The translations under genes and the position numbers were made by a program. Shown here piece after piece: positions 1-64,000 of a DNA stretch of 64,000 nt; position 1 is the stretch's first letter; each line of letters starts with the position of its first letter. Source of the DNA: Sipunculus nudus (lineage: Eukaryota; Annelida; Sipuncula; Golfingiida; Sipunculidae); contig CM049322.1 of the NCBI GenBank assembly GCA_026874595.1, forward strand, positions 1,535,900 to 1,599,899. Direction: 5' to 3'. The notes under the pieces are model-generated. The model was not told the DNA's origin, searched no databases, and was given only the letters and a program-made list of their open reading frames with translations.

Positions 1-1099
1 TAGTTCCTTTGTTTACACCTTGCTTACGCTTTGCTTATGCTTTGCTTATGGTGAAAACACCAAAGAACTCAAGCATTTTTCTGCAAATACAGACAAGTAT
101 GAACCATAGGGACACAGCCTGGTTCCCTGGCTACACAGTAGTGCCTGTTAGTCATCATGAATCTAAAAATAAAGGGTCAAACCGTTCTATCTAAATCAGA
201 AATAGATAATACTATAAATTTCAAAAAAGTGATAATATCGGGATTAGATACCCATTTTTCTTTTTTACCTGAATTGATCAACAGTTATGTTCCAAATTCG
301 ACATAAATAGACTCTTGGAGAGCCTAATATTATATTTTATCTTCAGAATATGGTTGCAAATCGCCTTTATGGAGACATAATTCCTTTGCTTACATTTTGC
401 TTACGCTTTGCTTATGCTTTGCTTACGAAGAAAACACCACCGATTTTAAGCATTTTTCTACAAATACTCACAAATACTACCCATAGGGACACTGACTGGT
501 TCACTGGCTACACGAAAATACCTGTTAGTGTTCAGTACTCTAAATATTAGGGATCAAATCGTACAATCAAAATCAGAAATAGCTATTACTTCTCAATTCT
601 AAAAGTGATATAATCTAATTTAGGGACCCATTTTTCTCTTTTAACCTCAATATTCAAAAGTTTTTATACCATATTCGACATAAATAGACTGCTGGGAAGT
701 CTAACATTATATTATTTCTTCGGAAAATGGTCGAAAAACGCATTTATGGAGAAATAGTTCCTTTGCTTACACTTTGCTTACGCTTTGCTTATGCTTTTCT
801 TACGGTGAAAACACCAAAGATCTCAAGCAATTTTTTTGAAATACAGACAAGTATGAACCATAGGGACACAGCCTGGTTCCCTGGCTACACAATAGTGCCT
901 GTAAGTCATCATGAATCTAAAAATTAAGGGTCAAACCGTTCTAACTAAATCAGAAATAGATAATACTATTAATTTCAAAAAGTGATAATATCGAGTTTAG
1001 GGAGCCATTTTTCTTTTTTACCTGAAGTGATCAACAGTTATGTTCCTTCGACATAGATAGACTCTTGGAGAGCCTAATATTATATTATATCTGCAGAAT

Positions 1100-1477
1100 A
1101 TGGTTGCAAATCGCCTTTATGGAGACATAGTTCCGTTGCTTACATTTTGCTTACGCTTTGCTTATGCTTTGCTTACGAAGAAAACACCACCGATTTTAAG
1201 CATTATTCTACAAATACTCACAAATACTACCCATAGGGACACAGATTGGTTCACTGGCTACATAATAATACCTGTTAGTGGTCAGTACTCTAAATATTAG
1301 GGGTCAAATCGTACAATCAAAATCAGAAATAGCTATTACTTCTCAATTCTAAAAGTGATATAATCTAATTTAGGGACCCATTTTTCTCTTTTAACCTCAA
1401 TAATCAAAAGTTTTTTTTACCATATTCGACATAAATAGACTGCTGGGAAGTCTAACATTATATTATTTCTTCGGAAA
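1100..1477 (+). repeat. Reference class A monomer
   Basis: This is a typical A monomer, bounded by its own ATGGTTGC start and the next B start. Diagnostic A sequences are GAAGAAAACACCACC in the middle, GGTCAGTACTCTAAATATTA about 180-200 bp in, and a tail with CTCAATTCTAAAAGTG and a T-rich run before ACCATATTCGACATA. A variants seen elsewhere include A1 (CCACCGATTTTAAGCATTATT), A2 (CCACAGAATTTAAACATTTC), A3 (ends TGTTCAGTACTC), A4 (GGAGACACAGTTCC) and A6 (CCCTTAGGGAC, with the local stop mutated). The tail T-run also varies between copies (six to eight T, GTTTTGTTACC, or GTTTTTATACC) and helps to tell variants apart. Confidence 0.95.
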
Positions 1478-1492
1478 ATGGTCGGAAAACGC
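1471..1492 (+). repeat. Pair of 11-bp direct repeats at the B monomer boundary (representative)
   Basis: TCGGAAAATGG is followed immediately by TCGGAAAACGC, so the motif TCGGAAAA recurs at 11-bp spacing across the start of class B monomers. Class A has the degenerate counterpart TCAGAATATGGTTGCAAATC at this place. The 11-bp spacing matches the subrepeat period further inside the monomer. Present in most B copies; the B4 and B3 variants alter one base. Confidence 0.8.
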
Positions 1493-1854
1493 ATTTATGG
1501 AGACATAGTTCCTTTGCTTACACTTTGCTTACGCTTTGCTTATGCTTTGCTTACGGTGAAAACACCAAAGAACTCAAGCATTTTTCTGCAAATACAGACA
1601 AGTATGAACCATACGGACACAGCCTGGTTCCGTGGCTACACAATAGTGCCTGTTAGTCATCATGATTCTAAAAATTAAGGGTCAAACCGTTCCATCTAAA
1701 TCAGAAATAGATAATACTATAAATTTCAAAAAAGTGATAATATCGGGATTAGATACCCATTTTTCTTTTTTACCTGAATTGATCAACAGTTATGTTCCAA
1801 ATTCGACATAAATAGACTCTTGGAGAGCCTAATATTATATTTTATCTTCAGAAT
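1478..1854 (+). repeat. Reference class B monomer
   Basis: This is a typical B monomer. Diagnostic B sequences are GGTGAAAACACCAAAGAACT in the middle, GACAAGTATGAACCATA, GTCATCATGAATCTAAAAAT, and a tail with TACCTGAATTGATCAACAGT and ACTCTTGGAGAGCC. B variants used as markers below are B1 (CCTTTGTTTACACCTTGC), B2 (ordinary), B3 (GGAGAAATAGTTCC with TTTTTTTGAAAT), B4 (CTTAAGCTTTGC, a HindIII-type hexamer), B5 (CCTTTGCATACAC) and B6 (TTTTTTTTAAATACAGAC). Over the first 204 bp, A and B align without indels and differ at about 32 positions. Confidence 0.95.
1512..1555 (+). repeat. Four tandem 11-bp subrepeats inside the monomer (representative)
   Basis: Four consecutive 11-bp units read CTTTGCTTACA, CTTTGCTTACG, CTTTGCTTATG and CTTTGCTTACG. 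The same four units sit at the same place in almost every monomer of both classes, with the first one or two units slightly altered in A, B1 and B5. One unit is about one DNA helical turn. The block may be a fossil of the original short repeat or may mark a bound or bent site. That interpretation is inference. Confidence 0.9.
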
Positions 1855-2230
1855 ATGGTTGCAAATCGCCTTTATGGAGACATAGTTCCGTTGCTTACAT
1901 TTTGCTTACGCTTTGCTTATGCTTTGCTTACGAAGAAAACACCACAGAATTTAAACATTTCTCTACAAATACTCACAAATACTACCCATAGGGACACTGA
2001 CTGGTTCACTGGCTACACGATTATACCTGTTGGTGGACAGTACTCTAAATATTAGGGGTCAAATCGTATAATCAAAATCAGAAATAGCTATTACTTCTCA
2101 ATTCTAAAAGTGATATAATCTAGTTTAGGGACCCATTTTTCTCTTTTAACCTCAATAATCAAAAGTTTTTTACCATATTCGACATAAATAGACTGCTGGG
2201 AAGTCTAACATTATATAATTTCTTCGGAAA

Positions 2231-5200
2231 ATGGTCGGAAAACGCATTTATGGAGACATAGTTCCTTTGTTTACACCTTGCTTACGCTTTGCTTATGCTT
2301 TGCTTATGGTGAAAACACCAAAGAACTCAAGCATTTTTCTGCAAATACAGACAAGTATGAACCATAGGGACACAGCCTGGTTCCCTGGCTACACAATAGT
2401 GCCTGTTAGTCATCATGATTCTAAAAATAAAGGGTCAAACCGTTCTATCTAAATCAGAAAAAGATAATACTATAAATTTAAAAAAAGTGATAATATCGGG
2501 ATTAGATACCCATTTTTCTTTTTTACCTGAATTGATCAACAGTTATGTTCCAAATTCGACATAAATAGACTCTTGGAGAGCCTAATATTATATTTTATCT
2601 TCAGAATATGGTTGCAAATCGCCTTTATGGAGACATAGTTCCTTTGCTTACATTTTGCTTACGCTTTGCTTATGCTTTGCTTACGAAGAAAACACCACCG
2701 ATTTTAAGCATTATTCTACAAATACTCACAAATACTACCCATAGGGACACAGACTGGTTCACTGGCTACATAATAATACCTGTTAGTGGTCAGTACTCTA
2801 AATATTAGGGGTCAAATCGTACAATCAAAATCAGAAATAGCTATTACTTCTCCATTTCTAAAAGTGATATAATCTAATTTAGGGACCCATTTTTCTCTTT
2901 TAACCTCAATAATCAAAAGTTTTGTTACCATATTCGACATAAATAGACTGCTGGGAAGTCTAACATTATATTATTTCTTCGGAAAATGGTCGGAAAACGC
3001 ATTTATGGAGACATAGTTCCTTTGCTTACACTTTGCTTACGCTTTGCTTATGCTTTGCTTACGGTGAAAACACCAAAGAACTCAAGCATTTTTCTGCAAA
3101 TACAGACAAGTATGAACCATAGGGACACAGCCTGGTTCCGTGGCTACACAATAGTGCCTGTTAGTCATCATGAATCTAAAAATTAAGGGTCAAACCGTTA
3201 CATCTAAATCAGAAATAGATAATACTATAAATTTCAAAAAAGTGATAATATCGGGATTAGATACCCATTTTTCTTTTTTACCTGAATTGATCAACAGTTA
3301 TGTTCCAAATTCGACATAAATAGACTCTTGGAGAGCCTAATATTATATTTTATCTTCAGAATATGGTTGCAAATCGCCTTTATGGAGACATAGTTCCGTT
3401 GCTTACATTTTGCTTACGCTTTGCTTATGCTTTGCTTACGAAGAAAACACCACAGAATTTAAACATTTCTCTACAAATACTCACAAATACTACCCATAGG
3501 GACACTGACTGGTTCACTGGCTACACGATTATACCTGTTGGTGGACAGTACTCTAAATATTAGGGGTCAAATCGTACAATCAAAATCAGAAATAGCTATT
3601 ACTTCTCAATTCTAAAAGTGATATAATCTAGTTTAGGGACCCATTTTTCTCTTTTAACCTCAATAATCAAAAGTTTTTTTACCATATTCGACATAAATAG
3701 ACTGCTGGGAAGTCTAACATTATATAATTTCTTCGGAAAATGGTCGGAAAACGCATTTATGGAGACATAGTTCCTTTGTTTACACCTTGCTTACGCTTTG
3801 CTTATGCTTTGCTTATGGTGAAAACACCAAAGAACTCAAGCATTTTTCTGCAAATACAGACAAGTATGAACCATAGGGACACAGCCTGGTTCCCTGGCTA
3901 CACAATAGTGCCTGTTAGTCATCATGAATCTAAAAATAAAGGGTCAAACCGTTCTATCTAAATCAGAAATAGATAATACTATAAATTTAAAAAAAGTGAT
4001 AATATCGGGATTAGATACCCATTTTTCTTTTTTACCTGAATTGATCAACAGTTATGTTCCAAATTCGACATAAATAGACTCTTGGAGAGCCTAATATTAT
4101 ATTTTATCTTCAGAATATGGTTGCAAATCGCCTTTATGGAGACATAGTTCCTTTGCTTACATTTTGCTTACGCTTTGCTTATGCTTTGCTTACGAAGAAA
4201 ACACCACAGATTTTAAGCATTTTTCTACAAATACTCACAAATACTACCCATAGGGACACTGACTGGTTCACTGGCTACACGAAAATACCTGTTAGTGTTC
4301 AGTACTCTAAATATTAGGGATCATATCGTACAATCAAAATCAGAAATAGCTATTACTTCTCAATTCTAAAAGTGATATAATCTAATTTAGGGACCCATTT
4401 TTCTCTTTTAACCTCAATAATCAAAAGTTTTTATACCATATTCGACATAAATAGACTGCTGGGAAGTCTAACATTATATTATTTCTTCGGAAAATGGTCG
4501 GAAAACGCATTTATGGAGAAATAGTTCCTTTGCTTACACTTTGCTTACGCTTTGCTTATGCTTTTCTTACGGTGAAAACACCAAAGAACTCAAGCAATTT
4601 TTTTGAAATACAGACAAGTATGAACCATAGGGACACAGCCTGGTTCCCTGGCTACACAATAGTGCCTGTAAGTCATCACGAATCTAAAAATTAAGGGTCA
4701 AACCGTTCTAACTAAATCAGAAATAGATAATACTATTAATTTCAAAAAGTGATAATATCGAGTTTAGGGAGCCATTTTTCTTTTTTACCTGAAGTGATCA
4801 ACAGTTATGTTCCTTCGACATAGATAGACTCTTGGAGAGCCTAATATTATATTATATCTGCAGAATATGGTTGCAAATCGCCTTTATGGAGACATAGTTC
4901 CGTTGCTTACATTTTGCTTACGCTTTGCTTATGCTTTGCTTACGAAGAAAACACCACCGATTTTAAGCATTATTCTACAAATACTCACAAATACTACCCA
5001 TAGGGACACAGATTGGTTCACTGGCTACATAATAATACCTGTTAGTGGTCAGTACTCTAAATATTAGGGGTCAAATCGTACAATCAAAATCAGAAATAGC
5101 TATTACTTCTCAATTCTAAAAGTGATATAATCTAATTTAGGGACCCATTTTTCTCTTTTAACCTCAATAATCAAAAGTTTTTTTACCATATTCGACATAA

Positions 5201-8200
5201 ATAGACTGCTGGGAAGTCTAACATTATATTATTTCTTCGGAAAATGGTCGGAAAACGCATTTATGGAGACATAGTTCCTTTGCTTACACTTTGCTTACGC
5301 TTTGCTTATGCTTTGCTTACGGTGAAAACACCAAAGAACTCAAGCATTTTTCTGCAAATAAAGACAAGTATGAACCATACGGACACAGCCTGGTTCCATG
5401 GCTACACAATAGTGCCTGTTAGTCATCATGAATCTAAAAATTAAGGGTCAAACCGTTCCATCTAAATCAGAAATAGATAATACTATAAATTTAAAAAAAG
5501 TGATAATATCGGGATTAGATACCCATTTTTCTTTTTTACCTGAATTGATCAACAGTTATGTTCCAAATTCGACATAAATAGACTCTTGGAGAGCCTAATA
5601 TTATATTTTATCTTCAGAATATGGTTGCAAATCGCCTTTATGGAGACATAGTTCCGTTGCTTACATTTTGCTTACGCTTTGCTTATGCTTTGCTTACGAA
5701 GAAAACACCACAGAATTTAAACATTTCTCTACAAATACTCACAAATACTACCCATAGGGACACTGACTGGTTCACTGGCTACACGATTATACCTGTTGGT
5801 GGACAGTACTCTAAATATTAGGGGTCAAATCGTATAATCAAAATCAGAAATAGCTATTACTTCTCAATTCTAAAAGTGATATAATCTAGTTTAGGGACCC
5901 ATTTTTCTCTTTTAACCTCAATAATCAAAAGTTTTTTACCATATTCGACATAAATAGACTGCTGGGAAGTCTAACATTATATAATTTCTTCGGAAAATGG
6001 TCGGAAAACGCATTTATGGAGACATAGTTCCTTTGTTTACACCTTGCTTACGCTTTGCTTATGCTTTGCTTATGGTGAAAACACCAAAGAACTCAAGCAT
6101 TTTTCTGCAAATACAGACAAGTAATGAACCATAGGGACACAGCCTGGTTCCCTGGCTACACAATAGTGCCTGTTAGTCATCATGATTCTAAAAATAAAGG
6201 GTCAAACCGTTCTATCTAAATCAGAAATAGATAATACTATTAATTTCAAAAAGTGATAATATCGAGTTTTAGATACCCATTTTTCTTTTTTACCTGAATT
6301 GATTAACAGTTATGTTCCTTCGACATAGATAGACTCTTGGAGAGCCTAATATTATATTATACCTTCAGAATATGGTTGCAAATCTCCTTTATGGAGACAT
6401 AGTTCCTTTGCTTACATTTTGCTTACGCTTTGCTTATGCTTTGCTTACGAAGAAAACACCACCGATTTTAAGCATTATTCTACAAATACTCACAAATACT
6501 ACCCATAGGAACACAGACTGGTTCACTGGCTACATAATAATACCTGTTAGTGGTCAGTACTCTAAATATTAGGGGTCAAATCGTACAATCAAAATCAGAA
6601 ATAGCTATTACTTCTCCATTTCTAAAAGTGATATAATCTAATTTAGGGACCCATTTTTCTCTTTTAACCTCAATAATCAAAAGTTTTGTTACCATATTCG
6701 ACATAAATAGACTGCTGGGAAGTCTAACATTATATTATTTCTTCGGAAAATGGTCGGAAAACGCATTTATGGAGACATAGTTCCTTTGCTTACACTTTGC
6801 TTACGCTTTGCTTATGCTTTGCTTACGGTGAAAACACCAAAGAACTCAAGCATTTTTCTGCAAATACAGACAAGTATGAACCATAGGGACACAGCCTGGT
6901 TCCCTGGCTACACAATAGTGCCTGTTAGTCATCATGAATCTAAAAATTAAGGGTCAAACCGTTCCATCTAAATCAGAAATTGATAATACTATAAATTTAA
7001 AAAAAGTGATAATATCGGGATTAGGGACCCATTCTTCTTTTTTACCTGAATTGATCAACAGTTATGTTCCAAATTCGACATAGATAGACTCTTGGAGAGC
7101 CTAATAATATATTATATCTTCAGAATATGGTTGCAAATCGCCTTTATGGAGACATAGTTCCTTTGCTTACATTTTGCTTACGCTTTGCTTATGCTTTGCT
7201 TACGAAGAAAACACCAAAGAACTCAAGCATTTTTCTGCAAATACAGACAAGTATGAACCATAGGGACACAGCCTGGTTCCCTGGCTACACAATAGTGCCT
7301 GTTAGTCATCATGATTCTAAAAATAAAGGGTCAAACCGTTCTATCTAAATCAGAAATAGATAATACTATTAATTTCAAAAAGTGATAATATCGAGTTTTA
7401 GATACCCATTTTTCTTTTTTACCTGAATTGATTAACAGTTATGTTCCTTCGACATAGATAGACTCTTGGAGAGCCTAATATTATATTATACCTTCAGAAT
7501 ATGGTTGCAAATCTCCTTTATGGAGACATAGTTCCTTTGCTTACATTTTGCTTACGCTTTGCTTATGCTTTGCTTACGAAGAAAACACCACCGATTTTAA
7601 GCATTATTCTACAAATACTCACAAATACTACCCATAGGAACACAGACTGGTTCACTGGCTACATAATAATACCTGTTAGTGGTCAGTACTCTAAATATTA
7701 GGGGTCAAATCGTACAATCAAAATCAGAAATAGCTATTACTTCTCCATTTCTAAAAGTGATATAATCTAATTTAGGGACCCATTTTTCTCTTTTAACCTC
7801 AATAATCAAAAGTTTTGTTACCATATTCGACATAAATAGACTGCTGGGAAGTCTAACATTATATTATTTCTTCGGAAAATGGTCGGAAAACGCATTTATG
7901 GAGACATAGTTCCTTTGCTTACACTTTGCTTACGCTTTGCTTATGCTTTGCTTACGGTGAAAACACCAAAGAACTCAAGCATTTTTCTGCAAATACAGAC
8001 AAGTATGAACCATAGGGACACAGCCTGGTTCCCTGGCTACACAATAGTGCCTGTTAGTCATCATGATTCTAAAAATAAAGGGTCAAACCGTTCTATCTAA
8101 ATCAGAAATAGATAATACTATTAATTTCAAAAAGTGATAATATCGAGTTTTAGATACCCATTTTTCTTTTTTACCTGAATTGATTAACAGTTATGTTCCT

Positions 8201-8628
8201 TCGACATAGATAGACTCTTGGAGAGCCTAATATTATATTAAACCTTCAGAATATGGTTGCAAATCTCCTTTATGGAGACATAGTTCCTTTGCTTACATTT
8301 TGCTTACGCTTTGCTTATGCTTTGCTTACGAAGAAAACACCACAGAATTTAAACATTTCTCTACAAATACTCACAAATACTACCCATAGGGACACTGACT
8401 GGTTCACTGGCTACACGATTATACCTGTTGGTGGACAGTACTCTAAATATTAGGGGTCAAATCGTATAATCAAAATCAGAAATAGCTATTACTTCTCAAT
8501 TCTAAAAGTGATATAATCTAGTTTAGGGACCCATTTTTCTCTTTTAACCTCAATAATCAAAAGTTTTTTACCATATTCGACATAAATAGACTGCTGGGAA
8601 GTCTAACATTATATAATTTCTTCGGAAA
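2231..8628 (+). repeat. 17-monomer block, copy 1 (6,398 bp)
   Basis: Monomer starts are 2231 (B1), 2608, 2986, 3363, 3740 (B1), 4117 (A3-like), 4494 (B3), 4867, 5244, 5621, 5997 (B1 with one extra A near 6123), 6372, 6750, 7127 (A/B hybrid), 7501, 7879 and 8253. The block is repeated at an offset of 6,397-6,398 bp. Close identity between the two copies runs from about 1890 to 8060. The odd number of monomers is explained by the hybrid, which replaces one A and one B. The last two monomers (7879 and 8253) are themselves mosaics. Confidence 0.9.
7127..7500 (+). repeat. A/B hybrid monomer, copy 1
   Basis: The first ~80 bp are class A (ATGGTTGCAAATCGCC to CTTACGAAG) and the rest is class B (AAAGAACTCAAGC onward, with the B tail). 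The switch lies within the shared run GAAAACACCA at 7207-7216. The preceding monomer (6750) is B and the following one (7501) is A, so this single monomer stands in for an A plus a B. It is the product expected from unequal exchange between misaligned A and B monomers. Confidence 0.93.
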
Positions 8629-11600
8629 ATGGTCGGAAAACGCATTTATGGAGACATAGTTCCTTTGTTTACACCTTGCTTACGCTTTGCTTATGCTTTG
8701 CTTATGGTGAAAACACCAAAGAACTCAAGCATTTTTCTGCAAATACAGACAAGTATGAACCATAGGGACACAGCCTGGTTCCCTGGCTACACAATAGTGC
8801 CTGTTAGTCATCATGATTCTAAAAATAAAGGGTCAAACCGTTCTATCTAAATCAGAAAAAGATAATACTATAAATTTAAAAAAAGTGATAATATCGGGAT
8901 TAGATACCCATTTTTCTTTTTTACCTGAATTGATCAACAGTTATGTTCCAAATTCGACATAAATAGACTCTTGGAGAGCCTAATATTATATTTTATCTTC
9001 AGAATATGGTTGCAAATCGCCTTTATGGAGACATAGTTCCTTTGCTTACATTTTGCTTACGCTTTGCTTATGCTTTGCTTACGAAGAAAACACCACCGAT
9101 TTTAAGCATTATTCTACAAATACTCACAAATACTACCCATAGGGACACAGACTGGTTCACTGGCTACATAATAATACCTGTTAGTGGTCAGTACTCTAAA
9201 TATTAGGGGTCAAATCGTACAATCAAAATCAGAAATAGCTATTACTTCTCCATTTCTAAAAGTGATATAATCTAATTTAGGGACCCATTTTTCTCTTTTA
9301 ACCTCAATAATCAAAAGTTTTGTTACCATATTCGACATAAATAGACTGCTGGGAAGTCTAACATTATATTATTTCTTCGGAAAATGGTCGGAAAACGCAT
9401 TTATGGAGACATAGTTCCTTTGCTTACACTTTGCTTACGCTTTGCTTATGCTTTGCTTACGGTGAAAACACCAAAGAACTCAAGCATTTTTCTGCAAATA
9501 CAGACAAGTATGAACCATAGGGACACAGCCTGGTTCCGTGGCTACACAATAGTGCCTGTTAGTCATCATGAATCTAAAAATTAAGGGTCAAACCGTTACA
9601 TCTAAATCAGAAATAGATAATACTATAAATTTCAAAAAAGTGATAATATCGGGATTAGATACCCATTTTTCTTTTTTACCTGAATTGATCAACAGTTATG
9701 TTCCAAATTCGACATAAATAGACTCTTGGAGAGCCTAATATTATATTTTATCTTCAGAATATGGTTGCAAATCGCCTTTATGGAGACATAGTTCCGTTGC
9801 TTACATTTTGCTTACGCTTTGCTTATGCTTTGCTTACGAAGAAAACACCACAGAATTTAAACATTTCTCTACAAATACTCACAAATACTACCCATAGGGA
9901 CACTGACTGGTTCACTGGCTACACGATTATACCTGTTGGTGGACAGTACTCTAAATATTAGGGGTCAAATCGTACAATCAAAATCAGAAATAGCTATTAC
10001 TTCTCAATTCTAAAAGTGATATAATCTAGTTTAGGGACCCATTTTTCTCTTTTAACCTCAATAATCAAAAGTTTTTTTACCATATTCGACATAAATAGAC
10101 TGCTGGGAAGTCTAACATTATATAATTTCTTCGGAAAATGGTCGGAAAACGCATTTATGGAGACATAGTTCCTTTGTTTACACCTTGCTTACGCTTTGCT
10201 TATGCTTTGCTTATGGTGAAAACACCAAAGAACTCAAGCATTTTTCTGCAAATACAGACAAGTATGAACCATAGGGACACAGCCTGGTTCCCTGGCTACA
10301 CAATAGTGCCTGTTAGTCATCATGAATCTAAAAATAAAGGGTCAAACCGTTCTATCTAAATCAGAAATAGATAATACTATAAATTTAAAAAAAGTGATAA
10401 TATCGGGATTAGATACCCATTTTTCTTTTTTACCTGAATTGATCAACAGTTATGTTCCAAATTCGACATAAATAGACTCTTGGAGAGCCTAATATTATAT
10501 TTTATCTTCAGAATATGGTTGCAAATCGCCTTTATGGAGACATAGTTCCTTTGCTTACATTTTGCTTACGCTTTGCTTATGCTTTGCTTACGAAGAAAAC
10601 ACCACAGATTTTAAGCATTTTTCTACAAATACTCACAAATACTACCCATAGGGACACTGACTGGTTCACTGGCTACACGAAAATACCTGTTAGTGTTCAG
10701 TACTCTAAATATTAGGGATCATATCGTACAATCAAAATCAGAAATAGCTATTACTTCTCAATTCTAAAAGTGATATAATCTAATTTAGGGACCCATTTTT
10801 CTCTTTTAACCTCAATAATCAAAAGTTTTTATACCATATTCGACATAAATAGACTGCTGGGAAGTCTAACATTATATTATTTCTTCGGAAAATGGTCGGA
10901 AAACGCATTTATGGAGAAATAGTTCCTTTGCTTACACTTTGCTTACGCTTTGCTTATGCTTTTCTTACGGTGAAAACACCAAAGAACTCAAGCAATTTTT
11001 TTGAAATACAGACAAGTATGAACCATAGGGACACAGCCTGGTTCCCTGGCTACACAATAGTGCCTGTAAGTCATCACGAATCTAAAAATTAAGGGTCAAA
11101 CCGTTCTAACTAAATCAGAAATAGATAATACTATTAATTTCAAAAAGTGATAATATCGAGTTTAGGGAGCCATTTTTCTTTTTTACCTGAAGTGATCAAC
11201 AGTTATGTTCCTTCGACATAGATAGACTCTTGGAGAGCCTAATATTATATTATATCTGCAGAATATGGTTGCAAATCGCCTTTATGGAGACATAGTTCCG
11301 TTGCTTACATTTTGCTTACGCTTTGCTTATGCTTTGCTTACGAAGAAAACACCACCGATTTTAAGCATTATTCTACAAATACTCACAAATACTACCCATA
11401 GGGACACAGATTGGTTCACTGGCTACATAATAATACCTGTTAGTGGTCAGTACTCTAAATATTAGGGGTCAAATCGTACAATCAAAATCAGAAATAGCTA
11501 TTACTTCTCAATTCTAAAAGTGATATAATCTAATTTAGGGACCCATTTTTCTCTTTTAACCTCAATAATCAAAAGTTTTTTTACCATATTCGACATAAAT

Positions 11601-14600
11601 AGACTGCTGGGAAGTCTAACATTATATTATTTCTTCGGAAAATGGTCGGAAAACGCATTTATGGAGACATAGTTCCTTTGCTTACACTTTGCTTACGCTT
11701 TGCTTATGCTTTGCTTACGGTGAAAACACCAAAGAACTCAAGCATTTTTCTGCAAATAAAGACAAGTATGAACCATACGGACACAGCCTGGTTCCATGGC
11801 TACACAATAGTGCCTGTTAGTCATCATGAATCTAAAAATTAAGGGTCAAACCGTTCCATCTAAATCAGAAATAGATAATACTATAAATTTAAAAAAAGTG
11901 ATAATATCGGGATTAGATACCCATTTTTCTTTTTTACCTGAATTGATCAACAGTTATGTTCCAAATTCGACATAAATAGACTCTTGGAGAGCCTAATATT
12001 ATATTTTATCTTCAGAATATGGTTGCAAATCGCCTTTATGGAGACATAGTTCCGTTGCTTACATTTTGCTTACGCTTTGCTTATGCTTTGCTTACGAAGA
12101 AAACACCACAGAATTTAAACATTTCTCTACAAATACTCACAAATACTACCCATAGGGACACTGACTGGTTCACTGGCTACACGATTATACCTGTTGGTGG
12201 ACAGTACTCTAAATATTAGGGGTCAAATCGTATAATCAAAATCAGAAATAGCTATTACTTCTCAATTCTAAAAGTGATATAATCTAGTTTAGGGACCCAT
12301 TTTTCTCTTTTAACCTCAATAATCAAAAGTTTTTTACCATATTCGACATAAATAGACTGCTGGGAAGTCTAACATTATATAATTTCTTCGGAAAATGGTC
12401 GGAAAACGCATTTATGGAGACATAGTTCCTTTGTTTACACCTTGCTTACGCTTTGCTTATGCTTTGCTTATGGTGAAAACACCAAAGAACTCAAGCATTT
12501 TTCTGCAAATACAGACAAGTATGAACCATAGGGACACAGCCTGGTTCCCTGGCTACACAATAGTGCCTGTTAGTCATCATGATTCTAAAAATAAAGGGTC
12601 AAACCGTTCTATCTAAATCAGAAATAGATAATACTATTAATTTCAAAAAGTGATAATATCGAGTTTTAGATACCCATTTTTCTTTTTTACCTGAATTGAT
12701 TAACAGTTATGTTCCTTCGACATAGATAGACTCTTGGAGAGCCTAATATTATATTATACCTTCAGAATATGGTTGCAAATCTCCTTTATGGAGACATAGT
12801 TCCTTTGCTTACATTTTGCTTACGCTTTGCTTATGCTTTGCTTACGAAGAAAACACCACCGATTTTAAGCATTATTCTACAAATACTCACAAATACTACC
12901 CATAGGAACACAGACTGGTTCACTGGCTACATAATAATACCTGTTAGTGGTCAGTACTCTAAATATTAGGGGTCAAATCGTACAATCAAAATCAGAAATA
13001 GCTATTACTTCTCCATTTCTAAAAGTGATATAATCTAATTTAGGGACCCATTTTTCTCTTTTAACCTCAATAATCAAAAGTTTTGTTACCATATTCGACA
13101 TAAATAGACTGCTGGGAAGTCTAACATTATATTATTTCTTCGGAAAATGGTCGGAAAACGCATTTATGGAGACATAGTTCCTTTGCTTACACTTTGCTTA
13201 CGCTTTGCTTATGCTTTGCTTACGGTGAAAACACCAAAGAACTCAAGCATTTTTCTGCAAATACAGACAAGTATGAACCATAGGGACACAGCCTGGTTCC
13301 CTGGCTACACAATAGTGCCTGTTAGTCATCATGAATCTAAAAATTAAGGGTCAAACCGTTCCATCTAAATCAGAAATTGATAATACTATAAATTTAAAAA
13401 AAGTGATAATATCGGGATTAGGGACCCATTCTTCTTTTTTACCTGAATTGATCAACAGTTATGTTCCAAATTCGACATAGATAGACTCTTGGAGAGCCTA
13501 ATAATATATTATATCTTCAGAATATGGTTGCAAATCGCCTTTATGGAGACATAGTTCCTTTGCTTACATTTTGCTTACGCTTTGCTTATGCTTTGCTTAC
13601 GAAGAAAACACCAAAGAACTCAAGCATTTTTCTGCAAATACAGACAAGTATGAACCATAGGGACACAGCCTGGTTCCCTGGCTACACAATAGTGCCTGTT
13701 AGTCATCATGATTCTAAAAATAAAGGGTCAAACCGTTCTATCTAAATCAGAAATAGATAATACTATTAATTTCAAAAAGTGATAATATCGAGTTTTAGAT
13801 ACCCATTTTTCTTTTTTACCTGAATTGATTAACAGTTATGTTCCTTCGACATAGATAGACTCTTGGAGAGCCTAATATTATATTATACCTTCAGAATATG
13901 GTTGCAAATCTCCTTTATGGAGACATAGTTCCTTTGCTTACATTTTGCTTACGCTTTGCTTATGCTTTGCTTACGAAGAAAACACCACCGATTTTAAGCA
14001 TTATTCTACAAATACTCACAAATACTACCCATAGGAACACAGACTGGTTCACTGGCTACATAATAATACCTGTTAGTGGTCAGTACTCTAAATATTAGGG
14101 GTCAAATCGTACAATCAAAATCAGAAATAGCTATTACTTCTCCATTTCTAAAAGTGATATAATCTAATTTAGGGACCCATTTTTCTCTTTTAACCTCAAT
14201 AATCAAAAGTTTTGTTACCATATTCGACATAAATAGACTGCTGGGAAGTCTAACATTATATTATTTCTTCGGAAAATGGTCGGAAAAAGCATTTATGGAG
14301 ACATAGTTCCTTTGCTTACACTTTGCTTACGCTTTGCTTATGCTTTGCTTACGGTGAAAACACCAAAGAACTCAAGCATTTTTCTGCAAATACAGACAAG
14401 TATGAACCATAGGGACACAGCCTGGTTCCCTGGCTACACAATAGTGCCTGTTAGTCATCATGAATCTAAAAATTAAGGGTCAAACCGTTCCATCTAAATC
14501 AGAAATTGATAATACTATAAATTTAAAAAAAGTGATAATATCGGGATTAGGGACCCATTCTTCTTTTTTACCTGAATTGATCAACAGTTATGTTCCAAAT

Positions 14601-14652
14601 TCGACATAGATAGACTCTTGGAGAGCCTAATAATATATTATATCTTCAGAAT
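8629..14652 (+). repeat. 17-monomer block, copy 2 (16 monomers retained)
   Basis: This copy follows the same monomer order as 2231 onward, from 8629 (B1) to 14276 (B2), including a hybrid at 13524. Identity with copy 1 stops near 14457, where this copy keeps CATGAATCT while copy 1 has CATGATTCT. The monomer that follows at 14653 is A1, not the mosaic A seen at 8253. A private change, GGAAAAAGC near 14281, distinguishes monomer 14276. This block also starts mega-unit 1. Confidence 0.9.
13524..13897 (+). repeat. A/B hybrid monomer, copy 2
   Basis: This has the same class A start, class B end and crossover position as the monomer at 7127. It was carried along by duplication of the 17-monomer block. 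Confidence 0.93.
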
Positions 14653-17600
14653 ATGGTTGCAAATCGCCTTTATGGAGACATAGTTCCTTTGCTTACATTT
14701 TGCTTACGCTTTGCTTATGCTTTGCTTACGAAGAAAACACCACCGATTTTAAGCATTATTCTACAAATACTCACAAATACTACCCATAGGGACACAGATT
14801 GGTTCACTGGCTACATAATAATACCTGTTAGTGGTCAGTACTCTAAATATTAGGGGTCAAATCGTACAATCAAAATCAGAAATAGCTATTACTTCTCAAT
14901 TCTAAAAGTGATATAATCTAATTTAGGGACCCATTTTTCTCTTTTAACCTCAATAATCAAAAGTTTTTTTACCATATTCGACATAAATAGACTGCTGGGA
15001 AGTCTAACATTATATAATTTCTTCGGAAAATGGTCGGAAAACGCATTTATGGAGACATAGTTCCTTTGCTTACACTTTGCTTACGCTTTGCTTATGCTTT
15101 GCTTACGGTGAAAACACCAAAGAACTCAAGCATTTTTCTGCAAATACAGACAAGTATGAACCATAGGGACACAGCCTGGTTCCGTGGCTACACAATAGTG
15201 CCTGTTAGTCATCATGAATCTAAAAATTAAGGGTCAAACCGTTACATCTAAATCAGAAATAGATAATACTATAAATTTCAAAAAAAGTGATAATATCGGG
15301 ATTAGATACCCATTTTTCTTTTTTACCTGAATTGATCAACAGTTATGTTCCAAATTCGACATAAATAGACTCTTGGAGAGCCTAATATTATATTTTATCT
15401 TCAGAATATGGTTGCAAATCGCCTTTATGGAGACATAGTTCCGTTGCTTACATTTTGCTTACGCTTTGCTTATGCTTTGCTTACGAAGAAAACACCTCAG
15501 AACTTAAACATTTCTCTACAAATACTCACAAATACTACCCATAGGGACACTGACTGTTTCACTGGCTACACGATTATACTTGTTGGTGGTCAGTACTCTA
15601 AATATTAGGGGTCAAATCGTACAATCAAAATCAGAAATAGCTATTACTTCTCAATTCTAAAAGTGATATAATCTAGTTTAGGGACCCATTTTTCTCTTTT
15701 AACCTCAATAATCAAAAGTTTTTTTTACCATATTCGACATAAATAGACTGCTGGGAAGTCTAACATTATATAATTTCTTCGGAAAATGGTCGCAAAACGC
15801 ATTTATGGAGACATAGTTCCTTTGCTTACACTTTGCTTAAGCTTTGCTTATGCTTTTATTACGGTGAAAACACCAAAGAACTCAAGCAATTTTTTGGAAA
15901 TACAGACAAGTATGAACCATAGGGACACAGCCTGGTTCCCTGGCTACACAATAGTGCCTGTTAGTCATCACAAATCTAAAAATTAAGGGTCAAACCGTTC
16001 TATCTAATTCAGAAATAGATAATACTATTAATTTCAAAAAGTGATAATATTGAGTTTAGGTAGCCATTTTTCTTTTTTACCTCAATTGTTCAACAGTTAT
16101 GTTCCTTGACATAGATAGACTCTTGGAGAGCCTAATATTATATTATATCTTCAGAATATGGTTGCAAATCGCCTTTATGGAGACATAGTTCCTTTGCTTA
16201 CATTTTGCTTACGCTTTGCTTATGCTTTGCTTACGAAGAAAATACCACCGATTTTAAGCATTATTCTACAAATACTCACAAATACTACCCTTAGGGACAC
16301 AGACTGTTTCACTGGCTACATAATAATACCTGTTAGTGGTCAGTACTCTAAATATTTAGGGTCAAATCGTACAATCAAAATCAGAAATAGCTATTACTTC
16401 TCAATTCTAAAAGTGATATAATCTAATTTAGGGACCCATTTTTCTCTTTTAACCTCAATAATCAAAAGTTTTTATACCATATTTGATATAAATAGACTGC
16501 TGGGAAGTCTAACATTATATTATTTCTTCGGAAAATGGTCGGAAAACGCATTTATGGAGACATAGTTCCTTTGCTTACACTTTGCTTACGCTTTGCTTAT
16601 GCTTTTCTTACGGTGAAAACACCAAAGAACTCAAGCAATTTTTTTTAAATACAGACAAGTATGAACCATAGGGACACAGCCTGGTTCCCTGGCTACACAA
16701 TAGTGCCTGTTAGTCATCATGAATCTAAAAATTAAGGGTCAAACCGTTCTAACTAAATCAGAAATAGATAATACTATAAATTTCAAAAAAGTGATAATAT
16801 CGGGATTAGATACCCATTTTTCTTTTTTACCTGAATTGATCAACAGTTATGTTCCAAATTCGACATAAATAGACTCTTGGAGAGCCTAATATTATATTTT
16901 ATCTTCAGAATATGGTTGCAAATCGCCTTTATGGAGACACAGTTCCGTTGCTTACATTTTGCTTACGCTTTGCTTATGCTTTGCTTACGAAGAAAACACC
17001 ACAGATTTTAAGCATTTTTCTACAAACACTCACAAATACTACCCATAGGAACACTGACTGGTTTACTGGCTACACGAAAATACCTGTTAGTGGTCAGTAC
17101 TCTAAATATTAGGGGTCAAATCGTACAATCAAAATCAGAAATAGCTATTACTTCTCAATTCTAAAAGTGATATAATCTAATTTAGGGACCCATTTTTCTC
17201 TTTTAACCTCAACAATCAAAAGTTTTTATACCATATTCGACATAAATAGACTGCTGGGAAGTCTAACATTATATTATTTCTTCGGAAAATGGTCGGAAAA
17301 CGCATTTATGGAGACATAGTTCCTTTGCATACACTTTGCTTACGCTTTGCTTATGCTTTTATTACGGTGAAAACACCAAAGAACTCAAGCAATTTTTTGG
17401 AAATACAGACAAGTATGAACCATAGGGACACAGCCTGGTTCCCTGGCTACACAATAGTGCCTGTTAGTCATCACGAATCTAAAAATTAAGGGTCAAACCG
17501 TTCTATCTAAATCAGAAATAGATAATACTATTAATTTCAAAAAGTGATAATATTGAGTTTAGGGAGCCATTTTTCTTTTTTACCTCAAGTGATCAACAGT

Positions 17601-17661
17601 TATGTTCCTTCGACATAGATAGACTCTTGGAGAGCCTAATATTATATTATATCTTCAGAAT
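14653..17661 (+). repeat. Mixed segment leading into the B4-A6-B6 module
   Basis: Monomer order is A1 (14653), B2 (15030), an A2 variant (15408, with GACTGTTTCAC and ATACTTGTTGG), B4 (15786), A6 (16158), B6 (16535), A4 (16912) and B5 (17289). It is repeated at 43619-46628. Confidence 0.85.
15786..16911 (+). repeat. B4-A6-B6 module, copy 1
   Basis: Three successive variant monomers always occur together. B4 contains CTTAAGCTTTGC (AAGCTT at 15839). A6 contains CCCTTAGGGAC and AATATTTAGGG. B6 contains TTTTTTTTAAATAC. This copy has TTTGATATAAAT near 16482, shared only with the copy at 44752. Confidence 0.88.
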
Positions 17662-20297
17662 ATGGTTGCAAATCGCCTTTATGGAGACATAGTTCCTTTG
17701 CTTACATTTTGCTTACGCTTTGCTTATGCTTTGCTTACGAAGAAAACACCACCGATTTTAAGCATTATTCTACAAATACTCACAAATACTACCCATAGGG
17801 ACACAGACTGGTTCACTGGCTACATAATAATACCTGTTAGTGGTCAGTACTCTAAATATTAGGGGTCAAATCGTACAATCAAAATCAGAAATAGCTATTA
17901 CTTCTCCATTTCTAAAAGTGATATAATCTAATTTAGGGACCCATTTTTCTCTTTTAACCTCAATAATCAAAAGTTTTGTTACCATATTCGACATAAATAG
18001 ACTGCTGGGAAGTCTAACATTATATTATTTCTTCGGAAAATGGTCGGAAAACGCATTTATGGAGACATAGTTCCTTTGCTTACACTTTGCTTACGCTTTG
18101 CTTATGCTTTGCTTACGGTGAAAACACCAAAGAACTCAAGCATTTTTCTGCAAATACAGACAAGTATGAACCATAGGGACACAGCCTGGTTCCCTGGCTA
18201 CACAATAGTGCCTGTTAGTCATCATGAATCTAAAAATTAAGGGTCAAACCGTTCCATCTAAATCAGAAATTGATAATACTATTAATTTCAAAAAGTGATA
18301 ATATCGGGATTAGGGACCCATTCTTCTTTTTTACCTGAATTGATCAACAGTTATGTTCCAAATTCGACATAGATAGACTCTTGGAGAGCCTAATAATATA
18401 TTATATCTTCAGAATATGGTTGCAAATCGCCTTTATGGAGACATAGTTCCTTTGCTTACATTTTGCTTACGCTTTGCTTATGCTTTGCTTACGAAGAAAA
18501 CACCACCGATTTTAAGCATTATTCTACAAATACTCACAAATACTACCCATAGGGACACAGATTGGTTCACTGGCTACATAATAATACCTGTTAGTGGTCA
18601 GTACTCTAAATATTAGGGGTCAAATCGTACAATCAAAATCAGAAATAGCTATTACTTCTCAATTCTAACAGTGATATAATCTAATTTAGGGACCCATTTT
18701 TCTCTTTTAACCTCAATAATCAAAAGTTTTTTTACCATATTCGACATAAATAGACTGCTGGGAAGTCTAACATTATATTATTTCTTCGGAAAATGGTCGG
18801 AAAACGCATTTATGGAGACATAGTTCCTTTGCTTACACTTTGCTTACGCTTTGCTTATGCTTTGCTTACGGTGAAAACACCAAAGAACTCAAGCATTTTT
18901 CTGCAAATACAGACAAGTATGAACCATAGGGACACAGCCTGGTTCCGTGGCTACACAATAGTGCCTGTTAGTCATCATGAATCTAAAAATTAAGGGTCAA
19001 ACCGTTACATCTAAATCAGAAATAGATAATACTCTAAATTTCAAAAAAGTGATAATATCGGGATTAGATACCCATTTTTCTTTTTTACCTGAATTGATCA
19101 ACAGTTATGTTCCAAATTCGACATAAATAGACTCTTGGAGAGCCTAATATTATATTTTATCTTCAGAATATGGTTGCAAATCGCCTTTATGGAGACAAAG
19201 TTCCGTTGCTTACATTTTGCCCACGCTTTGCTTATGCTTTGCTTACGAAGAAAACACCACAGAATTTAAACATTTCTCTACAAATACTCACAAATACTAC
19301 CCATAGGGACACTGACTGGTTCACTGGCTACACGATTATACCTGTTGGTGGACAGTACTCTAAATATTAGGGGTCAAATCGTACAATCAAAATCAGAAAT
19401 AGCTATTACTTCTCAATTCTAAAAGTGATATAATCTAGTTTAGGGACCCATTTTTCTCTTTTAACCTCAATAATCAAAAGTTTTTTTACCATATTCGACA
19501 TAAATAGACTGCTGGGAAGTCTAACATTATAAAATTTCTTCGGAAAATGGTCGGAAAACGCATTTATGGAGACATAGTTCCTTTGTTTACACCTTGCTTA
19601 CGCTTTGCTTATGCTTTGCTTATGGTGAAAACACCAAAGAACTCAAGCATTTTTCTGCAAATACAGACAAGTATGAACCATAGGGACACAGCCTGGTTCC
19701 CTGGCTACACAATAGTGCCTGTTAGTCATCATGATTCTAAAAATAAAGGGTCAAACCGTTCTATCTAAATCAGAAATAGATAATACTATTAATTTCAAAA
19801 AGTGATAATATCGAGTTTTAGATACCCATTTTTCTTTTTTACCTGAATTGATTAACAATTATGTTCCTTCGACATAGATAGACTCTTGGAGAGCCTAATA
19901 TTATATTATACCTTCAGAATATGGTTGCAAATCTCCTTTATGGAGACATAGTTCCTTTGCTTACATTTTGCTTACGCTTTGCTTATGCTTTGCTTACGAA
20001 GAAAACACCACAGATTTTAAGCATTTTTCTACAAATACTCACAAATACTACCCATAGGGACACAGAATGGTTCACTGGCTACACGAAAATACCTGTTAGT
20101 GGTCAGTACTCTAAATATTAGGGGTCAAATCGTACAATCAAAATCAGAAATAGCTATTACTTCTCAATTCTAAAAGTGATATAATCTAATTTAGGGACCC
20201 ATTTTTCTCTTTTAACCTCAACAATCAAAAGTTTTTATACCATATTCGACATAAATAGACTGCTGGGAAGTCTAACATTATATTATTTCTTCGGAAA
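17662..20297 (+). repeat. Segment of A1/B2 dimers, A2 variant, B1 and an A3/A4-like monomer
   Basis: Monomer starts are 17662, 18040, 18416, 18793, 19170 (A2 variant with GGAGACAAAG and TTTGCCCACGC), 19547 (B1) and 19921 (class A, with CAAATCTCC and CAGAATGGTTC). The run B5-A1-B2-A1-B2-A2 that starts at 17289 recurs at 31579-33837, a six-monomer sub-block reused in two places. The segment is copied at 46629-49264. Confidence 0.8.
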
Positions 20298-21419
20298 ATG
20301 GTCGGAAAACGCATTTATGGAGACATAGTTCCTTTGCTTACACTTTGCTTAAGCTTTGCTTATGCTTTTATTTTGGTGAAAACACCAAAGAACTCAAGCA
20401 ATTTTTTGGAAATACAGACAAGTATGAACCATAGGGACACAGCCTGGTTCCCTGGCTACACAATAGTGCCTGTTAGTCATCACAAATCTAAAAATTAAGG
20501 GTCAAACCGTTCTATCTAATTCAGAAATAGATAATGCTATTAATTTCAAAAAGTGATAATATTGAGTTTAGGTAGCCATTTTTCTTTTTTACCTCAATTG
20601 TTCAACAGTTATGTTCCTTGACATAGATAGACTCTTGGAGAGCCTAATATTATATTATATCTTCAGAATATGGTTGCAAATCGCCTTTATGGAGACATAG
20701 TTCCTTTGCTTACATTTTGCTTACGCTTTGCTTATGCTTTGCTTACGAAGAAAATACCACCGATTTTAAGCATTATTCTACAAATACTCACAAATACTAC
20801 CCTTAGGGACACAGACTGTTTCACTGGCTACATAATAATACCTGTTAGTGGTCAGTACTCTAAATATTTAGGGTCAAATCGTACAATCAAAATCAGAAAT
20901 AGCTATTACTTCTCAATTCTAAAAGTGATATAATCTAATTTAGGGACCCATTTTTCTCTTTTAACCTCAATAATCAAAAGTTTTTATACCATATTCGACA
21001 TAAATAGACTGCTGGGAAGTCTAACATTATATTATTTCTTCGGAAAATGGTCGGAAAACGCATTTATGGAGACATAGTTCCTTTGCTTACACTTTGCTTA
21101 CGCTTTGCTTATGCTTTTCTTACGGTGAAAACACCAAAGAACCCAAGCAATTTTTTTTAAATACAGACAAGTATGAACCATAGGGACACAGCCTGGTTCC
21201 CTGGCTACACAATACTGCCTGTTAGTCATCATGAATCTAAAAATTAAGGGTCAAACCGTTCTAACTAAATCAGAAATAGATAATACTATTAATTTCAAAA
21301 AGTGATAATATCGAGTTTAGGGAGCCATTTTTCTTTTTTACTTGAATTGATCAACAGTTATGTTCCTTCGACATAGATAGACTCTTGGAGAGCCTAATAT
21401 TATATTATATCTGCAGAAT
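20298..21419 (+). repeat. B4-A6-B6 module, copy 2
   Basis: AAGCTT lies at 20351. The B4 monomer is unusual in starting ATGGTCGGAAAA rather than ATGGTCGCAAAA and in having TTTTATTTTGGTG before the class B middle. The B6 monomer has GAACCCAAGC, shared with all copies except those at 15786 and 44752. It is followed by an A2 variant with GCTTTGTTTACG. Confidence 0.88.
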
Positions 21420-21796
21420 ATGGTTGCAAATCGCCTTTATGGAGACATAGTTCCGTTGCTTACATTTTGCTTACGCTTTGCTTATGCTTTGTTTACGAAG
21501 AAAACACCTCAGAATTTAAACATTTCTCTACAAATACTCACAAATACTACCCATAGGGACACTGACTGGTTCACTGGCTACACGATTATACCTGTTGGTG
21601 GTCAGTACTCTAAATATTAGGGGTCAAATCGTACAATCAAAATCAGAAATAGCTATTACTTCTCAATTCTAAAAGTGATATAATCTAGTTTAGGGACCCA
21701 TTTTTCTCTTTTAACCTCCATAATCAAAAGTTTTTTTACCATATTCGACATAAATAGACTGCTGGGAAGTCTAACATTATATAATTTCTTCGGAAA

Positions 21797-23300
21797 ATGG
21801 TCGGAAAACGCATTTATGGAGACATAGTTCCTTTGTTTACACCTTGCTTACGCTTTGCTTATGCTTTGCTTATGGTGAAAACACCAAAGAACTCAAGCAT
21901 TTTTCTGCAAATACAGACAAGTATGAACCATAGGGACACAGCCTGGTTCCCTGGCTACACAATAGTGCCTGTTAGTCATCATGAATCTAAAAATTAAGGG
22001 TCAAACCGTTCTATCTAAATCAGAAATAGATAATACTATAAATTTCAAAAAAGTGATAATATCGGGATTAGATACCCATTTTTCTTTTTTACCTGAATTG
22101 ATCAACAGTTATGTTCCAAATTCGACATAAATAGACTCTTGGAGAGCCTAATATTATATTTTATCTTCAGAATATGGTTGCAAATCGCCTTTATGGAGAC
22201 ACAGTTCCGATGCTTACATTTTGCTTACGCTTTGCTTATGCTTTGCTTACGAAGAAAACACCACAGATTTTAAGCATTTTTCTACAAACACTCACAAATA
22301 CTACCCATAGGGACACTGACTGGTTCACTGGCTACACGAAAATACCTGTTAGTGGTCAGTACTCTAAATATTAGGGGTCAAATCGTACAATCAAAATCAG
22401 AAATAGCTATTACTTCTCAATTCTAAAAGTGATATAATCTAATTTAGGGACCCATTTTTCTCTTTTAACCTCAACAATCAAAAGTTTTTATACCATATTC
22501 GACATAAATAGACTGCTGGGAAGTCTAACATTATATTATTTCTTCGGAAAATGGTCGGAAAACGCATTTATGGAGACATAGTTCCTTTGCATACACTTTG
22601 CTTACGCTTTGCTTATGCTTTTATTACGGTGAAAACACCAAAGAACTCAAGCAATTTTTTGGAAATACAGACAAGTATGAACCATAGGGACACAGCCTGG
22701 TTCCCTGGCTACACAATAGTGCCTGTTAGTCATCACGAATCTAAAAATTAAGGGTCAAACCGTTCTATCTAAATCAGAAATAGATAATACTATTAATTTC
22801 AAAAAGTGATAATATTGAGTTTAGGGAGCCATTTTTCTTTTTTACCTCAAGTGATCAACAGTTATGTTCCTTCGACATAGATAGACTCTTGGAGAGCCTA
22901 ATATTATATTATATCTTCAGAATATGGTTGCAAATCGCCTTTATGGAGACATAGTTCCTTTGCTTACATTTTGCTTACGCTTTGCTTATGCTTTGCTTAC
23001 GAAGAAAACACCACCGATTTTAAGCATTATTCTACAAATACTCACAAATACTACCCATAGGGACACAGACTGGTTCACTGGCTACATAATAATACCTGTT
23101 AGTGGTCAGTACTCTAAATATTAGGGGTCAAATCGTACAATCAAAATCAGAAATAGCTATTACTTCTCAATTCTAAAAGTGATATAATCTAGTTTAGGGA
23201 CCCATTTTTCTCTTTTAACCTCCATAATCAAAAGTTTTTTTACCATATTCGACATAAATAGACTGCTGGGAAGTCTAACATTATATAATTTCTTCGGAAA
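21797..23300 (+). repeat. Four-monomer block (1,504 bp), copy 1
   Basis: The order is B1 (21797), A4 (22174, with CCGATGCTTAC), B5 (22551), A1 (22924). The next 1,504 bp repeat the same order. The A1 monomer at 22924 switches in its tail to the tail of the A2 variant before the block (TCTAGTTTAGGG and CCTCCATAATC). This places the exchange between about 23140 and 23190. Confidence 0.9.
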
Positions 23301-24805
23301 ATGGTCGGAAAACGCATTTATGGAGACATAGTTCCTTTGTTTACACCTTGCTTACGCTTTGCTTATGCTTTGCTTATGGTGAAAACACCAAAGAACTCAA
23401 GCATTTTTCTGCAAATACAGACAAGTATGAACCATAGGGACACAGCCTGGTTCCCTGGCTACACAATAGTGCCTGTTAGTCATCATGAATCTAAAAATTA
23501 AGGGTCAAACCGTTCTATCTAAATCAGAAATAGATAATACTATAAATTTCAAAAAAGTGATAATATCGGGATTAGATACCCATTTTTCTTTTTTACCTGA
23601 ATTGATCAACAGTTATGTTCCAAATTCGACATAAATAGACTCTTGGAGAGCCTAATATTATATTTTATCTTCAGAATATGGTTGCAAATCGCCTTTATGG
23701 AGACACAGTTCCGATGCTTACATTTTGCTTACGCTTTGCTTATGCTTTGCTTACGAAGAAAACACCACAGATTTTAAGCATTTTTCTACAAACACTCACA
23801 AATACTACCCATAGGGACACTGACTGGTTCACTGGCTACACGAAAATACCTGTTAGTGGTCAGTACTCTAAATATTAGGGGTCAAATCGTACAATCAAAA
23901 TCAGAAATAGCTATTACTTCTCAATTCTAAAAGTGATATAATCTAATTTAGGGACCCATTTTTCTCTTTTAACCTCAACAATCAAAAGTTTTTATACCAT
24001 ATTCGACATAAATAGACTGCTGGGAAGTCTAACATTATATTATTTCTTCGGAAAATGGTCGGAAAACGCATTTATGGAGACATAGTTCCTTTGCATACAC
24101 TTTGCTTACGCTTTGCTTATGCTTTTATTACGGTGAAAACACCAAAGAACTCAAGCAATTTTTTGGAAATACAGACAAGTATGAACCATAGGGACACAGC
24201 CTGGTTCCCTGGCTACACAATAGTGCCTGTTAGTCATCACGAATCTAAAAATTAAGGGTCAAACCGTTCTATCTAAATCAGAAATAGATAATACTATTAA
24301 TTTCAAAAAGTGATAATATTGAGTTTAGGGAGCCATTTTTCTTTTTTACCTCAAGTGATCAACAGTTATGTTCCTTCGACATAGATAGACTCTTGGAGAG
24401 CCTAATATTATATTATATCTTCAGAATATGGTTGCAAATCGCCTTTATGGAGACATAGTTCCTTTGCTTACATTTTGCTTACGCTTTGCTTATGCTTTGC
24501 TTACGAAGAAAACACCACCGATTTTAAGCATTATTCTACAAATACTCACAAATACTACCCATAGGGACACAGACTGGTTCACTGGCTACATAATAATACC
24601 TGTTAGTGGTCAGTACTCTAAATATTAGGGGTCAAATCGTACAATCAAAATCAGAAATAGCTATTACTTCTGCATTTCTAAAAGTGATATAATCTAATTT
24701 AGGGACCCATTTTTCTCTTTTAACCTCAATAATCAAAAGTTTTGTTACCATATTCGACATAAATAGACTGCTGGGAAGTCTAACATTATATTATTTCTTC
24801 GGAAA
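23301..24805 (+). repeat. Four-monomer block (1,504 bp), copy 2
   Basis: The order is B1 (23301), A4 (23678), B5 (24055), A1 (24428). It matches copy 1 at a 1,504-bp offset until about 24669, where this copy has CTTCTGCATTTC. The equivalent place in the 20-mer block at 30825-32329 holds only a single four-monomer block. Confidence 0.9.
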
Positions 24806-26314
24806 ATGGTCGGAAAACGCATTTATGGAGACATAGTTCCTTTGCTTACACTTTGATTACGCTTTGCTTATGCTTTGCTTACGGTGAAAACACCAAAGAA
24901 CTCAAGCATTTTTCTGCAAATACAGACAAGTATGAACCATAGGGACACAGCCTGGTTCCCTGGCTACACAATAGTGCCCTGTTAGTCATCATGAATCTAA
25001 AAATTAAGGGTCAAACCGTTCCATCTAAATCAGAAATTGATAATACTATAAAATTAAAAAAAGTGATAATATCGGGATTAGGGACCCATTCTTCTTTTTT
25101 ACCTGAATTGATCAACAGTTATGTTCCAAATTCGACATAGAAAGACTCTTGGAGAGCCTAATAATATATTATATCTTCAGAATATGGTTGCAAATCGCCT
25201 TTATGGAGACATAGTTCCTTTGCTTACATTTTGCTTACGCTTTGCTTATGCTTTGCTTACGAAGAAAACACCACCGATTTTAAGCATTATTCTACAAATA
25301 CTCACAAATACTACCCATAGGGACACAGATTGGTTCACTGGCTACATAATAATACCTGTTAGTGGTCAGTACTCTAAATATTAGGGGTCAAATCGTACAA
25401 TCAAAATCAGAAATAGCTATTACTTCTCAATTCTAAAAGTGATATAATCTAATTTAGGGACCCATTTTTCTCTTTTAACCTCAATAATCAAAAGTTTTTT
25501 TACCATATTCGCATAAATAGACTGCTGGGAAGTCTAACATTATATTATTTCTTCGGAAAATGGTCGGAAAACGCATTTATGGAGACATAGTTCCTTTGCT
25601 TACACTTTGCTTACGCTTTGCTTATGCTTTGCTTACGGTGAAAACACCAAAGAACTCAAGCATTTTTCTGCAAATACAGACAAGTATGAACCATAGGGAC
25701 ACAGCCTGGTTCCGTGGCTACACAATAGTGCCTGTTAGTCATCATGAATCTAAAAATTAAGGGTCAAACCGTTACATCTAAATCAGAAATAGATAATACT
25801 ATAAATTTCAAAAAAAGTGATAATATCGGGATTAGATACCCATTTTTCTTTTTTACCTGAATTGATCAACAGTTATGTTCCAAATTCGACATAAATAGAC
25901 TCTTGGAGAGCCTAATATTATATTTTATCTTCAGAATATGGTTGCAAATCGCCTTTATGGAGACATAGTTCCGTTGCTTACATTTTGCTTACGCTTTGCT
26001 TATGCTTTGCTTACGAAGAAAACACCACAGAATTTAAACATTTCTCTACAAATACTCACAAATACTACCCATAGGGACACTGACTGGTTCACTGGCTACA
26101 CGATTATACCTGTTGGTGGACAGTACTCTAAATATTAGGGGTCAAATCGTACAATCAAAATCAGAAATAGCTATTACTTCTCAATTCTAAAAGTGATATA
26201 ATCTAGTTTAGGGACCCATTTTTCTCTTTTAACCTCAATAATCAAAAGTTTTTTTACCATATTCGACATAAATAGACTGCTGGGAAGTCTAACATTATAT
26301 AATTTCTTCGGAAA
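24806..26314 (+). repeat. Linking segment B2-A1-B2-A2
   Basis: Monomer starts are 24806, 25184, 25560 and 25938. Monomer 24806 has TTTGATTACG in the 11-bp region and an extra C in GTGCCCTG near 24975. The tail before 25184 has ACATAGAAAGAC, shared with 32644 and the mega-duplicates. The segment matches 32330-33837 at about a 7,523-bp offset. Confidence 0.85.
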
Positions 26315-29300
26315 ATGGTCGGAAAACGCATTTATGGAGACATAGTTCCTTTGTTTACACCTTGCTTACGCTTTGCTTATGCTTTGCTTATGGTGAAAAC
26401 ACCAAAGAACTCAAGCATTTTTCTGCAAATACAGACAAGTATGAACCATAGGGACACAGCCTGGTTCCCTGGCTACACAGTAGTGCCTGTTAGTCATCAT
26501 GAATCTAAAAATAAAGGGTCAAACCGTTCTATCTAAATCAGAAATAGATAATACTATAAATTTCAAAAAAGTGATAATATCGGGATTAGATACCCATTTT
26601 TCTTTTTTACCTGAATTGATCAACAGTTATGTTCCAAATTCGACATAAATAGACTCTTGGAGAGCCTAATATTATATTTTATCTTCAGAATATGGTTGCA
26701 AATCGCCTTTATGGAGACATAATTCCTTTGCTTACATTTTGCTTACGCTTTGCTTATGCTTTGCTTACGAAGAAAACACCACCGATTTTAAGCATTTTTC
26801 TACAAATACTCACAAATACTACCCATAGGGACACTGACTGGTTCACTGGCTACACGAAAATACCTGTTAGTGTTCAGTACTCTAAATATTAGGGATCAAA
26901 TCGTACAATCAAAATCAGAAATAGCTATTACTTCTCAATTCTAAAAGTGATATAATCTAATTTAGGGACCCATTTTTCTCTTTTAACCTCAATATTCAAA
27001 AGTTTTTATACCATATTCGACATAAATAGACTGCTGGGAAGTCTAACATTATATTATTTCTTCGGAAAATGGTCGAAAAACGCATTTATGGAGAAATAGT
27101 TCCTTTGCTTACACTTTGCTTACGCTTTGATTATGCTTTTCTTACGGTGAAAACACCAAAGATCTCAAGCAATTTTTTTGAAATACAGACAAGTATGAAC
27201 CATAGGGACACAGCCTGGTTCCCTGGCTACACAATAGTGCCTGTAAGTCATCATGAATCTAAAAATTAAGGGTCAAACCGTTCTAACTAAATCAGAAATA
27301 GATAATACTATTAATTTCAAAAAGTGATAATATCGAGTTTAGGGAGCCATTTTTCTTTTTTACCTGAAGTGATCAACAGTTATGTTCCTTCGACATAGAT
27401 AGACTCTTGGAGAGCCTAATATTATATTATATCTGCAGAATATGGTTGCAAATCGCCTTTATGGAGACATAGTTCCGTTGCTTACATTTTACTTACGCTT
27501 TGCTTATGCTTTGCTTACGAAGAAAACACCACCGATTTTAAGCATTATTCTACAAATACTCACAAATACTACCCATAGGGACACAGATTGGTTCACTGGC
27601 TACATAATAATACCTGTTAGTGGTCAGTACTCTAAATATTAGGGGTCAAATCGTACAATCAAAATCAGAAATAGCTATTACTTCTCAATTCTAAAAGTGA
27701 TATAATCTAATTTAGGGACCCATTTTTCTCTTTTAACCTCAATAATCAAAAGTTTTTTTTACCATATTCGACATAAATAGACTGCTGGGAAGTCTAACAT
27801 TATATTATTTCTTCGGAAAATGGTCGGAAACGCATTTATGGAGACATAGTTCCTTTGCTTACACTTTGCTTACGCTTTGCTTATGCTTTGCTTACGGTGA
27901 AAACACCAAAGAACTCAAGCATTTTTCTGCAAATACAGACAAGTATGAACCATACGGACACAGCCTGGTTCCGTGGCTACACAATAGTGCCTGTTAGTCA
28001 TCATGAATCTAAAAATTAAGGGTCAAACCGTTCCATCTAAATCAGAAATAGATAATACTATAAATTTCAAAAAAGTGATAATATCGGGATTAGATACCCA
28101 TTTTTCTTTTTTACCTGAATTGATCAACAGTTATGTTCCAAATTCGACATAAATAGACTCTTGGAGAGCCTAATATTATATTTTATCTTCAGAATATGGT
28201 TGCAAATCGCCTTTATGGAGACATAGTTCCGTTGCTTACATTTTGCTTACGCTTTGCTTATGCTTTGCTTACGAAGAAAACACCACAGAATTTAAACATT
28301 TCTCTACAAATACTCACAAATACTACCCATAGGGACACTGACTGGTTCACTGGCTACACGATTATACCTGTTGGTGGACAGTACTCTAAATATTAGGGGT
28401 CAAATCGTATAATCAAAATCAGAAATAGCTATTACTTCTCAATTCTAAAAGTGATATAATCTAGTTTAGGGACCCATTTTTCTCTTTTAACCTCAATAAT
28501 CAAAAGTTTTTTACCATATTCGACATAAATAGACTGCTGGGAAGTCTAACATTATATAATTTCTTCGGAAAATGGTCGGAAAACGCATTTATGGAGACAT
28601 AGTTCCTTTGTTTACACCTTGCTTACGCTTTGCTTATGCTTTGCTTATGGTGAAAACACCAAAGAACTCAAGCATTTTTCTGCAAATACAGACAAGTATG
28701 AACCATAGGGACACAGCCTGGTTCCCTGGCTACACAATAGTGCCTGTTAGTCATCATGATTCTAAAAATTAAGGGTCAAACCGTTCTATCTAAATCAGAA
28801 AAAGATAATACTATAAATTTTAAAAAAGTGATAATATCGGGATTAGATACCCATTTTTCTTTTTTACCTGAATTGATCAACAGTTATGTTCCAAATTCGA
28901 CATAAATAGACTCTTGGAGAGCCTAATATTATATTATATCTTCAGAATATGGTTGCAAATCGCCTTTATGGAGACATAGTTCCTTTGCTTACATTTTGCT
29001 TACGCTTTGCTTATGCTTTGCTTACGAAGAAAACACCACCGATTTTAAGCATTATTCTACAAATACTCACAAATACTACCCATAGGGACACAGACTGGTT
29101 CACTGGCTACATAATAATACCTGTTAGTGGTCAGTACTCTAAATATTAGGGGTCAAATCGTACAATCAAAATCAGAAATAGCTATTACTTCTCCATTTCT
29201 AAAAGTGATATAATCTAATTTAGGGACCCATTTTTCTCTTTTAACCTCAATAATCAAAAGTTTTTTACCATATTCGACATAAATAGACTGCTGGGAAGTC

Positions 29301-32300
29301 TAACATTATATTATTTCTTCGGAAAATGGTCGCAAAACGCACTTATGGAGACATAGTTCCTTTGCTTACACTTTGCTTAAGCTTTGCTTATGCTTTTATT
29401 ACGGTGAAAACACCAAAGAACTCAAGCAATTTTTTGGAAATACAGACAAGTATGAACCATAGGGACACAGCCTGGTTCCCTGGCTACACAATAGTGCCTG
29501 TTAGTCATCACAAATCTAAAAATTAAGGGTCAAACCGTTCTATCTAATTCAGAAATAGATAATACTATTAATTTCAAAAAGTGATAATATTGAGTTTAGG
29601 TAGCCATTTTTCTTTTTTACCTCAATTGTTCAACAGTTATGTTCCTTGACATAGATAGACTCTTGGAGAGCCTAATATTATATTATATCTTCAGAATATG
29701 GTTGCAAATCGCCTTTATGGAGACATAGTTCCTTTGCTTACATTTTGCTTACGCTTTGCTTATGCTTTGCTTACGAAGAAAATACCACCGATTTTAAGCA
29801 TTATTCTACAAATACTCACAAATACTACCCTTAGGGACACAGACTGTTTCACTGGCTACATAATAATACCTGTTAGTGGTCAGTACTCTAAATATTTAGG
29901 GTCAAATCGTACAATCAAAATCAGAAATAGCTATTACTTCTCAATTCTAAAAGTGATATAGTCTAATTTAGGGACCCATTTTTCTCTTTTAACCTCAATA
30001 ATCAAAAGTTTTTATACCATATTCGACATAAATAGACTGCTGGGAAGTCTAACATTATATTATTTCTTCGGAAAATGGTCGGAAAACGCATTTATGGAGA
30101 CATAGTTCCTTTGCTTACACTTTGCTTACGCTTTGCTTATGCTTTTCTTACGGTGAAAACACCAAAGAACCCAAGCAATTTTTTTTAAATACAGACAAGT
30201 ATGAACCATAGGGACACAGCCTGGTTCCCTGGCTACACAATACTGCCTGTTAGTCATCATGAATCTAAAAATTAAGGGTCAAACCGTTCTAACTAAATCA
30301 GAAATAGATAATACTATTAATTTCAAAAAGTGATAATATCGAGTTTAGGGAGCCATTTTTCTTTTTTACTTGAATTGATCAACAGTTATGTTCCTTCGAC
30401 ATAGATAGACTCTTGGAGAGCCTAATATTATATTATATCTGCAGAATATGGTTGCAAATCGCCTTTATGGAGACATAGTTCCGTTGCTTACATTTTGCTT
30501 ACGCTTTGCTTATGCTTTGTTTACGAAGAAAACACCTCAGAATTTAAACATTTCTCTACAAATACTCACAAATACTACCCATAGGGACACTGACTGGTTC
30601 ACTGGCTACACGATTATACCTGTTGGTGGTCAGTACTCTAAATATTAGGGGTCAAATCGTACAATCAAAATCAGAAATAGCTATTACTTCTCAATTCTAA
30701 AAGTGATATAATCTAGTTTAGGGACCCATTTTTCTCTTTTAACCTCCATAATCAAAAGTTTTTTTACCATATTCGACATAAATAGACTGCTGGGAAGTCT
30801 AACATTATATAATTTCTTCGGAAAATGGTCGGAAAACGCATTTATGGAGACATAGTTCCTTTGTTTACACCTTGCTTACGCTTTGCTTATGCTTTGCTTA
30901 TGGTGAAAACACCAAAGAACTCAAGCATTTTTCTGCAAATACAGACAAGTATGAACCATAGGGACACAGCCTGGTTCCCTGGCTACACAATAGTGCCTGT
31001 TAGTCATCATGAATCTAAAAATTAAGGGTCAAACCGTTCTATCTAAATCAGAAATAGATAATACTATAAATTTCAAAAAAGTGATAATATCGGGATTAGA
31101 TACCCATTTTTCTTTTTTACCTGAATTGATCAACAGTTATGTTCCAAATTCGACATAAATAGACTCTTGGAGAGCCTAATATTATATTTTATCTTCAGAA
31201 TATGGTTGCAAATCGCCTTTATGGAGACACAGTTCCGTTGCTTACATTTTGCTTACGATTTGCTTATGCTTTGCTTACGAAGAAAACACCACAGATTTTA
31301 AGCATTTTTCTACAAACACTCACAAATACTACCCATAGGGACACTGACTGGTTCACTGGCTACACGAAAATACCTGTTAGTGGTCAGTACTCTAAATATT
31401 AGGGGTCAAATCGTACAATCAAAATCAGAAATAGCTATTACTTCTCAATTCTAAAAGTGATATAATCTAATTTAGGGACCCATTTTTCTCTTTTAACCTC
31501 AACAATCAAAAGTTTTTATACCATATTCGACATAAATAGACTGCTGGGAAGTCTAACATTATATTATTTCTTCGGAAAATGGTCGGAAAACGCATTTATG
31601 GAGACATAGTTCCTTTGCATACACTTTGCTTACGCTTTGCTTATGCTTTTATTACGGTGAAAACACCAAAGAACTCAAGCAATTTTTTGGAAATACAGAC
31701 AAGTATGAACCATAGGGACACAGCCTGGTTCCCTGGCTACACAATAGTGCCTGTTAGTCATCACGAATCTAAAAATTAAGGGTCAAACCGTTCTATCTAA
31801 ATCAGAAATAGATAATACTATTAATTTCAAAAAGTGATAATATTGAGTTTAGGGAGCCATTTTTCTTTTTTACCTCAAGTGATCAACAGTTATGTTCCTT
31901 CGACATAGATAGACTCTTGGAGAGCCTAATTTTATATTATATCTTCAGAATATGGTTGCAAATCGCCTTTATGGAGACATAGTTCCTTTGCTTACATTTT
32001 GCTTACGCTTTGCTTATGCTTTGCTTACGAAGAAAACACCACCGATTTTAAGCATTATTCTACAAATACTCACAAATACTACCCATAGGGACACAGACTG
32101 GTTCACTGGCTACATAATAATACCTGTTAGTGGTCAGTACTCTAAATATTAGGGGTCAAATCGTACAATCAAAATCAGAAATAGCTATTACTTCTGCATT
32201 TCTAAAAGTGATATAATCTAATTTAGGGACCCATTTTTCTCTTTTAACCTCAATAATCAAAAGTTTTGTTACCATATTCGACATAAATAGACTGCTGGGA

Positions 32301-33837
32301 AGTCTAACATTATATTATTTCTTCGGAAAATGGTCGGAAAACGCATTTATGGAGACATAGTTCCTTTGCTTACACTTTGCTTACGCTTTGCTTATGCTTT
32401 GCTTACGGTGAAAACACCAAAGAACTCAAGCATTTTTCTGCAAATACAGACAAGTATGAACCATAGGGACACAGCCTGGTTCCCTGGCTACACAATAGTG
32501 CCTGTTAGTCATCATGAATCTAAAAATTAAGGGTCAAACCGTTCCATCTAAATCAGAAATTGATAATACTATAAAATTAAAAAAAGTGATAATATCGGGA
32601 TTAGGGACCCATTCTTCTTTTTTACCTGAATTGATCAACAGTTATGTTCCAAATTCGACATAGAAAGACTCTTGGAGAGCCTAATAATATATTATATCTT
32701 CAGAATATGGTTGCAAATCGCCTTTATGGAGACATAGTTCCTTTGCTTACATTTTGCTTACGCTTTGCTTATGCTTTGCTTACGAAGAAAACACCACCGA
32801 TTTTAAGCATTATTCTACAAATACTCACAAATACTACCCATAGGGACACAGATTGGTTCACTGGCTACATAATAATACCTGTTAGTGGTCAGTACTCTAA
32901 ATATTAGGGGTCAAATCGTACAATCAAAATCAGAAATAGCTATTACTTCTCAATTCTAAAAGTGATATAATCTAATTTAGGGACCCATTTTTCTCTTTTA
33001 ACCTCAATAATCAAAAGTTTTTTTACCATATTCGCATAAATAGACTGCTGGGAAGTCTAACATTATATTATTTCTTCGGAAAATGGTCGGAAAACGCATT
33101 TATGGAGACATAGTTCCTTTGCTTACACTTTGCTTACGCTTTGCTTATGCTTTGCTTACGGTGAAAACACCAAAGAACTCAAGCATTTTTCTGCAAATAC
33201 AGACAAGTATGAACCATAGGGACAGAGCCTGGTTCCGTTGCTACACAATAGTGCCTGTTAGTCATCATGAATCTAAAAATTAAGGGTCAAACCGTTACAT
33301 CTAAATCAGAAATAGATAATACTATAAATTTCAAAAAAAGTGATAATATCGGGATTAGATACCCATTTTTCTTTTTTACCTGAATTGATCAACAGTTATG
33401 TTCCAAATTCGACATAAATAGACTCTTGGAGAGCCTAATATTATATTTTATCTTCAGAATATGGTTGCAAATCGCCTTTATGGAGACATAGTTCCGTTGC
33501 TTACATTTTGCTTACGCTTTGCTTATGCTTTGCTTACGAAGAAAACACCACAGAATTTAAACATTTCTCTACAAATACTCACAAATACTACCCATAGGGA
33601 CACTGACTGGTTCACTGGCTACACGATTATACCTGTTGGTGGACAGTACTCTAAATATTAGGGGTCAAATCGTACAATCAAAATCAGAAATAGCTATTAC
33701 TTCTCAATTCTAAAAGTGATATAATCTAGTTTAGGGACCCATTTTTCTCTTTTAACCTCAATAATCAAAAGTTTTTTTACCATATTCGACATAAATAGAC
33801 TGCTGGGAAGTCTAACATTATATAATTTCTTCGGAAA
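26315..33837 (+). repeat. 20-monomer block, copy 1 (7,523 bp)
   Basis: The order is B1, A3, B3, A1, B2, A2, B1, A1, B4, A6, B6, A2, B1, A4, B5, A1, B2, A1, B2, A2. It is made of a 6-, a 6- and an 8-monomer module, each beginning with B1 (26315, 28572, 30825). The following block repeats the order at 7,523-7,524 bp. Taking flanking agreement into account, the 7.52-kb periodicity holds from about 23.1 kb to 38.5 kb, just over two periods. Monomer 27820 has lost one A in GTCGGAAACGC. Confidence 0.9.
29326..30447 (+). repeat. B4-A6-B6 module, copy 3
   Basis: AAGCTT lies at 29379. The B4 start carries GCACTTATGG, shared only with the mega-duplicate copy at 58294, and A6 ends with GATATAGTCTAA, also shared only with that copy. 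Confidence 0.88.
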
Positions 33838-36800
33838 ATGGTCGGAAAACGCATTTATTGAGACATAGTTCCTTTGTTTACACCTTGCTTACGCTTTGCT
33901 TATGCTTTGCTTATGGTGAAAACACCAAAGAACTCAAGCATTTTTCTGCAAATACAGACAAGTATGAACCATAGGGACACAGCCTGGTTCCCTGGCTACA
34001 CAGTAGTGCCTGTTAGTCATCATGAATCTAAAAATAAAGGGTCAAACCGTTCTATCTAAATCAGAAATAGATAATACTATAAATTTCAAAAAAGTGATAA
34101 TATCGGGATTAGATACCCATTTTTCTTTTTTACCTGAATTGATCAACAGTTATGTTCCAAATTCGACATAAATAGACTCTTGGAGAGCCTAATATTATAT
34201 TTTATCTTCAGAATATGGTTGCAAATCGCCTTTATGGAGACATAATTCCTTTGCTTACATTTTGCTTACGCTTTGCTTATGCTTTGCTTACGAAGAAAAC
34301 ACCACCGATTTTAAGCATTTTTCTACAAATACTCACAAATACTACCCATAGGGACACTGACTGGTTCACTGGCTAGACGAAAATACCTGTTAGTGTTCAG
34401 TACTCTAAATATTAGGGATCAAATTGTACAATCAAAATCAGAAATAGCTATTACTTCTCAATTCTAAAAGTGATATAATCTAATTTAGGGACCCATTTTT
34501 CTCTTTTAACCTCAATATTCAAAAGTTTTTATACCATATTCGACATAAATAGACTGCTGGGAAGTCTAACATTATATTATTTCTTCGGAAAATGGTCGAA
34601 AAACGCATTTATGGAGAAATAGTTCCTTTGCTTACACTTTGCTTACGCTTTGCTTATGCTTTTCTTACGGTGAAAACACCAAAGATCTCAAGCAATTTTT
34701 TTGAAATACAGACAAGTATGAACCATAGGGACACAGCCTGGTTCCCTGGCTACACAATAGTGCCTGTAAGTCATCATGAATCTAAAAATTAAGGGTCAAA
34801 CCGTTCTAACTAAATCAGAAATAGATAATACTATTAATTTCAAAAAGTGATAATATCGAGTTTAGGGAGCCATTTTTCTTTTTTACCTGAAGTGATCAAC
34901 AGTTATGTTCCTTCGACATAGATAGACTCTTGGAGAGCCTAATATTATATTATATCTGCAGAATATGGTTGCAAATCGCCTTTATGGAGACATAGTTCCG
35001 TTGCTTACATTTTGCTTACGCTTTGCTTATGCTTTGCTTACGAAGAAAACACCACCGATTTTAAGCATTATTCTACAAATACTCACAAATACTACCCATA
35101 GGGACACAGATTGGTTCACTGGCTACATAATAATACCTGTTAGTGGTCAGTACTCTAAATATTAGGGGTCAAATCGTACAATCAAAATCAGAAATAGCTA
35201 TTACTTCTCAATTCTAAAAGTGATATAATCTAATTTAGGGACCCATTTTTCTCTTTTAACCTCAATAATCAAAAGTTTTTTTTACCATATTCGACATAAA
35301 TAGACTGCTGGGAAGTCTAACATTATATTATTTCTTCGGAAAATGGTCGGGAAACGCATTTATGGAGACATAGTTCCTTTGCTTACACTTTGCTTACGCT
35401 TTGCTTATGCTTTGCTTACGGTGAAAACACCAAAGAACTCAAGCATTTTTCTGCAAATAAAGACAAGTATGAACCATACGGACACAGCCTGGTTCCGTGG
35501 CTACACAATAGTGCCTGTTAGTCATCATGAATCTAAAAATTAAGGGTCAAACCGTTCCATCTAAATCAGAAATAGATAATACTATAAATTTCAAAAAAGT
35601 GATAATATCGGGATTAGATACCCATTTTTCTTTTTTACCTGAATTGATCAACAGTTATGTTCCAAATTCGACATAAATAGACTCTTGGAGAGCCTAATAT
35701 TATATTTTATCTTCAGAATATGGTTGCAAATCGCCTTTATGGAGACATAGTTCCGTTGCTTACATTTTGCTTACGCTTTGCTTATGCTTTGCTTACGAAG
35801 AAAACACCACAGAATTTAAACATTTCTCTACAAATACTCACAAATACTACCCATAGGGACACTGACTGGTTCACTGGCTACACGATTATACCTGTTGGTG
35901 GACAGTACTCTAAATATTAGGGGTCAAATCGTATAATCAAAATCAGAAATAGCTATTACTTCTCAATTCTAAAAGTGATATAATCTAGTTTAGGGACCCA
36001 TTTTTCTCTTTTAACCTCAATAATCAAAAGTTTTTTACCATATTCGACATAAATAGACTGCTGGGAAGTCTAACATTATATAATTTCTTCGGAAAATGGT
36101 CGGAAAACGCATTTATGGAGACATAGTTCCTTTGTTTACACCTTGCTTACGCTTTGCTTATGCTTTGCTTATGGTGAAAACACCAAAGAACTCAAGCATT
36201 TTTCTGCAAATACAGACAAGTATGAACCATAGGGACACAGCCTGGTTCCCTGGCTACACAATAGTGCCTGTTAGTCATCATGATTCTAAAAATAAAGGGT
36301 CAAACCGTTCTATCTAAATCAGAAAAAGATAATACTATAAATTTAAAAAAAGTGATAATATCGGGATTAGATACCCATTTTTCTTTTTTACCTGAATTGA
36401 TCAACAGTTATGTTCCAAATTCGACATAAATAGACTCTTGGAGAGCCTAATATTATATTATATCTTCAGAATATGGTTGCAAATCGCCTTTATGGAGACA
36501 TAGTTCCTTTGCTTACATTTTGCTTACGCTTTGCTTATGCTTTGCTTACGAAGAAAAGACCACCGATTTTAAGCATTATTCTACAAATACTCACAAATAC
36601 TACCCATAGGGACACAGACTGGTTCACTGGCTACATAATAATACCTGTTAGTGGTCAGTACTCTAAATATTAGGGGTCAAATCGTACAATCAAAATCAGA
36701 AATAGCTATTACTTCTCCATTTCTAAAAGTGATATAATCTAATTTAGGGACCCATTTTTCTCTTTTAACCTCAATAATCAAAAGTTTTTTACCATATTCG

Positions 36801-38348
36801 ACATAAATAGACTGCTGGGAAGTCTAACATTATATTATTTCTTCGGAAAATGGTCGCAAAACGCATTTATGGAGACATAGTTCCTTTGCTTACACTTTGC
36901 TTAAGCTTTGCTTATGCTTTTATTACGGTGAAAACACCAAAGAACTCAAGCAATTTTTTGGAAATACAGACAAGTATGAACCATAGGGACACAGCCTGGT
37001 TCCCTGGCTACACAATAGTGCCTGTTAGTCATCACAAATCTAAAAATTAAGGGTCAAACCGTTCTATCTAATTCAGAAATAGATAATACTATTAATTTCA
37101 AAAAGTGATAATATTGAGTTTAGGTAGCCATTTTTCTTTTTTACCTCAATTGTTCAACAGTTATGTTCCTTGACATAGATAGACTCTTGGAGAGCCTAAT
37201 ATTATATTATATCTTCAGAATATGGTTGCAAATCGCCTTTATGGAGACATAGTTCCTTTGCTTACATTTTGCTTACGCTTTGCTTATGCTTTGCTTACGA
37301 AGAAAATACCACCGATTTTAAGCATTATTCTACAAATACTCACAAATACTACCCTTAGGGACACAGACTGTTTCACTGGCTACATAATAATACCTGTTAG
37401 TGGTCAGTACTCTAAATATTTAGGGTCAAATCGTACAATCAAAATCAGAAATAGCTATTACTTCTCAATTCTAAAAGTGATATAATCTAATTTAGGGACC
37501 CATTTTTCTCTTTTAACCTCAATAATCAAAAGTTTTTATACCATATTCGACATAAATAGACTGCTGGGAAGTCTAACATTATATTATTTCTTCGGAAAAT
37601 GGTCGGAAAACGCATTTATGGAGACATAGTTCCTTTGCTTACACTTTGCTTACGCTTTGCTTATGCTTTTCTTACGGTGAAAACACCAAAGAACCCAAGC
37701 AATTTTTTTTAAATACAGACAAGTATGAACCATAGGGACACAGCCTGGTTCCCTGGCTACACAATACTGCCTGTTAGTCATCATGAATCTAAAAATTAAG
37801 GGTCAAACCGTTCTAACTAAATCAGAAATAGATAATACTATTAATTTCAAAAAGTGATAATATCGAGTTTAGGGAGCCATTTTTCTTTTTTACTTGAATT
37901 GATCAACAGTTATGTTCCTTCGACATAGATAGACTCTTGGAGAGCCTAATATTATATTATATCTGCAGAATATGGTTGCAAATCGCCTTTATGGAGACAT
38001 AGTTCCGTTGCTTACATTTTGCTTACGCTTTGCTTATGCTTTGTATACGAAGAAAACACCTCAGAATTTAAACATTTCTCTACAAATACTCACAAATACT
38101 ACCCATAGGGACACTGACTGGTTCACTGGCTACACGATTATACCTGTTGGTGGTCAGTACTCTAAATATTAGGGGTCAAATCGTACAATCAAAATCAGAA
38201 ATAGCTATTACTTCTCAATTCTAAAAGTGATATAATCTAGTTTAGGGACCCATTTTTCTCTTTTAACCTCCATAATCAAAAGTTTTTTTACCATATTCGA
38301 CATAAATAGACTGCTGGGAAGTCTAACATTATATAATTTCTTCGGAAA
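33838..38348 (+). repeat. 20-monomer block, copy 2, cut after 12 monomers
   Basis: The first 12 monomers repeat 26315-30824. The block then passes into mega-unit 2 at 38349. Private marks shared with 62806 onward are ATTTATTGAGAC near 33857 and GGCTAGACG near 34374. Private marks not shared with it are GGACAGAGCC and CCGTTGCT (33225-33242, just before the block). Confidence 0.9.
36850..37971 (+). repeat. B4-A6-B6 module, copy 4
   Basis: AAGCTT lies at 36903. This copy sits in the second, partial 20-mer block. The A2 variant after it has GCTTTGTATACG, where its relatives have GCTTTGTTTACG. Confidence 0.88.
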
Positions 38349-41198
38349 ATGGTCGGAAAACGCATTTATGGAGACATAGTTCCTTTGTTTACACCTTGCT
38401 TACGCTTTGCTTATGCTTTGCTTATGGTGAAAACACCAAAGAACTCAAGCATTTTTCTGCAAATACAGACAAGTATGAACCATAGGGACACAGCCTGGTT
38501 CCCTGGCTACACAATAGTGCCTGTTAGTCATCATGATTCTAAAAATAAAGGGTCAAACCGTTCTATCTAAATCAGAAAAAGATAATACTATAAATTTAAA
38601 AAAAGTGATAATATCGGGATTAGATTCCCATTTTTCTTTTTTACCTGAATTGATCAACAGTTATGTTCCAAATTCGACATAAATAGACTCTTGGAGAGCC
38701 TAATATTATATTTTATCTTCAGAATATGGTTGCAAATCGCCTTTATGGAGACATAGTTCCTTTGCTTACATTTTGCTTACGCTTTGCTTATGCTTTGCTT
38801 ACGAAGAAAACACCACCGATTTTAAGCATTATTCTACAAATACTCACAAATACTACCCATAGGGACACAGACTGGTTCACTGGCTACATAATAATACCTG
38901 TTAGTGGTCAGTACTCTAAATATTAGGGGTCAAATCGTACAATCAAAATCAGAAATAGCTATTACTTCTCCATTTCTAAAAGTGATATAATCTTATTTAG
39001 GGACCCATTTTTCTCTTTTAACCTCAATAATCAAAAGTTTTGTTACCATATTCGACATAAATAGACTGCTGGGAAGTCTAACATTATATTATTTCTTCGG
39101 AAAATGGTCGGAAAACGCATTTATGGAGACATAGTTCCTTTGCTTACACTTTGCTAACGCTTTGCTTATGCTTTGCTTACGGTGAAAACACCAAAGAACT
39201 CAAGCATTTTTCTGCAAATACAGACAAGTATGAACCATAGGGACACAGCCTGGTTCCGTGGCTACACAATAGTGCCTGTTAGTCATCATGAATCTAAAAA
39301 TTAAGGGTCAAACCGTTACATCTAAATCAGAAATAGATAATACTATAAATTTCAAAAAAGTGATAATATCGGGATTAGATACCCATTTTTCTTTTTTACC
39401 TGAATTGATCAACAGTTATGTTCCAAATTCGACATAAATAGACTCTTGGAGAGCCTAATATTATATTTTATCTTCAGAATATGGTTGCAAATCGCCTTTA
39501 TGGAGACATAGTTCCGTTGCTTACATTTTGCTTACGCTTTGCTTATGCTTTGCTTACGAAGAAAACACCACAGAATTTAAACATTTCTCTACAAATACTC
39601 ACAAATACTACCCATAGGGACACTGACTGGTTCACTGGCTACACGATTATACCTGTTGGTGGACAGTACTCTAAATATTAGGGGTCAAATCGTACAATCA
39701 AAATCAGAAATAGCTATTACTTCTCAATTCTAAAAGTGATATAATCTAGTTTAGGGACCCATTTTTCTCTTTTAACCTCAATAATCAAAAGTTTTTTTAC
39801 CATATTCGACATAAATAGACTGCTGGGAAGTCTAACATTATATAATTTCTTCGGAAAATGGTCGGAAAACGCATTTATGGAGACATAGTTCCTTTGTTTA
39901 CACCTTGCTTACGCTTTGCTTATGCTTTGCTTATGGTGAAAACACCAAAGAACTCAAGCATTTTTCTGCAAATACAGACAAGTATGAACCATAGGGACAC
40001 AGCCTGGTTCCCTGGCTACACAATAGTGCCTGTTAGTCATCATGAATCTAAAAATAAAGGGTCAAACCGTTCTATCTAAATCAGAAATAGATAATACTAT
40101 AAATTTAAAAAAAGTGATAATATCGGGATTAGATACCCATTTTTCTTTTTTACCTGAATTGATCAACAGTTATGTTCCAAATTCGACATAAATAGACTCT
40201 TGGAGAGCCTAATATTATATTTTATCTTCAGAATATGGTTGCAAATCGCCTTTATGGAGACATAGTTCCTTTGCTTACATTTTGCTTACGCTTTGCTTAT
40301 GCTTTGCTTACGAAGAAAACACCACAGATTTTAAGCATTTTTCTACAAATACTCACAAATACTACCCATAGGAACACTGACTGGTTCACTGGCTACACGA
40401 AAATACCTGTTAGTGTTCAGTACTCTAAATATTAGGGATCATATCGTACAATCAAAATCAGAAATAGCTATTACTTCTCAATTCTAAAAGTGATATAATC
40501 TAATTTAGGGACCCATTTTTCTCTTTTAACCTCAATAATCAAAAGTTTTTATACCATATTCGACATAAATAGACTGCTGGGAAGTCTAACATTATATTAT
40601 TTCTTCGGAAAATGGTCGGAAAACGCATTTATGGAGAAATAGTTCCTTTGCTTACACTTTGCTTACGCTTTGCTTATGCTTTTCTTACGGTGAAAACACC
40701 AAAGAACTCAAGCAATTTTTTTGAAATACAGACAAGTATGAACCATAGGGACACAGCCTGGTTCCCTGGCTACACAATAGTGCCTGTAAGTCATCACGAA
40801 TCTAAAAATTAAGGGTCAAACCGTTCTAACTAAATCAGAAATAGATAATACTATTAATTTCAAAAAGTGATAATATCGAGTTTAGGGAGCCATTTTTCTT
40901 TTTTACCTGAAGTGATCAACAGTTATGTTCCTTCGACATAGATAGACTCTTGGAGAGCCTAATATTATATTATATCTGCAGAATATGGTTGCAAATCGCC
41001 TTTATGGAGACATAGTTCCGTTGCTTACATTTTGCTTACGCTTTGCTTATGCTTTGCTTACGAAGAAAACACCACCGATTTTAAGCATTATTCTACAAAT
41101 ACTCACAAATACTACCCATAGGGACACAGATTGGTTCACTGGCTACATAATAATACCTGTTAGTGGTCAGTACTCTAAATATTAGGGGTCAAATCGTA

Positions 41199-41253
41199 CA
41201 ATCAAAATCAGAAATAGCTATTACTTCTCAATTCTAAAAGTGATATAATCTAG
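41199..41253 (+). other. Junction of a one-dimer (754-bp) deletion
   Basis: Upstream of 41199 the A monomer matches 11265 (TCGTACAATC). From 41253 it matches the tail of the A monomer at 12019 (TCTAGTTTAGGG and a six-T run). The interval between is identical in both parents. The deletion therefore joins homologous positions two monomers apart, as expected for unequal homologous exchange or single-strand annealing. Confidence 0.85.
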
Positions 41254-42489
41254 TTTAGGGACCCATTTTTCTCTTTTAACCTCAATAATCAAAAGTTTTT
41301 TACCATATTCGACATAAATAGACTGCTGGGAAGTCTAACATTATATAATTTCTTCGGAAAATGGTCGGAAAACGCATTTATGGAGACATAGTTCCTTTGT
41401 TTACACCTTGCTTACGCTTTGCTTATGCTTTGCTTATGGTGAAAACACCAAAGAACTCAAGCATTTTTCTGCAAATACAGACAAGTATGAACCATAGGGA
41501 CACAGCCTGGTTCCCTGGCTACACAATAGTGCCTGTTAGTCATCATGATTCTAAAAATAAAGGGTCAAACCGTTCTATCTAAATCAGAAATAGATAATAC
41601 TATTAATTTCAAAAAGTGATAATATCGAGTTTTAGATACCCATTTTTCTTTTTTACCTGAATTGATTAACAGTTATGTTCCTTCGACATAGATAGACTCT
41701 TGGAGAGCCTAATATTATATTATACCTTCAGAATATGGTTGCAAATCTCCTTTATGGAGACATAGTTCCTTTGCTTACATTTTGCTTACGCTTTGCTTAT
41801 GCTTTGCTTACGAAGAAAACACCACCGATTTTAAGCATTATTCTACAAATACTCACAAATACTACCCATAGGAACACAGACTGGTTCACTGGCTACATAA
41901 TAATACCTGTTAGTGGTCAGTACTCTAAATATTAGGGGTCAAATCGTACAATCAAAATCAGAAATAGCTATTACTTCTCCATTTCTAAAAGTGATATAAT
42001 CTAATTTAGGGACCCATTTTTCTCTTTTAACCTCAATAATCAAAAGTTTTGTTACCATATTCGACATAAATAGACTGCTGGGAAGTCTAACATTATATTA
42101 TTTCTTCGGAAAATGGTCGGAAAACGCATTTATGGAGACATAGTTCCTTTGCTTACACTTTGCTTACGCTTTGCTTATGCTTTGCTTACGGTGAAAACAC
42201 CAAAGAACTCAAGCATTTTTCTGCAAATACAGACAAGTATGAACCATAGGGACACAGCCTGGTTCCCTGGCTACACAATAGTGCCTGTTAGTCATCATGA
42301 ATCTAAAAATTAAGGGTCAAACCGTTCCATCTAAATCAGAAATTGATAATACTATAAATTTAAAAAAAGTGATAATATCGGGATTAGGGACCCATTCTTC
42401 TTTTTTACCTGAATTGATCAACAGTTATGTTCCAAATTCGACATAGATAGACTCTTGGAGAGCCTAATAATATATTATATCTTCAGAAT

Positions 42490-42863
42490 ATGGTTGCAAA
42501 TCGCCTTTATGGAGACATAGTTCCTTTGCTTACATTTTGCTTACGCTTTGCTTATGCTTTGCTTACGAAGAAAACACCAAAGAACTCAAGCATTTTTCTG
42601 CAAATACAGACAAGTATGAACCATAGGGACACAGCCTGGTTCCCTGGCTACACAATAGTGCCTGTTAGTCATCATGATTCTAAAAATAAAGGGTCAAACC
42701 GTTCTATCTAAATCAGAAATAGATAATACTATTAATTTCAAAAAGTGATAATATCGAGTTTTAGATACCCATTTTTCTTTTTTACCTGAATTGATTAACA
42801 GTTATGTTCCTTCGACATAGATAGACTCTTGGAGAGCCTAATATTATATTATACCTTCAGAAT
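42490..42863 (+). repeat. A/B hybrid monomer, copy 3
   Basis: This is the same hybrid as at 13524, found at an offset of 28,966 bp. It is the copy carried by the ~29-kb mega-duplication. Confidence 0.93.
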
Positions 42864-44751
42864 ATGGTTGCAAATCTCCTTTATGGAGACATAGTTCCTT
42901 TGCTTACATTTTGCTTACGCTTTGCTTATGCTTTGCTTACGAAGAAAACACCACCGATTTTAAGCATTATTCTACAAATACTCACAAATACTACCCATAG
43001 GAACACAGACTGGTTCACTGGCTACATAATAATACCTGTTAGTGGTCAGTACTCTAAATATTAGGGGTCAAATCGTACAATCAAAATCAGAAATAGCTAT
43101 TACTTCTCCATTTCTAAAAGTGATATAATCTAATTTAGGGACCCATTTTTCTCTTTTAACCTCAATAATCAAAAGTTTTGTTACCATATTCGACATAAAT
43201 AGACTGCTGGGAAGTCTAACATTATATTATTTCTTCGGAAAATGGTCGGAAAACGCATTTATGGAGACATAGTTCCTTTGCTTACACTTTGCTTACGCTT
43301 TGCTTATGCTTTGCTTACGGTGAAAACACCAAAGAACTCAAGCATTTTTCTGCAAATACAGACAAGTATGAACCATAGGGACACAGCCTGGTTCCCTGGC
43401 TACACAATAGTGCCTGTTAGTCATCATGAATCTAAAAATTAAGGGTCAAACCGTTCCATCTAAATCAGAAATTGATAATACTATAAATTTCAAAAAAGTG
43501 ATAATATCGGGATTAGGGACCCATTCTTCTTTTTTACCTGAATTGATCAACAGTTATGTTCCAAATTCGACATAGATAGACTCTTGGAGAGCCTAATAAT
43601 ATATTATATCTTCAGAATATGGTTGCAAATCGCCTTTATGGAGACATAGTTCCTTTGCTTACATTTTGCTTACGCTTTGCTTATGCTTTGCTTACGAAGA
43701 AAACACCACCGATTTTAAGCATTATTCTACAAATACTCACAAATACTACCCATAGGGACACAGATTGGTTCACTGGCTACATAATAATACCTGTTAGTGG
43801 TCAGTACTCTAAATATTAGGGGTCAAATCGTACAATCAAAATCAGAAATAGCTATTACTTCTCAATTCTAAAAGTGATATAATCTAATTTAGGGACCCAT
43901 TTTTCTCTTTTCACCTCAATAATCAAAAGTTTTTTTACCATATTCGACATAAATAGACTGCTGGGAAGTCTAACATTATATAATTTCTTCGGAAAATGGT
44001 CGGAAAACGCATTTATGGAGACATAGTTCCTTTGCTTACACTTTGCTTACGCTTTGCTTATGCTTTGCTTACGGTGAAAACACCAAAGAACTCAAGCATT
44101 TTTCTGCAAATACAGACAAGTATGAACCATAGGGACACAGCCTGGTTCCGTGGCTACACAATAGTGCCTGTTAGTCATCATGAATCTAAAAATTAAGGGT
44201 CAAACCGTTACATCTAAATCAGAAATAGATAATACTATAAATTTCAAAAAAAGTGATAATATCGGGATTAGATACCCATTTTTCTTTTTTACCTGAATTG
44301 ATCAACAGTTATGTTCCAAATTCGACATAAATAGACTCTTGGAGAGCCTAATATTATATTTTATCTTCAGAATATGGTTGCAAATCGCCTTTATGGAGAC
44401 ATAGTTCCGTTGCTTACATTTTGCTTACGCTTTGCTTATGCTTTGCTTACGAAGAAAACACCTCAGAACTTAAACATTTCTCTACAAATACTCACAAATA
44501 CTACCCATAGGGACACTGACTGTTTCACTGGCTACACGATTATACTTGTTGGTGGTCAGTACTCTAAATATTAGGGGTCAAATCGTACAATCAAAATCAG
44601 AAATAGCTATTACTTCTCAATTCTAAAAGTGATATAATCTAGTTTAGGGACCCATTTTTCTCTTTTAACCTCAATAATCAAAAGTTTTTTTTACCATATT
44701 CGACATAAATAGACTGCTGGGAAGTCTAACATTATATAATTTCTTCGGAAA

Positions 44752-45878
44752 ATGGTCGCAAAACGCATTTATGGAGACATAGTTCCTTTGCTTACACTTT
44801 GCTTAAGCTTTGCTTATGCTTTTATTACGGTGAAAACACCAAAGAACTCAAGCAATTTTTTGGAAATACAGACAAGTATGAACCATAGGGACACAGCCTG
44901 GTTCCCTGGCTACACAATAGTGCCTGTTAGTCATCACAAATCTAAAAATTAAGGGTCAAACCGTTCTATCTAATTCAGAAATAGATAATACTATTAATTT
45001 CAAAAAGTGATAATATTGAGTTTAGGTAGCCATTTTTCTTTTTTACCTCAATTGTTCAACAGTTATGTTCCTTCGACATAGATAGACTCTTGGAGAGCCT
45101 AATATTATATTATATCTTCAGAATATGGTTGCAAATCGCCTTTATGGAGACATAGTTCCTTTGCTTACATTTTGCTTACGCTTTGCTTATGCTTTGCTTA
45201 CGAAGAAAATACCACCGATTTTAAGCATTATTCTACAAATACTCACAAATACTACCCTTAGGGACACAGACTGTTTCACTGGCTACATAATAATACCTGT
45301 TAGTGGTCAGTACTCTAAATATTTAGGGTCAAATCGTACAATCAAAATCAGAAATAGCTATTACTTCTCAATTCTAAAAGTGATATAATCTAATTTAGGG
45401 ACCCATTTTTCTCTTTTAACCTCAATAATCAAAAGTTTTTATACCATATTTGATATAAATAGACTGCTGGGAAGTCTAACATTATATTATTTCTTCGGAA
45501 AATGGTCGGAAAACGCATTTATGGAGACATAGTTCCTTTGCTTACACTTTGCTTACGCTTTGCTTATGCTTTTCTTACGGTGAAAACACCAAAGAACTCA
45601 AGCAATTTTTTTTAAATACAGACAAGTATGAACCATAGGGACACAGCCTGGTTCCCTGGCTACACAATAGTGCCTGTTAGTCATCATGAATCTAAAAATT
45701 AAGGGTCAAACCGTTCTAACTAAATCAGAAATAGATAATACTATAAATTTCAAAAAAGTGATAATATCGGGATTAGATACCCATTTTTCTTTTTTACCTG
45801 AATTGATCAACAGTTATGTTCCAAATTCGACATAAATAGACTCTTGGAGAGCCTAATATTATATTTTATCTTCAGAAT
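44752..45878 (+). repeat. B4-A6-B6 module, copy 5
   Basis: AAGCTT lies at 44805. This is the mega-duplicate of the copy at 15786. It keeps CCTTCGACAT near 45070 where the other copies have CCTTGACAT. Confidence 0.88.
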
Positions 45879-48800
45879 ATGGTTGCAAATCGCCTTTATG
45901 GAGACACAGTTCCGTTGCTTACATTTTGCTTACGCTTTGCTTATGCTTTGCTTACGAAGAAAACACCACAGATTTTAAGCATTTTTCTACAAACACTCAC
46001 AAATACTACCCATAGGAACACTGACTGGTTTACTGGCTACACGAAAATACCTGTTAGTGGTCAGTACTCTAAATATTAGGGGTCAAATCGTACAATCAAA
46101 ATCAGAAATAGCTATTACTTCTCAATTCTAAAAGTGATATAATCTAATTTAGGGACCCATTTTTCTCTTTTAACCTCAACAATCAAAAGTTTTTATACCA
46201 TATTCGACATAAATAGACTGCTGGGAAGTCTAACATTATATTATTTCTTCGGAAAATGGTCGGAAAACGCATTTATGGAGACATAGTTCCTTTGCATACA
46301 CTTTGCTTACGCTTTGCTTATGCTTTTATTACGGTGAAAACACCAAAGAACTCAAGCAATTTTTTGGAAATACAGACAAGTATGAACCATAGGGACACAG
46401 CCTGGTTCCCTGGCTACACAATAGTGCCTGTTAGTCATCACGAATCTAAAAATTAAGGGTCAAACCGTTCTATCTAAATCAGAAATAGATAATACTATTA
46501 ATTTCAAAAAGTGATAATATTGAGTTTAGGGAGCCATTTTTCTTTTTTACCTCAAGTGATCAACAGTTATGTTCCTTCGACATAGATAGACTCTTGGAGA
46601 GCCTAATATTATATTATATCTTCAGAATATGGTTGCAAATCGCCTTTATGGAGACATAGTTCCTTTGCTTACATTTTGCTTACGCTTTGCTTATGCTTTG
46701 CTTACGAAGAAAACACCACCGATTTTAAGCATTATTCTACAAATACTCACAAATACTACCCATAGGGACACAGACTGGTTCACTGGCTACATAATAATAC
46801 CTGTTAGTGGTCAGTACTCTAAATATTAGGGGTCAAATCGTACAATCAAAATCAGAAATAGCTATTACTTCTCCATTTCTAAAAGTGATATAATCTAATT
46901 TAGGGACCCATTTTTCTCTTTTAACCTCAATAATCAAAAGTTTTGTTACCATATTCGACATAAATAGACTGCTGGGAAGTCTAACATTATATTATTTCTT
47001 CGGAAAATGGTCGGAAAACGCATTTATGGAGACATAGTTCCTTTGCTTACACTTTGCTTACGCTTTGCTTATGCTTTGCTTACGGTGAAAACACCAAAGA
47101 ACTCAAGCATTTTTCTGCAAATACAGACAAGTATGAACCATAGGGACACAGCCTTGTTCCCTGGCTACACAATAGTGCCTGTTAGTCATCATGAATCTAA
47201 AAATTAAGGGTCAAACCGTTCCATCTAAATCAGAAATTGATAATACTATTAATTTCAAAAAGTGATAATATCGGGATTAGGGACCCATTCTTCTTTTTTA
47301 CCTGAATTGATCAACAGTTATGTTCCAAATTCGACATAGATAGACTCTTGGAGAGCCTAATAATATATTATATCTTCAGAATATGGTTGCAAATCGCCTT
47401 TATGGAGACATAGTTCCTTTGCTTACATTTTGCTTACGCTTTGCTTATGCTTTGCTTACGAAGAAAACACCACCGATTTTAAGCATTATTCTACAAATAC
47501 TCACAAATACTACCCATAGGGACACAGATTGGTTCACTGGCTACATAATAATACCTGTTAGTGGTCAGTACTCTAAATATTAGGGGTCAAATCGTACAAT
47601 CAAAATCAGAAATAGCTATTACTTCTCAATTCTAACAGTGATATAATCTAATTTAGGGACCCATTTTTCTCTTTTAACCTCAATAATCAAAAGTTTTTTT
47701 ACCATATTCGACATAAATAGACTGCTGGGAAGTCTAACATTATATTATTTCTTCGGAAAATGGTCGGAAAACGCATTTATGGAGACATAGTTCCTTTGCT
47801 TACACTTTGCTTACGCTTTGCTTATGCTTTGCTTACGGTGAAAACACCAAAGAACTCAAGCATTTTTCTGCAAATACAGACAAGTATGAACCATAGGGAC
47901 ACAGCCTGGTTCCGTGGCTACACAATAGTGCCTGTTAGTCATCATGAATCTAAAAATTAAGGGTCAAACCGTTACATCTAAATCAGAAATAGATAATACT
48001 CTAAATTTCAAAAAAGTGATAATATCGGGATTAGATACCCATTTTTCTTTTTTACCTGAATTGATCAACAGTTATGTTCCATATTCGACATAAATAGACT
48101 CTTGGAGAGCCTAATATTATATTTTATCTTCAGAATATGGTTGCAAATCGCCTTTATGGAGACAAAGTTCCGTTGCTTACATTTTGCCCACGCTTTGCTT
48201 ATGCTTTGCTTACGAAGAAAACACCACAGAATTTAAACATTTCTCTACAAATACTCACAAATACTACCCATAGGGACACTGACTGGTTCACTGGCTACAC
48301 GATTATACCTGTTGGTGGACAGTACTCTAAATATTAGGGGTCAAATCGTACAATCAAAATCAGAAATAGCTATTACTTCTCAATTCTAAAAGTGATATAA
48401 TCTAGTTTAGGGACCCATTTTTCTCTTTTAACCTCAATAATCAAAAGTTTTTTTACCATATTCGACATAAATAGACTGCTGGGAAGTCTAACATTATAAA
48501 ATTTCTTCGGAAAATGGTCGGAAAACGCATTTATGGAGACATAGTTCCTTTGTTTACACCTTGCTTACGCTTTGCTTATGCTTTGCTTATGGTGAAAACA
48601 CCAAAGAACTCAAGCATTTTTCTGCAAATACAGACAAGTATGAACCATAGGGACACAGCCTGGTTCCCTGGCTACACAATAGTGCCTGTTAGTCATCATG
48701 ATTCTAAAAATAAAGGGTCAAACCGTTCTATATAAATCAGAAATAGATAATACTATTAATTTCAAAAAGTGATAATATCGAGTTTTAGATACCCATTTTT

Positions 48801-49264
48801 CTTTTTTACCTGAATTGATTAACAATTATGTTCCTTCGACATAGATAGACTCTTGGAGAGCCTAATATTATATTATACCTTCAGAATATGGTTGCAAATC
48901 TCCTTTATGGAGACATAGTTCCTTTGCTTACATTTTGCTTACGCTTTGCTTATGCTTTGCTTACGAAGAAAACACCACAGATTTTAAGCATTTTTCTACA
49001 AATACTCACAAATACTACCCATAGGGACACAGAATGGTTCACTGGCTACACGAAAATACCTGTTAGTGGTCAGTACTCTAAATATTAGGGGTCAAATCGT
49101 ACAATCAAAATCAGAAATAGCTATTACTTCTCAATTCTAAAAGTGATATAATCTAATTTAGGGACCCATTTTTCTCTTTTAACCTCAACAATCAAAAGTT
49201 TTTATACCATATTCGACATAAATAGACTGCTGGGAAGTCTAACATTATATTATTTCTTCGGAAA

Positions 49265-50386
49265 ATGGTCGCAAAACGCATTTATGGAGACATAGTTCCT
49301 TTGCTTACACTTTGCTTAAGCTTTGCTTATGCTTTTTTTTTGGTGAAAACACCAAAGAACTCAAGCAATTTTTTGGAAATACAGACAAGTATGAACCATA
49401 GGGACACAGCCTGGTTCCCTGGCTACACAATAGTGCCTGTTAGTCATCACAAATCTAAAAATTAAGGGTCAAACCGTTCTATCTAATTCAGAAATAGATA
49501 ATACTATTAATTTCAAAAAGTGATAATATTGAGTTTAGGTAGCCATTTTTCTTTTTTACCTCAATTGTTCAACAGTTATGTTCCTTGACATAGATAGACT
49601 CTTGGAGAGCCTAATATTATATTATATCTTCAGAATATGGTTGCAAATCGCCTTTATGGAGACATAGTTCCTTTGCTTACATTTTGCTTACGCTTTGCTT
49701 ATGCTTTGCTTACGAAGAAAATACCACCGATTTTAAGCATTATTCTACAAATACTCACAAATACTACCCTTAGGGACACAGACTGTTTCACTGGCTACAT
49801 AATAATACCTGTTAGTGGTCAGTACTCTAAATATTTAGGGTCAAATCGTACAATCAAAATCAGAAATAGCTATTACTTCTCAATTCTAAAAGTGATATAA
49901 TCTAATTTAGGGACCCATTTTTCTCTTTTAACCTCAATAATCAAAAGTTTTTATACCATATTCGACATAAATAGACTGCTGGGAAGTCTAACATTATATT
50001 ATTTCTTCGGAAAATGGTCGGAAAACGCATTTATGGAGACATAGTTCCTTTGCTTACACTTTGCTTACGCTTTGCTTATGCTTTTCTTACGGTGAAAACA
50101 CCAAAGAACCCAAGCAATTTTTTTTAAATACAGACAAGTATGAACCATAGGGACACAGCCTGGTTCCCTGGCTACACAATACTGCCTGTTAGTCATCATG
50201 AATCTAAAAATTAAGGGTCAAACCGTTCTAACTAAATCAGAAATAGATAATACTATTAATTTCAAAAAGTGATAATATCGAGTTTAGGGAGCCATTTTTC
50301 TTTTTTACTTGAATTGATCAACAGTTATGTTCCTTCGACATAGATAGACTCTTGGAGAGCCTAATATTATATTATATCTGCAGAAT
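49265..50386 (+). repeat. B4-A6-B6 module, copy 6
   Basis: AAGCTT lies at 49319. This is the mega-duplicate of the copy at 20298, but it starts with the usual B4 sequence ATGGTCGCAAAA and has a longer T-run before GGTGAAAAC. Confidence 0.88.
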
Positions 50387-50763
50387 ATGGTTGCAAATCG
50401 CCTTTATGGAGACATAGTTCCGTTGCTTACATTTTGCTTACGCTTTGCTTATGCTTTGTTTACGAAGAAAACACCTCAGAATTTAAACATTTCTCTACAA
50501 ATACTCACAAATACTACCCATAGGGACACTGACTGGTTCACTGGCTACACGATTATACCTGTTGGTGGTCAGTACTCTAAATATTAGGGGTCAAATCGTA
50601 CAATCAAAATCAGAAATAGCTATTACTTCTCAATTCTAAAAGTGATATAATCTAGTTTAGGGACCCATTTTTCTCTTTTAACCTCCATAATCAAAAGTTT
50701 TTTTACCATATTCGACATAAATAGACTGCTGGGAAGTCTAACATTATATAATTTCTTCGGAAA

Positions 50764-53700
50764 ATGGTCGGAAAACGCATTTATGGAGACATAGTTCCTT
50801 TGTTTACACCTTGCTTACGCTTTGCTTATGCTTTGCTTATGGTGAAAACACCAAAGAACTCAAGCATTTTTCTGCAAATACAGACAAGTATGAACCATAG
50901 GGACACAGCCTGGTTCCCTGGCTACACAATAGTGCCTGTTAGTCATCATGAATCTAAAAATTAAGGGTCAAACCGTTCTATCTAAATCAGAAATAGATAA
51001 TACTATAAATTTCAAAAAAGTGATAATATCGGGATTAGATACCCATTTTTCTTTTTTACCTGAATTGATCAACAGTTATGTTCCAAATTCGACATAAATA
51101 GACTCTTGGAGAGCCTAATATTATATTTTATCTTCAGAATATGGTTGCAAATCGCCTTTATGGAGACACAGTTCCGATGCTTACATTTTGCTTACGCTTT
51201 GCTTATGCTTTGCTTACGAAGAAAACACCACAGATTTTAAGCATTTTTCTACAAACACTCACAAATACTACCCATAGGGACACTGACTGGTTCACTGGCT
51301 ACACGAAAATACCTGTTAGTGGTCAGTACTCTAAATATTAGGGGTCAAATCGTACAATCAAAATCAGAAATAGCTATTACTTCTCAATTCTAAAAGTGAT
51401 ATAATCTAATTTAGGGACCCATTTTTCTCTTTTAACCTCAACAATCAAAAGTTTTTATACCATATTCGACATAAATAGACTGCTGGGAAGTCTAACATTA
51501 TATTATTTCTTCGGAAAATGGTCGGAAAACGCATTTATGGAGACATAGTTCCTTTGCATACACTTTGCTTACGCTTTGCTTATGCTTTTATTACGGTGAA
51601 AACACCAAAGAACTCAAGCAATTTTTTGGAAATACAGACAAGTATGAACCATAGGGACACAGCCTGGTTCCCTGGCTACACAATAGTGCCTGTTAGTCAT
51701 CACGAATCTAAAAATTAAGGGTCAAACCGTTCTATCTAAATCAGAAATAGATAATACTATTAATTTCAAAAAGTGATAATATTGAGTTTAGGGAGCCATT
51801 TTTCTTTTTTACCTCAAGTGATCAACAGTTATGTTCCTTCGACATAGATAGACTCTTGGAGAGCCTAATATTATATTATATCTTCAGAATATGGTTGCAA
51901 ATCGCCTTTATGGAGACATAGTTCCTTTGCTTACATTTTGCTTACGCTTTGCTTATGCTTTGCTTACGAAGAAAACACCACCGATTTTAAGCATTATTCT
52001 ACAAATACTCACAAATACTACCCATAGGGACACAGACTGGTTCACTGGCTACATAATAATACCTGTTAGTGGTCAGTACTCTAAATATTAGGGGTCAAAT
52101 CGTACAATCAAAATCAGAAATAGCTATTACTTCTCAATTCTAAAAGTGATATAATCTAGTTTAGGGACCCATTTTTCTCTTTTAACCTCCATAATCAAAA
52201 GTTTTTTTACCATATTCGACATAAATAGACTGCTGGGAAGTCTAACATTATATAATTTCTTCGGAAAATGGTCGGAAAACGCATTTATGGAGACATAGTT
52301 CCTTTGTTTACACCTTGCTTACGCTTTGCTTATGCTTTGCTTATGGTGAAAACACCAAAGAACTCAAGCATTTTTCTGCAAATACAGACAAGTATGAACC
52401 ATAGGGACACAGCCTGGTTCCCTGGCTACACAATAGTGCCTGTTAGTCATCATGAATCTAAAAATTAAGGGTCAAACCGTTCTATCTAAATCAGAAATAG
52501 ATAATACTATAAATTTCAAAAAAGTGATAATATCGGGATTAGATACCCATTTTTCTTTTTTACCTGAATTGATCAACAGTTATGTTCCAAATTCGACATA
52601 AATAGACTCTTGGAGAGCCTAATATTATATTTTATCTTCAGAATATGGTTGCAAATCGCCTTTATGGAGACACAGTTCCGATGCTTACATTTTGCTTACG
52701 CTTTGCTTATGCTTTGCTTACGAAGAAAACACCACAGATTTTAAGCATTTTTCTACAAACACTCACAAATACTACCCATAGGGACACTGACTGGTTCACT
52801 GGCTACACGAAAATACCTGTTAGTGGTCAGTACTCTAAATATTAGGGGTCAAATCGTACAATCAAAATCAGAAATAGCTATTACTTCTCAATTCTAAAAG
52901 TGATATAATCTAATTTAGGGACCCATTTTTCTCTTTTAACCTCAACAATCAAAAGTTTTTATACCATATTCGACATAAATAGACTGCTGGGAAGTCTAAC
53001 ATTATATTATTTCTTCGGAAAATGGTCGGAAAACGCATTTATGGAGACATAGTTCCTTTGCATACACTTTGCTTACGCTTTGCTTATGCTTTTATTACGG
53101 TGAAAACACCAAAGAACTCAAGCAATTTTTTGGAAATACAGACAAGTATGAACCATAGGGACACAGCCTGGTTCCCTGGCTACACAATAGTGCCTGTTAG
53201 TCATCACGAATCTAAAAATTAAGGGTCAAACCGTTCTATCTAAATCAGAAATAGATAATACTATTAATTTCAAAAAGTGATAATATTGAGTTTAGGGAGC
53301 CATTTTTCTTTTTTACCTCAAGTGATCAACAGTTATGTTCCTTCGACATAGATAGACTCTTGGAGAGCCTAATATTATATTATATCTTCAGAATATGGTT
53401 GCAAATCGCCTTTATGGAGACATAGTTCCTTTGCTTACATTTTGCTTACGCTTTGCTTATGCTTTGCTTACGAAGAAAACACCACCGATTTTAAGCATTA
53501 TTCTACAAATACTCACAAATACTACCCATAGGGACACAGACTGGTTCACTGGCTACATAATAATACCTGTTAGTGGTCAGTACTCTAAATATTAGGGGTC
53601 AAATCGTACAATCAAAATCAGAAATAGCTATTACTTCTGCATTTCTAAAAGTGATATAATCTAATTTAGGGACCCATTTTTCTCTTTTAACCTCAATAAT

Positions 53701-53772
53701 CAAAAGTTTTGTTACCATATTCGACATAAATAGACTGCTGGGAAGTCTAACATTATATTATTTCTTCGGAAA
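50764..53772 (+). repeat. Two tandem 1,504-bp four-monomer blocks in mega-unit 2
   Basis: B1-A4-B5-A1 occurs twice, starting at 50764 and 52268, exactly as at 21797 and 23301. The 1,504-bp duplication therefore predates the mega-duplication. Confidence 0.9.
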
Positions 53773-56700
53773 ATGGTCGGAAAACGCATTTATGGAGACA
53801 TAGTTCCTTTGCTTACACTTTGATTACGCTTTGCTTATGCTTTGCTTACGGTGAAAACACCAAAGAACTCAAGCATTTTTCTGCAAATACAGACAAGTAT
53901 GAACCATAGGGACACAGCCTGGTTCCCTGGCTACACAATAGTGCCCTGTTAGTCATCATGAATCTAAAAATTAAGGGTCAAACCGTTCCATCTAAATCAG
54001 AAATTGATAATACTATAAAATTAAAAAAAGTGATAATATCGGGATTAGGGACCCATTCTTCTTTTTTACCTGAATTGATCAACAGTTATGTTCCAAATTC
54101 GACATAGAAAGACTCTTGGAGAGCCTAATAATATATTATATCTTCAGAATATGGTTGCAAATCGCCTTTATGGAGACATAGTTCCTTTGCTTACATTTTG
54201 CTTACGCTTTGCTTATGCTTTGCTTACGAAGAAAACACCACCGATTTTAAGCATTATTCTACAAATACTCACAAATACTACCCATAGGGACACAGATTGG
54301 TTCACTGGCTACATAATAATACCTGTTAGTGGTCAGTACTCTAAATATTAGGGGTCAAATCGTACAATCAAAATCAGAAATAGCTATTACTTCTCAATTC
54401 TAAAAGTGATATAATCTAATTTAGGGACCCATTTTTCTCTTTTAACCTCAATAATCAAAAGTTTTTTTACCATATTCGCATAAATAGACTGCTGGGAAGT
54501 CTAACATTATATTATTTCTTCGGAAAATGGTCGGAAAACGCATTTATGGAGACATAGTTCCTTTGCTTACACTTTGCTTACGCTTTGCTTATGCTTTGCT
54601 TACGGTGAAAACACCAAAGAACTCAAGCATTTTTCTGCAAATACAGACAAGTATGAACCATAGGGACACAGCCTGGTTCCGTGGCTACACAATAGTGCCT
54701 GTTAGTCATCATGAATCTAAAAATTAAGGGTCAAACCGTTACATCTAAATCAGAAATAGATAATACTATAAATTTCAAAAAAAGTGATAATATCGGGATT
54801 AGATACCCATTTTTCTTTTTTACCTGAATTGATCAACAGTTATGTTCCAAATTCGACATAAATAGACTCTTGGAGAGCCTAATATTATATTTTATCTTCA
54901 GAATATGGTTGCAAATCGCCTTTATGGAGACATAGTTCCGTTGCTTACATTTTGCTTACGCTTTGCTTATGCTTTGCTTACGAAGAAAACACCACAGAAT
55001 TTAAACATTTCTCTACAAATACTCACAAATACTACCCATAGGGACACTGACTGGTTCACTGGCTACACGATTATACCTGTTGGTGGACAGTACTCTAAAT
55101 ATTAGGGGTCAAATCGTACAATCAAAATCAGAAATAGCTATTACTTCTCAATTCTAAAAGTGATATAATCTAGTTTAGGGACCCATTTTTCTCTTTTAAC
55201 CTCAATAATCAAAAGTTTTTTTACCATATTCGACATAAATAGACTGCTGGGAAGTCTAACATTATATAATTTCTTCGGAAAATGGTCGGAAAACGCATTT
55301 ATGGAGACATAGTTCCTTTGTTTACACCTTGCTTACGCTTTGCTTATGCTTTGCTTATGGTGAAAACACCAAAGAACTCAAGCATTTTTCTGCAAATACA
55401 GACAAGTATGAACCATAGGGACACAGCCTGGTTCCCTGGCTACACAGTAGTGCCTGTTAGTCATCATGAATCTAAAAATAAAGGGTCAAACCGTTCTATC
55501 TAAATCAGAAATAGATAATACTATAAATTTCAAAAAAGTGATAATATCGGGATTAGATACCCATTTTTCTTTTTTACCTGAATTGATCAACAGTTATGTT
55601 CCAAATTCGACATAAATAGACTCTTGGAGAGCCTAATATTATATTTTATCTTCAGAATATGGTTGCAAATCGCCTTTATGGAGACATAATTCCTTTGCTT
55701 ACATTTTGCTTACGCTTTGCTTATGCTTTGCTTACGAAGAAAACACCACCGATTTTAAGCATTTTTCTACAAATACTCACAAATACTACCCATAGGGACA
55801 CTGACTGGTTCACTGGCTACACGAAAATACCTGTTAGTGTTCAGTACTCTAAATATTAGGGATCAAATCGTACAATCAAAATCAGAAATAGCTATTACTT
55901 CTCAATTCTAAAAGTGATATAATCTAATTTAGGGACCCATTTTTCTCTTTTAACCTCAATATTCAAAAGTTTTTATACCATATTCGACATAAATAGACTG
56001 CTGGGAAGTCTAACATTATATTATTTCTTCGGAAAATGGTCGAAAAACGCATTTATGGAGAAATAGTTCCTTTGCTTACACTTTGCTTACGCTTTGGTTA
56101 TGCTTTTCTTACGGTGAAAACACCAAAGATCTCAAGCAATTTTTTTGAAATACAGACAAGTATGAACCATAGGGACACAGCCTGGTTCCCTGGCTACACA
56201 ATAGTGCCTGTAAGTCATCATGAATCTAAAAATTAAGGGTCAAACCGTTCTAACTAAATCAGAAATAGATAATACTATTAATTTCAAAAAGTGATAATAT
56301 CGAGTTTAGGGAGCCATTTTTCTTTTTTACCTGAAGTGATCAACAGTTATGTTCCTTCGACATAGATAGACTCTTGGAGAGCCTAATATTATATTATATC
56401 TGCAGAATATGGTTGCAAATCGCCTTTATGGAGACATAGTTCCGTTGCTTACATTTTACTTACGCTTTGCTTATGCTTTGCTTACGAAGAAAACACCACC
56501 GATTTTAAGCATTATTCTACAAATACTCACAAATACTACCCATAGGGACACAGATTGGTTCACTGGCTACATAATAATACCTGTTAGTGGTCAGTACTCT
56601 AAATATTAGGGGTCAAATCGTACAATCAAAATCAGAAATAGCTATTACTTCTCAATTCTAAAAGTGATATAATCTAATTTAGGGACCCATTTTTCTCTTT

Positions 56701-59700
56701 TAACCTCAATAATCAAAAGTTTTTTTTACCATATTCGACATAAATAGACTGCTGGGAAGTCTAACATTATATTATTTCTTCGGAAAATGGTCGGAAAACG
56801 CATTTATGGAGACATAGTTCCTTTGCTTACACTTTGCTTACGCTTTGCTTATGCTTTGCTTACGGTGAAAACACCAAAGAACTCAAGCATTTTTCTGCAA
56901 ATACAGACAAGTATGAACCATAGGGACACAGCCTGGTTCCGTGGCTACACAATAGTGCCTGTTAGTCATCATGAATCTAAAAATTAAGGGTCAAACCGTT
57001 CCATCTAAATCAGAAATAGATAATACTATAAATTTCAAAAAAGTGATAATATCGGGATTAGATACCCATTTTTCTTTTTTACCTGAATTGATCAACAGTT
57101 ATGTTCCAAATTCGACATAAATAGACTCTTGGAGAGCCTAATATTATATTTTATCTTCAGAATATGGTTGCAAATCGCCTTTATGGAGACATAGTTCCGT
57201 TGCTTACATTTTGCTTACGCTTTGCTTATGCTTTGCTTACGAAGAAAACACCACAGAATTTAAACATTTCTCTACAAATACTCACAAATACTACCCATAG
57301 GGACACTGACTGGTTCACTGGCTACACGATTATACCTGTTGGTGGACAGTACTCTAAATATTAGGGGTCAAATCGTATAATCAAAATCAGAAATAGCTAT
57401 TACTTCTCAATTCTAAAAGTGATATAATCTAGTTTAGGGACCCATTTTTCTCTTTTAACCTCAATAATCAAAAGTTTTTTACCATATTCGACATAAATAG
57501 ACTGCTGGGAAGTCTAACATTATATAATTTCTTCGGAAAATGGTCGGAAAACGCATTTATGGAGACATAGTTCCTTTGTTTACACCTTGCTTACGCTTTG
57601 CTTATGCTTTGCTTATGGTGAAAACACCAAAGAACTCAAGCATTTTTCTGCAAATACAGACAAGTATGAACCATAGGGACACAGCCTGGTTCCCTGGCTA
57701 CACAATAGTGCCTGTTAGTCATCATGATTCTAAAAATAAAGGGTCAAACCGTTCTATCTAAATCAGAAAAAGATAATACTATAAATTTTAAAAAAGTGAT
57801 AATATCGGGATTAGATACCCATTTTTCTTTTTTACCTGAATTGATCAACAGTTATGTTCCAAATTCGACATAAATAGACTCTTGGAGAGCCTAATATTAT
57901 ATTATATCTTCAGAATATGGTTGCAAATCGCCTTTATGGAGACATAGTTCCTTTGCTTACATTTTGCTTACGCTTTGCTTATGCTTTGCTTACGAAGAAA
58001 ACACCACCGATTTTAAGCATTATTCTACAAATACTCACAAATACTACCCATAGGGACACAGACTGGTTCACTGGCTACATAATAATACCTGTTAGTGGTC
58101 AGTACTCTAAATATTAGGGGTCAAATCGTACAATCAAAATCAGAAATAGCTATTACTTCTCCATTTCTAAAAGTGATATAATCTAATTTAGGGACCCATT
58201 TTTCTCTTTTAACCTCAATAATCAAAAGTTTTTTACCATATTCGACATAAATAGACTGCTGGGAAGTCTAACATTATATTATTTCTTCGGAAAATGGTCG
58301 CAAAACGCACTTATGGAGACATAGTTCCTTTGCTTACACTTTGCTTAAGCTTTGCTTATGCTTTTATTACGGTGAAAACACCAAAGAACTCAAGCAATTT
58401 TTTGGAAATACAGACAAGTATGAACCATAGGGACACAGCCTGGTTCCCTGGCTACACAATAGTGCCTGTTAGTCATCACAAATCTAAAAATTAAGGGTCA
58501 AACCGTTCTATCTAATTCAGAAATAGATAATACTATTAATTTCAAAAAGTGATAATATTGAGTTTAGGTAGCCATTTTTCTTTTTTACCTCAATTGTTCA
58601 ACAGTTATGTTCCTTGACATAGATAGACTCTTGGAGAGCCTAATATTATATTATATCTTCAGAATATGGTTGCAAATCGCCTTTATGGAGACATAGTTCC
58701 TTTGCTTACATTTTGCTTACGCTTTGCTTATGCTTTGCTTACGAAGAAAATACCACCGATTTTAAGCATTATTCTACAAATACTCACAAATACTACCCTT
58801 AGGGACACAGACTGTTTCACTGGCTACATAATAATACCTGTTAGTGGTCAGTACTCTAAATATTTAGGGTCAAATCGTACAATCAAAATCAGAAATAGCT
58901 ATTACTTCTCAATTCTAAAAGTGATATAGTCTAATTTAGGGACCCATTTTTCTCTTTTAACCTCAATAATCAAAAGTTTTTATACCATATTCGACATAAA
59001 TAGACTGCTGGGAAGTCTAACATTATATTATTTCTTCGGAAAATGGTCGGAAAACGCATTTATGGAGACATAGTTCCTTTGCTTACACTTTGCTTACGCT
59101 TTGCTTATGCTTTTCTTACGGTGAAAACACCAAAGAACCCAAGCAATTTTTTTTAAATACAGACAAGTATGAACCATAGGGACACAGCCTGGTTCCCTGG
59201 CTACACAATACTGCCTGTTAGTCATCATGAATCTAAAAATTAAGGGTCAAACCGTTCTAACTAAATCAGAAATAGATAATACTATTAATTTCAAAAAGTG
59301 ATAATATCGAGTTTAGGGAGCCATTTTTCTTTTTTACTTGAATTGATCAACAGTTATGTTCCTTCGACATAGATAGACTCTTGGAGAGCCTAATATTATA
59401 TTATATCTGCAGAATATGGTTGCAAATCGCCTTTATGGAGACATAGTTCCGTTGCTTACATTTTGCTTACGCTTTGCTTATGCTTTGTTTACGAAGAAAA
59501 CACCTCAGAATTTAAACATTTCTCTACAAATACTCACAAATACTACCCATAGGGACACTGACTGGTTCACTGGCTACACGATTATACCTGTTGGTGGTCA
59601 GTACTCTAAATATTAGGGGTCAAATCGTACAATCAAAATCAGAAATAGCTATTACTTCTCAATTCTAAAAGTGATATAATCTAGTTTAGGGACCCATTTT

Positions 59701-62700
59701 TCTCTTTTAACCTCCATAATCAAAAGTTTTTTTACCATATTCGACATAAATAGACTGCTGGGAAGTCTAACATTATATAATTTCTTCGGAAAATGGTCGG
59801 AAAACGCATTTATGGAGACATAGTTCCTTTGTTTACACCTTGCTTACGCTTTGCTTATGCTTTGCTTATGGTGAAAACACCAAAGAACTCAAGCATTTTT
59901 CTGCAAATACAGACAAGTATGAACCATAGGGACACAGCCTGGTTCCCTGGCTACACAATAGTGCCTGTTAGTCATCATGAATCTAAAAATTAAGGGTCAA
60001 ACCGTTCTATCTAAATCAGAAATAGATAATACTATAAATTTCAAAAAAGTGATAATATCGGGATTAGATACCCATTTTTCTTTTTTACCTGAATTGATCA
60101 ACAGTTATGTTCCAAATTCGACATAAATAGACTCTTGGAGAGCCTAATATTATATTTTATCTTCAGAATATGGTTGCAAATCGCCTTTATGGAGACACAG
60201 TTCCGTTGCTTACATTTTGCTTACGCTTTGCTTATGCTTTGCTTACGAAGAAAACACCACAGATTTTAAGCATTTTTCTACAAACACTCACAAATACTAC
60301 CCATAGGGACACTGACTGGTTCACTGGCTACACGAAAATACCTGTTAGTGGTCAGTACTCTAAATATTAGGGGTCAAATCGTACAATCAAAATCAGAAAT
60401 AGCTATTACTTCTCAATTCTAAAAGTGATATAATCTAATTTAGGGACCCATTTTTCTCTTTTAACCTCAACAATCAAAAGTTTTTATACCATATTCGACA
60501 TAAATAGACTGCTGGGAAGTCTAACATTATATTATTTCTTCGGAAAATGGTCGGAAAACGCATTTATGGAGACATAGTTCCTTTGCATACACTTTGCTTA
60601 CGCTTTGCTTATGCTTTTATTACGGTGAAAACACCAAAGAACTCAAGCAATTTTTTGGAAATACAGACAAGTATGAACCATAGGGACACAGCCTGGTTCC
60701 CTGGCTACACAATAGTGCCTGTTAGTCATCACGAATCTAAAAATTAAGGGTCAAACCGTTCTATCTAAATCAGAAATAGATAATACTATTAATTTCAAAA
60801 AGTGATAATATTGAGTTTAGGGAGCCATTTTTCTTTTTTACCTCAAGTGATCAACAGTTATGTTCCTTCGACATAGATAGACTCTTGGAGAGCCTAATAT
60901 TATATTATATCTTCAGAATATGGTTGCAAATCGCCTTTATGGAGACATAGTTCCTTTGCTTACATTTTGCTTACGCTTTGCTTATGCTTTGCTTACGAAG
61001 AAAACACCACCGATTTTAAGCATTATTCTACAAATACTCACAAATACTACCCATAGGGACACAGACTGGTTCACTGGCTACATAATAATACCTGTTAGTG
61101 GTCAGTACTCTAAATATTAGGGGTCAAATCGTACAATCAAAATCAGAAATAGCTATTACTTCTGCATTTCTAAAAGTGATATAATCTAATTTAGGGACCC
61201 ATTTTTCTCTTTTAACCTCAATAATCAAAAGTTTTGTTACCATATTCGACATAAATAGACTGCTGGGAAGTCTAACATTATATTATTTCTTCGGAAAATG
61301 GTCGGAAAACGCATTTATGGAGACATAGTTCCTTTGCTTACACTTTGCTTACGCTTTGCTTATGCTTTGCTTACGGTGAAAACACCAAAGAACTCAAGCA
61401 TTTTTCTGCAAATACAGACAAGTATGAACCATAGGGACACAGCCTGGTTCCCTGGCTACACAATAGTGCCTGTTAGTCATCATGAATCTAAAAATTAAGG
61501 GTCAAACCGTTCCATCTAAATCAGAAATTGATAATACTATAAAATTAAAAAAAGTGATAATATCGGGATTAGGGACCCATTCTTCTTTTTTACCTGAATT
61601 GATCAACAGTTATGTTCCAAATTCGACATAGAAAGACTCTTGGAGAGCCTAATAATATATTATATCTTCAGAATATGGTTGCAAATCGCCTTTATGGAGA
61701 CATAGTTCCTTTGCTTACATTTTGCTTACGCTTTGCTTATGCTTTGCTTACGAAGAAAACACCACCGATTTTAAGCATTATTCTACAAATACTCACAAAT
61801 ACTACCCATAGGGACACAGATTGGTTCACTGGCTACATAATAATACCTGTTAGTGGTCAGTACTCTAAATATTAGGGGTCAAATCGTACAATCAAAATCA
61901 GAAATAGCTATTACTTCTCAATTCTAAAAGTGATATAATCTAATTTAGGGACCCATTTTTCTCTTTTAACCTCAATAATCAAAAGTTTTTTTACCATATT
62001 CGCATAAATAGACTGCTGGGAAGTCTAACATTATATTATTTCTTCGGAAAATGGTCGGAAAACGCATTTATGGAGACATAGTTCCTTTGCTTACACTTTG
62101 CTTACGCTTTGCTTATGCTTTGCTTACGGTGAAAACACCAAAGAACTCAAGCATTTTTCTGCAAATACAGACAAGTATGAACCATAGGGACACAGCCTGG
62201 TTCCGTGGCTACACAATAGTGCCTGTTAGTCATCATGAATCTAAAAATTAAGGGTCAAACCGTTACATCTAAATCAGAAATAGATAATACTATAAATTTC
62301 AAAAAAAGTGATAATATCGGGATTAGATACCCATTTTTCTTTTTTACCTGAATTGATCAACAGTTATGTTCCAAATTCGACATAAATAGACTCTTGGAGA
62401 GCCTAATATTATATTTTATCTTCAGAATATGGTTGCAAATCGCCTTTATGGAGACATAGTTCCGTTGCTTACATTTTGCTTACGCTTTGCTTATGCTTTG
62501 CTTACGAAGAAAACACCACAGAATTTAAACATTTCTCTACAAATACTCACAAATACTACCCATAGGGACACTGACTGGTTCACTGGCTACACGATTATAC
62601 CTGTTGGTGGACAGTACTCTAAATATTAGGGGTCAAATCGTACAATCAAAATCAGAAATAGCTATTACTTCTCAATTCTAAAAGTGATATAATCTAGTTT

Positions 62701-62805
62701 AGGGACCCATTTTTCTCTTTTAACCTCAATAATCAAAAGTTTTTTTACCATATTCGACATAAATAGACTGCTGGGAAGTCTAACATTATATAATTTCTTC
62801 GGAAA
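53773..62805 (+). repeat. Mega-unit 2 linking segment and 20-monomer block
   Basis: The link occupies 53773-55281 and the 20-mer block starts at 55282, matching 24806-33837 at 28,967-28,968 bp. Monomer 56036 has CTTTGGTTATG where 27069 has CTTTGATTATG and other B3 copies have CTTTGCTTATG. The same base therefore exists in three states. Confidence 0.88.
58294..59415 (+). repeat. B4-A6-B6 module, copy 7
   Basis: AAGCTT lies at 58347. This is the mega-duplicate of the copy at 29326 and shares its GCACTTATGG start. Confidence 0.88.
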
Positions 62806-64000
62806 ATGGTCGGAAAACGCATTTATTGAGACATAGTTCCTTTGTTTACACCTTGCTTACGCTTTGCTTATGCTTTGCTTATGGTGAAAACACCAAAGAA
62901 CTCAAGCATTTTTCTGCAAATACAGACAAGTATGAACCATAGGGACACAGCCTGGTTCCCTGGCTACACAGTAGTGCCTGTTAGTCATCATGAATCTAAA
63001 AATAAAGGGTCAAACCGTTCTATCTAAATCAGAAATAGATAATACTATAAATTTCAAAAAAGTGATAATATCGGGATTAGATACCCATTTTTCTTTTTTA
63101 CCTGAATTGATCAACAGTTATGTTCCAAATTCGACATAAATAGACTCTTGGAGAGCCTAATATTATATTTTATCTTCAGAATATGGTTGCAAATCGCCTT
63201 TATGGAGACATAATTCCTTTGCTTACATTTTGCTTACGCTTTGCTTATGCTTTGCTTACGAAGAAAACACCACCGATTTTAAGCATTTTTCTACAAATAC
63301 TCACAAATACTACCCATAGGGACACTGACTGGTTCACTGGCTAGACGAAAATACCTGTTAGTGTTCAGTACTCTAAATATTAGGGATCAAATTGTACAAT
63401 CAAAATCAGAAATAGCTATTACTTCTCAATTCTAAAAGTGATATAATCTAATTTAGGGACCCATTTTTCTCTTTTAACCTCAATATTCAAAAGTTTTTAT
63501 ACCATATTCGACATAAATAGACTGCTGGGAAGTCTAACATTATATTATTTCTTCGGAAAATGGTCGAAAAACGCATTTATGGAGAAATAGTTCCTTTGCT
63601 TACACTTTGCTTACGCTTTGCTTATGCTTTTCTTACGGTGAAAACACCAAAGATCTCAAGCAATTTTTTTGAAATACAGACAAGTATGAACCATAGGGAC
63701 ACAGCCTGGTTCCCTGGCTACACAATAGTGCCTGTAAGTCATCATGAATCTAAAAATTAAGGGTCAAACCGTTCTAACTAAATCAGAAATAGATAATACT
63801 ATTAATTTCAAAAAGTGATAATATCGAGTTTAGGGAGCCATTTTTCTTTTTTACCTGAAGTGATCAACAGTTATGTTCCTTCGACATAGATAGACTCTTG
63901 GAGAGCCTAATATTATATTATATCTGCAGAATATGGTTGCAAATCGCCTTTATGGAGACATAGTTCCGTTGCTTACATTTTGCTTACGCTTTGCTTATGC
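62806..64000 (+). repeat. Start of another 20-monomer block, cut by the window end
   Basis: The order is B1 (62806), A3 (63183), B3 (63560) and partial A1 (63933). It carries the same ATTTATTGAGAC and GGCTAGACG changes as 33838-34592, so it is the mega-duplicate of that stretch. Confidence 0.9.

Follow-up and report, generated by a model that had tools for sequence, protein, structure and literature searches.

The closest published counterpart that we found to the locus described here is the cascading superHOR of orangutan alpha-satellite DNA, for which a 58mer on the Y chromosome and an 84mer on chromosome 5 are described in the available part of the source (PMC12428378). The copy number of the 58mer is given as 67 in the abstract of that paper and as 310 in its text and table, and its monomers are assigned to 44 distinct types (PMC12428378). 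The same source, so far as available, states the rule for a classical higher-order repeat (HOR), by which the monomers of a unit are distinct types, over ~5% apart (PMC12428378). For human alpha-satellite arrays, unequal crossing-over and break-induced replication are both discussed in the accessible portion of PMC11034957. Tandem satellites of marine invertebrates, such as those of Adamussium colbecki (PMC5874043) and the PcH-sat of Patella caerulea (PMC11121367), are comparable to the present array by description; a "377 bp" in the Patella paper was rejected as a monomer length, being a coordinate in a SINE alignment (PMC11121367). Among open-licence papers, no account of a 377-bp satellite or of higher-order repeats in molluscs or bivalves was found that could be tied to this array.

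Here we analyze a stretch of 64,000 bp, hereafter the window, from the sipunculan Sipunculus nudus (GenBank assembly GCA_026874595.1, contig CM049322.1, hereafter C17, positions 1,535,900-1,599,899), in which a 29-kb segment of a dimeric satellite recurs head to tail. It resembles the orangutan cascading superHORs, as presented in the part of that paper available, in having units of tens of monomers, inner repeated types, copies that diverge by a fraction of a percent, and several independent blocks (PMC12428378). The two systems are disparate in scale and copy number: the orangutan 58mer measures ~10 kb (calculated at 171 bp per monomer) and is present in many copies, while the unit here is 77 monomers of ~376 bp, or 28.97 kb, in two full and two shortened copies as against the 67 or 310 reported for the 58mer (PMC12428378). 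Within the 77-monomer unit we found two monomer types at a threshold of 10%, three at 6%, four at 5%, and eight at 3%; with so few types compared with the 44 of the 58mer (PMC12428378), the unit is better seen as a chain of near-alike dimers. The requirement for distinct monomer types therefore leaves only the A/B dimer as a classical HOR, and for the 29-kb unit the name superHOR-like amplified segment is more fitting. As in a cascading superHOR, it contains inner periods (a 20-monomer block and the dimer), and its copies, 0.086-0.094% divergent, fall within the limit of 5% (usually 1%) for copies of such a unit. The unit works like a cascading superHOR of few copies and is best described as a large tandem amplification of recent date within a satellite of dimers. 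Human alpha-satellite HOR arrays, going by the available part of the source, likewise show nested, recent, homogeneous blocks in an older array and an amplification that depends on register-shifted repeat homology; the human arrays underlie centromeres, and their mechanism was tested in cell lines (PMC11034957), whereas the mechanism here is inferred from sequence.

The satellite array and its location

The window belongs to a contig of 61.1 Mb in an assembly of 1.43 Gb and 153 contigs, and the analysis took in a further 40 kb on its upstream side and 100 kb on the other, for a total of 204 kb (C17:1,495,900-1,699,899); positions without a contig name are those of the window. Tandem Repeats Finder reports one array that fills the window (1-64,000) with a period of 377 and 170.1 copies, and this array, on the forward strand, consists of alternating A and B monomers that form a 754-bp dimer. 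The 204 kb divides into 541 monomers of 372 to 382 bp with zero insertions, indicating an uninterrupted, head-to-tail satellite family. The A and B monomers are ~21-24% distant and alternate strictly across the 204 kb, with breaks at six phase slips only, and approximately four copies of an 11-bp subunit are found inside each monomer. Monomers from the whole 204 kb fall into three types at 6% and six types at 5%. No Rfam family was detected in the window at gathering thresholds.

Sampling along C17 found satellite from position 120,164 to a point between 1,882,400 and 1,888,000, with non-satellite samples inside this range at 1,100,000, 1,200,000, 1,250,000, and 1,275,000. The array is accordingly placed by these samples at 0.12-1.89 Mb of the 61.1-Mb contig. 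Its strand turns at C17 ~677,586, and samples at 1,020,000 and 1,050,000 are inverted again. Around the turn (C17:676,500-678,699), the arms can be paired over 515 bp with 98.6% identity, at a shift of ~570 bp, which falls short of a perfect palindrome. An exact 29-base anchor has 2,519 occurrences in the genome, and among the 100 matches listed, 98 are on C17 and two on C14. One 20-base satellite word has all 33 of its forward matches on C17; for the other words, the listed matches (up to 100) cover the contigs as far as C17. Lone exact matches to satellite words elsewhere (C14:25,383,558, C14:25,408,373, and C11:31,915,357) may be small dispersed copies. No obvious telomere repeat was seen by eye at the ends of the contig (C17:1-1500 and C17:61,127,932-61,128,531). 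The first of these stretches has a GC content of 0.53 and a frame open to both of its ends, and the best Pfam match of this frame, Herpes_V23 (E 0.086, 12.7 bits), is under the cut-off of 25.

A profile search of the assembly for COX1 (PF00115) returned 11 matches, ten of them strong and one a weak fragment on C5; a search for egg lysin, run without a positive control, found no match. The strong matches are on C60, C61, C62, C66, C72, C74, C75, C89 (two), and C123 and have open frames under the bacterial code; both their frames and their contigs look bacterial, nine of the ten score 418.8-420.4 bits, and the C60 protein is 52-58% identical to its best 80 public relatives. Going by these features, the contigs concerned are perhaps symbionts or contaminants.

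A 29-kb tandem duplication in the window

A preliminary description of this DNA had proposed a head-to-tail duplication of ~29 kb with ~0.1% divergence, in which the monomer order from 8629 starts again at 38,349. Alignment bears this out, as 8564-35,032 recurs at 38,284-64,000 with a divergence of ~0.08%, and the measured starts of the two copies are 8564 and 38,284. Copy 1 was delimited by offset scans to 8564-38,283 on the forward strand, a length of 29,720 bp or 79 monomers that includes one extra dimer. Copy 2, located by alignment and offset scans on the same strand, has its first 25.7 kb in the window (38,284-64,000) and extends beyond it. The differences between the copies, estimated by eye in that description as about two dozen point changes plus one dimer deletion, amount to 20 substitutions, two one-base indels, and one 754-bp indel. 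With 25,715 aligned bases between copy 1 (8564-35,032) and copy 2, the substitutions correspond to 0.078%; over 12,395-35,030, the interval singled out in the preliminary description, there are 16 substitutions and the two one-base indels, or ~0.07%.

Direct comparison at fixed offsets shows that an offset of 29,720 is valid from 8564 to ~11,480-11,533. A 754-bp dimer present only in copy 1 (11,480-12,286, forward strand, edges ambiguous by 53 bp) then moves the offset to 28,966, and one-base indels near 16,108 and 27,828 move it further to 28,967 and 28,968. The number of differences around the dimer is at its minimum, seven, for gap starts of 11,480-11,533. Our first alignment returned 31 substitutions, a count inflated by 13 clustered differences at 12,110-12,233; a diverged patch at this position was considered and rejected, as the cluster is an artefact of gap placement and vanishes when the gap starts at 11,480-11,533. 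The same alignment contained paired 378-bp gaps at 33,129 and 33,513 that masked two substitutions (33,225 and 33,239).

Counted in a 77-monomer phase, unit U1 occupies 12,411-41,376 on the forward strand (28,966 bp) and unit U2, in the same phase, runs from 41,377 to window-equivalent 70,343 (28,967 bp), with 22 substitutions and three indel events between them. A unit in register with the next copy shows 0.32 differences per monomer, compared with a mean of 15.5 for 46 other rotations, making it ~48-fold closer, a match well outside what chance would give in an array of this kind. Tandem segmental duplications are defined as head-to-tail copies of more than 1 kb with more than 90% identity, and the mega-units fall within this definition.

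Continuation past the window and nested blocks

The preliminary description had tracked the repeated order to the end of the window. The order does hold to 64,000, but this position is the edge of the window only, and the register persists to C17:1,616,771 (window-equivalent 80,873), after which a further shortened copy follows. In this comparison, monomers 139-243 match monomers 216-320 (105 monomers) with 37 events in 39.5 kb, or 0.094%, consisting of 34 substitutions and three gaps. Measured from 8564, the successive units contain 79, 77, 47, and 49 monomers, the third being 17,676 bp and the fourth 18,431 bp long, and together they extend over ~C17:1,544,463-1,642,349, ~98 kb in total. Divergence between full copies is 0.086-0.094%. 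All four copies can be compared over 26 monomers (9,779 bp), where they differ pairwise by 9 to 14 substitutions. Four sites part U1 and U2 from U3 and U4, and every copy carries variants of its own. Two sites join U2 with U3 against this split, and the grouping is thus imperfectly tree-like and would need gene conversion or recurrent mutation.

A block of 20 monomers occurs twice per full unit (0.27% and 0.23% divergence). In the first mega-unit, its first copy is at 23,317-30,840 (monomers 168-187) and its second at 30,841-38,364 (monomers 188-207), both on the forward strand, at an offset of 7,524 bp and a divergence of 0.266%. Both blocks are present upstream as well. The beginning of unit 1 also has an incomplete copy upstream, at 1871-7894 on the forward strand, with an offset of 6,398 bp and three differences in 16 monomers. 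Taken together, the continuation copies, the 20-monomer blocks, and the upstream partner suggest that the 29-kb duplication is one layer in a series of nested amplifications. The youngest block in the 204 kb is at C17:1,649,674-1,664,471, where the offset is 7,532 bp, the exact match extends over 7,266 bp, and there is one difference in 19 monomers.

Hybrid monomers, flanks, and mutation patterns

Painting of diagnostic sites identified a B-to-A hybrid monomer, that is, a phase slip, in copy 1 at 13,540-13,913. Its counterpart in copy 2 at 42,506-42,879 is at distance 0 from it, and a further hybrid lies in the upstream copy at 7143-7516, all on the forward strand. In the two copies painted (70 diagnostic columns), the first three diagnostic sites are B-type and nearly all the rest are A-type. 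Five identical copies of the hybrid were found, one in each related unit and another upstream. As 77 is an odd number, a phase slip is required in each unit. The hybrid monomer marks an earlier exchange, out of register, between A and B monomers, which produced it once; later amplifications then spread it.

The 1,130 bp to the left of copy 1 align in phase with the sequence to the left of copy 2 at 96.2% identity (1,090 of 1,133 columns), and identity rises sharply to near 100% at 8564/38,284. The flanks of the copies thus share a common monomer phase, which suggests that the exchange was guided by homology between dimers in register.

When the 20 substitutions were examined in their 31-base context, 16 were found to pair an allele seen no more than twice across the 204 kb with one seen five times or more. 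Alleles that occur a single time in the 204 kb are present at 14,288/43,254, 20,536/49,503, and 31,258/60,226 (copy 1/copy 2). The rare allele is in copy 1 at eight sites and in copy 2 at eight, which is the pattern expected of mutations that postdate the copying. Some of these rare alleles occur twice and are not strictly private, and the other four differences (14,525, 20,305, 20,370, and 27,955) are without a clear new-mutation pattern. Transitions account for three of the 20 differences (binomial P of 0.10 against an expectation of one third and 0.003 against one half). The 204-kb satellite is itself transversion-rich: transitions make up 32 of its 102 singletons, and the A and B consensus sequences differ by a transition at 27 of 69 sites. 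The scarcity of transitions between the copies was considered as a sign of consensus error and rejected; since the differences between the A and B consensus sequences are transversion-rich too, the low share of transitions seems to belong to the array as such.

Other amplified domains on the contig

A second mega-unit is located ~0.8 Mb from the window (C17:690,001-740,000), where monomers 0-54 match monomers 77-131 with three events (0.015%) at an offset of 28,907 bp; its unit is exactly 77 monomers long and younger than that of the window. Recurrence at 28,902-28,912 bp was seen for 49 of 53 exact anchors; the four exceptions are one anchor at 678,179 and three adjacent ones at 713,851-715,355. 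The first repeated anchor of this domain is 1.3 kb to the right of the strand turn. The phase slip here is a hybrid of the A-to-B kind, opposite to the B-to-A hybrid of the window. Distant homology between this domain and the unit in the window was considered and rejected, as the longest diagonal shared by the two is two monomers at a loose threshold; nor is any rotation distinctive, since the mean over 48 rotations is 17.9 differences per monomer (sd 0.6) and the best of them gives 16.7.

A third domain (C17 ~841,000-907,500) has an offset of 29,297 bp in its right half (four of four anchors; 9,903 bp at 99.98%) and of 39,075 bp in its left half, the halves differing by one block of 9,778 bp or ~26 monomers. 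Further periods on the contig are ~35 monomers, which was checked in the sequence, and 20, together with 29, 28, and 18, which come from pattern positions only. Pattern matches at C17:1,306k-1,336k gave an offset of 28,915 bp, and another 77-monomer domain was considered there but rejected as chance, the places involved being just 94.9% identical; the true repeat there is 13,154 bp, with 99.57% identity over 3,451 bp. Nor does the recurring 35-monomer period represent one old block, as the blocks of 13,218 bp and 13,154 bp are ~95% alike, which is the background level.

Discussion

We propose, with a probability of roughly 0.85, that this megabase-scale array of 754-bp dimers is enlarged by one tandem amplification after another, through recombination that is guided by homology and out of register. 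The common phase of the flanks, the recurrent hybrid monomer, the rare alleles on either side, and the unbroken dimer array favor this account. Sister chromatids or homologues would have been the partners, with their dimers paired in shifted register, and the exchange may have been either unequal crossing-over or break-induced replication that restarted in another register. The older A/B hybrid monomer was carried along when the 28.97-kb segment of 77 monomers was copied, and later exchanges or annealing could have removed the dimer and larger blocks from single copies. This account presumes an assembly that is true at this locus. The amplified blocks of several sizes elsewhere on C17 suggest that the array amplifies in this way as a rule. 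The unequal crossing-over model of Smith (1976) is said to predict periodicities nested in one another, blocks of mosaic composition, and hybrid monomers at junctions; these predictions resemble the features seen here, although it is a general model and not a described locus.

The preliminary description had taken the duplication to imply a very recent large unequal exchange or segmental amplification. An out-of-register amplification fits, but the number of related units is at least four, not two, and several younger blocks are found on C17. Where compared, younger amplifications on this contig diverge by 0.014%, 0.015%, 0.02% (over 9.9 kb), and 0.03% (over 3.5 kb). "Very recent" is therefore apt only in a relative sense, as the divergence is ~48-fold below that of other in-phase rotations and yet the duplication is older than several amplifications on the same contig.

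It is unlikely that the duplication is an assembly artefact, in which two haplotypes, or a single repeat path followed twice, were placed end to end and the second unit would be absent from both chromosomes. Satellites do tangle assembly graphs, a divergence of 0.08-0.09% is also possible between two alleles, and the 754-bp indel and the presence of rare alleles on both sides are compatible with two alleles as well. Two haplotypes, however, give two copies at most, and the run here contains more than two related copies, of 79, 77, 47, and 49 monomers, each with its own variants. Furthermore, the longest exact match is 6,593 bp between the mega-units and 7,266 bp in the 204 kb, both below the usual length of long reads, which should cross them. 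The amplified blocks of other sizes elsewhere on C17 likewise argue against a duplication made by the assembly. The duplication is real in the assembly; its mechanism is ordinary and its scale large.

Another, very unlikely explanation is that a 29-kb extrachromosomal circle was excised from the array, may have been multiplied by rolling-circle replication, and returned to the array through homology. Head-to-tail copies in phase are indeed the expected trace of such a reinsertion, and the equal units of 77 monomers in two unrelated domains could reflect a preferred size of circle, but the unequal lengths of the copies within the run look more like stepwise exchange than a single rolling-circle burst. 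The letters of the DNA alone do not separate unequal crossing-over, break-induced replication, and reinsertion of a circle. We also consider it very unlikely that the size of the amplified units is set physically, by chromatin loops, replicons, or circles of ~29 kb, rather than by random register shifts; such a limit would lead one to expect the two unrelated 77-monomer units (28,966 and 28,907 bp) and the 29,297-bp offset of the third domain. The two equal 77-monomer units are probably a coincidence, because periods on the contig spread widely and the choice of this one was made after the fact.

Nothing points to a function for the 29-kb unit, which most likely arose as a side product of turnover in the array. 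As a feature it is an ordinary case of such turnover, with a unit of unusually large size. Its interest for the biology of such arrays is that the steps of amplification on C17 can be ordered in time, using copies that diverge by 0.014% to 0.4%, hybrids at junctions, and shortened copies, and we expect that models of array growth may thereby be tested outside primates. If unit lengths truly do recur near 29 kb, this would point to a built-in length scale that random unequal exchange does not predict.
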